Part shown: one piece after another, positions 1 through 64,000 of the stretch
How the letters are laid out: each line of letters opens with the position of its first letter
Position numbering within the stretch: the first letter of the stretch is position 1
From: Gracilaria domingensis
Taxonomy: Eukaryota; Rhodophyta; Florideophyceae; Gracilariales; Gracilariaceae
Reading direction: 5' to 3'
Assembly (NCBI GenBank): GCA_022539475.1
Contig: VCMS01000100.1
Coordinates: 251,195-315,194 of the forward strand
Length of the DNA: 64,000 nt
Made by a program: the position numbers and the translations under genes
Notes under the pieces: model-generated
What the model was told of the DNA's origin: nothing
The model's input: only the letters and a program-made list of their open reading frames with translations
The model's database searches: none

Positions 1-332
1 TATGAGAGCGATTTTCACTATCAGTTTCTCATGTCCCAAAGAACTGGACATACGCTGGAGCACACCTGAGCAATCATAACGCTTCATCTTGATCGCTGCT
101 CATGACGCTGTCAACAACACAAACGGGCCTGACGTACAGGGTCCAACGCCGCCCTCTTCGATGCTGGCGTCGCATCTTTCAAAGTCTTTACCGCTACAGG
201 ATTTTACAGTCAGGATCAATCGCACTTTTTAACATGTTTTTTCTAAAGTACAAACATGCTGCGAACGACCTCAGGCAGCAAGCCCTGCATAGATTTGTCC
301 TCCAAACAACAAGGTTCGCAATGGTTTCTTAA

Positions 333-1274
333 CATCTCAGCGACGAACAATGTTTATCTCTATTATTCTTTCTTAAGAAGATTATTGTTTGCCTCACTGA
401 ATTTATCAGCGGACATACTGAATAGTATGCTACGGATCGTAACAGATATCTTTGTACACCCTTTCCCAGTATATATGTTTTACTTGCGCGACTGGCAACC
501 GTGTTTCGTTGGCCAGATAAGAAGATTCTATTTAGAAAGCATGCATCTCATCTTAGTGAGATCTTCTCAGAAACTGTCGAGAGCTTCCTCGATCGCAATC
601 AACATCTAGTATGCGCTATCCTTGAGGCACGCTACATCTCTGAGAGAGTGGCGCAGTTTGCAACTGCCAGACAAGAGCAGACAAACGCTCTTGAAAACTG
701 CGTTGGTTTCATCGATGGCACAAACATTGAAATAGCTCGTCTTTCTAACCATGGAATGCAGAACGTAGTAAATAATGGACTCAAACGAATGCACAGTTTC
801 AAGTACCAGGCTATTACGACTCCGGACGGAATCATATTGCACTTGTACGGTCCCGTTGAAGAACATCGTCATGATTGGACGCTATATTGCCGCTCGTAAA
901 TGGACACTATACTAGGTGATGCTCTTATGGTCTCCGGAAGGCAGTATTGTATCTACGGAGATAGAGATTATAACGAACGTGAGTATCTAGAAGTGCCGTT
1001 CTACGGCTCGAATCTAAGCGATGATCAGAAAGCATACAACACCGCCATGAGTGGTGCTAGAGTGACAGTAGAGTGGGTGTTAAAAGAACTCAAGCTTTAC
1101 TGGAGTTCAGTGGATTTCCCACGCAAGCTTCATGTGTTACAATCACCTATCGGAAACCACTATATGCCGGCCCTTATCTTGATGAACGATCGGTCCTGTC
1201 TATACGGCAACCAAGTTTCGCGTTACTTCAACTGCCCGCCGCCCACTCTTGACGAATATCTTTCCAACCACTAG
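333..1274 (+). pseudogene. PIF/Harbinger transposase (DDE_Tnp_4 type), pseudogene
   Basis: In Harbinger elements this enzyme cuts and joins the transposon DNA. The first catalytic Asp lies in VGFIDGTNIEIA (about 706-741), the second in HRHDWTLY (about 868-891), and the Glu in VTVEWVLKELK (about 1065-1097). The family signatures KRMHSFKYQAITTPDG and YGDRDYNEREYLEVPF are also present. The frame is continuous from about 333 (possibly from 102) to the TAG at 1272-1274, but TAG at 423-425 and TAA at 897-899 interrupt it, and a further TAA lies at 330-332. No frameshift is visible. The gene ends tail to tail with the Myb-like gene. Confidence in the family is high; the true N-terminus is not determined. 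Confidence 0.82.
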
Positions 1275-3192
1275 ATCCGAAAAGAAGCTTTGCAAAGCGG
1301 CGAGCGTAAGTCTGCAGGGAGCGGAGGCGAGCGACGAGCGAAACGAGGAGCGAGCTGTAGCGACCGAAGGACAAATTAAGAAGGAGCTTAAGCTTCTCCA
1401 ATTCGAGGCGGTTAGACGCCTCCCGTTCTTCTTTCCTCTCTTTGCGATTCTTTTCTCTCTCTTGTTTCTCGTGAATAAACCTTTTCTTATCTAGTGCCAA
1501 ACGTTCCAACTCCAAATCATTGCGACGTGCTTCATGTAGTGCAAATCCCATTTGGAAGAAATGACACTCAAGGTGCTCGAATCCTTGCTCCCTTGGGAGG
1601 TAAACTCAGCAGAAGAGCCCTCCGTATACGGATAGCGCGGATGTAAAACCGCGCGTACTTTGGAAACACCACTGAGGTCACGGCAGGAATCGCCAAGTAG
1701 GGATCTGTAAGCAGAAGTCCGAGAGTCGGAGATCTCTGATCGGAGGCGGAAGGTGAGGAACACAGGTCGACGGGGTGCCTCAGAAAAGAGGGAAAGGATA
1801 GGGAAAAGGATGGGGAAAAGGGGAAAGGATAGAAAAGAAAAAGGGACAAACCCGAGGGTGGGGTCGTGCGACAAGCGGCAACAGACACGGGCTGAGGGTA
1901 ACGATGTGTATTGAGCCCATGCGGCAGACCTCTATACAGAGTCGATACAATATCCGAACACCAGAGTAGCAGTCACCTTGCAAATAAATATGCGAACACA
2001 GTCCGAAGACAAACGTAGTGTTAGATCAGGGTACCTGAGTGATCCCTTGGGGATGAAATAAGCGAAGCCGTACGCGGTGACCCTCCTCGCGGAGTTGTGC
2101 ACTACGTGCAGGCGCTCGAGTCAGAGCCGCAGACAAGGTTGAGTTTACTTTTTGATGGTGACGGCGAGGTCGCCATCACCTAAGTAGGTTTCCACAAATT
2201 AAATTAAATAATTAAACTAAGTAGTGCCAAGTACGGCAGAGCTCTACACGTGTTGCACTTGTGCAGACCCGCCTTGGCGGCCACTAATTCTAATAACCAA
2301 TCCAATTTTCTCTGTAACAGAGCCAATCCATACACGCGTACACGCGATCCATTGCCACAACCAGTTACCAATCCATCAACCCCATCGGGTGCCACCATGC
2401 CATATGGCGTCAGAATGCCACCTAAGTTCATAACCTTGCTGTAGAGGCAACTCGGAAAGCCGAGGTGTTATGAGACGGAACACGTCACAAACGCGAAATC
2501 GCGATTGCTCTACACTTCACTCTTTTCCAGCGCCGCCGTGAACATCTCTGTGTCGTCGTCAAAAAGAAGATTGGCAGAACTTCGTCTCGCTTTCTTTGCA
2601 CTACCTTGCGGAGTAGAGCCATTGCCTTTTTCTTCATTATTCTCTCCAGCTTCTTTCCTCTTTGTAGCTTTCTCTCTGATAATAGCTCCCAATCTTTCTT
2701 TCTCCTTCTCTCTCTCGATGTGTTTGTTCCTCTTTTCTGCTTTCTGTCGCTCAAGATCGTCGCCTGCTTCTTTCATGGAACTAAGAAGTTCCTCTAGCTC
2801 TCCAATCTCCCCAGCAACACCACGGAGATTATGCTTACGAGCATCTTTCTCGTCATATCTACATTGCAAGCGCTTGTATCTGTCCTGTAAAGACTTCCAG
2901 GTGACTGCAGTTGACAGTTTTTTGTACCGTTTGCTTTGCTGCAAGCAATTTCAAAACGTTCTTTAGTTTCGCCGTTTGTCGCTACGTGTGCTTTTGCTGC
3001 CGCAACTTCTCTTACTATTAAGAGATCGTCAGCGGCTGTAAATCGCGATCGCCTTCCCGCTTTACCCTCCTTTGGTGGGCTTGACTTTGTTTGTTTTGAC
3101 GTGGTTTGTAAGACTCTGGGCTGCGATCTCGTTGTTTTCGTGGTCTGGTTAGTGATGGGGGATAAGGAAAGTGGAATCGATGACGATTCCAT
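1228..3192 (-). pseudogene. Harbinger Myb/SANT-like partner protein, disrupted
   Basis: The N-terminal part (3192 down to about 2930) has a Myb/SANT-like stretch, RFTAADDLLIVREVAAAKAH. It continues in another frame as WKSLQDRYKRLQ and GEIGELEELLSSMKEAGDDL (about 2944-2520), so one frameshift lies near 2920-2940. The charged coiled-coil tail (ARRNDLELERLALDKKRF and on) resumes at 1534 and ends at 1228. The break between 2515 and 1534 is exactly the solo LTR with its CTTCA duplication, and the coding text on the two sides is continuous. In Harbinger elements this protein helps bring the transposase to DNA. The GTG at 3213 was passed over for the ATG at 3192. Confidence 0.7.
1535..2514 (-). mobile_element. 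Solo LTR (copy A) with 5-bp target duplication
   Basis: About 980 bp beginning TGTAGAGC and ending in CA on the minus strand. It is bounded by identical 5-bp flanks CTTCA at 1530-1534 and 2515-2519. It shares the start, internal landmarks (a stretch like AGTAAACTC followed by GGCTCTGACTC) and the end region with the other LTR copies at 4744, 13345 and 50657. No internal retroelement sequence accompanies it, so it is a fossil left by LTR-LTR recombination. It lies inside the Harbinger Myb-like gene and is therefore younger than that element. An intact target duplication suggests moderate age. Confidence 0.8.
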
Positions 3193-3213
3193 GATGGAAA
3201 GCTTTGGAATCAC

Positions 3214-4743
3214 GTGAGGTTTTCGTCAAGTGGCCTGTCTGACCTACTTGTGAGGCCGCATCAGCTAATCAACGCAGAATGTTGTTGCTCATACCGCTTC
3301 ACTAATATTTCCGTTTTCAGCAATGTTTTTCATGGCGTCTGCAAGGATTCTGCAATACGTTTCACATCTGCAATACGTGTATCAATTTTGTTTCTCACGA
3401 ATTGCAAAATTTGACTTGCGTAATCTGTCTAGTGCCTCTGCAGTTACAGAATGTCTTAAGAGATTTTTCAGTGGTGTTATAGGCATTTATTACTTGATTC
3501 AGACATGGAAACACTAATGTCAGGCAGCAAAAGTGAGTAATTTTCTGGACTTCTTTGTAGCATTGACTATACTACATAGTTCTAGAGCAAATAGCATCCG
3601 GTAATTGGCACAAGATGCATCTAATACTGCAAACACAGCCCCTTTGAGTGATGCTGCGCACTCTATGAATTTCACCCCGGGCTTTGGTTAATTTTTGGAA
3701 AACGTTTTCAAAAACCATTGTACATAGTTAAAAGATTTGGCTCACAGACAGCCGCTGATGCTAGACTCCGTAACATACGGAAAAAGTAGTCACTCAAGGT
3801 GTAGGTTCTAGGTTTGTTTGCTGGCCCCCTGACCCTGGGCCATACAGGGGTTGTACGTTTGAGAGGTAAATAACAAACCTGTAATTAAAAATAGCTTAAT
3901 TCTTGGTTTATTTGTATATCAATTCAGGCCAATTGGACCTGAATCTTATCACGTTAAGTCACCTTAGTGGCTTTCTATCTCCAAGGACAGAGATAAACAT
4001 ATTTTTGTCAACGTTAATTCAGTACTTTTTCAGGAGGGTAAGTGCGACTGTCCTCGACATATCTACCGCTCAAGTTCCTCCACGAAGCATACGCTTGCAC
4101 CAACTGTCTGAGTTCTTGTGTTGTTTCGATGTCTGCTGTTGTTAAGCGACTATGCCAAAGAATAGCGTCGCTCTGGACCTCAATCACTTATTTTAAGTTT
4201 CGTTCCCGCCGCTATACAAGTACCTCTTTTGATCTCTCCTTTGTACATTCTTTGGAGACCACTTTGTGGTCGTCGCACCGCTATCGGGCATGTTTCCGCT
4301 CGTTGGCATTGAGAATAGCTTCTCTCTGTTGGTTGAATCCTCGTGTACACCGTCTAGAGGTTTGTATGTCGGTGATCTCATCTATAAAGCTTTCTATCTC
4401 TCTTCACCGACTTGAGCTACGCACCTGGGAGTCACTTTTGTAGATAAAACCAGTCACTGTAGTACAGCATCAGTTGGGACAACGTACCTTGCCCTGGTTT
4501 GGGAACATATTGCTCAGCACCTAAGCGAGGACGAAGGAGCACTCAAAAAACGCTAGCAGAGGGCCACGAGGTAAGCGTGGAGCACTTGTAGTGACGGTAG
4601 GATAACGCTTTGGGGAACTCGACGAAGGAAGAATCGGCTAGGGGATGCTTGAGGTTTACCACGGTGAGCTCTGCCAGGTGGGATATGCTAAAGTGCATCC
4701 CACACGGGCAGTAGCCACGTGTCGAAAATAATAAACTACCTAA
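3214..4743. other. Unassigned repeat-like sequence
   Basis: No gene is recognised here. Short open stretches (about 3903-4443) do not resemble a family I know. Part of this interval may be degraded transposon sequence on the left flank of the LTR element that starts at 4744. Confidence 0.4.
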
Positions 4744-7700
4744 TGTAGAGTGAAACGCCGTGGAAAGGGATGCACTGAAGCGCTTTTCACATTTCGTTGA
4801 TCCCTTACCGGCAACGACACTTCATGTTATGAGAGGCTACTGTGGTAATGGCCCCATTTTAAGGTATGCCTAGGAAAGGTGGTGTTTCTGCACACGTGTG
4901 CCGAGTTGGCTCTATGCCGGGTGCGCCACTTCAAACCTGCCACAGTTTCACACCTTTAGAGTGTTGGCCGGCACCTCCGGATACTCCGGATACTCAGATA
5001 CGTTAATTGATATTTACAAGTGCCCTACATAGGTGGCGGCACCTGCGGCCACTGTACGGGAAGTAAACCTCAAGAAGGCCTTTGGCTCTAGCTTCTTGCC
5101 GCGTGCGAACGATTCCTCGTCTCTAATTGGGCTACACCGCTGCATCTCCGGAGTCGCTACCCACCTCTGCCTGTGAGGAGTGCTAGACCGTCGTTACGGC
5201 ATCTTTTCTATTGTTTTACTGTTATTATTTTCGTCATACCGCTCTTGTTACTCTGCCCTGTTATGCAGGTTTGGCCCACATTGTCTGGGAATATTTCTCG
5301 ATCTCGCGAGCCAGTGCACCGCTGCGCGTCTCGTTTTTCCCCGGTTTTGTCCAACACCGCAGGCCTGGATATCTCTAATCGCTGTGTATTGCCGAATACA
5401 TCTGGATCCAACGCAGGCTCTACTTACCTCTACCTCCGACTGCACGCCCAGTACCGGGCTGCCCAGATTTACACCCGGCTCGTGTCAGCCCTATCAGAGG
5501 GTTCTATCACTGTCCCTACGCCTATAGAGAGCAGGGCCTGAGCACCCTGTCCGTGCTTTTCCGCGACGCGGCTGTTGTTTTCCTGCCCGCGGAATTTCAA
5601 CACAAACTGGTCTCCCGACCTAGAATTGGCTTTATTTGCCAACATCTGCTGGAGTTGGCTCGATTGTTTGGAGCCCAGGTGGTTGGGAATATCCGTCTAC
5701 ACGGTTCTCTCTTTTGCCTGTTTTCGGAAGTCGGTCTGATTTCCAGTTGGGCTACTGTGCCGGTGAATGATGTCGTCCCGTCGCAGGAGTGGCGCACCAT
5801 GTGCTGCTTCGGTGCCCGGTTCGTCCGGCTTGCCCGCAAGTCTGCCTCTGTTACCGAAGGACACGTTCGAGGTTCCAGGTAATGGAGATCCGAAACCGCC
5901 TTCCCGGGGCCTCCGTTCTGATAACGGGACCCCACCCACTCGTGGGCCGACTAAAACCGCACCTGCGACTAATTCCGCCGCAGTGGTTCATGTTATGTCG
6001 TCGCGGTCCGACGAGTATACCCTCCGTGCATTAGAGGCTTAGGTTCGTATCTTGCAGAAGTCCCAAGTGGGCCTTATCCGGGATATTACGAAGCTCCGGC
6101 AACGGCTCGATGAAGCCGGTATCCGGGATGTTTGGAGCGACGTCCGTGTTCTACGGTCTGATCTCAACCAGATCATGGAACACCGACCGGTGTCTGCTGC
6201 GCTGCACGAGCAGGCTTGTGCGCGCCTGGACTGCTTGGCTACCTCTCTAGAGACGGTCGAACAAATCATTATTTCTGATGCTACTACGCCCGGAGCTCCT
6301 GTTTCCGAAGGTTCTTGGCATTCGCACCGTTTCCGGGGTCGCCAAGTTAGGAAGAAGAAGGTTAAGTTGGAGTCTGATTCGTCTTCTTCGTCCTCTTCAG
6401 AAGAAGAGGCCCAAAATGTGGGATCTTCATCCGACTCGTCGGAAAGCGAAAACGTTCACTCTCGCCAGCGCGCTACCCATTCGCGGGCTACTGAACTGAT
6501 GCAGAGCATTGCGCGCGTCCGTATGAAACGACGGAGACACCTTGGATTCAAGTAATTGAAGCCAACAAATCTACTGTAGCGGATGTTATTGTCGTACGGA
6601 TATTATCGGCTTGAAGACACGATGCCACGGAGGACCCCACGTGGGGCTGGCAAAGTGCGAAATCATCTCCGACAAATAGAGCTCACGCTAAAACCCCACA
6701 AGTTCTCTGGGAAAGACCCAGGCAAAACTCGTAAAGGGAAAACTAAAAGGGTTTTCAGTAGACTTGCAGACAAAGTGACTGGTGTAGTAAGGTAATATGA
6801 CCAACGTCATTGAAGAATAAGTAAGTTTTTGTTTCACCGACATTTCCATGAGTGTGATTTTTTGAAAAAATTAAATTCCTCGAAAGCGGCCTTACATTTT
6901 ACTGAAAGACATCAATTTCATTTACCGCCGCATGATGATTCAATGACAATGGGTTTTGCTAGGGAGATCCAATTCTTGTCTTGGATTTTCTTGGTCGCTT
7001 CGTTGCGGAAGCCGATGTACTTCGGATGAGTGAGGCACAGGCCTACGTTGCTCTGCCGTACTTTTTGACGGGCGTAGGCGAAGATCAATTTAATTCGGTT
7101 CGTGGGTCGTCTCGCGTCTTCGAAGGAGGAATTACGTGCTGGCTCGAGGCCGTCAAATACCTCTTGAGGTCGTACGCTACGGGAAATGCGATACAAGGAG
7201 CTTTACTTGCGTTGTGAGACACGAAGCAAGGAGCCGAAGAGTGGGAAACTGTATATTCTACCCGCCTCAATAAGGCCTTCCACGTTTGTGGCAACGTGTT
7301 CTCCGCAGCAGAGCGGTGTAAAATGTCTGTCGATGGCGTATATCGTTCGATCAGGACATTGGTTGCCAGGTATCGGGAGAGCAAACACTGGATTACCTAT
7401 CTGGAACTCGTACAATTCGCCCAAGCTGAGGGAGATGCAGCCCGAACACGCTCCGCTGTCAAGACGCACACGCGCCGCCTCCTTCATGTAAAAGGCCGTG
7501 ACCCTTCGTTGCCTCTATTGCGACGCTCGGGTCAAGGAGGTTATGATAACCAACACCTGTTACAGGCCGATGGTTCAATGCCGAATCGGAGTTTCTGTCA
7601 ACGACGGAGCCGTCTACAGTCGACGTAGACCCTGCTCTGTACACCGTTCAGCACGTTCCGGCCTTGCACGTGCCACACGCTGGTGAATATAGTAACCAAC

Positions 7701-8482
7701 GCCCGGGATGGAGGGACCCGTATCCTCCAAGACAGAAACGCCGGCCGCCTGACGCGGATCTTCTTCGACATCTCATTTGTCATACCTGCTACAGACCCTG
7801 TCATATCGCCCCGAATTGATTGTTGCCCCTCAAGGATATGGCAAAAATCGTGCCTCAGTATTAGATTTTGACGCCCGCTGAACGGAAACGTGTTCCCGAC
7901 AAATCGTACCTTCGTGCGAAGGCGGAAACTCAGCCTGAGAAACAGGAAGCCAAACGGACTCAAGGTGGGAACGCAGCCGCATCTGCGGAACACTCTATGC
8001 GCAGACTAGGGGAGAAACTCAGAACACCTGAGCATGCGAGCCTCCAGCAATGGAAAGGCGTTCCCTGTTGTGGGTTCCAAAGCCCTGGAGGCTGAGAAAC
8101 CTCGTTTCTGGGTCACAATCTTGACAAGGAAAATGGCCACTTCCGACGTAGACTCTGAACGCCTTTGCTTTTTGCGTCGTCCGCGGATACGGTCTAAGAA
8201 AAGCCGTATTCTGGATCTAGTCTTGGTCATGGCGAAGCGCAATTTCAAGATCTTCGCCGACTCCGGTGTTTCTGACCAGTATATTGTTGGCTAGTTGTCC
8301 GTTCTTGACACGGGCGATAGTCCCAATTTTTTGATTCAGTCCTTGATCTCGCCGCAAGTGCGGTCTCGTATGCGCGCACCGACGCAAAATCATATCGCGG
8401 ACGTGAACAATAGGCCACTTTCAACTGCGGGAGTAATCGACCTGGTTGTCTGGCTTGGTCACTGCATCGCCCATGCGGAACT
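4744..8482 (+). mobile_element. LTR retrotransposon fossil: 5' LTR and degraded internal region
   Basis: The 5' LTR spans 4744-5604 (starts TGTAGAG, ends ACACA) and is clearly related over its whole length to the solo LTR at 50657-51481. The internal region follows. A gag-like polypeptide with an N-terminal coiled coil and a Ser/Glu-rich tract lies at about 6052-6555, and a capsid-like gag stretch lies at about 6980-7500. No polymerase, integrase or matching 3' LTR in the same orientation was recognised with confidence. The element is broken in many places and looks old. It is overlain on its right side by another LTR in the opposite orientation. Confidence 0.6.
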
Positions 8483-9436
8483 TGTAGAGCAAAACCCTGC
8501 GATAAACGCTATGGGGAATATCCGCTAGGATGTCCGAGTCCTACTACCTATGAGGGATAGACTCAGCAGAAGAGCCCTATGTCCGTACTCGAGTCGAGTG
8601 ACAAGCCGGGTGTAAGACCGGAGACGGTGCCTGGATATACCTACAGAGGTGTAAACAGAGAAGGAATGAGTAACCAAAAGTGGTGAGGAAACCCAGAGAA
8701 AGAGGGAAAGGAAAGGGGAAAGGACACGAGATCCCTCCATGGAAACCAACCCGGAGCGGAGCAAGGCCCGTGCCAACCGGCCGTAACAGGGCCGAAAGCG
8801 GAGCGACATACCACAGTGATGCTGAAATGAACCCAATACTGGGGTGGGAACGATACGTGAACCAGAGGAAACAAACAGGAAGAATATGCCTCACAGGGAC
8901 ACGCCGTGTACAAAACGGAACAAACAGCAAACAGAAACAACAAACAAAAACGACAATAACAACAGAAATATACCTGGTAAGGGTTCCTAAGTGATCCTGA
9001 GGGAATAGTGATGCAAGAACCACACGTGGTTACCGGCCCGAAGGGGTTGTAAATCTACGAAGGTTGCATGAACTAGAACCGAGCCTTGGGTTGAAGAAGG
9101 CGGCCTCAGTTTTCCATTTACTTCGAGGCTCCAGTGCGATCACCCCAGCATATATACTACTACTACAGTAACGACAACTACGATACACACCTCCCGAGGT
9201 TGGTACACGTGGACCACCAACTGGCAGGGTGCCAGGTACTTCCCACCGGGGATGGCACAAGTATCTACATGCCAGATCCAACACGTGGACTACTACTAAA
9301 ACTATCAATAGGTTTCAATACACATTCCACCTGAGAAGGTTCAACAGAAGAGTCAAGAATTCTCCCAAGTACTTGGGCCAAAGTTCACATCACAGTGCAT
9401 CTTCGTACAAGGATTCCATCTTCTCAGAGCAGTACA
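8483..9436 (-). mobile_element. LTR copy C (probable solo LTR), minus orientation
   Basis: The segment around 8540-8600 matches copy A (both contain CTCAGCAGAAGAGCCCT) and the rest follows the same order of landmarks on the minus strand. The ends are estimated from TGTAGAGC-like text at 8483 and ACA at 9434-9436. I could not find a convincing target duplication, so both boundaries may be off by tens of bases. It appears to have inserted into or beside the older plus-strand LTR element. Confidence 0.5.
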
Positions 9437-12400
9437 ATTAGTACCCAGGTACGGGGATGCCTCGCTCCACATACCCCCCTTCTTAGCCAAGGGTGCATAC
9501 GCCCCAAAGCGGGAACAACCCAACCTCCACCTCGTACGAAGAGTATCAAACATCATCATCACCGACCGTTCGGTTCCTCACAATCACCATCTTCCGCAGA
9601 GCGGCATTCCGCTCTTCAGTACTCCTCCGCACTGCGGTGCTCCTTTTCTCCTACTCTTTGCGAGACTTCTCCTTCTGAGGACACGGGTTTACTACCCTAA
9701 CAACCAAACCTAGAGCTTCTGTCATCAGGCCTCATTCCGAACTTGGATTCCAACCAGTTTTCCCGAACAGGGACGAGACACCACCACAGCTGTGGTTGTC
9801 CGTACATCAGTTCCATTCCAAAGCTCTTAGAGCAATTCACGAAACACTTCAGGGTCCTAACCTGCGAAGGATCGCATCCCTCACTGGGCGCCTGTTCAAA
9901 TTCACTCCACGTCGGGTAGAGCCGAATGCGGGATAATCAACACACCGGTGACCGGTTCATTTCTCCAGTCACTGCCCGCATGGGAGTTCCGACGATTGAG
10001 GCAGAGTCCAGTTTTGCGCAGGGACACTGTCCTATTGTTTCCCATACGTGAGTGCAACACACCACATGGTTAGATCAAACACAATCCAGTTACTGTGGTT
10101 AGCATCACATATCTTCCTGAAAAGGCAACAACCAACAGACACAAATGCATACGGTTGTCAAACGTATCCCGAAATTGGGATGCTTCGTCAACCACTACCC
10201 ACATGGGTACGATGTCATCTCGATATTGCTCCGACAGCGGACACATATGACGTCAAAACATGTCCGTCATGACGGAGAGTTACAACCTTCCGCCACGGGC
10301 ATCATATCACTCAACAATGAACACGACACAATTTTCACAACATCCAGATAATGGTGAACCAATTCCAATCCCAAATGGGCCACACAACGATGAGTGGTAG
10401 CTTTCGATACTCAACTGCTGAGTTCTCTTCTCGACAAATATCCGTTTTGGCGGCGAAGCAGTTCCCAGCATTCCCAACACAGGGTGAAAGAATAACTTGC
10501 CCACATTGTGGTGTTCCACATTACCAGTTCTGGGATAGCGCGCAAGAGCGATGCACACCGGCCACGGTACAATTATTCCACAAACACAAACATGCGCTTG
10601 CGAAAACGCAGGACGCATTCGCAACCAACGATCTTCCGAGACGGAGTCACAGCTACCTGCCAAGTTGGTAAAGAACACCTCATAATCGGTTACAACAGAC
10701 TACACTGCATGCCACTTCATCTTTCATTACTCTCATCGGTTCTCCACTCACCTTTTTACGACAAAGCTTCTTCATGTATCCACCAGGATTCTTCTTTTTC
10801 AAACCCCACAACATGGTGACATCCACGGTTCCCATAACGTCGTCTCCCGAGATTGGGCTTCCCAATACTGAAAACTCCGTTGCCATATAGCACAAAAATT
10901 CCCATCGTGAGCAACGAGAACTTCCGACAATCTGGATTAATTCCCATCAGGGCCGCTTCACTTCCAAACAACATCTTCTCTCTCCAAGGTTTCCTCCGAC
11001 ATGAACTCTCGCAAGAGATGCATCAGTTTCAACGGTGTTGACAATCTTCCTCAAACGAGACAAATGGCTGTGATTCATTTCAGAACTCACCAACAACAGT
11101 TACGCACCGAAGCTTTCGGTTCTACAACAATGTGCACCGAGAGCCGGGTTTCCCATCAACAGCAGTGCGTATCGATTCAACCTCACACACCCACTAGGGT
11201 CCATTGAAATTTTTTCTGAAACAGGACATATACCATATCCATACGGATGCACTTTCCTCAAACCTTACAATGGGGAACACAGTACCAACATTGGTAACCA
11301 ACAACTTCATCTCTTCCCTTCATGGGATCCTTCATACCCAATTCTCGGTGATAGTGCAATGCGCGAGACGTTCCTCCACCTCCCCAAGTACCCCAACAAC
11401 TAAGCTGACTTCCGTTACCGGCTCTTTCAAATCTTCACGAACTTCTATCCGAAACAGATACACTTCATACACGTTAAATCTCATATAAGAGCTTTCCGGA
11501 TGATCGGAGTTAACATCGTACACAACGATTCCACTCGTGGCTGTTACCCATGATGCAACTCGTTTCGACACTGACCGATACAGTCCACAGGCCGTACTCT
11601 CGGGTTAACCAATACTCCTCACCGTTTAGCGGTATATACAACAAAAAAACCGACATGCGGGACGTTAACTCCATGCGCAATCCGGACGCATGGCGCTTAA
11701 ATGAACATTACCCCTAGGGTTCATCTTTCTCTGAAAGCGGAATCGAAACATACGCCCTTTGCGTCAAAACTCTCACAGAGTACCATAATTATAGATTCCG
11801 CAACTTTCGGAACATAAGAAGTATCACTTCATCTCCAATGAGCATTAAACCGACAAACGGTAATGCCTTACATCCTATTCAGGAGCTTCTTCATCAACAA
11901 GTACGGTGTGCACGGGTAACATGCATTCACTGCACTCCCTGCACCGTTGCCACGGTTTGCATCATGTCACGTGTCCCAATGTACCTGCGCCAGGTGCCAG
12001 AATTCCTAAAATATCCACTTAGTGGCTCATCCGGTCCTTTCGGCTCTCATTGGCTCTGCACTTCCACACGTGGCGGTGCGCACCACATCTCGATTGGGCA
12101 GATACATACCAAGTGTCCATGTGCACTATCGTCGGATTCCGGAAGGTCCACAGACCGTGGCGAGCCAAAAAATCAAATAAATTAATTTGAAGCTCCCGCT
12201 CGGGCGGCAATCAGGGTGGTGCATATTACGCAGCATGCACCGGCAACGGTTTGCACTTGAAAAAATTGCATTTTTTTGACCGGCCGCCGGTGCACGCGCG
12301 CGCGCAGCCATGCGGCATTCCAGCGAAGTATTTCCCGATCACAAGGCACTTAATTAGACATCAGCGCTGTACTGCAGCGAACCTTCTGAGGTGCTCATCA

Positions 12401-13344
12401 TCTCTTCTCTCCCGCAAATGGGACAATCCGGCTTCGGCACATCAGCGCACCGACGACGGTTCTTTCTTCAACTAACCTGCATTCACGTGACTTAGACTCA
12501 CATTCCACTGCCTGGCGCGTTGTCGTGAACAACTGAACCCGACTTTTCGGTACTATAGCGTGCATTATCGACAACAGCGGAGTAGTAACATCACGAACCG
12601 AGTTCGGTGAAACCAATGCAACAGAGTATCATCAGCGTAGCCACAGCAATTTCCGGTAACTGTTTTTCTTTCACACAGACGTTCATAGGGGAACTTGTAC
12701 TGACTCTCCATTGTATGACCCGACGAATGCATCAGCGTTCATCGAATATTCGAAGTATGAGCGAGCATTTCCTAGTGCGGCTGCGAGAACTCTCAACCAG
12801 CCCAAAGAGGATCACAGCAGCATTCCGTAGACGGATGCTCGCGACCTCGACGTTGCTGAGGGTGTCTTATCTTACTTTCTCAACTTCTCTCTCGTACATA
12901 GGGCTTACACAAACCAAGCGTATGGAGCATACGGGACAATATCCGACGTAGCGGGGCTTTTCGAACCGAACTTTGGTACTTCCACAGGAACTGCTGAGCG
13001 AGTCTGAACATCATCTTCTTCCACCCAGTATTGTTCTAGATCAACATCAAACCTTCCCAAGCGCGGTCCCACATCATACCAACCTTTCACCGTCTGCGGT
13101 TATTCACCAATAACATAAACCAAATGGTTCAACACCGTGTTCGGGGTAGTTCACGAGCGCGTTGTGCGAGCGAAAACCACGCGACATACGGCATGAATTT
13201 CCCAAACGGGACACGGTAAAACTCGGTGACAACATCCCCAATCAGGATTCGAACTTCACAAAGACCAGTCCTGTAGAGCAACGCGTTTCGCGGAACTTTG
13301 TCGCTTATGCCATTCATACTAATAGCTCCGGTACGGAGGTGAGG
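9437..13344. other. Degraded sequence between two LTRs, no gene recognised
   Basis: About 3.9 kb with only short open frames on both strands. I recognise no domain. A purine-rich tract (GGAGGTGAGG) directly precedes the LTR at 13345, which fits this being the remains of an LTR-element interior on the plus strand, but the coding content is too eroded to assign parts. Confidence 0.35.
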
Positions 13345-14094
13345 TGTAGCTCTTTATGAGTTGAACGCGCATTCGCCAATTACTTGGAAATGGTCACAAT
13401 GGGAATTGGTCACGGTCGTGAACATAGCTTTGCTGGATTCTTCACACACGTGTACTGCTTGCTACGCCCAATCAGAGGGAGAACTAGTATTATTTTCTAA
13501 CGTTTTAGATATTTAGAATATTCTGCTAATTTTCACCCTGACAATGGGGTCGGCCACCCTACTTAGGTAGGTGAGCTCGACCCACACTGGGCAAGTAAAC
13601 GCACCAAGCAAGTGTTGGCTCTGACTCAAGAACCCCTGGTGCGTGATAGCCTCCTCGCGGAGAGTCACTACCTGGTGAGGGACTGGTCACCCACCTTGTG
13701 GAGCTTTCCGCCACTATTGCGTGTATTGTTTTACTTGTTTCTCTTGTTTGTGTCACTGCTTAATAGGTACGCAGGACCCGTGTGCCGGTGTTTCTTTCTG
13801 CCTCGTTTTGTTGATCTGGTGGCTCGCCCCGCTCGTCGCGGCGCGTGCCACGTCAGTGTGTGTGCGTCTGTCTTGTGACATCTCACGCCCGGCATCGCCG
13901 TTCTCTACACAATATCCCCCGACTTCTAGGCCGACTCTCTTGAGCACCCTACGCCCGTCGTGACGGATTAGTCTCTGCTTACACCCGACTCGTTGCACCA
14001 TTCCTGGGAGCGCTCTATCTGCTGTGCTCACCACTCCGAGGGAAGGTCCCGAACGCCTTTCTTGTCTTCTCCCTTTGCAGGATTTCGCACCACA
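13345..14094 (+). mobile_element. LTR copy D, plus orientation
   Basis: Starts TGTAGCTC at 13345 after a purine-rich tract and ends CACCACA at 14094, the same ending as the LTR at 50657-51481 when that one is read on its own strand. Landmarks shared with the other copies include AAGTAAACGCACC and TTGGCTCTGACTC. It is more diverged from the 4744 copy than the 50657 copy is, so it probably belongs to another insertion. It could be a 3' LTR of the degraded sequence to its left. No matching 5-bp flanks were found. Confidence 0.55.
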
Positions 14095-14128
14095 AGTTCT
14101 TGCACCGATTGTCTGTCTCTTTCAGATG

Positions 14129-15784
14129 CTAGTTTTTGGCGAGGGTCGTCCAGTACATTTTATGAGAAAATATCGAGATCAATTATTTCAAAATTTAGAG
14201 ATAATTGCTTGGGTCGTCCAGAATCGCTGTGCAGTAAATACTGGTGGGTTTTCCACTCGTGCTAGTTCTTTAGCCGAGGGCTACCTGAACGGTATTCCGC
14301 GAAGTCTACGTTCAGTTTCCATTAAGGTGCACATTACACGATACCTTCTGCGGAATGATACCCTGCAACGCATGGAATACTGGTGCTAGTACAGATGATG
14401 CCCATTATGAAATCTTACCGTTTTATTCGTATCTATTCTTCTATCGACCGCTTTTGCTAAGCCCTACTTCGCTATATTACATGTACCATTTCCCCGTGAT
14501 GAAGCGGGTGTAGGCGCAATCTGCGCCAGCTGCCGCAGACTGCACCTCCACCAAAGCGCGGTATCGGTAGAACACATACGCACTCCGAGAGTATGAGGCG
14601 CGGAGCGCCTCCTCCTCTCCGTTCCTCAAGTAGGGAACCATGCCCAGATGCATGGTTCCCTACTTGAGGAACTTGCACCTGCAACTCGTGAGCTACGTCC
14701 GCATCAAAAGTCATTTACCTGTATACTCAAGCAGAAAGTATCCATAAGTTAGTCAATGCTCCGTTGGACACATTTGAAATGCGATGGAACGTACCATTAG
14801 TAAAGCAAAACAAAAACGTTGCGCTAGAAAAGTCGAGGGACCTAGTAACTCGCAAAAGGAAGAAGAAGAAGGAACGGGATCGGTTAGATTACCAGCAATC
14901 CATTCATCTTAAAATGCGATCGAAGCGAGAAATCACAAGCAACGACATCAAGGTTGCCCATACAGCAAACATACCGCAATTTCCCCTAAAAACTTGCACC
15001 TGCAACTCGTGAGCTACGTCCGCATCGAAAGTCATTTACCTGTATACGTAAGCAGAAAGTATCCATAATTTAGTCAATGCTCTATTGGATACATTTGAAA
15101 TGCGATGAAACGTACCATTGATAAAGCAAAACAGAAACGTTGCGCCGAGTAACTCGCAAAAGTAACCCAAAGCTTATTTCCTGCCGTTTACATGTCGCAA
15201 AGCGCGAAGAAACGTGGTGAGGATTGGTTGGTTTAAAACAGAGATACCTAGAAGAATATGGAAGAACGTACGAGAAGACTGCACGGAATACATCCGTGAG
15301 ATACGGATGATGTCCGCTTTATGGAGGCATCCATTAGGCGGAAGCGTACCTCATTCTCTTTCCCGCCCTCTACTTCGTAGCGAGTGCGAGGGCGGAGAAA
15401 GGTACGACGGAGAGGAGTAGAACGCAAGGATGTGGATGGCACGGATCACGACGGTAACGGTAGGTCGGACGCCGGAGGCGCGGCGGCGGCGGCGGCGGAG
15501 GGAAGAGATTTATTTTTCTGTGCGAGGTTGGACAGCTGTACAGCGTACAACGTTGCGAAGCGACAGGCTTATAACCAGTGGTAGATAATACGAGAAGTAC
15601 ACCCTTCTGTTGAGGTCGACGTGTACCTACGTTCCTTTTCGAACGAAAGCACGTGATTTAAACTCAAAATATATTCTCCGCTCTCAGCTTGACGTCAAAC
15701 TTGACTGTCTCCCGACCTCCTTCTCCCTTCCGACGGCCTTCTTTTGCCGTCTTTGTCGTCTTTTCTCCTTCATTTCTTCTTCCC
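14129..15784. repeat. Left copy: element end region with hairpin and internal direct repeat
   Basis: The end region contains a perfect hairpin, a 156-bp direct duplication (14670-14825 and 14991-15145, about 95% alike by eye) and repeated GGGTCGTCCAG motifs near the outer end (about 14150 and 14213). A GGC/GGA-rich tract lies at 15470-15500. The matching region of the right copy is 44187-46012 but has only one copy of the 156-bp unit. No gene is supported here. Confidence 0.65.
14622..14671. repeat. Perfect hairpin, 22-bp arms
   Basis: Arms 14622-14643 and 14650-14671 are exact reverse complements around a 6-base loop (CCAGAT). The right copy keeps the same hairpin at 45445-45488 with 19-bp arms. 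Conservation in a rapidly diverging non-coding region suggests a role in transposition or replication of the element; this is inference. Confidence 0.85.
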
Positions 15785-18700
15785 CTGGACTACTACTGTA
15801 CACATAAGAAGCGTGGTTGTCCGTTCGTTACTCGCCGAAGAGTCTTATCTCTTCAACAGCATGTCAACCATTGCCCGTTTCGTCTGAAAGCCGCGCTGGA
15901 AGACGACAATAGGCGGCTCAATCGAGGAAGCAAGCGTCTCAAGCTTTCCGCGCCCGCGCCCGCATCTTCCGGAACGGTCACTGCCTCTTGTCGCCTTCCC
16001 GAGCCTCCGGTGTCCCAGGACATCGTTGACACCACTCAGTGCGCCCCTCCTACTCCGGAAACTTCGCATTGTGTTTCTCCTTCCCCGGGTCGCGCGGCAT
16101 TAGAGCGAGAACACGGAAGCAGTTCCCGCCCAGTGCCTTCTGAGGAGGCCCTCGCTGACTTGTGTATGGATTATCTCACGGTTTGTCTGGCTTCAGTAGC
16201 TTCCAACCTCGGTCATCGTGAAGCAGACGAGCTAATTGGGCTACCTCGGGACCCGCTATTCTCGCAAAAGCGATTCAACGACACCATTACAAGTTCCAAG
16301 CGCTGTACAGAACTGAAGAACGCCATTTTCGAACGATACGCCTCAAAGGAGGGTTTCAATCGAAGAACTGTCTCGCCAGAAGGATGTAAGTTCAGCGCCA
16401 CCCTCTACACGAGAGACCCCGTTCAGACACTTGTGAAACAGCTCCAGTTGGCTAACAACAAAAACACATTCTTCCACCCTATACCTCAGACCCACTCCAC
16501 GAAAATATCTCACCCCATGTCCGGCTCTCTCGCAAGAGACGCCACCTCAAAACTTAAGGAAATGGTCATGGGCTCTTTGGATAGTAGAATAGTGTGGTAC
16601 TCCCAAGAAATAAGTTACAGTGAATCTTTCGTAGGTCTTCTGCAGGTATACACCGATAAGTCTTCAACAACTCTAAAGCAAACATCGGTTACCGCCTGTC
16701 CTCTTCACCTCATAGTTCTCAACTTCTCCGACGAGCTACGCCGTAAGTGCATCCGTGATCACCTCACAGAATGGGCATACTTCCCTACCACACTGATCGA
16801 GGTTTTCGCATCTGAAGCAGACGCAATGCCATTCGTTTCTAGCAAGTCTCTACGCCAGTCCAGGATGCAAATCCTTCAAGAATCTCTTCGTCAAGTCCTG
16901 GAGCCCATTCTAAATCTCAGGCAGAAAGGTTTTCAGTTCATCGGCGAAGACAAACTAGGTCGAGTGTGCCATCCTCTGCCTGCAAGTTATTTTGCGGATA
17001 TTCCTGAGGCTGAGGACATTCTGTCCATTCTTCATGGGACCAAAACGAAAAGCCCGTTTCATAGATGCAAAGCCCATCGCTCATCTTTATGATGTCCTGT
17101 CACCTCATTCCACGGACGTTCTCAGAAGCACACGAAAAGCATCCGAAAGACATACACAGCTATCTTACAACATGCACAAAGAGACGAGGCGGAAAGAAGT
17201 CCACGTCGTGCAAGGGAAAGGAGATCTCAGGTGGATACTCTGATGTGCTCAAATTCCATATCTCTCATTCCTTCGTTCCTCGAAACTTCCGTAAGCCTTG
17301 AAATGATCCCGGGATTGTCTCCATACAGTCTGTTCTCATTCGAACCATTACAGAACTTGCATCTCGGCATCTCGAAGCTGATAAAAACGGCCGCAATCGA
17401 GAGATTGCAGTCAGACACCCTGTGCACCACAATAGAAACATCTTCATCGCGTTCATTTCGAACGATGTGCATCCAACTCCTCAACCATGCAAACGCAATT
17501 CTAGCTGCTATAGAACGAGATTCTCCTGCCAAAGGTTTACATATCGACTTCTCCACGCAGGAGAAAGGCAAATCTTTGAATGGTATCTTCACGAAAGACG
17601 GTCTCCGTGGAATGCTGGAGGCCAAAAACTACAAAGCGCTTGACATGGTCTTCCCCTTCATAGGAGCATTCTTTGACATATGTTGTGGGGAACAGGACGT
17701 TGCCCCAATCACAACCGTCTTCTCTCAGTACTCCGACTTGCTTTCGACCTTATTCAGATACAATCGTGACCCGTATTGGACCGAAAGCTCTCTCCTGTGT
17801 CTTAGTTAGCAGATTGAAGCCTTCAGGCTTTCCGCAACAAAGAATCTGGCGGATTTTCATCCCTTCAGAATGAGAACTCTGAAGTTTCATCTTCTCGATC
17901 ATCTCGTGGACGATATTCGCCGTCTGGGAAGTATCAAGTACTACGACGCAGACATATACGAACATGCACACCTGCTATTTAAGAGACACAACAAAAAGAC
18001 GTCCAGAAGAACATCAACGGCTGTGGAGGAGAGTATTCGCTCTATTGAGCACGGACATGTTAGAAAGCAATTGAATGGCAGTACTCCTTACCAGCGTAAT
18101 CCAGGTTTACCAGGAACTTCCACACAGCTCTCTCGATTTGCAATGAGAGGGCGTTCTTTCACTTTACGAGCTCTTCAACATTGTGTTTCAAGTATATCCA
18201 GTTCAGAAACATGGACTACTGTTAGAGAGATGCTCTAAAGTACGGACACAAGGTCGATTCTTGACCAAATTGGTGAACAGGCCCTTCCTCCTTTCCTCAG
18301 TGTCGTGAAAGAAACACTGGATGAGCACTCTATTACATACTTCCCAGAAAAGACAAGGATAACTCTGGTGAATTCGGCCCTCGTGAAAGGCGGTTTCGTT
18401 CCGACTCTTGAACACTTCGATTCGTCTTCTAAGGCACTTAAGCTGGGACGACCCAAATACCCCATCATCCAACGAGTTTTCGCTTCCCCATCATTTGGTT
18501 CTAATAGAAAGCCAAAGTTTTCCACTGTATTGGTAAGCGGAGAAGATTCAGAGACTTGGGTTGCCCAGGTGGTCGCTCTAATTCGAATATCTCTCCTTGA
18601 TTCTGCACTCACCGCACCAGAGGTGGCATTCGTCCGGTATTTCGAGGTTTTACCCCCCGCAACAAACATCGACCACATATTGAAATGCATATCTTTACGG

Positions 18701-18937
18701 TGGGCTACAAACAATGAAAAGAACCACACTCTTCCGTTCTCTCGTCATTCCAAAGCGGAGACTATCGTAGAGTTAACTCCTTGGTACGGGATGGTTCCGG
18801 CTTCTGCACTACAAGAAACTGTCCATGTTATTCGATCAAACTACCCTGCTCCACCTTTTTGTCCTCCACTTCAATGGTTTCAACACCGATTCTACATCAA
18901 TCGAATCTATCATGATTCAGATGAAGGACCAACTTAG
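15785..18937 (+). pseudogene. T: zinc-finger transposase-like protein, left copy, with in-frame stops
   Basis: The frame runs 1051 codons. At the N-terminus is a Cys/His cluster (YYCTHKKRGCPF, then HVNHC), likely a zinc finger, followed by a basic low-complexity linker. The middle contains FEPLQNLHLGISKLIKT (about 17335-17390), a motif type I associate with large plant and algal transposases, but I cannot name the superfamily. The initiator is CTG here; the right copy has ATG at the same place. Three stops (TGA 17090-17092, TAG 17807-17809, TAA 18236-18238) interrupt the frame, with no frameshift. The first two lie where the right copy has sense codons; the right copy does not reach the third. 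It converges with gene B. Confidence 0.6.
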
Positions 18938-18957
18938 CACGTTGATTTTGTACTGCC

Positions 18958-21355
18958 TTAAACATTAAGGGCTCCATCCTCTACATGTTCATCTTGTGGT
19001 GCCTTTTCTCGTGACCCTGCGCTACTTCCGAAATCGTTCATGTCCATTTCCTTGACTTCCATATCCCTTTCCTTGCATTCACCAACGAAACAATCGCTAA
19101 TATATCCCAATCTTCGGCTCACACTGTCAATAAAAAATTGTTCCTTCACAGTGAGGTAAAGTCTTCCGTTCGACGGCATTCGATATCCAAATGTAACCTC
19201 TCTCATGTCATTACCAAGAACCTTAGTCCAATCTTCCGTTGTCGTTCCATAATTATGAAACTCGCTGGAATTGGTCTTCAAGACATGTTGCCTTACATCC
19301 CCCAGAACATTCTTTAAACACAGAGATAGCAGTTGGGCAAACTTCTTTGTAAACAGTTTCTCTCTCTGTCTCTGGCCACCCCTTGACACATCCGTACTTA
19401 GAAGGTTCACAACCGTCACCACCCAAGCGTCCAAACCTGCGAGCAACAGTATTGTGCCATCTAAAAAGATGCCCGTATCCTTGTCTTCCACATCATACCC
19501 AATAAACTCCTTCAGTACTTGTACCGCGACACGGTTTCGGAAGAACAAGTCTTGATCTTCCGTCGGCATATCCTCCACATTGTCCGCAGCGGAGTACTTT
19601 AGACGAACAAATGGGGCTTTTCTCCACCATGAAGTGTTCGGTACACAATTTTAGTCGAGACGAAGTATGTTCTCCTGCGCTTCCTTGAACTGCATTGTGA
19701 GTTCGTCAGCATTCTCTTCTACCAGCTTTGTTCTTCTTCAAATCAGATTGTACCCCGGGAGCGGAAATAGTTTATCCCTCGTATTTCTCTTCCGAACGCC
19801 CACGACGTCACTCATGGTCTGCCGCATTCTCTGCCTAAGGCACATATCTGCACAAAGTTCCAGTATACACCTGTCGGTAAGAGACGCTTTTCTAATACCT
19901 TGCCAGCTCAACTCCTTCAACTCACTTTCAACCATTTTCTTCAGCAAAGCATCTGGCTCCCCTCTACCGACGGTGTGAACATGCCAAAACTGCCCAAGAG
20001 CTCCACGGGGTTTTAAGGATCCATGTATGAATCACCTTCCTCCGGCTCAATAAGTCCTTCCCCACTCTCAGTTGCGTCTTCCACCTTCTCGGCACGGTTA
20101 CGCCAATTTCGGGTGAGCGACTCACCTTCGAGCCATAGCTCACATGTTTCTCTCCTTGCCCACGTCAGCATGTTGTGATACACTGCTCGAGCAACCCCTC
20201 GAAACTCGTCGCACACCTCAATTTTATGCTTCTCTCGACCTGTCTGCCCAGGTTCACCAGCACGTGTACTCCTATCTCTCTCCTGTTTCAGTGCCCCCGT
20301 TAGCCCTTCAATGACTAGATCCTTCTCCTCAAGCCTCTTTTTCAAAGCCGTACTCTGCTCTTGGGCGACCTTCACTAGAATAGCCCGAACCATTAAGTCC
20401 TCTTGTAGCGTCTTAACCTTTTCTTTCAAGCAATTCACTTCATTTAAAAGATCAGGTCTGTTCATAGAGCTTGAATTCACACCAGTTTGGATATCTTCCG
20501 TTATTTCCCTAGCTTCTTCGGCGACAGGCCCCGGTAATGCCGCAGGATTCGGTGTTATTTCGTTATCGGAACTATCCTCATGTGACATAGCCTTAGCCAC
20601 GAGAGGCTGCAGGCGTTCTGTGTCCACCCTTGGCACGGCTCCGAGCTCCAACTCCCGTGTCTGTCCTCCTCCATGGCATGGTATATCAGATGAATTGGGC
20701 CTCGTACGAGCTGCAACGGCCCCCGCTCTGGAAAGAGGGGAAGGTCGAAAAGTAACTCGTCTATCAGTTGTCTCTCGATTTCTTATTGTCTTTCTCCCTT
20801 GTCCAGACCCATTGCGAGGCATGATACGATTCATAGCGGCCCCAGTTCTAGAAGACAGGGATGGACGTGACGATCTTAATATACTAGGGCTCTCACGACT
20901 TCTCGTCATTGTCCCTTGTTGTCCAGATCCACTGGGCGGCGTAACCCGCGCCCCAGTAGCTCCGGTCTTCGATATTGGCCGGGGACAAGAAGGTTTTAGT
21001 GTCATACGAACCTCTTCAGTTCCAGTTGTCATGCCCTCCTGTCCTGAACCGCTGGGCCGAGTTACCTCATATTCTTGACGAGCAGAGACAGATGCACGAT
21101 TTGCATTATCGGCAGTTGACGGCACGACATCGTTCGCTGATCCACGAATTCTTGACGCAATCCCGGAAGACACTCCGCTGCGGAATGGGCGAGAGAGTAC
21201 TGTAGAAGGAGGCCCACTGACTCTCTCCTTCGTCGAAGACGACTTCCGTTTAGGAAGTGCGGTGCTTGTAGCCTGATTCGTATCATCCGATGCTCTTCTC
21301 TTCTTCTGTCCACTCTCCGCTCCGTACTATTTCGCTTTCTCGGCGTTATACTCAT
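18958..21355 (-). pseudogene. B: charged coiled-coil protein of unknown role, left copy
   Basis: The N-terminus (ATG at 21355, MSITPRKRNST) is followed by a 4-nt loss relative to the right copy that shifts the frame. The next long segment (21173-20013) has repeated R-P-S-G-S-G-Q motifs, a disordered Ser/Arg-rich region and a leucine-rich coiled coil around 20290-20460. After another frame change near 20015 it runs to 18958 with two internal stops (near 19738 and 19640). The C-terminal part is compact and mixed in composition. I recognise no domain. It is tail to tail with T and lies 248 nt downstream of the SET gene. It could be a DNA-binding accessory subunit, but that is a guess. Confidence 0.5.
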
Positions 21356-21602
21356 GTTGTGGAGATAAACGGGGTAATGAAACGAAATTGTTGGGGGTGG
21401 GAGGGGGTTGGGGGGGGGGTGCATGGTTCAGATATTCCGGGAGACTCCGCAGTTCCTGCTTTTTAGGAATTGAGGTGCCCGATTGGTCGCAAATATCGCC
21501 GTTACAAATAGATGAAGAGCTCCATCGTACATGTACAACGCGTATTGCAGGCAGCTGCAACATTCACAAGCATATTTACTTTCTATTCGGTATTGCACTC
21601 AT

Positions 21603-22325
21603 CTATTGCTCCAATGTGAGAGCCCAGTCCCAGGCATACTGCTCTCCGTAGTGGAAATAAAACTCTTCGCCCCTCTCAATATCTCTTACTGCTCTACAAC
21701 GAAGTAGGGCATAGTTAGAAAGGTCGGACTTACAGTGTATCACGGACTTTGCTTCCACCATCTGCACATTGGCACTTCGAGTCCTGTTCGACCGGGGCTG
21801 CGAGAAATCGGGATCCCCGGCATGATATCCAGCGTCGTTAATGTAGCCCCCGATACAAATAGGCGCCGGGAAAATGTAGAATTCGCTCTCCTTTCTATCC
21901 TGAGCCTGTCCTAGTCTGTTCCTCAGGTGCAGAAACGAACCAGTCACAGTGACCATCATAGAAAACAACTTGTACCGCACAGAAGTAGCTCCGAGACAGT
22001 CACTTCCATACGTTAAGTGTCTTTCCTTCCGGTTTGTCGGATCCGTGTATACCAAAGTTCCATAAAAGTGACAGATAGTTTCCCCAGCCAATATCTTATG
22101 TTCCGTGAATACCCCCATACCAGCACGGGGATGTCGAATCTTAGAAGATGCTACATGTAAGCGATAGCGATTGGCTTCAACAGTCAACAGCATATGCATA
22201 TCCATTAGATTCAGAGCTCCTCGGTACTTCTCGTCCCAAAGATCTACAGTATGCTGTCCATACTTGTCGACAAACTCCCAGTCCCTCCAGTATCTTCCTA
22301 GGAACTGAGTAATATGTGCAGGCAT
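21603..22325 (-). CDS. SET-domain protein, left copy
   Basis: 240 residues from the ATG at 22325. SET-family features: GMGVF at residues 69-73 with a following GETICHFYG (AdoMet-side strand), YIN at 161-163 and SANV at 184-187 in the place of the usual NHS and PN motifs, and GEE with YGEQYAW at 219-232 near the C-terminus. SET proteins methylate lysines, mostly on histones. The usual NH pair is IND here, so activity is uncertain. The frame is the same as that of the methyltransferase just upstream, separated by a single TGA and an open linker of 16 codons, so this may be the C-terminal half of one polypeptide. It is open in both copies, about 93% identical between them. Confidence 0.75.
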   Translation of the reverse strand: MPAHITQFLGRYWRDWEFVDKYGQHTVDLWDEKYRGALNLMDMHMLLTVEANRYRLHVASSKIRHPRAGMGVFTEHKILAGETICHFYGTLVYTDPTNRKERHLTYGSDCLGATSVRYKLFSMMVTVTGSFLHLRNRLGQAQDRKESEFYIFPAPICIGGYINDAGYHAGDPDFSQPRSNRTRSANVQMVEAKSVIHCKSDLSNYALLRCRAVRDIERGEEFYFHYGEQYAWDWALTLEQ

Positions 22326-22373
22326 CACTTGGTACTGGGGATATCCAAATGGAGCCTCCAATTCAAGCCGACC

Positions 22374-24737
22374 TCAGTCCCGATGTGGAACCCGTTCATA
22401 AGTCGTTGAAGCAGCATCCACCATCTCCTGTTCAACCACGATGTCATTCTTCCCCCCGCGAAGAACTTCGGCCATAAGAGTCGTTATACGGAGCTTCGCA
22501 TGGCTGAAACATGGCCTATTCTTCTCGCACCCCAAGAACTTCCTATGCTTTGTCAGCGATAGGCATGCCATACCCGTAGAAAAAGTTCCGGCGAACATGT
22601 CCATGACAAGATCACCCGGTCTTGTGAACCGACATATCAACTCTTTCATCAACTCCCTGGACTTCTGCTCCGGTCTTATGTACTGCCCAATTGGTACTGA
22701 ACTACCTGGCTCATTTACCTTCCATGTCAACCACTCCCCCGCTCTCGGTTTCGGCACCGGGTCAATTACATTCCTGTTAGCCGGGAAAGTAGAAGGAATG
22801 AAATGGTTCTCGTCAAATGGAGTAAGACTGGCTTCCTCCGATGGTCGCAATCCACGCTTCACCCCATGAATGGCGTATTCCGTTACGGGCCGTATCCCAA
22901 ACTTCCGTGGATTCCCGCCAACATTACTTCCATCCCGGATGAACACCAGTGGATTCCCATCCACTTTAAACGAAGGCATGAGTTCTGGCTTACCTTCGCT
23001 TCCAGCGTCATCTTTTGTACTCGCCGTTTCCGAGAGTATCCTGTGCCAAACATTAAACTGTGCAATGGCACAGAATTGAATGAAGTGCCCACCTGACCGA
23101 AGCGCGGAACTTATTAAATCTGCCGTACTGATCATGTCATCCTCACTGAAGACATCATGAGCACTATTCCGTTTGCTCCTCTTCTTTCGAGTGTTAAAGA
23201 GAGGGTCTGTTAGGACAAGCTGTGCCTCACCCCATACAATCTCACTCTGATTCACAAATGTTTCATTTGTGTGCCTCAGGTCCTTCATGTCACAGTTGTA
23301 CCCAACAAAGTGTGACTTTCTCATCTTCTTCCACACCTTGTCCATATTCATTCGAAGGAGACTGGATATCCTCTTCATAGGCGGCTCAATACCTGTCTTT
23401 TGGATGTTGTACCCGGCAACCCGAGATTTTTGCTCCGCACGATTCACCGGCTTCTCGAAGTCGTCGCTATCGGAGCTCACGAGGTCCATATACTCTCGAC
23501 GAGGTGGGGGTGGGGCAGACTTGGTCGAAGAAGGTTCGGCATTACCGGAAGTTTTAGAAGTTTTCGTCAGTTCAATATCGTGTTTCGCGTGAATGCCCAC
23601 ATTGAACTCTGCCGCATGGCGCATATCCTGTATCGGTTTCCATAGCAACTCCGAAAAGTTCTGAAATCGTGCAGGCAACTCACGGGAGTCAGAACCAGAT
23701 ACGGTATCCATCCGTATCTCCGAAAACTCTATCCAGTTCCTCATCTCATCAATTCGTAAGCTGTAGAGGCTATCGTTGGGGCATATGGTTTCGAAGTCTG
23801 TCAAAAATTCCTTAGCCAGTACTCGGAGGTTTGTATCGCATTCATCACTCAAGGTCTCCACCGATCCACTAGTACTGCTCTGTGGCACATCTTGTGTGAT
23901 GAATCGAGTACTATGGCTTGGCGCGGCATAACGAGACTCCCGTGTCTCTAGCGCTGTATACTTCAAGGTCTGCATATTCATGCCTATGTATGGTTTCACC
24001 ATGTGCTGAACGTTCGTGTATCCAAGATGGGCCGCAAAAAAACTCCATGCCCATACGACCTCACTGGTAGCGAACCCCAGTCGATCACAGTTGTCTTTGG
24101 AGAACGACGTAAAAGTGGGTATGTGCACAGATGGTGCATGGTTCACTTTTTGTTTCTTTCTCGGTTGTTTCTTCTTCATCATCCTGATGTTGTCGTTCTC
24201 TCCCATTATGTGGCCAAGGTATGATAAGCATATAACGACCTCAAATAGGTTCACAGCTGTTGGTGGGATGACCATTGTCGTCTTCAGAACCTGCATTTTC
24301 TTGGTCATGAAATAACCAACACGGCATCGCACCGGTAGGTATATACCCATATCCATAGAGAGAAGGAAATAATCGCGGAGTCTCTTGTCCTCATCCCCGT
24401 CCTTCTTATCAAGAAGCTTCGTTACAAGATATCGTTGCTCCACAGGTTTGTTATTGACAACACTCTTTCGCAGCTGTTGCAGTGTCACGTTCTGCAGGTT
24501 CTTGAGGTTAGTGGCCTTCTCAAACATCTTCCTCGCCTCCGGAATATTCTTATAGTTCTCGGCGCAGAGCTCTATTAGCCCTCCAAACCCGATGTCCCGT
24601 GGCCGATCAGGGCCTCCATCGCTCTTTGCCAAAGCATCGCGAAGAACCAAGAAAAGTCTGACATACGCATCGAACGCTGAAGGCGGAGCACTCATGTCGA
24701 TAAGATGTATCTCCTCTCTATCATCGGTGCAATCCAT
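22374..24737 (-). CDS. DNA amino-methyltransferase (N6-adenine or N4-cytosine type), left copy
   Basis: 787 residues, intact. The catalytic domain is C-terminal. Motif IV appears as LVLTDPLFNTR at about residue 507 (DPLF instead of the usual DPPY) and the AdoMet-binding motif as MDMFAGTFSTGMA at about 710. This IV-before-I order is typical of beta-class enzymes. GGHFIQFCA fits the strand after motif IV. The first 480 residues are of unknown function, with basic and Ser/Pro-rich linkers. The start lies in a good context (ACCATGG). A TTTAAA box lies about 36 nt upstream in the promoter core shared with gene P. Only 5 of 787 residues differ from the right copy. Target base is unknown. Confidence 0.78.
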   Translation of the reverse strand: MDCTDDREEIHLIDMSAPPSAFDAYVRLFLVLRDALAKSDGGPDRPRDIGFGGLIELCAENYKNIPEARKMFEKATNLKNLQNVTLQQLRKSVVNNKPVEQRYLVTKLLDKKDGDEDKRLRDYFLLSMDMGIYLPVRCRVGYFMTKKMQVLKTTMVIPPTAVNLFEVVICLSYLGHIMGENDNIRMMKKKQPRKKQKVNHAPSVHIPTFTSFSKDNCDRLGFATSEVVWAWSFFAAHLGYTNVQHMVKPYIGMNMQTLKYTALETRESRYAAPSHSTRFITQDVPQSSTSGSVETLSDECDTNLRVLAKEFLTDFETICPNDSLYSLRIDEMRNWIEFSEIRMDTVSGSDSRELPARFQNFSELLWKPIQDMRHAAEFNVGIHAKHDIELTKTSKTSGNAEPSSTKSAPPPPRREYMDLVSSDSDDFEKPVNRAEQKSRVAGYNIQKTGIEPPMKRISSLLRMNMDKVWKKMRKSHFVGYNCDMKDLRHTNETFVNQSEIVWGEAQLVLTDPLFNTRKKRSKRNSAHDVFSEDDMISTADLISSALRSGGHFIQFCAIAQFNVWHRILSETASTKDDAGSEGKPELMPSFKVDGNPLVFIRDGSNVGGNPRKFGIRPVTEYAIHGVKRGLRPSEEASLTPFDENHFIPSTFPANRNVIDPVPKPRAGEWLTWKVNEPGSSVPIGQYIRPEQKSRELMKELICRFTRPGDLVMDMFAGTFSTGMACLSLTKHRKFLGCEKNRPCFSHAKLRITTLMAEVLRGGKNDIVVEQEMVDAASTTYERVPHRD

Positions 24738-25849
24738 GGTTTAACCGCAAACAACGAAGGCGAGCCTTTAAATGGCGACTTACGCTGGAGACCGCCACTT
24801 TCGGCAGCTCCTGGCAGCGCACTGCCAGTCTCGTCCGTGTCCGTATCCGCTCGCTTCTGAGGTCGGTGTCCGTGCCGTTATGAGCGGGTGCGATAAAGTG
24901 GCGTGTCGGACACGTCGCGATTCGGAGCTATTGCAAAGGACGCGTATTGTGCTAACAGTCGGGGATCAAGTGGGTTCGAAGCGCTGGTTTTGTCTAGTTT
25001 GATGTATGTGCACGCCGTGTGGATCGAAATCACTTCCGAAAGTGCCAGGAGGATTGTCTTGGGAGGTCTCCGGAGGGTCTCAGAATGTGGCCAGAACGTG
25101 CCCGCGGGCGGAGGGGGGGGCCGTCAGTCGTGTTAGGGTAGCTACCCTAACACGACCGGACCCCCACGCCTGCGGTCATAAAATCGCACATTTTTCAAAA
25201 AAATCGCCCAAAACGTGCCCGCGGGCCCGGAGGGGGGGGGTCCGGTCGTGTTAGGGTAGCTACCCTAACACGACCGACCCCCCTCCCGCCCGCGGGCACG
25301 TTTTGGGCGATTTTTTGAAAAATGTGCGATTTTATGCCCGAGGGCCGAGGGCTCCGGTGCTGCTAGGGAAGCTACCCTAACCCGACCGCTCCCCCCCCCC
25401 CCCCCCGCTACCGCCCGCGGGCACGTTTCGGGCACATTCTGGCGCCTTCCCAGGACCTCCCAAAACACGCCCCCCCGCCGTGATTTTGTTACATCCGGCC
25501 GCCGGGACATTGGCGCCGCTGTCCACTTGTATTGGCGGGAGAAGGCTGTACATGAATGGGAATGAGTGTACTCTTGACTACTATAGAAAGAATTTGAAGA
25601 GCACGATTAGAGAGCGCGACCATTGCTCACGTGAGTTATCATTGCGCGAACTCCACGACTCTAAAGCGTACGATCATCGTGCGAGCGGCCACGGACAGGA
25701 CACGGACGAGACTGGCAGTGCGGTGGGAGCAGCTGCTGAAAGTGGGCGTGCCCAACGTAAGTCGACATTTAAAGGCTCTCTTCCGTTGTTGTATCGTCCA
25801 GAGCGAGCGTATTGTTGATATACACCTTTAGCTGCAATATCTGTTCAAC
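24738..25849. promoter_or_regulatory. Divergent promoter island with three palindromes, left copy
   Basis: This lies between the methyltransferase (minus) and gene P (plus). Two inverted copies of one promoter core occur at 24762-24848 and 25697-25778, each with a GACGAGACTGGCAGTGCG block and a CATTTAAAGGCTC box near the gene start. Between them are three palindromic cores centred at 25141/25142, 25259/25260 and about 25371. The first is a perfect 30-mer and the second a perfect 34-mer around TTAGGGTAGCTACCCTAA. The second sits at the middle of a nearly perfect 170-bp inverted repeat (25168-25337). Runs of G or C and repeated CCCGCGGGC accompany them. Confidence 0.8.
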
Positions 25850-26418
25850 ATGAAGCCAACTCGTGTCCGAAGGCGTACGCAAAGCGTGACTCCTCGCACT
25901 CGGCGGAGCACTCGATCATTGCAAGGTGGAATGCGGGTTTCTCTGCAGATGGATATTGAGAATGAAGGAAAGATGATAGTCGGGGAAGCGTTGTTGCATG
26001 GAATTGGAAGTGTTCTACGCCACGAGTTGAACCGGAAGCAATTGGACCCAGGTCTTGTGGTGGTCCATAATATTGTCATCAGTCGAAGCGGTCAGACGTT
26101 CTACCCTTACCGGGCGGAGGGCCTGGATCTTCCACAATACATCCAGGATCTCCGGACGGCCGCTCCTTGGGATGAGAAAATGATGGAACCGGTGGCAGCC
26201 AGCATTCCGGCGTCCAAGCGACGAACGGTGAGCGCTATGAGTGAGTTGATGACGCCGACAAGCGGCACGAAGCCAATTCGAAGTTCATCAACACCGAGAG
26301 GTAGAGCATCAGTAGCCCCTCTGCGGGCCGGTTCGTCGTCTGTTTCGAAGCGGACTATGGAGGCGAGATCATCCCCAGCTACGAAGCGGACAGGCCAAAC
26401 AAAGTCTACGTCTGTGTT
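25850..26418 (+). pseudogene. P: N-terminal fragment of ParB/2OG-oxygenase gene, left copy
   Basis: From ATG 25850 the frame matches the right copy's gene P (37140 downward) for about 190 residues, then similarity stops inside a Ser/Thr/Arg-rich repetitive region at about 26418. The open frame runs on to 26575 in unrelated sequence. The first 41 residues are identical between copies and similarity falls with distance. The fragment is the disordered N-terminus only, so it lacks the ParB-like and oxygenase domains. Confidence 0.7.
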
Positions 26419-26875
26419 CTGCAAAGTGGAATATAGTGTGTTCACTTTGGAAACTAAGCTAGTTTTGGGGCTATTTGGGGCGCGCGAGGGAGTGGCAGAG
26501 GCTAGCACTCAAAAAATTAAGAAATTTTGGAATATTAAATTCCATTTCCCGCAGTTTAGTTCTTGGGTCCCCTAGTTTTTGTAGAGCTTCTACTTCGCCG
26601 CACCACCCCATTCAGTCTTTTCCGCGACCCTCTCTCAAAACTGCACTCGTGCTAGTTTGCCTTTCCATTTTCTCCCATGTTACAATGCCAACCGCAACTC
26701 ATCCCACCTCAATCATCCCATCACTTCTTCCCAGTCCACACCACCCCCGCTATTTACCCATTTCTCGCCCATCACGCGTTCGCATCCTCTCTCTCCGTCT
26801 CCGCAAACGTCATTTTGTAGAAGTCAGGTGGACAACCCTCCCCCTTCTCGTATACCCGCCTCGCCCAAAACGGCT

Positions 26876-27805
26876 TCAAATCCCTCCCATCCTTCTCTCC
26901 TCCTGTCCCCTCAGAATACCCTTCGCAGTCCGCGCTACCTCCGCCGCACTTCTAAACCCAGTCACCACCGGAGTTCCGACTCCCTCCTGCAGCCCTTCCT
27001 CCACCACCTTCTTCATCTCCTTACGCCTCTTCTTCAGACCGCTCTTCCGATCCCCAACCCCACCACCCTTTGTCTTCGGTGTCACAGGGGACCCCTTCTG
27101 CACCGCCACCCTTCCCACACTTCCCTTCTTCGTCTTTCCCTCCACACCTCCTTTCACCGTCTCCTCTTCCACCAATCTTTGCCTCTTGCTCAGCTCCTTC
27201 ACCTCCTTCTCCAGCACGTCCAACCTCTCGTTCAGGACCCTATTCTCCTCCCGCAACTCTCCGACCTCCCTTCCCGCGAACTCCACTATCCCATAAACAT
27301 GATTTCTCATCTCCACTCCCAATACCGACAACGAATTCCGCAGGCTCGAAATCGCCTCAGCCGAAACACCACTACCACCCCCACTCAGCACCACACCGCC
27401 CATTTCCGTTACAATCTCCACAATTCCATCGTCCAGTTGCTCCTTCATCACCAACCCCAACATCCCCACCCTCGCCTTCATCTCCCTCACAAACCGCATC
27501 TCCCTGTCACCCTCTCCACCCCCAATCTCTATCTGGTCTCCAACCTCTAACTGAGTCAGATGCACCGCACCCCTTCTTTCCATTGCGATCCGCTCCACAT
27601 CCAATTCTACACCCTTCTCCACCTCATCACAATCTCCTCTCCTCGCCTCACACTTCTTTCCTTCATCGGCCACTTCCATCTTCTGCGACATCCGACCAGC
27701 CGCCGTAATCACGTCCTCTTCCCGCTTTGGTGACGGCGTCGGCGGTATCTCCTTCCCCTCCAGCAGCGCCAACAGCTCCTCATCCTTCACATATCCGTTC
27801 GACAT
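26876..27805 (-). CDS. Unrecognised coiled-coil protein
   Basis: 309 residues from ATG 27805 (MSNGYVKDEELLALLEGKE). An acidic N-terminus is followed by a central helical segment, a clear heptad-like coiled coil (REENRVLNERLDVLEKEVKE) and a basic C-terminal tail. A TATA-like TTAAATA lies about 185 nt upstream. The coding strand is strongly purine-rich. It lies immediately beyond the truncated end of the left large-element copy, so it may belong to another mobile element that interrupts it (for example an ORF1- or gag-like protein), but I see no diagnostic motif. A host gene remains possible. Confidence 0.45.
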   Translation of the reverse strand: MSNGYVKDEELLALLEGKEIPPTPSPKREEDVITAAGRMSQKMEVADEGKKCEARRGDCDEVEKGVELDVERIAMERRGAVHLTQLEVGDQIEIGGGEGDREMRFVREMKARVGMLGLVMKEQLDDGIVEIVTEMGGVVLSGGGSGVSAEAISSLRNSLSVLGVEMRNHVYGIVEFAGREVGELREENRVLNERLDVLEKEVKELSKRQRLVEEETVKGGVEGKTKKGSVGRVAVQKGSPVTPKTKGGGVGDRKSGLKKRRKEMKKVVEEGLQEGVGTPVVTGFRSAAEVARTAKGILRGQEERRMGGI

Positions 27806-28039
27806 CTTTAGAAGAAGAAGTAGTAGTTGGATCGAAGTTTCCGCTGCGATACAGTGCAATCGAGCTAAACTGTGCTGTCCACCCCCACTGTCCAACCACA
27901 CGGGTTATATCCAGCACCATGATTGTCCCTGTTTTCCTCATCCCATTTACCGCCAAAAAATGTACTGTACACCTCCGCACCGTCCACTATTTAAGCGCCA
28001 CCGCTTTGTCCCCTCTTTGGCGCTCACATAGTCCCCACC

Positions 28040-28400
28040 CCCTCGCCTCGACCGGTGACATTTTTCTCTTCCACCATAACCTCACTGGATGGTTATAGCA
28101 AAACAGGAAGATATTGCCAGTGGAGGAAAGCTAGGGAATAGTGATTGTACTTAGAGTAGCTCACCCTCTGTCTCGACTGGGGGCATCTTCTTCTTCCGTC
28201 ACATCTTGTGTGGGTTGTGACAAAAAAAGAATATGTCACCACTCGACACTGGATGGGTAACAATGATGGCACGTAGAGTAGTTCATCTTCCCTCTCAGCG
28301 TCCACTGGGGATATATTGATGTTCTCTCACATCCTTTCCGGGTTGTGATACAAGAGATATACATCTCCAATGGAGACGGAGAATATAGTCGTGATAACAC
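28040..28400. repeat. Three diverged tandem repeats of about 125 bp
   Basis: Three successive units begin near 28046, 28170 and 28298. Each contains a TCGAC/GTCCAC-TGGGG-like start, a pyrimidine-rich CTTC..CACAT stretch and GGTTGTGA, and the first two are followed by TAGAGTAG. They are strongly diverged. They lie just downstream of the ribulose-phosphate epimerase gene. No gene is seen between 27990 and 28444. Confidence 0.45.
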
Positions 28401-28444
28401 CTAAAGGTAACAATGTAATAAACAATAATTTTATGCTACTATCT

Positions 28445-29143
28445 CTAACCAACCTTTCGAAAACCAGCTATGACATCAGCTAGGTTACTCGAGCCAAAGA
28501 TGGCAGGTCCTGCAACTGAAATGTTTGCACCGGCCTTCACTACTCCTTTCACAGTATTCAGTCCAATACCCCCATCCATGTGTATCCCTATTCTTGGGTA
28601 CAACTCCCTTGCATGTCGCACCTTATCAAGAACACCCTCCATAAACGCCTGTCCTACAAACCCTGGCTCCACAATCATCAACAATAACATGTCTACAACT
28701 CCTTCCTTCGTAAGTGCTTCTACGACCTTTATAGACGTATTCGGGCGCAACGCAACTCCAACCTGCATTCCCATCCTTTTACTTCGGTTACATAATTCCT
28801 TCAACACCACGTTCTCCTCCTCAGTTGGTACCTCGCACTTTTCTAGTCCCTTAGCCACACTCTCGATATGAAATGTGACTCCGTCTGCGCCTGCTTCTGC
28901 AAGGTCTTTTATCCAGCGCCCAGGATCTGATACCATCAGATGACTGTCCAAAAACAATTTCGTATGCCTCCGCAACGCTTTCAAAACAGGCGGTCCAACA
29001 GTAAGGTTGGCCACAAAATGACCATCCATTACATCTATATGCAGCCACTCCGCTCCAGTCTCTTCCATTGCACTCGCTTCATCTGAAAGGCGAGCAAAGT
29101 CTGAAGCCAAAATTGATGGCGCTATAATTAAACGAGAATCCAT
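28445..29143 (-). CDS. RPE: Ribulose-phosphate 3-epimerase
   Basis: Interconverts D-ribulose 5-phosphate and D-xylulose 5-phosphate in the pentose phosphate and Calvin cycles. From ATG 29143 it is 232 residues, the normal family length. The TIM-barrel signatures are present: IAPSILASDFARL, HIDVMDGHFVANLTVGPP with the metal-binding His and catalytic Asp, DSHLMV, MIVEPGFVGQAF, HMDGGIG with the second catalytic Asp, and the phosphate-binding VAGPAIFGS. The frame extends 23 codons upstream without a clear transit peptide, so I take it as cytosolic. It is divergent from the reductase-like pseudogene to its right. Confidence 0.93.
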   Translation of the reverse strand: MDSRLIIAPSILASDFARLSDEASAMEETGAEWLHIDVMDGHFVANLTVGPPVLKALRRHTKLFLDSHLMVSDPGRWIKDLAEAGADGVTFHIESVAKGLEKCEVPTEEENVVLKELCNRSKRMGMQVGVALRPNTSIKVVEALTKEGVVDMLLLMIVEPGFVGQAFMEGVLDKVRHARELYPRIGIHMDGGIGLNTVKGVVKAGANISVAGPAIFGSSNLADVIAGFRKVG

Positions 29144-29606
29144 ACTGAACATCGATAACTTCAGTAACTCCAAACCCGTCCTTCCCAAACATACCCCTCT
29201 CTTATACCGCAATAAAAAAGAAGATTATGGCAATCAGAGTGAAGCTATAGAACCCGTTCACGTCATTTATGAAGCCAAAATGGCTCCTTTCATCCTGTAC
29301 TCAAGCTCCCCGTAACTCGTACTTTACAACTCATGTTCGAATTTTGTTTCATTCATTGTACACTTTCTACTCTTCCACCTACTTTTCATAAAACATCATC
29401 ACACTTTGTGGCTTGTCGTCTCATACAAGCTCTATCATTCATTCAGTACAATCACATATCATACATTTCGCCCACCTTCACAAGGTGAACCATGTTCGCG
29501 TTCTGCGCTTACCAGCCGTTTGTAGTTAAGTACCACTCTTTACCCCAGCAGTTCTCAGCCCAATCTTTCATTTTTATCGTCACACAAAAACAATCGAACA
29601 CTTGCA
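29144..29606. other. Intergenic region between divergent genes
   Basis: Contains the presumed promoters of the epimerase (minus) and the reductase-like pseudogene (plus). AT-rich with pyrimidine-rich plus-strand tracts. No conserved element was recognised. Confidence 0.4.
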
Positions 29607-30509
29607 ATGAACTCCCAGTCCAACATGCCTCCGACTGCGCCTCCGAATCTCAGATACTCTGACGTCCCTCAGGTTTCATCTCCCACCGGCAGGACTGGGC
29701 CCATTATTGTTGGCAGGGGGCGTATAGGTACCATGCTGGCGAACGAAGAAGATATGGTCATTTCCGCACAAGAATTCTGCAGCATGGCTGCTACCTCCCA
29801 TCTTTATGATGTACCAATACCAGTTTGTCGATGAACGAACAATCTGGAGACCGTAATTTAGGCTTGCCCTTATTCGCTCAGAGAGAATCTCGTTTTCTTC
29901 CAGAATGGAGATATCATACCTTTGCTTTCGAAGCTCGCTGTGGAAAAATGTTAAAAAGTAGTCCTATACCTTGGTGTTCCCTCAAAAAACGCAGCTCCGC
30001 AGGATGGTGTCAGTCCTTAAAGTCCGGATAGTCTCACTGTCGCAACAGGAAAGTGGGCCTCCAACGTCGCAGACAGGTTCAGATCTATGGGTCTCACTTG
30101 CAGGATTGTCGACGAAGACACATATCTCGTAAGCCATTATGAGAAGCTCGTGTGGCTGTCAGTGTTCAACATCGTCGGGGCCTCAAAAGGTTTTATTCCT
30201 ATGGACGTAGTCGCTACGGAGTGCAGTACGGTTGTGCTCACAATAATGAAAGAGCTGTTGAAGATAGTTTCGCTTAAGACAGGTACTACTTTCAACCTGG
30301 AAAAGACCGTTGGGAGACTTCTTGCATATGGGAAAACTCTCGTTGGCTTTCCTACTTCTTTCTCCGACTTTCAGTTTAGGAACGCGTACTTCTACGACTT
30401 TTCTCGCCAAGAAAGAAACATCGTAGGCGGTGACCCCGCTTCTTTTCATACAAACTACGTCAACGTTGTTAAGGAAAAGTTATCCCCCTCCCCATTCCCC
30501 CAGCTTTGA
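29607..30509 (+). pseudogene. Ketopantoate reductase-like (ApbA/PanE fold) pseudogene
   Basis: One frame of 300 codons carries an N-terminal Rossmann loop (PIIVGRGRIGTML), a middle segment containing LVFFQNGDIIPLL, and a helical C-terminal domain (KLVWLSVFNIVGASKGF) typical of 6-phosphogluconate-dehydrogenase-like C-domains of the ketopantoate reductase family. Four stops lie in this frame (TGA 29832-29834, TAG 29859-29861, TAA 29952-29954, TAA 30018-30020) with no frameshift, so it is a dead copy of a host-type gene. The exact substrate of the parent enzyme is not established; other NAD(P)-dependent dehydrogenases share this fold. Confidence 0.6.
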
Positions 30510-31136
30510 GGTTAGAACACATGACGTTTCGGTGTTGTAAACCTTTTAGAGATAGTTAAACATGAAAGTTACTTTATCGAAATGACCTGTTCCTATTACA
30601 TTACTTATATTGTTAGTCCTTCTGTGGTTCAAATATACCCCTTTAAATCCTACATCCCTTATCACTAATACCTGGCTAAGTTTTTGCTAGATGGAAAAGG
30701 GTCATCCCACATCATTAAATTGCACGATACTAGTAACAAAAGAAGTAAAATATTGTGATGTTTCTGAAGAACTAAGCCTTTGCAATACTTGGGGCACCCG
30801 TATAAAGTAAGGTAAACCTTTTATGGGTTTCAACCCTTAATGGAGGTTGTTTTACTGATCTTGATTTCTAAGCTCATGTTGAAGATATTCATAGTTTTCC
30901 TTTACGCACTTGAACCCGTACATATAATTGATGACTAAATCATCCTTTCTTTATTGCAAATCGATGCAAAAGCTTCTCGTCGTAGTAACGTTTTAAAACA
31001 GTACTACAATACCCGTATATGGTCGTTCTTAGACTCTTTTTATACTACGAAATACCTTGTGAACATCAATCACATCGTTCTCATTCGTATATCCACACTC
31101 ATTTGCAAAACGAACCCTTTCGAAAGCTTTCGAAAC
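30510..31136. other. Intergenic region
   Basis: AT-rich, no gene recognised. An open stretch upstream of 31137 in the frame of the next gene has no clear homology to its paralogue and is not included in the gene. Confidence 0.4.
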
Positions 31137-32010
31137 ATGTATAACTCAGAAGTTAGAGCCCAAGAAGTAACTCCTCAGCAGCTGGCTAACGAAATATTCG
31201 AAAATGGCTACGCCGTGATTAGTGATGTTGACGGTACTCTGAAAAGAGCTGGGGAGAACATTCCTGCCGAAACAGTCAAATGCATGAAGTACATCTAACG
31301 CACTCGTTGGTTTCGGAATTGCTACTGGGCGAGATATAGAGGATGCCGAGAGTTTCATGGAGCACCTGGGTGGCTACACTTTTGGCATCTCTGGAAACCA
31401 AGGCGCACCGGTGAGATTATCCAATGGTACCGAAACTGATCAGGACCTTGACACGGAAGGCTACGAAAGATGTGCAGCCGAACTTGAGAGACTTGTACTC
31501 TCCTTAAATGAATCGCACGGACTTTACGAAGAGCGTCAACAAGCAGTTGTGGGCACTAGAAAAGACAGTGGACTCCCTAACTTCACGTACAATGGACTGT
31601 CGAAGTGGAAACCAGAAGTTAACTCCGGTATTTCAAAAGTGTTGACATCCTTTCCGAACCTGGTTGCGTACCCTCAAGATGAAAACTGTGACATAGGGGA
31701 CATTCGTTTCACGAAAAATATTGGGGCGATAGCCTTCGTTGAAAACGACCCCCAGTTCGACACACATTTAATCGTTGCTTTCGGGAGTGCTTCCAATGAT
31801 GGCCCTCTACATGAAATGGCAACCCTGGCAGTTCATGTGAAGGGAGACGACCATCCAGCAGCGGTAACATATCTTGTTGATGGAGTGGAGGACGTGCATG
31901 AGACCATCAGAAGGGTGGCAGAACTGTACGGGTACAGAAAATGCAAGGGTCAATGGTTTAGAAATGCTCTTGGAATTTGTTTCAAGTGCTACGATGCCTG
32001 TAATACTTAG
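31137..32010 (+). pseudogene. HAD-superfamily phosphatase (trehalose-phosphatase-like), one frameshift
   Basis: The N-terminal part (ATG 31137) has the HAD nucleophile motif SDVDGTLKRAG with both aspartates. After CMKYI the frame ends at 31298, and the natural continuation (LVGFGIATGRDIEDAE) lies in the next frame to 32010, so a single frameshift near 31298 breaks it. The C-terminal signature is FGSASNDGPLHEM, with GS in place of the usual GD of motif IV. The gene is paralogous over its whole core to the minus-strand gene at 32063-33118, and the two are tail to tail, 52 bp apart. The layout of motifs resembles trehalose-6-phosphate phosphatases, but substrate is not proven. Confidence 0.65.
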
Positions 32011-32062
32011 TTAGGATATGAGATCTCAGTAATAAAAGTGTCGTATATATCTCAATACCCTT

Positions 32063-33118
32063 TTATGATTCATGGTGATTTTTATCGTGCTGCTTTTCCT
32101 CGTAGCCGTACAAAAGAGCCACCAGCATAATTGTCGAATGTACATCCTCCGCGCTTTCGAACAGGTTGCTTACTCCACCCGAGATACAATCTTCTTTGAC
32201 GTGAACGCCGTACACGCCTACCTCATGCAAAGGGCCGTCGCTCAAAGCACTTCCGAACGTCACGACGTCATCCGGATCAATAATTCTCGGTTCATTATCC
32301 ACAAGATTTGCTCCTCCGCTTCCTTTTTTGTATCGTTTGTCCACAAGTTCGCAACTTTTATCGCCGGGATAGATAACAAACGCATCCATCTTCTGCAACA
32401 GGTCCCCAATAGCAGAATCCACTTCTTCTCCCCACTGCCACAGTTTGTTGTACACGAAATTGGGAAGGCCACTATCACTTCTGGTCTCGACGAACCCCTT
32501 CTCATCATCATTCACAATACCATGCCTCCTATTCAAATCCCTTGCCAGGAACAGTAGTCCGTCAACAGTGTGGTCAAGGGTGTGATCATTGAATGCACCC
32601 TTAATTTTTCTCTCGTCAGAGAAACGCAGGAAAGCTCCATGATTCGCCGAGACACCAAACTTATAGTCTCCGAGTCCTTCCATTTTCCCCTCCACGTCGT
32701 CCACATCACCCCCTGTGACGAGTCCGAAACCAAGACGTTCGTCAACGAACTTCATACACTTCACAACTTCTTCTGGAATTGACTCTCCTTCTCTTCTCAA
32801 CGTTCCATCAAGGGAACTTAATATACCGTAACCATTGGCATATATGAACTTAGAGAAGGTATTGGGTGACATTTCCGCCAAATCTCTCTGTTCCTCTGCC
32901 ATTTTTCCTGATACAGTCACCATACTGCCACAAGTACCGCAAAGACAGGAACCGCATAGACTTCTTATCTTCATACTTCTCTTCAGACCAACCTTAAGTG
33001 CAGTTTCAAAAGCGGTAGGACGCTTCATGTTCAATTGCGAATTGAATGGTGACATCAATGATGTTAACGATACCAAGCATGTTCCAATTAGACGAAACAG
33101 GACCAAGACATATGACAT
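32063..33118 (-). CDS. HAD-fold protein, probable pseudoenzyme, inverted paralogue
   Basis: 351 residues. A hydrophobic N-terminus (VLVLFRLIGTCLVSLTSL) could be a signal or anchor, followed by a Cys-rich patch (CGSCLCGTCGS). The HAD core starts near residue 75. The motif I aspartates are changed: SSLDGT instead of DVDGT, so the nucleophile is missing. Motif II reads VTGG instead of ATGR, and motif IV reads FGSALSDGPLHE. The open frame is undamaged, so it may have a non-catalytic role. It is about half identical to the plus-strand copy at 31137-32010 by eye. A shorter start at the internal Met before AEEQRDL, matching the paralogue's length, is possible. Confidence 0.7.
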   Translation of the reverse strand: MSYVLVLFRLIGTCLVSLTSLMSPFNSQLNMKRPTAFETALKVGLKRSMKIRSLCGSCLCGTCGSMVTVSGKMAEEQRDLAEMSPNTFSKFIYANGYGILSSLDGTLRREGESIPEEVVKCMKFVDERLGFGLVTGGDVDDVEGKMEGLGDYKFGVSANHGAFLRFSDERKIKGAFNDHTLDHTVDGLLFLARDLNRRHGIVNDDEKGFVETRSDSGLPNFVYNKLWQWGEEVDSAIGDLLQKMDAFVIYPGDKSCELVDKRYKKGSGGANLVDNEPRIIDPDDVVTFGSALSDGPLHEVGVYGVHVKEDCISGGVSNLFESAEDVHSTIMLVALLYGYEEKQHDKNHHES

Positions 33119-33253
33119 TTGTTCAATTACCAGCCTGCCGCACCTTTTCTACGTTCATATGTATAGCCTTGCAATAGTATACTACTTTTAATACTCGCAA
33201 GACACTCATAATTTACTAATCATCTCAGCCAGTTCGAGGCGCTTGCAGCCTCA

Positions 33254-36200
33254 TTATTGGCAAATCGTCATCACTACTGCTCTGGACCACTTCGGTTCCA
33301 CCGGCCTCCGCTTCCCCACCAATCTCCACGACCACTTTGTCTTCTTCCATGTCAACCGCCCCACCCTCCCTATCGGACAACAGTTCATCCTCCGCCTCCT
33401 CCTCCTCGTCACCATTGACAAACGTCGGTCAGAAATCCCGTACCCGATGAACAGCATCAGGTAGTTCGTAGCTCTCTGGGACCATGTACATGTGGTATCT
33501 AACCAGCAAATACATAGAGTCATGCCTATCCACCTTGTCCTTCCCACTTGCTCCAGCATGTGTCACATCACCACGGCCCACGAATACAGAGTACGGTGGG
33601 ATGATTATCTTCTTCGCTGGATACACCTCCGACATCACTCGCAACTGTTGGTTGTTCATCCCCACCAGTTGATGGCTTCCAGCGCTCACCCAGAGAGGAA
33701 AGCCCTCTTTCCCAGAGGCCATTACAAAGTATCCGGGGTTGCCAGTATTCATTGTTTCCTTCGTAACCAGACCACTGAAGTCGGTGTGCAGCGTCTGGCG
33801 CTTGCACTTTCTCGTCGTCCCCAGAAATCGACCACCAGTTTTCGGAGTGTACATCTTCACAGCTTCCCTTTCATTGTCCCATAGTCCCAAAGCCGCAGCA
33901 ATTGTACCCATTCGAACATCAAGTAAAGCACGCGATCTTACAACCCACCTGAGCTCCTCATTATCCTCCGGCTTCTCCACCGTACCCCAACGTGTCGACA
34001 TCACTCTCCCCTCAAATGGTCCATCGCTACCGTCCTTCCATCCTTCATCATCGTTGATTATTTGAACAAACGACTTCTGTTCCTCTCCTTTCCGTATATC
34101 CGGCATCGCTCCATACTCATTCTCGAAGAAGTCCACCAACTTCCCCGACACATCTCCGAACTCCCGAACTTCTTCCAACTCCTCCCATTTAGGGACACCA
34201 TTATCTGTCGCAAAGCCATCAAGCACGCAATATCCATTCTGCCTTAGCTCAGCTTGCATTCGGGCGAAGAACGTTTGCCCAACTTCGTCATGCTCCTTCG
34301 CAGCAACCCACAGCACCTCTTCATCATCCATACCTGTCGGCCGAGTACGAGGATACTGCATACCAAATGTCTCCGCCCGTAGTCTATGTTCAGCCCTTGC
34401 AGCGTGCCAAAACACAAGATGGTGCACATCTCTGAGATTTGAGACACTTAGCACCTCCAACCTTTGTGCCTTCGGCAAGTAAATGACTCCGAGCCAGGGG
34501 TCCTTGTGCTCAATTACGTTCTTCCCTTACCATTCCTGCGGTCTAAACCTGACCTACCCGCGCCATGATGGGTTCGGTGACCCATCATATGGGTCTCCTC
34601 GAGAAAGTCCGTGCTCCTCAGATTCCGGAAGAGCTGTATAGAACTCGTCATCAAATGACCCCCCACCTGTCTCTTGCTGATCGTCTGGCGCAGCATCTTT
34701 ATCGACGGTGACAACCCGTGGAACTGTGACAGCAAGAAGCTCTTCGTCATCGACAAATGCAGAATTGCCTGTGTTCTCTGCATTCTCTCCCTCTTCCAAT
34801 GCCAAGAACGGAACCTTCATCGACCTTCCTCTCAGCACATGTTCATTTAGTTGAGACATCAGGTCATCCGTTGTCATGCTGTTCAGAGTAGTTCTCATCT
34901 GTTGTGCAAAAGTCTTTCTCTGTTTCTTCCTCGGCGGAGCCCGTTGTTCCTCTTCAGAGCTATCCAGAACTTCTATGGCCTCTAGATTTCGGCCGTGCTC
35001 AATTTCCTTATAACTCACCTGCGCCCGCTCTCGTGTATTTCTTCGCGGCTCTCCTTCTTCACTTGCAGATGTTGCAGCAGTAGCAGCGGGAGTCCTCCTC
35101 TTGGTCACAGACTGCTTGACTTGTGCGGGGGGCGGAATTACTTTCAGCATCGTCCGCAATCGATTCTGAACGGCAGTCGAGGCAGTTCTAATTGAGTTCG
35201 TCCGGCTCTGAACATGCAGCAATGTGTTGAAGTTCACAACGTGTCCCAAAAGTAACTGATGCACTGTTGCGTTGTTGTCTGGGTCTTCAACGTCATCTTC
35301 ATTTGACGGAGCAGAAAGACTGCCTTCGCGTTTCAAGAACACTTCCATGGACTCTTCCTCGTTCAGTTCATTCCTCACTGCTCGAGCCGCGCGGAACATA
35401 GACACTGCTTTATCATAAAAGAAACCTCGAACCTCCTCAAAGCTTTTCCATTGCTTTTTCTTCGTTGACTTGCCCTTCAATAGAAACATCTGAAGACAAT
35501 CAAGAATAAAGAAAAACTTCTCGGCATCCAAAACATATAGTGGAGTATGGGACAGATGTGTGAGACCTATGTCACTCTCACTCTCACATATATCCTCGAA
35601 ATGGGCCAGCATTCCCTCACGAGACATGAGTTGCAGGGCGACATTGGCATATCTTAGATACTGATGCTCTTGCGCAGTCCCAATCAGTTGGCTCTCCTTT
35701 AACACTTCTGTCACTTCTGCAGGATCCACGTTTGCCGGCGTCACCTCCTCAACATCTTCAATTAGAATGACGACCGCACTAACTATAGAGTATCTTGTCT
35801 GCAAAAATCATCCTTCGCATGGTACCCGTCGACTCATTGATGTACGAAGTAACACATAACAATTCCTTCATCCCAATGGGCCTCCCATCTCCTCGTATCA
35901 GCAGATTGCAACGCCAAAACTTGGCTAATCGCTTCCACTTCGGTGCACCAGTCGCTGCCGAATATTGTATATCTTTCAGACGATGCAAACCATCTACAAT
36001 GAAGCACTTCTTCGTTAGGCGTCCCTTTTCAGTATCCCTCTCTCCCGTAGTAGCATCTTGTAAGGCCACCACTGGAGCACCCATCGACTGCACTATCCCC
36101 CGCTCTTCCATACTCTTCAAAAGAGCTTCAACTTGGCGTTTACTTACTCCACGGAGTAAATTGGGCGGAGTGTCCACGAGAGTCATGTCAATAGTAACAA

Positions 36201-37140
36201 CAACCATCCGGGAGTGATTAAAGTTCACCTTTAGAACCTTCTGACGAATTCATCTGTACGTCTTGCTCCAAGTAGGTGTCCCTTGTGTTCCAGACCGCTC
36301 GCCAGAAACACTTGAACGTGCCATTTTTGCGGACAGAAGCACAACGTCATCGTCTTGCTGCTCCGCAGTTTTTGGTGCAGTTTGGGGTACAGATGGACCA
36401 GCTCCTTGTGTGGATTGCGCATCCACGTCTGTAAGGGGACCTTTTATGATCTCATCTTCCTCTTCTTGCACAGCCGTCCCGTGCTGAACCGTCTGTTTCT
36501 ACGCAGAAGATCCCCTTGTGTCGATGGTCTGATTCATCGCAGGAGATGCCCTTCTCGACGCAGTGGGCTTCGTAGCGGAGGTAGACTTTGTTGGGCCTGT
36601 CCGCTTCGTAGCTGGGAATGATCTCGTATCCATAGTCCGCTTCGTAACAGAGTACGTATCGGCCCGCGGAGGTGCTACTGATGCGCTACCTCTCGGTGTT
36701 GATGAACTTCGAATTGGCTCCGTGCGGCTCGTCGGGGTCATCAACTCACTCATAGCGCTCACCGTTCGTCGCTTGGACGCCGGAATGCTGGCTGCCACCG
36801 GTTCCATCATTTTCTAATCCCAAGGAGCGGTCGTCCGGAGATTCTGGATGTATTTTGGAAGATCCAGGCCCTCCGTCCGGTAAGGGTAGAAAGTCTGACC
36901 GCTTCGACTGATGACAATATTATGGACCACCACAAGACCGGGGTCCAATTGCTTCCCGTTCAACTCGCGGCGTAGAACACTTCCAATTCCGTGCAACAAC
37001 GCTTCCCCGACTATCACCTTTCCTTCATTCTCAATATCCATCTGCAGAGAAACCCGCATTCCACCTTGCAATGATCGAGTGCTCCGCCGAGTGCGAGGAG
37101 TCACGCTTTGCGTACGCCTTCGGACACGGGTTGGCTTCAT
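33254..37140 (-). pseudogene. P: ParB-like plus 2OG-Fe(II) oxygenase-like gene, right copy, with stops
   Basis: From ATG 37140 one frame runs to 35779, then a second single frame runs from 35804 to 33254. Parts in order: a disordered basic N-terminus; a ParB/sulfiredoxin-like domain at about 36180-35780 with NLLRGVSKRQVEALLKSM and FIVDGLHRLKD; a helical region; an acidic linker; a double-stranded beta-helix domain with QTLHTDFSG (iron His and Asp, about 33788) and GDVTHAGAS (second His, about 33560); and an acidic tail. Stops at 36814, 36499, 36250, 34554, 34527 and 33429 and one frame change near 35790 break it. The left copy has GAG where 36814 is TAG. The frame change could instead be an unseen intron (TTTTGCAG precedes it). 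A link to TET/JBP-type DNA oxidases is plausible but unproven. Confidence 0.6.
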
Positions 37141-38257
37141 GTTGAACAGATATTGCAGCTAAAGGTGTATATCAACAATACGCTCGCTCTGGACGATACA
37201 ACAACGGAAGAGAGCCTTTAAATGTCGACTTACGTTGGGCACGTCCACTTTCAGCAGCTGCTCCCACCGCACTGCCAGTCTCGTCCGTGTCCTGTCCGTG
37301 GCCGCTCGCACGATGATCGTACGCTTTAGAGTCGTGGAGTTCGCGCAATGATAATTCACGTGAGCAATGGTCGCGCTCTCTAATCGTGCTCTTCAAATTC
37401 TTTCTATAGTAGTCAAGAGTACACTCATTCCCATTCATGTACAGCCTTCTCCCGCCAATACAAGTGGACAGCGGCGCCAATGTCCCGGCGGCCGGATGTA
37501 ACAAAATCACGGCGGGGGGGCGTGTTTTGGGAGGTCCTGGGAAGGCGCCAGAATGTGCCCGAAACGTGCCCGCGGGCGGTAGCGGGGGGGGGGGGGGGGG
37601 AGCGGTCGGGTTAGGGTAGCTTCCCTAACAGCACCGGAGCCCTCGGCCCTCGGGCATAAAATCGCACATTTTTCAAAAAATCGCCCAAAACGTGCCCGCG
37701 GGCGAGAGGGGGGTCCGTCGTATTAGGGTAGCTACCCTAACACGACCGGACCCCCCCCTCCGGGCCCGCAGGCACGTTTTGGGCAATTTTTTTGAAAAAT
37801 GTGCGATTTTATGACGGCGGGCGTGGGGGTCCGGTCGTGTTAGGGTAGCTACCCTAACACGACTGACGCCCCCGCCCCCCCCCCCGCCCGCGGGCACGTT
37901 CTGGCCACATTCTGAGACCCTCCGGAGACCTCCCAAGACAATCCTCCTGGCACTTTCGGAAGTGATTTCGATCCACACGGCGTGCACATACATCAAACTA
38001 GACAAAACCAGCGCTTCGAACCCACTTGATCCCCGACTGTTAGCACAATACGCGTCCTTTGCAATAGCTCCGAATCGCGACGTGTCCGACACGCCACTTT
38101 ATCGCACCCGCTCATAACGGCACGGACACCGACCTCAGAAGCGAGCGGATACGGACACGGACGAGACTGGCAGTGCGCTGCCAGGAGCTGCCGAAAGTGG
38201 CGGTCTCCAGCGTAAGTCGCCATTTAAAGGCTCGCCTTCGTTGTTTGCGGTTAAACC
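37141..38257. promoter_or_regulatory. Divergent promoter island with three palindromes, right copy
   Basis: Mirror image of 24738-25849. Inverted promoter cores lie at 37211-37296 (towards P) and 38151-38233 (towards the methyltransferase). Palindromic cores around TTAGGGTAGCTACCCTAA lie near 37616, 37731 and 37850, with runs of G or C and CCCGCGGGC repeats. The 300 bp next to the methyltransferase start look identical to the left copy. Small differences are concentrated in the GC-rich runs. Confidence 0.8.
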
Positions 38258-40621
38258 ATGGATTGCACCGATGATAGAGAGGAGATACATCTTATCGACA
38301 TGAGTGCTCCGCCTTCAGCGTTCGATGCGTATGTCAGACTTTTCTTGGTTCTTCGCGATGCTTTGGCAAAGAGCGATGGAGGCCCTGATCGGCCACGGGA
38401 CATCGGGTTTGGAGGGCTAATAGAGTTCTGCGCCGAGAACTATAAGAATATTCCGGAGGCGAGGAAGATGTTTGAGAAGGCCACTAACCTCAAGAACCTG
38501 CAGAACGTGACACTGCAACAGCTGCGAAAGAGTGTTGTCAATAACAAACCTGTGGAGCAACGATATCTTGTAACGAAGCTTCTTGATAAGAAGGACGGGG
38601 ATGAGGACAAGAGACTCCGCGATTATTTCCTTCTCTCTATGGATATGGGTATATACCTACCGGTGCGATGCCGTGTTGGTTATTTCATGACCAGGAAAAT
38701 GCAGGTTCTGAAGACGACAATGGTCATCCCACCAACAGCTGTGAACCTATTTGAGGTCGTTATATGCTTATCATACCTTGGCCACATAATGGGAGAGAAC
38801 GACAACATCAGGATGATGAAGAAGAAACAACCGAGAAAGAAACAAAAAGTGAACCATGCACCATCTGTGCACATACCCACTTTTACGTCGTTCTCCAAAG
38901 ACAACTGTGATCGACTGGGGTTCGCTACCAGTGAGGTCGTATGGGCATGGAGTTTTTTTGCGGCTCATCTTGGATACACGAACGTTCAGCACATGGTGAA
39001 ACCATACATAGGCATGAATATGCAGACCTTGAAGTATACAGCGCTAGAGACACGGGAGTCTCGTTATGCCGCGCCAAGCCATAGTACTCGATTCATCACA
39101 CAAGATGTGCCACAGAGCAGTACTAGTGGATCGGTGGAGACCTTGAGTGATGAATGCGATACAAACCTCCGAGTACTGGCTAAGGAATTTTTGACAGACT
39201 TCGAAACCATATGCCCCAACGATAGCCTCTACAGCTTACGAATTGATGAGATGAGGAACTGGATAGAGTTTTCGGAGATACGGATGGATACCGTATCTGG
39301 TTCTGACTCCCGTGAGTTGCCTGCACGATTTCAGAACTTTTCGGAGTTGCTATGGAAACCGATACAGGATATGCGCCATGCGGCAGAGTTCAATGTGGGC
39401 ATTCACGCGAAACACGATATTGAACTGACGAAAACTTCTAAAACTTCCGGTAATGCCGAACCTTCTTCGACCAAGTCTGCCCCACCCCCACCTCGTCGAG
39501 AGTATATGGACCTCGTGAGCTCCGATAGCGACGACTTCGAGAAGCCGGTGAATCGTGCGGAGCAAAAATCTCGGGTTGCCGGGTACAACATCCAAAAGAC
39601 AGGTATTGAGCCGCCTATGAAGAGGATATCCAGTCTCCTTCGAATGAATATGGACAAGGTGTGGAAGAAGATGAGAAAGTCACACTTTGTTGGGTACAAC
39701 TGTGACATGAAGGACCTGAGGCACACAAATGAAACATTTGTGAATCAGAGTGAGATTGTATGGGGTGAGGCACAGCTTGTCCTAACAGACCCTCTCTTTA
39801 ACACTCGAAAGAAGAGGAGCAAACGGAATAGTGCTCATGATGTCTTCAGTGAGGATGACATGATCAGTACGGCAGATTTAATAAGTTCCGCGCTTCGGTC
39901 AGGTGGGCACTTCATTCAATTCTGTGCCATTGCACAGTTTAATGTTTGGCACAGGATACTCTCGGAAACGGCGAGTACAAAAGATGACGCTGGAAGCGAA
40001 GGTAAGCCAAAACTCATGCCTTCGTTTAAAGTGGATGGGAATCCACTGGTGTTCATCCGGGATGGAAGTAATGTTGGCGGGAATCCACGGAAGTTTGGGA
40101 TACGGCCCGTAACGGAATACGCCATTCATGGGGTGAAGCGTGGATTGCGACCATCGGAGGAAGCCAGTCTTACTCCATTTGACGAGAACCATTTCATTCC
40201 TTCTACTTTCCCGGCTAACAGGAATGTAATTGACCCGGTGCCGAAACCGAGAGCGGGGGAGTGGTTGACATGGAAGGTAAATGAGCCAGGTAGTTCAGTA
40301 CCAATTGGGCAGTACATAAGACCGGAGCAGAAGTCCAGGGAGTTGATGAAAGAATTGATATGTCGGTTCACAAGACCGGGTGATCTTGTCATGGACATGT
40401 TCGCGGGAACTTTTTCTACGGGTATGGCATGCCTATCGCTGACAAAGCATATGAAGTTCTTGGGGTGCGAGAAGAATAGGCCATGTTTCAGCCATGCGAA
40501 GCTCCGTATAACGACTCTTATGGCCGAAGTTCTTCGCGGGGGGAAGAATGACATCGTGGTTGAACAGGAGGTGGTGGATGCTGCTTCAACGACTTATGAA
40601 CGGGTTCCACATCGGGATTGA
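38258..40621 (+). CDS. DNA amino-methyltransferase (N6-adenine or N4-cytosine type), right copy
   Basis: 787 residues, intact, same motifs as the left copy: TDPLFNTR at about residue 510 and MDMFAGTFSTG at about 711. The five residue differences are L/F in the N-terminal domain, K/R, E/K, R/M just after the AdoMet motif, and M/V near the end. Both copies keep the unusual DPLF motif, so it is ancestral rather than a mutation of one copy. The gene ends with TGA at 40619-40621; the same frame stays open into the SET gene. Expression would start from the promoter core at 38151-38233. Confidence 0.78.
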   Translation: MDCTDDREEIHLIDMSAPPSAFDAYVRLFLVLRDALAKSDGGPDRPRDIGFGGLIEFCAENYKNIPEARKMFEKATNLKNLQNVTLQQLRKSVVNNKPVEQRYLVTKLLDKKDGDEDKRLRDYFLLSMDMGIYLPVRCRVGYFMTRKMQVLKTTMVIPPTAVNLFEVVICLSYLGHIMGENDNIRMMKKKQPRKKQKVNHAPSVHIPTFTSFSKDNCDRLGFATSEVVWAWSFFAAHLGYTNVQHMVKPYIGMNMQTLKYTALETRESRYAAPSHSTRFITQDVPQSSTSGSVETLSDECDTNLRVLAKEFLTDFETICPNDSLYSLRIDEMRNWIEFSEIRMDTVSGSDSRELPARFQNFSELLWKPIQDMRHAAEFNVGIHAKHDIELTKTSKTSGNAEPSSTKSAPPPPRREYMDLVSSDSDDFEKPVNRAEQKSRVAGYNIQKTGIEPPMKRISSLLRMNMDKVWKKMRKSHFVGYNCDMKDLRHTNETFVNQSEIVWGEAQLVLTDPLFNTRKKRSKRNSAHDVFSEDDMISTADLISSALRSGGHFIQFCAIAQFNVWHRILSETASTKDDAGSEGKPKLMPSFKVDGNPLVFIRDGSNVGGNPRKFGIRPVTEYAIHGVKRGLRPSEEASLTPFDENHFIPSTFPANRNVIDPVPKPRAGEWLTWKVNEPGSSVPIGQYIRPEQKSRELMKELICRFTRPGDLVMDMFAGTFSTGMACLSLTKHMKFLGCEKNRPCFSHAKLRITTLMAEVLRGGKNDIVVEQEVVDAASTTYERVPHRD

Positions 40622-40669
40622 GGTCGGCTTGAATGGGAGGCTCCATTTGGATATCTCCAGTACCAAGTG

Positions 40670-41392
40670 ATGCCTGCACATATCACTCAGTTCCTAGGAA
40701 GATACTGGAAGGCCTGGGAGTTTGTCGACAAGTATGGACAGCATACTGTAGATCTTTGGGACGAGAAGTACCGAGGAGCTCTGAATCTAATGGATATGCA
40801 TATGCTGTTGACTGTTGAAGCCAATCGCTATCGCTTACATGTAGCATCTTCTAAGATTCGACATCCCCGTGCTGGTATGGGGGTATTCACCGAACATAAG
40901 ATATTGGCTGGGGGAACTATCTGTCATTTTTATGGAACTTTGGTATACACGGATCCGACAAACCGGAAGGAAAGACACTTAACGTATGGAAGTGACTGTC
41001 TCGGAGCTACTCCTGTGCGGTACAAGTTGTTTTCTATGATGGTCACTGTGACTGGTTCGTTTCTGCACCTGAGGAACAGACTAGAACAGGCTCAGGATAG
41101 AAAGGAGAGCGAAGTCTACATTTTCGCGGCGCCTGTTTGTATCGGGGGCTACATTAACGACGCTGGATATCATGCCGGGGATCCCGATTTCTCGCAGCCC
41201 CGGTCGAACAGGACTCGAAGTGCCAATGTGCAGATGGTGGAAGCAAAGTCAGTGATACAGTTTAATTCCGACCTTTCTAACTATGCCCTACTTCGTTGTA
41301 GAGCAGTAAGAGATGTTGGGAGGAGCGAAGAGTTGTATTTGAACTACGGAGAGCAGTATGCCTGGAACTGGGCTCTCACATTGGAGCAATAG
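40670..41392 (+). CDS. SET-domain protein, right copy
   Basis: 240 residues from ATG 40670, 48 nt after the methyltransferase stop and in its frame. It keeps GMGVF, YIN, SANV and YGEQYAW. About 17 residues differ from the left copy. GERGEEFYFHYG in the left copy corresponds to VGRSEELYLNYG here, and H-C-K to Q-F-N in the region before the last strand. The NYG form is closer to ordinary SET proteins, so this copy may be nearer the ancestral state at that site. Very short spacing and shared frame mean it needs either reinitiation, its own transcript, or TGA read-through. Confidence 0.74.
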   Translation: MPAHITQFLGRYWKAWEFVDKYGQHTVDLWDEKYRGALNLMDMHMLLTVEANRYRLHVASSKIRHPRAGMGVFTEHKILAGGTICHFYGTLVYTDPTNRKERHLTYGSDCLGATPVRYKLFSMMVTVTGSFLHLRNRLEQAQDRKESEVYIFAAPVCIGGYINDAGYHAGDPDFSQPRSNRTRSANVQMVEAKSVIQFNSDLSNYALLRCRAVRDVGRSEELYLNYGEQYAWNWALTLEQ

Positions 41393-41638
41393 ATGAGTGC
41401 AGTACCGAGTAGAAAGTAAATATGCTTGTGAATGTTGCAGCTGCCTGCAATACGCGTTGTACATGTACGATGGAGCCCTTCATCTATTTGTAACGGCGAT
41501 ATTTGCGACCCATTGGGCACCTCAAATTCCTAAAAAGCAGGAACTGCGGAGTCTCCCGGAATATCTGAACCATGCACCCCCCCCACCCCCTCCCACCCCC
41601 GAAAAAATTCGTTTCATTACCCCGTTTATCTCCACAAC

Positions 41639-41966
41639 ATGGGTATAACGCCGAAAGAGCGAAATAGTACGCAGCAGAACAAGAGTGGACAGAAGAAGAG
41701 AAGAGCATCGGATGATACAAATCAGGCTACAAGCACCGCACTTCCTGAACGGAAGTCGTCCTCGACGAAGGAGGGAGTCAGTGGGCGTCCTTCTACAGTA
41801 CTCTCTCGCCCATCTCGCAGCGGAGTGTCTTCCGGGATTGCCTCAAAAATTCGTGGATCAGCGAACGATGTAGTGCCGTCAACTACCGATAATGCAAATC
41901 GTGCATCTCTCTCTGCTCCCCAAGAAGATGAGGTAACTCGGCCAAGCGGGACAGGACAAGAGGGCA
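41639..41966 (+). pseudogene. B: N-terminal fragment, right copy
   Basis: Starts at ATG 41639 (MGITPKERNSTQQNKSGQKK) and matches the left copy's gene B for about 108 codons before the deletion junction near 41966. It shows the undamaged N-terminal frame that the left copy lost through a 4-nt deletion. The remaining 600 or so codons of B are missing. Confidence 0.6.
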
Positions 41967-44186
41967 CGTCTTTTTGTAGTGTCTCTTAAATAGCAGGTGT
42001 GAATGTTCGTATATGCCTGCGTCGTAGTACTTGATACTTCCCAGACGGCAAATATCGTCCACGAGATGATCGAGAAGATGAAACTTCAGAGTTCCCAGTC
42101 TGGAGGGATGAAAATCCGCCAGAGTCTTTGGTGCGGAACGTTTGAAGGCTTCAATCTCCGAACTAAGACAGAGGAGAGAGCTTTCAGTCCAATGCGGGTC
42201 ACGATTGTATCTGAATAAGGTCGAAAGCAAGTCCGAGTACTGAGAGAAAACGGTTGTGATTGGGGCAACGTCCTGTTCTCCACAGCAAACGTCAAAGAAT
42301 GCTCCTATGAAGGGGAAGAACATGTCAAGTGCTTTGTAGTTTTTGGCCTCCAGCATTCCACGGAGACCGTCTTTCGTGAAGATACCATTCAAAGATTTGC
42401 CTTTCTCCTGTGTGGAGAAATCGATATGTAAACCTTTGGCAGGAGAATCTCGTTCTATAGCAGCTAGAATTGCGTTTGCATGGTTGAGGAGTTGGGTGCG
42501 TATCGTTCGAAATGAACGCGATGCAGATGTTCCCATTGTGGTGCACAGGGTGTCTGACTGCAGTCTCTGGACTGTGGCCGTTTTTATCAGCTTCGAGATG
42601 CCGAGATGCAAGTTCTGTAATGGTTCGAATGAGAATAGACTGTATGGAGACAATCCCGGGATCATTCCAAGGCTTACGGAAGTTTCGAGGAAGGAAGGAA
42701 TGAGAGATATGGAATTTGAGCGCATCAGAGTATCCACCTGAGATCTCCTCTCCCTTGCACGACGTGAACTTCTTTGCGCCTCTTCTATTTGTGCATGATG
42801 TAAGATAGCTCTGTATGTCTTTCGGATGCGTTTCGTGTGCTTTTGAGAACGTCCGTGGAATGAGGTGGGAACAGGACTGCATAAAGATGAGCAAGGGGCT
42901 TTGCATCTATGACACGGGCTTTCCCTTTTGGTCCCATCAAGAGTGAACAGAAAGTCCTTAGCCACAGGAATATCCGCACAATAACTTGCAAGCAGAGGAT
43001 AGCACACTCGACTCAGTTTGTCTTCGCCGATGAACTGAAAACCTTTCTGCGTGAGATTTAGAATGGGCTCCAGGATTTGACGAAGAGATTCTTGAAGGAT
43101 TTACATCCTGGACTCGCGTAGAGACTTGCTAGAAACGAATGGCATTGCGTCTGTTTCAGATGCGAAAACCTCGATCAGTGTGGTAGGGAAGTATGCCCAT
43201 TCTGTGAGGTCATCACGGATGCACTTACGGCGTAGGTCATTGGAGAGGTTGAGAGAGATGAGCTGAAGAGGATAGGGGGTAATCGATGTTTGCTTTAGAG
43301 TTGTCGAAAACTTATCGGTGTATACCCGCAGAAGACCTACGAAAGATTCACTGCAACTTATTTCTTAGAAGTACCACACTATTCTACAATCCAAAGAGCC
43401 CATGACCATTTCCTCAAGTTTCGAGGTGGCGTCTCTTGCGAGAGAGCCGGACATGGGGTGAGATATTTTCGTGGAATGGGTCGGAGGTATAGGGCGGAAG
43501 AATGTGCTTTCGTTGTTAGCCAACTGGAGCTGTTTCACAAGGGCCTGAACGAGGTCTCTCGTGTAGAGGATGGCGCTGAACTTAAATCCTTCTGGCGAGA
43601 CAGTTCTTCGATTGAAACCGTCCTTTGAGGCGTATCGTTCGAAAATGGCGTTCTTTAGTTCTGTACAGCGCTTGGAACTTGTTATGGTCTCGTTGAATCG
43701 CTTTTGCGAGAATCGTGCGTCCCCAAGTAGCCCAAGTAGCTCGTCTGCCTCACGATGACCAAGGTTGGAAGCTTCTGAAGCCAGACAAACCGTGAGATAA
43801 TCCATATGCAAATCACCGAGGGCCTCCTCAGAAGGCACTGGGCGGCAACTGCTTCTGTGTTCTCGCTCTAATGCCGCGGGAACCGGGAAAAGAGAAACAC
43901 AATGCGAAGTTTCCGGAGTGAGAGGGGCGCACGGAATGAGGTCAACGATTTCCTGGGACACCGGAGGCTCGGGAAGGCGACAAGAGGCAGTGACCGTTCC
44001 GGAAGATGCGGGCGCGGGCGCGGAAAGCTTGATACGCTTGCTTCCTCGATTGAGCCGCCTATTGTCGCATTCCAGCGCGGGTTTCAGACGAAACGGGCAA
44101 TGGTTGACATGCTGTTGAAGAGATAACACTCTTCGGCGAGTAACGAACGGGCACCCACGCTTCTTATGTGTACAGTAGTAGACCAT
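41967..44186 (-). pseudogene. T: transposase-like gene, right copy, 3'-truncated
   Basis: Starts at ATG 44186 (MVYYCTHKKRGCPF) and keeps the zinc-finger-like N-terminus and the FEPLQNLHLGISKLIKT motif (about 42630). TAA at about 43365 and TAA near 43107 interrupt the frame. In both cases the left copy has CAA, so these are C-to-T changes. The gene is cut off after HLLFKRHYKKT by the deletion at about 41966. It is about 87% identical to the left copy over the first 270 residues by eye, much lower than the methyltransferase. Confidence 0.58.
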
Positions 44187-46012
44187 GGGAAGAAAAAATG
44201 CAGGAGAAAAGACCACAAAGACGGCAAAAAATGGTCGTAAAAGGGGAGAAAGAGGTCGTGCGACAGTCAAATTCGACGTCAAGCTGAGAACGGAGAATAT
44301 ATTTTGAGTTTAAATCACGTGCTTTCGTTCAAAAAGGAACGTAGGTACACGTCGACCCCAACACAAGGGTGTACTTCTCGCATTACCTACCACTCGTTAT
44401 GAACCTGTGGTTTCGCAACGTTGTACGATGTACACCTGTCCAATCTCGCACAGAAAAATAAATCTCTTCCCTCCGCCTCCGCCGCCGCGCCTCCGACGTC
44501 CGACCTTCCGTTACCGTCGTGAACCGTGCCATCTACATCCTCGCGTTATACTCCGCTCCGTCCTACTTTTCTTTGCCCTCTACTTTATGAAGCCCCCATA
44601 AAGCGGAAATCATCCGTATCTCACGGATGTATTCCGTGCAGTCTTTTCGTACGTTCTTCCATATCATTCTTCCTATCTTCGCTCTAAACTAACCAATCCT
44701 CACCACATTTCTTCGCGCGCTGTGACATGTAAACGGCAGAAAATAAGCTTTGGGTTACCGAATTCCCGTTTTGACCCTTTAACTCATTCTATTTCGTCAA
44801 GAAGGTACTACTTTCTTGAATAAATAGAACGAGTTGAAGGATGAAAATAGTAACCCTTCGGGTTAGTAACCACTCTTTGACGTGCGTCCCTTCTATTTCT
44901 TCCGATGGTCACGAAGACTGTAATTACGCGACCAATAGTTCACTTCGTAGCGCTATAGGCTCTAGCTTCTCGCGTATTGCGCTACTTTTGGTTTGTTGGC
45001 GATCTTGGTTGACTGGCTTTTTCGGGATAGGCGATTCTCAGAATCGCCTATCCCGCAAGCCAGTCAACCAAGATCACCAGGCTGGTAACTTGGTTAGGAC
45101 ATAGGCTGCTCTCTCGTTTATGGCATCTTGCGGTATGTTTGCTGTGTGGGCATTCTTGGTGTCCTTGCTTGTGAGTTCTCGCTTCGACACCTTTCGAGCT
45201 TTACGATGAATGGATTGTTGGTAATCTAACCGATCCCTTTCCTTCTTCTTCTTCCTCTTGCGAGGTACTAGGTCCCTCGACTATTCTAGCGCAACGTTTT
45301 TGTTTTTCTTTATCAATGGTACGTTCCATCGCATTTCAAATGTATCTGGCGGAGCATTGACTAAGTTATGGATACTTTCTGCTTACGTATACAGTTAAAT
45401 GACTTTTGATGCGGATGTAGCTCACGAGTTGCAGGTGCAAGTTTCTCAAGTAGGGAACCATGCATCTGGGCATGGTTCCCTACTTGAGGAACCGAGAGAA
45501 TGAGGCGTTTCGCGTCCCATCCTCTCGGAGTGCGTATGTGTCCTGCCGATACCGCACTTTGGTGCAGGTGCAGTCTGCGGCAGCTGCCGCAGATTGCAAC
45601 TACTCCCGTTCCATCATGGGGAAATGGTAAATGTAATATAGCGAAGTATTGGTTAGCAAAAGCGGTCGATAGAAGAATAGATATGAATAGAACGGTATGA
45701 TTTCATATTGGACATCATCTGTACTAGCATCAGTATTCCATGCGTTGCAGGGTATCATTCCGCAGAAGGTATCGTGTAATGTGCAGCTTAATGGAAACAG
45801 AACCTAGACTTGACGAAATACCGTTCAGGTAGCCCTCGACTAAAGAAATAGCACGAGTGGAAAAACTACCAGTATTTACTGCACAGCGATTCTGGACGAC
45901 CCAAGCAATTATCTCCAAATTTTGAAATGATGATATCCATATTTTTTTCGAAAAATTTACCGGACGACCCTTGCCACTTTTCTGGACGACTCTTGCCAAA
46001 AACTAGCATCTG
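44187..46012. repeat. Right copy: element end region with hairpins
   Basis: Holds the conserved hairpin at 45445-45488 (19-bp arms, 6-base loop) and a second, right-copy-only inverted repeat at 45001-45075 whose arms contain GGGATAGGCGATTC. GTCGTCC motifs recur near the outer end (about 45907, 45965 and 45985). Homology with the left copy ends at 46012. No gene is supported. Confidence 0.65.
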
Positions 46013-47523
46013 CAAGAGAGAGAGGATCAGCATCGCCCTCGTTAGAGTTACTTATAGTATCTAAGAAGATAAACAAAATTTCTTCCGCGCTCCGTCTGAG
46101 CTTGAGCGGAACCCTTTGTTCGTCTGTACACTGGTACGAACCATCAATGGGTCTCTCTAGATTTGATTTGAGAAGTTGGTGCAGATCTTGGGACTCCTTC
46201 GTGCTTATGTGCGTAGTTTTCTCAGAGAGAGTAGCGTTAAGATTTACATAGCGTATGTCCCTTATAAGAAATTTTTTCAAAACTGTGAACGTAAGATGAA
46301 GGCGATCGGATGCTTTAGACCCTCATAATACATTCATTAGGCCTTCCACGCTACCTCGATTTTGGAACAGTGCATATTAAATTATCAATTTTTTCAAATT
46401 TGTGAATGTTATATGAGGGTGTGCTGAGGTTTCTCTCATTGCATGGTAGGCTGTTGTCCGTGCGTTTTGGCACTTGGACTATCCTTTCCCACTCCTCTCA
46501 CACTCACTGCACATTCCCTTTTGGCACCCTTAATGAGGTCATGGGAGGCGATTTAAATTCTCAATTCCACCACACAGTGCGCTCCTATTTTTGAAAAACA
46601 ATCCAATTTACATCCGGGCGTGATCCGCAAGCCGCAAAAGATTCTTATAGGGCTCATGATAGACGTTTGTTGACAAGCGCTTGAAAAAGTAAATAGTTTT
46701 AGATCCAGGACAGCATTGCCGCGCCCAGGGCCGTCGCCTTTGTCTGTCTGGTCTTGCCGTTCAATAGAACACGGTAGTATGGTCGCGAGAGAGGTTCTCT
46801 GGTTATTGTTTGTGTGTGGGCTGCGGTCTTTTTTATTTGCTTCATGAGCAGCAATGGAAGAATGAACTTGCTTTCGTTCATGAAGTGAGCGTGTGACGTC
46901 TTGTCTACGTTGGGGGTGTACTTGCACATGTAATAAGCGTTCCCTCTTGTTTTGAAATTTGCTAGTTGCTTGGATTCGAGGGTTTAGCTCTAAGCCCAAA
47001 ATTCCTTATTTAACCCTTGCCAGGTGGACATGGAATACCATAACATTGCTCATAAAGCACATATTTGTCCATCTCACTGCATTAAAACTATCTGACGCCT
47101 CCCGCTCAAACGTCGGGTTGAGAAAGATCGCTCTCTTTACTTAAGATATCAATAGTCTGTTTAAGAGATTTGATACCGTATTAAAAGTTATACGCTCAAT
47201 CTTATTAATCCCTAAACGTTCATATTTCGATGTCATGGGACGAGAATGTGCTCAGATGTTTTGGAATAGCAGCTCTTCTACCTGGAATACTATGTATTCC
47301 AAATGAAAAAACTAGTACTCTATCAGCGTTTTTGCTATAGAAAGAACATATATCTCTACAGAACGTGATGTAGAACAGATGTAGTACTTCTAAGGATAAT
47401 CTTTCTCGCCGCATGTTATGCGATCCATTATTAACGTTAAAAAAATTTCTCTCTAGCGAATCAAGAAACAGTTTTCAGAGGCATTGCGTTCGTCAATCAC
47501 ATTTCAGACCTACACCAAAAGTA

Positions 47524-49598
47524 CAGGTGAACACTGAAACTAGTGTGGCCCACACTAATTCGGTGAGCTCGATTTCAAGCAACATCACACAAAATAGTGT
47601 GGACCACACTACTTCGGCGCCCACACTAATTCTGTAGCGGGTTTATTAGTGTGGCCTACACTAAATCTATGTTCCCAAATATAGTGTGGGTGCCAACCAA
47701 ACAACTCAAGAGCTAGAACCGACCTCCTCACCTTCGAAATTGCTCCTGTACTTCTCGATTATGGCTTGAAGCTCAGGAAAAAGCTGACGCTCTTCCCATT
47801 GACCGTTCAGGTTCAACGCCATGCCGCAGCGAATCATGGCTTTCCGCGCATAAGAGACGACATTTTCATCTCTTTGCGCGCTCACTGCTGGGACAGACTT
47901 GGCCGCGAGCTTCAGGAAATGTCTCTTTCCGGGATTTGATAACTTTCCGGACGCACGCGTTCCCTCTGTCCACATATTGTTATTGAGTAGAGTCATCTTG
48001 AAATCATCCCACTCTCTCCTCCAGTACGTTTTCAGCTTTTGTATAACAAAACTGTCAGCCGGTTGCACTAAATGAGTGGCATTGCAGGGAAAGAACCGAA
48101 CCTCCGTATTACTTTGCTTCAGTGCTAGACGAACTTCTTCCGTTATGTCATGAGAGTTCACGTTATCCATATAGAGAACACGGATACGTCAGTTTGGCAA
48201 CGGGGCTAGAACTCGTTTTTCTTTCACCCATTCAAGAAACACGCGCTTGTCCATCCATTCCTTTGGACCGGTACGGTAAACAACGCCTGGAACATCGTCA
48301 GGAAGACCACGAATCGGATAATTCTTCTCCACATTCTTGAATATAATCATTAGCGTCTCAAGACGAGCTTCAGGGCCACCGGATATCAGAACTATCATTG
48401 TCATGCCGTCATCTCCAGAAACAACATCTGCATAACGTTCACTCGTCTCTCCTACGAGTGCCAGAGTTTTATGGTTATCCATGTTTATGCAGAAGTACGT
48501 CTCGTCTGCGTTGAAGACGTCTTCTTCACGTAATTCTTTTGACCGAAATTCTCTCGCTAGTTTGCCGAGATGAAAGGCCACTTCCCTCTCGATCTGCTCT
48601 TGCTTTGCAGGTGAAACCATCAACTTTCCACATTGATAGCGGCTTACGATATTGTATCTGCACATGAAGGTTTGCACCCAACGTGTGGTAATTTTGTTCA
48701 CTATTGGCTCATCTGTTTTAGGATCTTTCATCATTGGGTGGTATGGGCCACTCGTTTTCCCAGCGATTAGTGATAGACTTAGTCGACGAAGCAGTCTGGC
48801 ATTGAATTTCACTCCAGCTTTTCTCATGGGGTTGAATTCAGAAAACAGGTCAGCGTGAAGCGCTGCAACCCATGCCGTAACGCGACGTCCTCTTCCGGAA
48901 CCGGTTCTGCAGTAGTGCCGTTTAAGGCCAGTTTTTGTCGCCTTGACAAAAGAAAAACGGCCGCTCTTTGCAATGCGATTATGTCCTTCGACAAGGTGAT
49001 GTCTCTGTTTCCAGTATCGGCTGGCTCGTTGTAGGTTTGACTTTGCGCTTCCCCTAAAGAGGCTGGGAAATTGAGCAACAGCCTTGGAGACAATGTGCTT
49101 TTCTCCTTGCTCTGTGGCGGTTTGTATCATCCAACTAGCAATAATTGCTCTCTGGGTGTTGGTCAAAACTACTTGAGAATTTCTTGCGTTTGTTGCGGAT
49201 TCATGGTCTTGATTTGGGTCCAAATCATTTGAGGGCTGTGAGGTTGAGGACGGGTGGGAGCTATCGGAAATTGTGTTATCCAAAGTCGGTACATTGAGGC
49301 TGGCACTGTTCATGCGACTGAAAGCACTCAGCAAGGGCGATGCAATAAGAGACATGCTTTAGCACCTCGAGAGACTTATAGCGGGGGAAACGAGTTGTAC
49401 AGACGTTGCTGAAGCGAAGGATGGTTCTGGTATAAAGCGTAAGGGTTTTTATTTGGCGCGCGAATTATGCACTTGTAGTATCCAGCCCACACTAATTACA
49501 ACCGCCACCTCCAAGTTGTGCACAAGATATAGTGTGGGCTACACTAATATGCGTTACCACGCTATTTGTGCACCCACACTACTTTCAGTGTTCACCTG
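47524..49598 (-). mobile_element. Tigger/pogo (Tc1-mariner) element with TIRs and TA duplication
   Basis: Terminal inverted repeats start CAGGTGAACACTGAAA at both ends (47524 inward; 49598 inward on the other strand), flanked by TA at 47522-47523 and 49599-49600, as expected for this superfamily. Length is 2075 bp. Both subterminal regions carry several copies of TAGTGTGG, often as back-to-back pairs such as TAGTGTGGCCCACACTA: at least four sites on the left (47540-47700) and three on the right (49487-49580). These are likely transposase-binding sites. It is inserted inside the DDE-type transposase pseudogene. Confidence 0.88.
47706..49355 (-). pseudogene. Tigger/pogo transposase with one in-frame TGA
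   Basis: From ATG 49355 the frame runs about 550 codons to 47706 with a single TGA at 48189-48191. An N-terminal helix-turn-helix and CENP-B-type DNA-binding region (NTQRAIIASWMIQTATEQ onward) precedes a DDE_1 domain: first Asp in FNADETYFCIN, second in YMDNVNSHD, third in VQPADSFVIQKLK. The codon after the TGA is CGT and the text reads on as IRVLYMDN, as in active relatives, so one change silenced it or it is read through. The D-D-D triad is complete. Confidence 0.85.
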
Positions 49599-50656
49599 TA
49601 GTGTCTCGTACAATCTTTGCGGACAACGTGTGTTTGACGAGAAGACTTTGTAATTACGGACTCCACAGTATTGCATTAATACAGCCCTTTTGTGATTCCC
49701 CAAATCTCTATAGCCAAGAGCAAATATATGCGTACCAGTTCTCGCTTTTCGTGATAATAGTGTCAGCTCTCTCATGCCAGAGCATGAAAGGATTTTCTGA
49801 GATTTTTTCGACTTAGTTTTCCCAAATGTGACAGGATGGGTATGAGAACGCTTACAGGTTACCATGAATCGCAATGAAAGCTGCCCTGTATTTATTGCTC
49901 CAATGATATCTTTGGTAGCATATACCCGGTCGATTGCGATGAGAAAACCAGAAAGCATCTGCGGAGCAATTCTTGCATTTGAAGTGCGCATAGAAAGCAT
50001 AAGAAATGAAGAAAACACTTCTGGAGCACTCTCCTCTTTGAATGAATTGTGAAGAGCACCTGTAATGCCAGTTAAGGTCGACTTCATAGAAGTGGCATGG
50101 AGACCCATACCCTTCTTTCCGTCACCAGGTTTTAGCCGAACTTGTTTGTGGTATCTGGAGGCAAACCGGAGGTGGTCATCATCTACTCCTAAAATTGTTG
50201 TCCCAGGACGAATACAAATATCGCTAGAAATATTAGCCACAGTTTGCTCACGCATTGTCAACCAGGCTGGGATATCCATACGTTTGTTTCCCCATTGGCA
50301 ACTGGCTAAGCTCTTTCCTCATGTCAAAGTCAGGTCCAAGACATGACGTCAGTTCATATCGTATGTTCTTGAATTGATCAAATGATATACGTCTTCGAAT
50401 CTCTTCTATCTCATACCAGCCTTCATATTCTCCACCACTTAAGAGTTCCGAAGGAGAGCAATCGTAGACACCAGATATCATGAGTGCTTGGAAGTAATGC
50501 AGTATATTTTTGGCATTTTAACGTACAATTCTTTCATTATCTTCCGCCACTTTGGAAGCACGACAAACAACGCTATCAACCTCCAAAGAAGTAGCTATAC
50601 CGTTCCAATTCAAGAAGATATCAAATATCTCCCTAGCAGAGAGAAAACTTCTCAAG

Positions 50657-51481
50657 TGTGGTGCAATCCCACGAGTGGGCAAACAAGAGTCGCGTCGTGG
50701 AAAGCGCACCTACAGGGTGTTCGAAACTTGCTCTCTGTAAAGGTAAATGCAGCAGCAGAACCCTCTGATAGGGCCAGCGCGATGCAGGGTGTAAGTCCGG
50801 GTGGCCCCGATCTGAGCGTGCAGTCAGGGGTAAGGGGGAAGAATCGGCGTAGGTATCGTACCCAGCCCAACGGTAGGGGGGCAACAAAGGATCAGCAAAC
50901 GAGCCGCAATGCGGAGCACTGACTCGTGATAAAGGGGAATAAGTCCCGAGAATAGTGGGCAAAAACCTGTATAACAGGGCAGAGAAACGAGAGCCGTATG
51001 ACGGAAATAATAACAAAGAAACAACAAAAGATGCCGTAACGACGGTCTAGAACTTCTCAGTGGTAGAGGTCGGATGACTACCCCGGAATTGTGGCGGCTT
51101 GCCCGATTAGGGACGAACACCGTTCACAAGCGGCAAGAAAGTCAGAGCCAGAAGCCTCCTTGAGGTTTACTTCCCATAGAGTGGCGGCAAGTGCCGCCAC
51201 CCATATAGGGCATTTGAAAATATCAACTAGAAATATCTAGCTATCCGGCGCTGCCGGCCAACATCCTACACTTGTGAAACCGTGGCAGGCTTGCCACGGC
51301 GCACCCGGCATCGAGCCAACTCAGCACACGTGTGCAGAAACACTACCCTTCCTAGGCATACTCCAAAATGAGGCCATCACTACAGTAGCCTCTCATAACA
51401 TGAGGTATCGAAGCCTGTAACGGATCAACAAACTATGAAAAGCACCTCATTGCATCCCTATCCAAGGCGTTTTGCTCTACA
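50657..51481 (-). mobile_element. Solo LTR (copy E) with 5-bp target duplication
   Basis: 825 bp, starting TGTAGAGC and ending CCACA on the minus strand, between identical flanks TCAAG at 50652-50656 and 51482-51486. It is the closest relative in the window of the 5' LTR at 4744-5604, matching across nearly the full length. It lies inside the DDE-type transposase pseudogene, whose text continues on both sides. A fossil with no internal sequence. Confidence 0.85.
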
Positions 51482-51760
51482 TCAAGAGCGACTCATATAG
51501 TACTGCCAAGCGCTCACATATTTTCAGTAGAATGTGAACCGCTTCTTCAATTAAGATTCGAGCACAGGAACGGTCAAGGTCATCTATTTTCAGCTCTACA
51601 TTTTTCGATCGAAGAAGAACTGTAATCCATGCATATGGTTGCTGACTATCCAATTCATCATGTGAGCATTGAACGTTTTCGTCTTCACTGCCAGAATAAA
51701 GTCAAAATCACCTGGATCTTAATCGTTTAGGTCTTCATAGTTTGCATCAGTTCCCTGCAT

Positions 51761-52458
51761 AACTGAAGTGCAACGCTCATCTACGAGGATTTTCGCTGGA
51801 TGTAGTCATACTTCCCGTTCACGCGTTGGAATAGTACAAATCAGTATATGACTAGTAGTAACTAGTGGTTACAATCGAGATGGTGTGGAAACGTAAGAAA
51901 CAGTGAAGCTGATCGGAATTTGGCCACTGCACGTGAGCGGTTGTCTCAATTAGTGCAATGCTTCTTACGTAATATTATGTATAACTTTTAGTGCGGACAT
52001 TACTTAGTGCAACGCCGTCGCTGCCGACGCATCAGTAACGTTCTCTAACTACAGTAATATTATTTCATGAAACTTGGCTCTAGCTACTCTCGTCTTCGGC
52101 GTTGCACAATTACTTATTGCAGGGCTTCCTCGTGGTTATGGTGTGTCTATCTATCCTGCGTCTCCGCGGAACCCAACTTTGAGAGTGTTCAAACTTTAGT
52201 ATTAGTGTTCTGCTTTGTATAGAAAATATTTTGGTGATACAACGTACCTATTTTCTTTTTTTTTGTTTCTTTTTCTTTTTTTTCCCACTATGTAGAGTTT
52301 TTCCTCTTTTGAGGCTGCTGCGCTCACGTGTGTGTTATAAGTCTCTGTTAAACTCTCAATGCGCTGTGGTGACGGTTTGGCTTCGGTCTTACACATGGCT
52401 AGTTGTGCCATTTTTCAGAGACTTTGTCTTTTCGGTTGTACGCCGTAGAGAAAAATTG
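51761..52458. other. Unassigned AT-rich sequence
   Basis: No gene recognised. A GTGCAATGCTTC / GTTGCAC-like phrase recurs around 51950-52120 (LAGTGCAACGCC, TTGCACAATTACTTATTGCAGGGC), which may be remnants of a small repeat. Confidence 0.35.
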
Positions 52459-52776
52459 TCAAACGTCTACATGGCGTTTTTTTGCTTGTGGACATTGCAT
52501 TACAATAAAGTTACTTGTTTCGTTTTCTGGGTCTCGAAAACTGTGTTTTTCTTTGTCAGTGGTAGGAGATGCTCCCTGTGCTGAAGGAAATGCGATACTT
52601 TTTTCAAAAATGGATTTATGCACCTTGTTTTTAGCATTTGTGTTACTGAGAGAAGAACTGCGAGGAATTCTTGCCTTCAATTTTTTAGGTCTTATTTCGT
52701 CTTCGTTGTTACAAGTTGTAAAGACACGTAGTGCTGCCAACCCTTCAATATCCATTCCTCGCCGGTACTTCTTCAT
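52459..52776 (-). CDS. Possible small gene or exon, Cys-containing basic protein
   Basis: 105 codons from ATG 52776 (MKKYRRGMDIEGLAALRVF). The frame remains open upstream for another 35 codons and includes CLYCNKPIRAICERTPTKEE, a C-x2-C pair that could be half a zinc finger. The rest is Lys/Ser-rich and probably disordered. It could be an exon, a transposon remnant or chance. Confidence 0.3.
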   Translation of the reverse strand: MKKYRRGMDIEGLAALRVFTTCNNEDEIRPKKLKARIPRSSSLSNTNAKNKVHKSIFEKSIAFPSAQGASPTTDKEKHSFRDPENETSNFIVMQCPQAKKRHVDV

Positions 52777-52849
52777 TTCCTCCTTAGTGGGTGTACGTTC
52801 ACATATGGCACGAATAGGTTTATTGCAATATAAACAGGAATGAGCTTGA

Positions 52850-53368
52850 AACCCATCAGCATTGTGAAGGCGCTAGACTCCATGAGCGGCTTCAACATAT
52901 TTAGCAATCAACGTGATTCAGTCCATTCAGTCTACAGTCTAAGTACTGAGTTTCATTTCTGAAGACGAATGACTGCTTTATTATTATTGTTTCGTAGAAG
53001 AAGCTCATGTTCGACCTGAGAGCGCTATATTTACAACTTTGCACTTACAAATGTTGACTATGGTATGCGCTTTGATTGCCGATTTTTTCAATTCTGTGAT
53101 TGGTTAAAAGATGCATTTGGGCAGTTCCTGTCGCCCATGTTTGTTCCTTTCTCTTATGGGATGACTATGTTACCGTACACTAATGTTTTCTTAATATTTG
53201 GATTCAAAGCAGAAAAAGTGCTCTCGAAAAGCTTTTTGTGAACTTATCTACGGGCGAACAAAGCTTTCCCTATTTGTATTTCGCTCGTAGTAATAGCCTA
53301 ATTCTAAAGTATAACGGACTCTGCAGACTACCTGACAAGTTTTGCTTACTCTTCAAAATAGGTATAAC
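52850..53368. other. Intergenic region
   Basis: AT-rich, no gene or strong repeat seen. Confidence 0.35.
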
Positions 53369-53641
53369 ATGAATCAGAGATCATTGCAATTGACAATTTC
53401 TCTCCTTGGGCTTTTGAGTATCTTAATCTGTATAAAAAGCAGATTGAAAAGCTGTTCGAGGTCAAGAAAGAACTCTTCTAGTACACGGAAGAGCTCTTCT
53501 AGTACATGGAAGAGCTTTTATAGTACGTGGAAGAGCTTTTACAGTACATGGAAGAGATTTTCTAGTACATCGAAGAGCTCTTCTAGAGCGTGGAATAGGT
53601 CTTCCACGCAGGTATTTCAGGGAAGTGCGGGAAAAGTATAG
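53369..53641 (+). CDS. Small hypothetical protein with hydrophobic N-terminus and Ser/Lys repeats
   Basis: 90 codons from ATG 53369. A hydrophobic helix (LTISLLGLLSILICI) near the N-terminus could be a signal anchor. It is followed by a basic Ser-rich tail built from a 21-bp tandem repeat that encodes variations of W-K-S-F-Y-S-T. No known family. The repeat alone could create the open frame, so coding status is uncertain. Confidence 0.35.
   Translation: MNQRSLQLTISLLGLLSILICIKSRLKSCSRSRKNSSSTRKSSSSTWKSFYSTWKSFYSTWKRFSSTSKSSSRAWNRSSTQVFQGSAGKV
53465..53610. repeat. Minisatellite, 21-bp period, about seven units
   Basis: Consecutive units contain GGAAGAGCTNTTNTAGTAC with few changes. The period of 21 is a multiple of three, so the frame above is preserved. 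Units in the middle are the most alike. Confidence 0.75.
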
Positions 53642-53661
53642 AAATCTAAAAATGCGACACA

Positions 53662-54499
53662 TTTACGCTTTGGTTTTCTTTGCAAGAGTGCGAACATTTC
53701 ATAAAAAACAGAATTTTGCTATAGTGTAAGAGAAATTCTTTGTAAGAAATTTTCTTGTAGAGTACCGACGCACGCCTCCCTTTCGTTGTGGACAATTTAT
53801 CTCACATATTTTAATTACAGTACCGGTTGATGACATTATTGTATTCGTTAACACATCATGCATCACATCATGATGTGTATTATGTTGGGTTTGATAACTA
53901 TTGTCAACTTTGTTTGAACATTGAAGTGAAACTCTATTCGGGTTCAAACTTCAAATGAAGCTAGAATATGTCTATGAGACTTTTTTGTTTGTATTCAATA
54001 ATAAATTTAAAGTGCTGAATAAAAGATATTTAAAGTCACACTTTGCTAAGTTTGGAAGAAAAGCTCAAAAGTTTCAGTTTTGTAACTCTGAAGCTTTAAA
54101 TTTGGTTCATGTAAGGACCTAAAATTGTGAAGCTCATGGAAGAACTTCACCAGATTAGCAATTAAGTGAGGTATCTAAGACTGTCTCCACTTTTAACCCT
54201 GAAGCTCGGGCCCCAAATCATTGAGGGTATCCAACTTTTCACCACAACATAACATGATGAGTTTGATGTAATCTTGTGATAACTTGGTAGTTATCCTTAA
54301 AGTAAAATTAATGCAAATTGTATTTTAGCGCTGAGTTTACTCTATTATTTAGGGGTCTTATTTTCAACTTCTACGATTTTCTTCATTTCCCGTATTTCCC
54401 AGTAAAAACCCTACACGGAAGAGACCTCTTCCACGTATCCGACAAGGGTTAAAAACTGCTGATTTTCTCAGGAGGCAATAAATTTTTTGAAGTTGTGTT
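53662..54499. other. Intergenic region
   Basis: AT-rich, no gene recognised. The palindromic phrase CACGGAAGAGACCTCTTCCACG at 54414-54435 resembles the minisatellite unit upstream. Confidence 0.35.
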
Positions 54500-55048
54500 T
54501 CATCCTCGAGAGGAATCCTCACAGTGCTTCCGAGCGTCGGTTATTCTCTTGAACTCTTTCTTGCACTTCGGGCATGCATGTGTGATTTTCAAATGCGTTT
54601 CTCGAACATGCCTGTTGCGATCGGCATTTCTTGTGAAACTCTGTGCGCAACCTTCGTACGAGCAGTGAAATCTGGTCGCAGACTTTTTGGGTGTGCTAGT
54701 TTGTGAAACACCCTTATCCAAATTAGTCAAAGCTGTGGGTGATGTCTTCACTGCAGATGCTCTTTGTGTGATTGAAATTTGGCGCGTAGTGCTGTCGTTG
54801 GCCATTTGACGGCGACTATCTGAAGCTGAGCATGACGGCCGAGCACCTGATGACGAGCTGCCTGCAGAGTGTCTATCATTTGAATCTTTTCCACCAGAAA
54901 GAAGTTGAATTGTTTTTGCAGCACTTGCAGTGGCCTCACTCAAGTAGGAAGATTCCGAAGTCGTTATGTTATGGCTCTGTCTTTTTTTATGTTTGCGAAG
55001 ATCGTTCAAAGTAAGAAAGCTTGTTCCACATTTTGGGCAGGCAAACAT
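54500..55048 (-). CDS. C2H2 zinc-finger protein
   Basis: 182 residues from ATG 55048. Three zinc fingers are visible: FACPKCGTSFLTLNDLRKH at the N-terminus, FHCSYEGCAQSFTRNADRNR about 110 residues later, and ACPKCKKEFKRITDARKH at the C-terminus, the last with Cys in place of the second His. A long Ser-rich linker separates finger 1 from fingers 2-3. Likely a nucleic-acid-binding nuclear protein. No neighbour suggests a specific role. The open frame begins 13 codons upstream without an ATG. Confidence 0.72.
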   Translation of the reverse strand: MFACPKCGTSFLTLNDLRKHKKRQSHNITTSESSYLSEATASAAKTIQLLSGGKDSNDRHSAGSSSSGARPSCSASDSRRQMANDSTTRQISITQRASAVKTSPTALTNLDKGVSQTSTPKKSATRFHCSYEGCAQSFTRNADRNRHVRETHLKITHACPKCKKEFKRITDARKHCEDSSRG

Positions 55049-56363
55049 GGCGAAGAGAGTTTTTGGAACGGATGTTGAACAAAGCACGAAGAAAGTTGTG
55101 GGTTCTCAACCAAAATATAAAGGATACAGAGGCAGAAAGATTGAGAGCTGCGGAAGCAGGCTGTGCAGGAACTTCTCTCTCTTTCTGTCTTCATACGTAT
55201 AACAGCCTGATTTCGGGGTGTTTCAGAACGTTTCTGTGGAAGTGAAGCATTCACAGGGCGAGAACAAGAAGCAGACAACGAAATGTGCTGGCAGATGATT
55301 GGACATGAAAGCGCGCCAGAGATTCATAGGCATCCTTGCTTTTCATTTTTGCTTGCGAGTGTCGCAGAGAATATCTTACATGTTGTTGATCTGTTGTAGT
55401 TGGAACGATGCGGACGAAGGGTTCCTTGAGCATTATCTACATACATTGGATGTGAATCAAATGGACGTAATGTTTGTGGTGATTCTTTGCCCTTGTGTAT
55501 ATAATTTGGAGTCTCACCTATTGCAGAGCGGCGGCCTTCCCCTGGTATTTGCGAACTTCGCACCGTTCGTGCCTTTCATATATTTGGAAACTTTGTACCG
55601 TGGGTAGCCTATTCTTGCGTTTGGCACAACAACCCATTCCGCTCTTGGCAGAATTGGTTGCACATTGGTTGGACAAAATTCTCTGAGAACATCAGCCGAA
55701 ATGGGTCGAAAAGCCGAACTCTGCCCGGCGCCTAAGGCCACTGGTAGAGTTCGAAGGCGGGAACATTTGTTGAAGTGGCCTCCATAGGCATGAGACCGCA
55801 GAACTTCCGGCGTTGTTTAATCTTGTCCTAATCCAATCTTTGCCCTGTGTCCCCGTTTCCGCTTCATGAACTAATTCCTTCCTATCAGCTCCCCTCGGCG
55901 CTCTTCTCGTCGTCATAATCTCAACGTCGTGACTCTCCGAACTATGCAACTATCTTAAACTGATACGGAGGTAAAGTCACAGCTACATGAATCAAGTGTT
56001 AGATTTCCACACCACGGTGAACACAAGTCTCTCTCCTCTCTCATTCATGGGCACCCTAATTTAACTAGAACTAGCTGCGGGGCGTTTCGGAGAAAACTGA
56101 TCTCTCAGTAAAAAGGCCAACACATTTTCGGACCACTTGGAGAGATGATTTCATTAACAGACAGACTTTGACGGTCACTCAAAGGTGGTAAGCTGAGTCA
56201 TCTTGAGAGTGTTCGCATCGGACACCGTAGTCGGTAGTGTCCCCCAGTGTTAAACACATCAGGGCGACAACAAAAAACAATTCTTCTCAACATATATGAC
56301 CCAATTGGGTGAAACTCACATAATACTACTTATGCTCTTGTCTGCAATACAATTTCCATTATA
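55049..56363. other. Intergenic region with short minus-strand open stretches
   Basis: Minus-strand open stretches at 55324-55563 and 55514-55741 are in different frames and match no family I know. No repeat structure was noticed. It could hide a decayed gene. Confidence 0.35.
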
Positions 56364-57932
56364 TCATGAGGAACATTGCACATCTTCACGTAAGGCCTCA
56401 TACTTTCTGATCCCGTCCAAACAATTCCGGACTATCTCCGCGCAAGTCAGCAAATGCTCTGTAAACAGAGTCCACTCCGTCTCGTGGAACTCATATTCGC
56501 ATAGACTTGTCTCCAACATGACAGCATCACATATCAGTTTTGAAAGTGTCCGGAGTCTTGGAAAGTCTTTTTCACTCACCATTGGCATCCAATGCTTCCA
56601 ATATTCTCGTCGCATTGGCCCCTTACAGCGTGTTTCCAGGTGCCGAACAAGGCGTTGAACAGAATTAATGTCAGCAAACGGGTGCCCTATGTGCGCGTAG
56701 CCCCAATCATAAAAACAATATCCACGTCCTCCTCCAGCGTCTCGAACCCCTACATTGCTCTCCGAAATGTCCCCGTGAACCAATGTATTCGGAACTCCAT
56801 AACTTGAGATCGTCCTACATATGTCTTTCACCTCCTCCTCTCGACCTTGGATATCCCGAAGTAGCTCTGTGTATTCTTGGCTTCCCTGTACCGCTTTCTC
56901 TAGACCTTCATGGTGTAACAATTGGTGAATATTACAGTAGAGCCATTCACTATCTCGCACCTTTATCCCTCCCGCTCTTAGCTCATCCATATGTTCCATG
57001 GAGAAATATTGCATTTTGGAAACAGTTTCCGACAACAGCTTTACATCAATGTCTTCAAGTTCTAATTCAATCGACCCACCATTTCGCTGCATGAAAACAC
57101 TCTCCTCGTTGTTGAGTGAAATAACTTCTGGTACAACTCCCAATTCTTTTAGAACTTTTGCAATCGTCACTGTTTTACGCCCTTCTGCAAGTACCGGTAA
57201 GTCCGCTTTGAAGAACACTAGCTCCAATTCACCGTCACGACCTGTTGAATATTCCGTTTTCGACAAATCCAACCAACAGGACCATACTGTTGAAGAGGAA
57301 TTGTCCACAATCTTCATAAAACGACGGTAAAGTTTATGCTCATCTACGTTACACTGTGTTACACCATTCACCCAACTCAACATCCTCGTGAACCATCCCA
57401 TACGGCGCCAAGGAGGCATTCTGATATGCATCTCTTCGGTAATCTCCTTCATGGTTTCCAGTACCAACTTCTTCAAGTTCATTCCAGTTTCCTTCTCAGT
57501 TTCAACCCAGTTTGCTTTCTCCAATTCTTTCACACACATCCATTCTGTAGTCATTTTGCAACCTACACTCTTTGGCTCCTCTCCCCATTCCATCAGCAAC
57601 ACTGCTATGAAGTCGACCTTCTCTCCCCACAGCGTACGTTCCATTCCTTCTTCCAGGTCTTTGTGTGTCGCCCACAACTCGCGAACAAATCTCAGTCTTA
57701 CACCTAGAAATGATTCGACACGATTCTCCAAACAACTCAGAGTAGTCGTTAGATAATGGAATCCACATAATGGTAAAGTAGGCAACCGAATCGATCCGTC
57801 CGCCTGCACCTCAACAAGTGCTTTGGTTCTTGCTTCCGACGGAAACAATATGATGAAACGCTGCCGTGAGTCTGACTCGAAGGCAGATCCGCAAAACCCC
57901 TCAAGTGATGGGCTGTCCGGGTGTGGCTGCAT
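56364..57932 (-). CDS. APH-fold (aminoglycoside/choline kinase-like) phosphotransferase
   Basis: 522 residues from the first ATG (57932); the frame is open 39 codons further up without an ATG. The C-terminal half has the phosphotransferase catalytic loop LVHGDISESNVGV (H-G-D-x6-N) and the metal-binding YDWGYAHIGHPFADI. The N-terminal 300 residues carry ELWATHKDLEEGMERTLWG, a Nudix- or kinase-lobe-like region I cannot place. The family phosphorylates small molecules such as choline, homoserine or fructosamine; the substrate is unknown here. The gene runs in the same direction as the sulfotransferase upstream. Confidence 0.7.
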   Translation of the reverse strand: MQPHPDSPSLEGFCGSAFESDSRQRFIILFPSEARTKALVEVQADGSIRLPTLPLCGFHYLTTTLSCLENRVESFLGVRLRFVRELWATHKDLEEGMERTLWGEKVDFIAVLLMEWGEEPKSVGCKMTTEWMCVKELEKANWVETEKETGMNLKKLVLETMKEITEEMHIRMPPWRRMGWFTRMLSWVNGVTQCNVDEHKLYRRFMKIVDNSSSTVWSCWLDLSKTEYSTGRDGELELVFFKADLPVLAEGRKTVTIAKVLKELGVVPEVISLNNEESVFMQRNGGSIELELEDIDVKLLSETVSKMQYFSMEHMDELRAGGIKVRDSEWLYCNIHQLLHHEGLEKAVQGSQEYTELLRDIQGREEEVKDICRTISSYGVPNTLVHGDISESNVGVRDAGGGRGYCFYDWGYAHIGHPFADINSVQRLVRHLETRCKGPMRREYWKHWMPMVSEKDFPRLRTLSKLICDAVMLETSLCEYEFHETEWTLFTEHLLTCAEIVRNCLDGIRKYEALREDVQCSS

Positions 57933-58425
57933 GGAATGGCGGAAATAGCTTGCAGCTGTTTGGTAGTTTTGTGGCGCACGGCGGTCAAACGGAAACTTGT
58001 AACCGCACAGAGAGACAAAGATGGGTGTAAAACGGTAGGGAGCCTTCAAGGCTTGTCCGCGCAGCCCTCAACTGTGAAACCTTGTCACAACGCATGATAC
58101 TGTACTTGCAATTCCGGTTAAAACGAAGGTGTTTGAGCATTTTCTGGTAAGCCGAAGCCTTCCCCAATATAGACCTTTACCGGCACTGTATCATGAACTA
58201 TTGCAACGTCCCGGATAGCTTGAACTATTGCAACAAATGTACATCAGCTCGCGTTGTTGATCATCAAGTGCCCATACAAAGGGTATTCTGCAATTGGGAG
58301 GAGGCTAACACCAGACATTAGAGCCAATCGTTCAGGTTCAATCCCGGATAGCTTTCGGCTGAAAACAACAAAACCACGCATACACAAGTGGTCAACTTCT
58401 TGTTCCACCGCAGAATGATTTGGCC
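57933..58425. other. Intergenic region
   Basis: Holds the presumed promoter of the kinase gene. The segment 58271-58340 is a diverged repeat of 59566-59626. Confidence 0.4.
58271..58340. repeat. Diverged direct repeat flanking the sulfotransferase (downstream copy)
   Basis: GGGTATTCTGCAATTGGG and CCAATCGTTCAGGTTC here match GGGTATTTTGCGATTGGC and CCAATCGTTTGAGGTTC at 59566-59626, on the other side of the sulfotransferase gene, in the same orientation. The pair may be left over from a tandem duplication. Confidence 0.45.
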
Positions 58426-59427
58426 TCACGAGTTACAACGGTGCAGACTCTGCAAGAGCTTCACATTCCTTTCTCGCATTTGTTCTACCAGTTCCTCATA
58501 CGTTTGAGCACCAACTGCATCGTAGAACATGCTCCAACATGCCCTCTTGCAGAACGCCGGCAATTCAATATCCCTGAAACTAGGGGAATCTAATCTGCGT
58601 GTTCGAGATGATTTTTCAGCAATCAACCCAAAGGCATTGCTAAGGATGTGTGCTTTTGTTCGCGGATTATTCGCCATCCAAGTACGATCACACCTGGAAA
58701 TAACCCGCTTCAACTGCTCTTCGGTCATTGACACCCGCGGAAACTTCGCCACTGTGCGAATGGTCTCTGGGATATCCTTGATAACGTCTTCATAGATGAG
58801 ATACAACGTGTTGCCAGCATCATTCTCCGTCCATGTCTTGACATGTCTGAACCAGAGCCCGAGTTTTTCGAATGTTTCCGGATACGAGCCGTTTGACAGG
58901 CGTTTCGATTCAATGAAATACTCCATAAAGTATCGTGGATAGATTGCTTCACGAACGGAAGGGTCCGTCAGAGCCATGCCCGTGAACCATTCACCAGTGA
59001 AGTCTAGGAAACTGCGGCACACATCCAATGGATTTCGCAGACAATAGATAAACCTTCTCTTCCCGAATAGCTCATGCTTCAAGAAGGGAGTCGCTACCAA
59101 ATGCGTCTTCCACACTTGAGGATGACTGCGGTGGAGTGGTTCGTGGAGATTCATCGCAGTGCGCAACTCTGTCACGGGTACTACGCCCGTGGTATCAGCA
59201 TACTCAGTCCTATCTGGATCTGTTGGTACACGGCCAGCAGCAGTAAGAAGTTGATAAACTAAGTGTTGGGTGAGATTCGAACCGCTTCCGACGCTTGATG
59301 CTATGACAACATCATGTATTGGTACATTTTCAGCCGGATCGTTGTAGCTGTCTCGGAGCCGATACAAGAATCTGAAGTATGCTCGCAGAATCGAATCAGC
59401 CTGGGATTCTGCCGGACTCAAGCTCAT
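58426..59427 (-). CDS. Sulfotransferase (Sulfotransfer_1 family)
   Basis: 333 residues from ATG 59427. Transfers a sulfate group from PAPS to an acceptor. The 5'-phosphosulfate-binding loop is ASSVGSGSNLTQHL (about residues 44-56), the catalytic His is in VWKTHLV (H109), and the 3'-phosphate-binding segment is RRFIYCLRNPLDVCRSF (124-140). No signal peptide or membrane segment is seen, so it looks cytosolic and more like small-molecule or aryl sulfotransferases than the Golgi galactan enzymes. The acceptor is unknown. It is near a GDP-mannose epimerase gene, but no operon-like link is implied. Confidence 0.88.
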   Translation of the reverse strand: MSLSPAESQADSILRAYFRFLYRLRDSYNDPAENVPIHDVVIASSVGSGSNLTQHLVYQLLTAAGRVPTDPDRTEYADTTGVVPVTELRTAMNLHEPLHRSHPQVWKTHLVATPFLKHELFGKRRFIYCLRNPLDVCRSFLDFTGEWFTGMALTDPSVREAIYPRYFMEYFIESKRLSNGSYPETFEKLGLWFRHVKTWTENDAGNTLYLIYEDVIKDIPETIRTVAKFPRVSMTEEQLKRVISRCDRTWMANNPRTKAHILSNAFGLIAEKSSRTRRLDSPSFRDIELPAFCKRACWSMFYDAVGAQTYEELVEQMRERNVKLLQSLHRCNS

Positions 59428-59960
59428 TCTCCTAAGCGTGATGTGCGTGTACGAACTGGCTCAAGTTTGATACTTCTGAATCCTGGTTGCGAGAAATATA
59501 AACTGAACAATTGTAGCAGATTACAAGAACCATGGGAGTGGCCTGAAGAAGTGCATATTCTGTATGTGCAAGGGTATTTTGCGATTGGCGGAGGTTTACA
59601 TTAGGCCCAATCGTTTGAGGTTCGATGGTTTCTGTGTTGGTGTTCATGTTGCTAGGTGCATATCCCAGCATATCCTGAGGGCAGCGGCATTAAACGGAGA
59701 TCCCCGCTGACATCACCGGTACCCTTCTATACTCAGAAGCCTTGCAGTAAAGGCGAAAGTTGCTGGATGAAAGCTTTTACCTCAGCGCTCAAAAAAAGAC
59801 ATCACGTGGAAACCAATTGGTTCGATTACAATGATTACAATTTACTTTACAAAAGTTCAACTCATCCTCATACTGTAGGAGAGATGATTACCCTTCGCAA
59901 GAGTAGAACGTCTAAGGAATACAGCAGGTAAAAAGGCCGCCCACTTCCACATAGTACCAG
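59428..59960. other. Intergenic region
   Basis: No gene recognised. Includes the upstream copy (59566-59626) of the repeat that flanks the sulfotransferase. Confidence 0.4.
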
Positions 59961-60647
59961 TCATGCAACAACATCCAGTAACCTCACCTGATGGGAAGGA
60001 TTGGTTGCGGATATAACTGTAACTCTCTGATCGCCCACATCAAAACTGTTGTGCTTCATAAGGTGAAACGAAGCCACACCATGAGCAACCAGTCTTGAAA
60101 ACGGAGACTCCAACACCAGTCGAACTGACTGACCAGCCGGTAGTGCCATTACTTGCTTCTCAAACTGTTCGACAAGCGGACGAACAAGCGCTCCACGTTG
60201 CTTGATGAGTTGCCTAAGTCTGCTATCTACCCTTGGAAGTGCCTGGTGACCACCCGCTTGACTTGCCCTCTCCCTTCGACGGCCAGCCCTCTCGGCGACA
60301 TCATCAGCCGACATGAAGCTTTCCCATGCTGCTCTCACTTCGATATCCCCAAACAGAGTATCGAACTCAGATCTGGACCTTGGCTGAAACAAGGCGGCCA
60401 ATTCTGCCGGCGTTGTTGGTAACGCACCAGATGATGCCGCATTCATGGCAAGATTGACATCGTTGTAATAACGTCTTAACCTGCGCGGCACAGCACGAGA
60501 AGAGCGGGGAACAGCACGAGTGCGCTTGTGCGCGCGCGCAGCGGGAAGAGCGGCGTTTCGCGGACGATCCGGGAGCGCCGAGAGCAGCGGGAGATTGTCC
60601 GTCGCGAGCAGCTCAAGGTCAGCCGCAGTCAGCTTTTGGAGGGCCAT
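59961..60647 (-). CDS. R3H domain-containing protein (R3HDM4-like)
   Basis: 228 residues from ATG 60647. The first 150 residues are Arg/Ala-rich and match the layout of the R3H-associated N-terminal region (RYYNDVNLAMNAASS, WESFMSADDVAERAGRR). The C-terminal 80 residues form an R3H-like domain with SVRLVLESPFSRLVAHGVAS preceding FHLMKHNSFD. R3H domains bind single-stranded nucleic acids. The family is widely conserved and poorly characterised. The gene is in head-to-head arrangement with the GDP-mannose epimerase gene, 1.3 kb apart. Confidence 0.68.
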   Translation of the reverse strand: MALQKLTAADLELLATDNLPLLSALPDRPRNAALPAARAHKRTRAVPRSSRAVPRRLRRYYNDVNLAMNAASSGALPTTPAELAALFQPRSRSEFDTLFGDIEVRAAWESFMSADDVAERAGRRRERASQAGGHQALPRVDSRLRQLIKQRGALVRPLVEQFEKQVMALPAGQSVRLVLESPFSRLVAHGVASFHLMKHNSFDVGDQRVTVISATNPSHQVRLLDVVA

Positions 60648-61954
60648 GTCAACAGTGGCTTACAAGAGCAGAACAAGAAGGCTGACGTTGGGCAGCAAGG
60701 CGGAAGAAGAGGCACGAAATGTTGTGTTACTCCATGATGGTGGTGGACAGATAAAACTGGCTCGACAAGCGGAAGAATGAGGAGCAGGAGGAGGACGCCA
60801 TGAAACGCTGGCCTTTTTAAAGGCATTGAGCGGTCGTGTAACGCTGCTCGCGTGGCGCTCCGCTTGATTGATGCAGACGTATCTGAGGTGGCCAATTGCG
60901 TGGTGCAGCGTGGACGCGTGGAACTTGGTCGCGGTGCTCGGAGATCATAGAGGAGCTGATTGCGTTTGTTGATGTGTGTGTGGAGGGCGTTTTTTTCCGG
61001 CGCGAACCGCCGTGAATTGAGCGGTCAACGAGGTTTGTGGTTGTGAATGGGGGATCGCATGATGGGCGGCTGCCGCATGACCGTGCCCGGCTGAGGAGGC
61101 GCGGCGTGTGGAGGCGTGGCCGATTCGTTGACGGATGCGATTCGAATCGCGGCGCGGTTGCTCCTGAGATGACAGAATCTGCAGGTCGTACGTGAGATTG
61201 CTGCTTGATTAGTAACTCTGTACAAGGGTACAACGGCAGCGCAATTGTACAGCGATTGCTCCGGAGGTGTGCACTGCACAGCGTGCGTGGCCAGCAATGG
61301 CATCAACGACATCAGGCTCATGATGGATGGCATCATCGCGGAATGGCGCCTTGGGGCGTCAGTGTGCAATCATCGGCCGCACCCCAAATTCCCAGGGCCC
61401 CACCGCGCCGCAGCGCTCATGAACCAGCAAGTGCGCGAGCGAGGCGCGTTCAGCCGTCATTGCGCCGGGTGCAGCTGACACCGGCAGCAACGCCGCGCGC
61501 AGTCGCCTAATTCCGGCGCGCTAATTCCGGAGCGCTACACGGTAGGCGCGGTAAGCGACGATTACAGCGGAGGCGCCGCGCGGGCAGGAGCGTGCGGTCG
61601 CCGTCCCGTGCGAGCACGCGCGGCGGTGCGTTTGTTCTCCCCACAGTTGTCTCGAAGGCGCCACGCGCCAGCGCGCGTTGCGGGCCGCCGGCTGATAGTG
61701 TCAGTGACTTTGCAACGCGCACCCACTGTCAGAAAACGGCCCCTTTCCGCCTTTTTGACGCGCGTATTTCTAGCTGGTGCGCTCGGCTGCTGCTGCTGCG
61801 GCGCGCTTGCCCGTTGAGCTTTTACGTTTGACGCCGTCCGCAGTGCTCTTCGTTCCCCCCACTCACATCTTCCCCGTCTCTTCGCGATCCTCTGCTCTCT
61901 TCCCTCCAAACAACTTCTTTCAGCCTTTTTCGTTCCTTCCGTGTGTTTGTAACA
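60648..61954. promoter_or_regulatory. GC-rich region between divergent genes
   Basis: Contains the presumed promoters of the R3H gene and of the GDP-mannose epimerase. The last 100 bp before the epimerase start are pyrimidine-rich (CTCTCTTCCCTCC and similar), consistent with the 5' leader of a highly expressed gene. No further gene is supported; long minus-strand open stretches are antisense shadows. Confidence 0.45.
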
Positions 61955-63007
61955 ATGACCGATACTAAGAAGCGCGTTCTCGTCACCGGAGCCGGTGGTT
62001 TCATCGGTGGACATCTTGCGAAGCGTCTGAAGGACGAAGGCAACCACGTCATCGGTGCCGATTGGAAGGAGAATGAGTACTTCAAGGTCGAGGAATTCTG
62101 CTCCGAGTTCATGCTGCTCGATCTCCGTGATAAGGAGAATTGCATGAAGGCTTCCAAGGATTGTGAGGATATCTACAACCTCGCCGCCGACATGGGCGGT
62201 ATGGGCTTCATCCAATCCAATCACTCTGTCATTCTTTACAACAATGCCATGATCTCCTTCAACATGCTTGAGGCCGCCCGAACCTCCGGCTGCAAGAGGT
62301 TCTACTACGCATCCTCCGCCTGCATCTACCCGGAGGGCGCCCAGCTCGATCCGAAAAACCCGGGTCTCAAGGAGAGTGACGCCTGGCCTGCGCAGCCGCA
62401 GGATGCCTATGGACTTGAGAAGCTTGCTTCCGAAGAGCTTGCCATTCACTACGGCAAGGACTTTGGCATGAAGACTAGAATTGGCCGCTTCCACAACATC
62501 TATGGACCGCAGGGAACATGGAAGGGCGGCCGGGAGAAGGCCCCGGCTGCCTTCTGCCGAAAGTCCATCACCTCTGCCACTGAGTTCGAGATGTGGGGTG
62601 ATGGAAACCAGACCCGTTCCTTCTGCTACGTTGAGGATGCCGTCGACGGTGTCATCCGTCTCATGGACTCTGACTTTGCTGAGCCGCTCAACATTGGTTC
62701 TGATGAGATGATCTCCATGAATGACATGGCTAAGATGGTACTCGGTTTTGCTGGCAAGGATATCCCGATCAAGCATATCCCAGGTCCGGAGGGCGTGCGC
62801 GGTCGCAACTCTGACAATGAGCTGTGCCAGAAAGTTCTTGGTTGGGCACCTGGAATTAAGCTTGAGGATGGTCTGAGGAGGACTTACGATTGGATCAAGA
62901 CACAGATCGAGGAAGAAAAGGCGAAGGGTATTGATAACGACTACTCTTCCTCCACTGTGGTTGGCACTCATGCCCCTACTGACTCCAAGGCCTCTAAGCG
63001 CAAGTAA
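61955..63007 (+). CDS. GME: GDP-mannose 3,5-epimerase
   Basis: 350 residues from ATG 61955 (a GTG four codons earlier was rejected). Converts GDP-D-mannose to GDP-L-galactose, a precursor of ascorbate and of L-galactose-containing cell-wall galactans. It belongs to the extended short-chain dehydrogenase family. The NAD loop is TGAGGFIGGH (11-20), the catalytic pair is Y152 and K156 in AYGLEKLASEEL, SSACIYPEG (120-128) supplies the Ser/Cys site, and GRFHNIYGPQGTWKGGREK and MWGDGNQTRSFCYVEDA are family signatures. Third codon positions are strongly C/G, unlike the neighbouring genes, which suggests high expression. Confidence 0.95.
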   Translation: MTDTKKRVLVTGAGGFIGGHLAKRLKDEGNHVIGADWKENEYFKVEEFCSEFMLLDLRDKENCMKASKDCEDIYNLAADMGGMGFIQSNHSVILYNNAMISFNMLEAARTSGCKRFYYASSACIYPEGAQLDPKNPGLKESDAWPAQPQDAYGLEKLASEELAIHYGKDFGMKTRIGRFHNIYGPQGTWKGGREKAPAAFCRKSITSATEFEMWGDGNQTRSFCYVEDAVDGVIRLMDSDFAEPLNIGSDEMISMNDMAKMVLGFAGKDIPIKHIPGPEGVRGRNSDNELCQKVLGWAPGIKLEDGLRRTYDWIKTQIEEEKAKGIDNDYSSSTVVGTHAPTDSKASKRK

Positions 63008-64000
63008 TTTCCGTTTTTGGCTCTCATCGCTAGCTCAAGAGTTCATGCCCCCCCATTGATCTGCCCATCTGGTTTTACTGTTTAATGTGGGGTTGAAGCG
63101 CGCTGCCTTTCTCGTGGTATTCTATTTCTATAGAAATGCGCTTTTGTCCGAGGTTGGCTTGTCCTTCTCGTTGGCGAAGATGTGTTTATGCTACATGATG
63201 ACTTCCTACTCCTATGCGAAGAATGATAGCAGGCAAATATGCTTGGTTGACTGGGGAGACTGGCGTTTGCATTTTGCAGGTGTATGATATGGTACCCTAG
63301 CGCGTGTTTGAACGCTGTCAGCATCTCAGCTGAGTCTTGGAATTGTTTTGCGTAAAAGTACAAGCTAGGTGTCTGAAGTCGTATACATTGATTGCTCTGT
63401 GGATGGCCCCCACTACCTCGTATCCCTTCTGACCATGCCCAAGCTGAACAAAAGTAGCAAGGGAGGCTTGGTTCTGTGAGTAGCTTAGATTGTACGCATT
63501 TTTGATCAGCCAGAAGCAAGTCACGACAGCATGTAGAACCAATTACGGAACTACACATCATTTGATGATGTACGCTTATATCGCAATGCTGACAACTTCC
63601 GATTGTGTTGTCACTAGATATTTGGCCACATAGATACTCTGGTAGATATGCTCAGTGGCTGCGTTTGCCAACAGTTTTATACCATCGGCCCTGAATGGTG
63701 TTGGCCATCATGGCCAACACCATTCATAATGAAACTTGATGTTTGATGACTGAACTAATTAGAAAATCTCTGAACAGCTGTAAGTAAGAACTCTCTTCAA
63801 TCCTCAATCATTCATAACGTATCAGCCACAGTGGGACATGTAGTTAGCTTCATTTTGCACTGGCCTGCGACGTATCGCTGTCGTTCATATCCCTCAAACG
63901 TGACCACCACGTTCTGGACGGCACTTTATCCTTTATCCCGCGAGGATTCTGAAGAGGAATTGGACTCGGAGAGCAATCTACTTGTAGCATTTGCATTTCA
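63008..64000. other. Downstream region, no gene recognised
   Basis: 3' flank of the epimerase gene. The antisense open stretch around 63082-63561 has no family resemblance and is not called. A perfect hairpin is listed separately. Confidence 0.4.
63693..63725. repeat. Perfect hairpin, 15-bp arms
   Basis: GAATGGTGTTGGCCA (63693-63707), a 3-base loop TCA and the exact reverse complement (63711-63725). It lies 690 bp past the epimerase stop in AT-rich sequence. It could be a transcription-end structure or the remnant of a small inverted-repeat element. Confidence 0.7.

Follow-up and report, generated by a model that had tools for sequence, protein, structure and literature searches.

The window analysed here, a 64,000-nucleotide stretch of the genome of the red alga Gracilaria domingensis, contains two mirror-image sets of genes that include a transposase-like gene (T), a DNA methyltransferase (MTase) gene and a SET-domain gene. 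The initial annotation took them for an inverted pair of a large mobile element and suggested that it might manage its own chromatin state. This raises the questions of what the mobile unit is, to which family it belongs and whether its genes could mark chromatin.

Structure of the Locus

The mirror-image pair is real: the inverted blocks (14137-26412 and 36578-45976) are ~90-98% identical, and one ungapped 3.7-kb stretch of the inverted arms reaches 99%. Its outer limits, first placed at 14129 and 46012, lie at 14110 and 46025 according to alignment of the termini. The terminus on the side of T (T-side) is found at 14110..14132 on the forward strand in the left copy (TGTCTGTCTCTTTCAGATGCTAG) and at 46003..46025 on the reverse strand in the right copy, and the break fell at the same place in 22/22 aligned ends, 20 of them from the genome and two from the window. 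The other terminus, on the side of gene P (P-side), was recognised by the genome matches to GTCTGTGTTCTGCAAAGTGG and has one match in the window, at 26409..26429 on the forward strand (CGTCTGTGTTCTGCAAAGTGG). The right copy (26409-46025) is bounded by a terminus on each side and the left copy (14110-26408) stops where the right copy starts; the window holds one element truncated where a second, inverted element begins. As for the gene set that both copies were said to share, T, MTase and SET are indeed present in both. P beyond its N-terminus is found in the right copy only, because the left copy is truncated at the start of the right copy. Only the left copy has gene B complete; nothing in the right copy corresponds to 18003-21031, which leaves a 3-kb gap relative to the left copy.

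The inverted pair was considered as the basic unit and rejected, since 46/48 inward-facing neighbouring ends among the matches listed combined one T-end with one P-end. Outward-facing neighbouring ends were mixed in 11/18 cases, again among the matches listed. Both counts used exact matches only, the first 100 listed per end, with 7/100 T-end places left out because they lie on contigs beyond C60, where the listed P-ends end. The basic unit is a single element of ~22.6 kb.

It is quite possible that the inverted pair, 31.9 kb in all, later transposed as a unit by means of its two outward T-ends. The bases AT stand outside both 14110 and 46025, which is consistent with such a movement, two bases being weak evidence with a 1/16 chance of matching, and the continuation of the left element was not seen from 46025 to the window end. 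Against this, neither of the two other T-T pairs had matching flanks (0/2), flank searches of the genome did not find an empty site of the window insertion, and a nested insertion followed by a deletion fits equally well. The left flank up to ~14095 is part of another repeat and the right flank up to ~46258 matches only itself in the genome.

Termini, Target Duplications and Copy Number

The ends of the element begin with CGTCTGTCTCTTGCAG... and CGTCTGTGTTCTGCAA... and have 550 and 561 matches in the 77.9 Mb host genome. At ≤1 mismatch, the T-side end sequence GTCTGTCTCTTGCAGATG accounts for 294 + 256 of these and the P-side end sequence GTCTGTGTTCTGCAAAGTGG for 276 + 285, with 0 matches for the controls. 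The two ends form imperfect terminal inverted repeats (CGTCTGT...ACAGACG). Identity among T-side ends is 97% on average over the first 40 bases inside the break and 25% over the 100 bases outside. A 2-bp target duplication (TSD) was present in 9/18 T-P pairs whose flanks were read, a non-random set chosen by size from the end lists, where chance predicts ~1 in 16 each. By size, all six pairs at 10.3-10.8 kb had the duplication and none of the five pairs of full size (22.3-22.9 kb) did. One of these five is the MTase-bearing copy C34, which was read end to end as one complete element and has the flanks TT/TA, without target duplication. The duplications are thus seen in the shorter size classes, and for the full form we infer them. 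The two TSD-flanked copies whose interior was read, C6 (21.3 kb) and L068 (10.5 kb), both lack the gene for the MTase-SET protein described below; this gene is therefore not needed in cis, and no single element bearing it was seen with a TSD.

Genome-wide, we found at least 57 MTase places (the window's two included; a 58th match, an N-terminal fragment on C81, was left out), at least 112 places of P (scored among 658 candidates) and at least 89 of T (scored among 1324 candidates), with common ends. P lies divergent, 3.1-5.2 kb upstream, at 21/57 MTase places and downstream at none (~1 expected by chance), and T lies convergent, 1.2-5.5 kb downstream, at 7/57 (~1 expected by chance). The order of P divergent from MTase-SET, with T convergent downstream, therefore recurs in the genome. 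In full it runs from a coiled-coil gene through a 415-aa ORF, two HAD-type genes and P to MTase-SET on the opposite strand, followed by B in the same direction and by T facing it. Several loci with one gene order and a shared terminal sequence, which had been named as the support to look for, thus exist within this genome. The element is mobile by its transposase, its common termini, the 2-bp target duplications of its shorter copies and its many genomic loci, as had been claimed.

Transposase and Family Assignment

Both copies of T are broken. The left copy (15662..18937, forward strand) consists of ORFs 15662-17092, 17093-17809 and 18239-18937, the first of which matches the Plavaka transposase family PF18759 (E 2.2e-11, 44.0 bits against a cut-off of 26.3); the other two had no Pfam match. 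The right copy (41883..44309, reverse strand) consists of ORFs 43365-44309 and 41883-43100, and the latter matches PF18759 just below the cut-off (E 6.9e-6, 26.0 bits against 26.3). Plavaka was the sole Pfam match of the scanned T ORFs at E ≤ 0.1, and KDZ was absent at that limit. The initial annotation had pointed to fungal KDZ elements associated with TET/JBP genes as the nearest precedent. The TET/JBP link holds in fungi for the Plavaka group, which a 2025 paper places with EnSpm-like elements, not with KDZ (PMC12730594), and the transposase found here is Plavaka. Plavaka transposons make target duplications of 2 or 3 bp, with which the 2-bp duplications seen here agree. The fungal subgroups described in that paper end in TGT..ACA (A) and CATCA..TGATG (B). 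With CGTCTGT..ACAGACG at its ends the present element falls outside both, so that 'Plavaka' applies to it in the sense of its transposase only. We classify it as a multicopy Plavaka-type cut-and-paste DNA transposon.

A Fused DNA Methyltransferase and SET Protein

The right copy encodes the DNA methyltransferase part at 38258..40621 (forward strand; PF01555, E 2.1e-11, N6_N4_Mtase at residues 506-741) and the SET part at 40622..41392 (forward strand; PF00856, E 8.8e-5), which confirms both domains named in the initial annotation. The two parts share one frame, interrupted by a stop at codon 788. In the left copy the MTase part lies at 22374..24737 and the SET part at 21603..22373 (both reverse strand), the former placed by its genome copies and the latter by its position in the 99% inverted arm of the right SET ORF and by being in frame with MTase in other copies. 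In the window MTase and SET are thus two ORFs, and in other genome copies they form one frame. The copy L003 encodes a fused frame of 1045 aa with stronger matches to both domains (PF01555, E 3.8e-15; PF00856, E 1.7e-7), and the junction is a sense codon in 11/11 non-window loci on the plus strand. The main new point is that, judged by its sequence, a single gene encodes in 1045 aa both a DNA methyltransferase of the adenine type and a SET domain. Of 17 non-window copies examined, only four keep the 1045 codons and both domains in an unbroken frame, in a comparison of 19 of 20 loci, L018 being left out as it could not be oriented. Breaks were found in 7/7 further copies between T and P; some of the breaks may be assembly indels. 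Both window copies look damaged or dead, with the stop between the domains and motif IV reading DPLF for DPPF (2/2).

Motif IV reads DPPF in 23/25 non-window copies and motif I reads D.F.G.FST in 24/25. Motif IV precedes motif I, the order of beta-class N6_N4 DNA methyltransferases. A motif IV of the DPPY/F type typically indicates adenine as the target base. SET domains carry the motifs GxG, NHS and a C-terminal EExxxxYG with its tyrosine. Here AGMGVF is found in 19/25 and EELYF(N/D)YG in 21/25 non-window copies, and the usual NHS reads IND by eye. A related fusion on an ENA contig, P0001, is 41% identical over 97%, with both domains, DPPY and both SET motifs.

In profile comparisons MTase-SET matched the adenine methylases DpnA, CcrM and MboIIA and, more weakly, EZH2 and SETD8. 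The MTase profile is phage-like (PHROG_67, E 1.8e-23). Phage MTases match the catalytic domain only, at 26-29% identity (15 of 75 matches listed), and therefore point to no donor. A protein search with a three-sequence alignment gave nothing at E ≤ 0.001. Structure models of MTase-SET and of P, built on three sequences each, had a pLDDT of 30-32, a low confidence that follows from the lack of relatives.

Gene P and Other Genes of the Element

In the left copy only the N-terminal part of P is present (25832..26408, forward strand); its ORF (25832-26575) runs into the terminus of the right element at 26409, and by eye it looks like the N-terminus of P in P0003 and that of the P remnant in L068. 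In the right copy P (33429..36249, reverse strand), with its 2OG-like and ParB-like parts, is broken into ORFs 33429-34526, 34554-35807 and 35779-36249; in C6 it forms a frame of 1067 aa. The label of a ParB/2OG-oxygenase protein given to P could not be upheld as established. Neither the Pfam ParB nor the 2OG domain was found on single pieces of P or of P0005 up to E 10, and the ParB-like match is weak (PHROG_3264, E 1.2e-4; none on P0005). 2OG-Fe(II) oxygenases such as TET/JBP have a double-stranded beta-helix with HxD..H; by eye, the motifs LHTDF, DVxHAG and RYHMY are common to P and P0005, and there was no relevant PDB sequence match. We also do not claim that P0002 fuses a ParB domain to MTase-SET: the matches behind this idea are weak (the best of ParB type is PHROG_498, E 0.24), and by BLASTP P0002 and P0005 showed no shared domain.

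Gene B encodes a coiled-coil protein without Pfam match in the left copy (18958..21326, reverse strand; ORFs 20013-21326 and 18958-19650). In C34 this left-copy stretch corresponds to two frames, of 247 and 513 aa. In the right copy a remnant ORF is left beside the 3-kb gap (41534..41989, forward strand). A second coiled-coil gene (26876..27805, reverse strand) had no Pfam match above the cut-off; the 10.5-kb copy, C6 and C34 all contain this stretch, with 94-95% identity. It is followed by a ribulose-phosphate 3-epimerase-like gene (28445..29152, reverse strand; PF00834, E 3.3e-60), whose stretch 28764-29224 is absent from 7/7 other copies read across, and by a fragment (30021..30509, forward strand) of the 415-aa ORF that is a frame in C6 and C34. 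Two HAD-type phosphatase-like genes lie next to P. For the first (31288..32010, forward strand) the window ORF had no Pfam match and the C34 copy matches Hydrolase_3 (E 4.3e-13); the second (32063..33118, reverse strand) matches Hydrolase_3 below the cut-off (E 0.0025) and is by eye a paralogue.

Possible Role of the Element

The long form carries the MTase-SET fusion and may thus write its own chromatin marks. We consider it probable that this multicopy Plavaka-type element, equipped with MTase-SET and P, marks its own copies and thereby escapes or tunes host silencing, as was proposed for TET-bearing fungal transposons. As in its family, the transposase would move the element. By prediction, MTase-SET methylates both DNA, probably at adenine-N6, and a protein lysine, probably of histones; as a single polypeptide it could place the two marks on one and the same chromatin. 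More speculatively, P, divergent from MTase-SET, would be the best candidate partner for reading, placing or oxidising the mark. An element that manages its own chromatin state, as first suggested, would be in line with these predicted domains. More tentatively, the protein could be a single-chain 'double writer' of DNA adenine and histone lysine marks, with P reading or removing the DNA mark, that gives the element a heritable chromatin state of its own; the 41% identity of the second protein would then reflect an old fusion.

It is rather unlikely that MTase-SET, P, the HAD phosphatases and the epimerase are decaying passengers of a large Plavaka element without chromatin function. The element does carry metabolic and phosphatase-like genes, its TSD-flanked copies C6 and L068 do without MTase-SET, and most of the examined MTase-SET frames are broken. 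Values of dN/dS of 1.37 for the first HAD gene and 1.02 for the ParB-like part of P, from few copies, also fit passengers. However, the MTase domain has the lowest dN/dS of the regions compared (0.22-0.40), the DPPF motif is kept in nearly all non-window copies and the fusion is kept in P0001. SET has a dN/dS of 0.43 (codon-aligned). T itself has one of 0.66, which indicates that dead copies dilute the selection signal; values for P, T, B, HAD and the coiled coil are rough, from 4-6 copies each.

That the locus is an integrated virus with a large DNA genome, or a virophage-like element, is very improbable. The large size, the ~8 genes and the phage-like MTase profile would suit it, but a Plavaka transposase, 2-bp TSDs and terminal repeats as short as these do not; a Pfam scan of 20 window ORFs revealed neither capsid nor polymerase, and no relative of MTase-SET was found in the viral contigs of IMG/VR. 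A chance inversion that duplicated ordinary host genes, which the inverted layout in the window alone would suggest, is refuted by the many MTase, P and T places with common ends.

Relation to Known Systems

Among the closest known systems are the Plavaka DNA transposons, the TET/JBP-bearing PlavakaB elements of Agaricales included, which have a Plavaka transposase, a 2-bp TSD and a DNA-modification enzyme as possible cargo (PMC12730594). The present element differs in its red algal host, in its ~22.6 kb with ~8 genes and in its cargo, a DNA methylase-SET fusion of writers where the fungal enzyme is an eraser. HarbingerS and oomycete MuDR elements, cited in the same paper, are DNA transposons that carry a SET methyltransferase gene; they belong to other transposase families, and the available text does not mention a DNA methylase fusion. 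DNMT-bearing retrotransposons of dinoflagellates and charophytes likewise bring their own DNA methyltransferase (PMC5890265), but these are retrotransposons with C5-cytosine enzymes, and a SET fusion is not mentioned in the portion available. N4CMT of bdelloid rotifers combines a bacterial-type beta-class N6_N4_MTase with a eukaryotic chromatin domain (PMC8885841). That domain is a chromodomain reader, not a SET writer, and N4CMT is encoded by the host, with transposons as its target, and not by a transposon. Red-algal matches were reported for the Plavaka giant repeats of Amoebidium (PMC11244446); there, the named cargo is tyrosine recombinases and MTase-SET does not appear in the accessible part of the text.

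Transposons are thus known that carry a single gene of this kind, be it for the DNA eraser TET, a SET protein or a cytosine methylase. An amplified element in which one protein is both an adenine-type DNA methylase and a SET protein would couple two marks physically. Since many related copies with and without the writer occur in one genome, the element would also offer a natural test, in a multicellular eukaryote, of adenine methylation as a functional epigenetic mark.

Inverted Copies of a Plavaka-Type Element

The window carries two inverted copies of a Plavaka-type DNA transposon (left copy, 14110-26408; right copy, 26409-46025). Comparing the window with itself aligned inverted arms at 14137-26412 and 36578-45976, about 90-98% identical by blocks and 99% over one ungapped stretch. 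The initial annotation described mirror-image copies sharing a transposase (T), a coiled-coil gene (B), a DNA methyltransferase, a SET protein and a ParB/2OG-like gene (P). The inverted arms and three of these components stood: among window ORFs, Pfam matched the Plavaka transposase (PF18759) in the left copy (E 2.2e-11) and, slightly below the cut-off, in the right (E 6.9e-6), and a scan of the right copy matched an N6_N4 DNA methylase and a SET domain (MTase-SET). The sharing of B and P did not. The ParB/2OG-like part of P occurs once, at 33429-36249 between the arms, while the left copy retains only the N-terminal part of P, and B is complete only on the left, since 3 kb corresponding to 18003-21031 are absent from the right arm.

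The MTase-SET arms (21460-25121 and 37874-41535) are 99% identical, and the other ungapped arm parts listed within the element 89-97%. Because the MTase-SET arms reach 99% and the T arms only about 91%, the gap suggests gene conversion within the inverted pair, or uneven age.

The genome searched comprised 680 contigs and 77.9 Mb; a size of 78 Mb is published for Gracilaria domingensis (PMC10388701). Two public proteins named for this red alga are 88% and 94% identical to P across 71% of P, and the host is very probably G. domingensis.

Termini and Target Site Duplications

The element has two different termini, one T-side and one P-side. Aligning 20 T-side ends from other contigs with the two window ends placed the break point of the T-side terminus CGTCTGTCTCTTGCAGATGCTAG identically, within two bases, in all 22. 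Over the first 40 bases inside, identity averaged 97% (85% for the least similar pair), against 25% over the 100 bases outside (37% for the most similar). With at most one mismatch this end matched the genome 294 + 256 times, and the P-side terminus CGTCTGTGTTCTGCAAAGTGG, at 26409 in the window, 276 + 285 times; the reversed control for the former and the control for the latter gave 0. Among the exact matches listed for contigs C1-C60, 46 of the 48 pairs of inward-facing neighbours up to 30 kb apart combined one end of each kind, compared with 11 of 18 pairs of outward-facing neighbours. Sizes among the listed exact matches clustered, with 13 pairs measuring 10.1-10.8 kb, 11 pairs 13.4-14.9 kb and 5 pairs 22.3-22.9 kb.

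Flanks were read for 18 end pairs chosen by size, and nine had a 2-bp target site duplication (about one expected by chance), including 6/6 pairs of 10.3-10.8 kb. The full-size class has the common ends and is duplication-free in the flanks read (0/5 pairs of 22.3-22.9 kb), for which age or rearrangement is the sole explanation we offer.

Gene Order and Shortened Copies

One large copy (C34:184904-207547), read end to end, has both termini and several broken frames, and encodes in order a coiled coil, a 415-aa ORF, two phosphatase-like HAD genes, P (-), MTase-SET (+), B (+) and T (-). Of 57 MTase places across the genome, 21 have a divergent P at 3.1-5.2 kb upstream and none has P downstream within 12 kb; T is convergent downstream at seven and upstream at one. 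These counts are lower bounds, as the search scores only the best candidates. At seven loci with T-P spacing of 11.1-11.8 kb, the fetched part of the intervening stretch always contained MTase-SET sequence, with frame breaks in every case and masked letters in one.

Of the shortened copies, that on contig C6 (21.3 kb, duplication TC/TC) joins T directly to P, without MTase-SET and B. At locus L068 (10.5 kb, TA/TA), T, both ends and pieces of P and of the region upstream of the MTase are kept, without MTase-SET. The best reading of both copies is that they derive from the large form by internal deletion; for the remaining 10.3-10.8 kb copies the ends alone were read. The C6 copy also carries an LTR-type retrotransposon between terminus and transposase (L090, 364-7680; gag-pol-like frames recognized by eye), and an unusual junction of element parts on C359 has a 67-bp palindrome between the end of B and a P-side terminus (L023, 9537-9603).

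The window copy contains a full-length ribulose-phosphate 3-epimerase-like ORF (28445-29152). The stretch 28764-29224 is missing from all seven other copies read across that point, and the branch seen in the window seems either to predate the amplified family or to stand apart from it.

The MTase-SET Fusion

In the window, MTase and SET lie in one frame split by a stop at codon 788, a sense codon in all 11 non-window plus-strand loci. Uninterrupted frames of 1045 codons with both domains occur in 4/17 non-window copies examined, and L003 is open over 1045 aa (N6_N4_Mtase E 3.8e-15, SET E 1.7e-7). A distant relative, the ENA protein P0001 (41% identity over 97%), has both domains and DPPY; another protein, P0002, combines SET with a stretch that aligns with the MTase, in which the MTase motifs are missing. 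Motif IV reads DPPF in 23/25 non-window copies and DPLF in both window copies. Compared among copies, the MTase domain has a dN/dS of 0.22-0.40, SET one of 0.43 and the N-terminal part one of 0.50-0.59 (T, 0.66 from few copies). Given the stop and DPLF in the window, against the sense codon, DPPF and dN/dS of other copies, the window pair seems to be a degraded lineage within a family whose copies elsewhere retained the enzyme under a degree of selection.

In a profile comparison with solved structures, the adenine methylases DpnA, CcrM and MboIIA were matched and, for the SET part, EZH2 and SETD8 more weakly (E-values from 3e-4 upwards, and none of the stretches passing individually). One protein is predicted to methylate both DNA adenine and histone lysine, and may act on the element itself. 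The main rival is that MTase-SET and its neighbours are passenger cargo, as an epimerase and phosphatases are also aboard and duplication-flanked copies without MTase-SET exist. That P is a partner of MTase-SET is speculative: its ParB likeness comes from PHROG_3264 (E 1.2e-4) and its 2OG likeness from residues picked out by eye, and neither was supported by Pfam, PDB sequence search or structure prediction (model pLDDT 30-32).

Described relatives include fungal transposons with TET/JBP, PlavakaB among them, and SET-bearing HarbingerS and MuDR transposons (PMC12730594). The same source groups Plavaka with EnSpm-like elements and gives duplications of 2-3 bp; the termini it lists differ from those of the present element. 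Further examples are bdelloid N4CMT, a beta-class methylase joined to a chromodomain reader (PMC8885841), DNMT retrotransposons (PMC5890265) and Amoebidium Plavaka repeats with red-algal matches (PMC11244446). Neither an MTase-SET fusion in any transposon nor Plavaka in Gracilaria appeared among the matches listed in the open-access literature, whose coverage is incomplete.

Origin of the Inverted Pair

The P-side end of the right element (26409) breaks into P of the left copy, no continuation of the left element was seen from 46025 to the window end, and the bases outside the two outer T-ends are AT and AT. A composite move of the whole inverted pair as one unit would account for these three observations, but two matching bases are weak evidence and two other T-T pairs lack matching 2-bp flanks. 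The left flank (13510-14095) is part of another multicopy repeat, mostly ending about 15 bp before the insertion, and on the right another repeat starts at about 46258.

Outside the element, 4743-5604 and 50657-51482 form a second inverted repeat pair (74% identity), unrelated to the element pair, a relative of which adjoins B in C465. Pfam also gave a weak DDE_Tnp_4 match at 426-899 (E 1.1e-4, below the cut-off) and, right of the element at 56364-59427, APH-like phosphotransferase and sulfotransferase genes, one ORF each.
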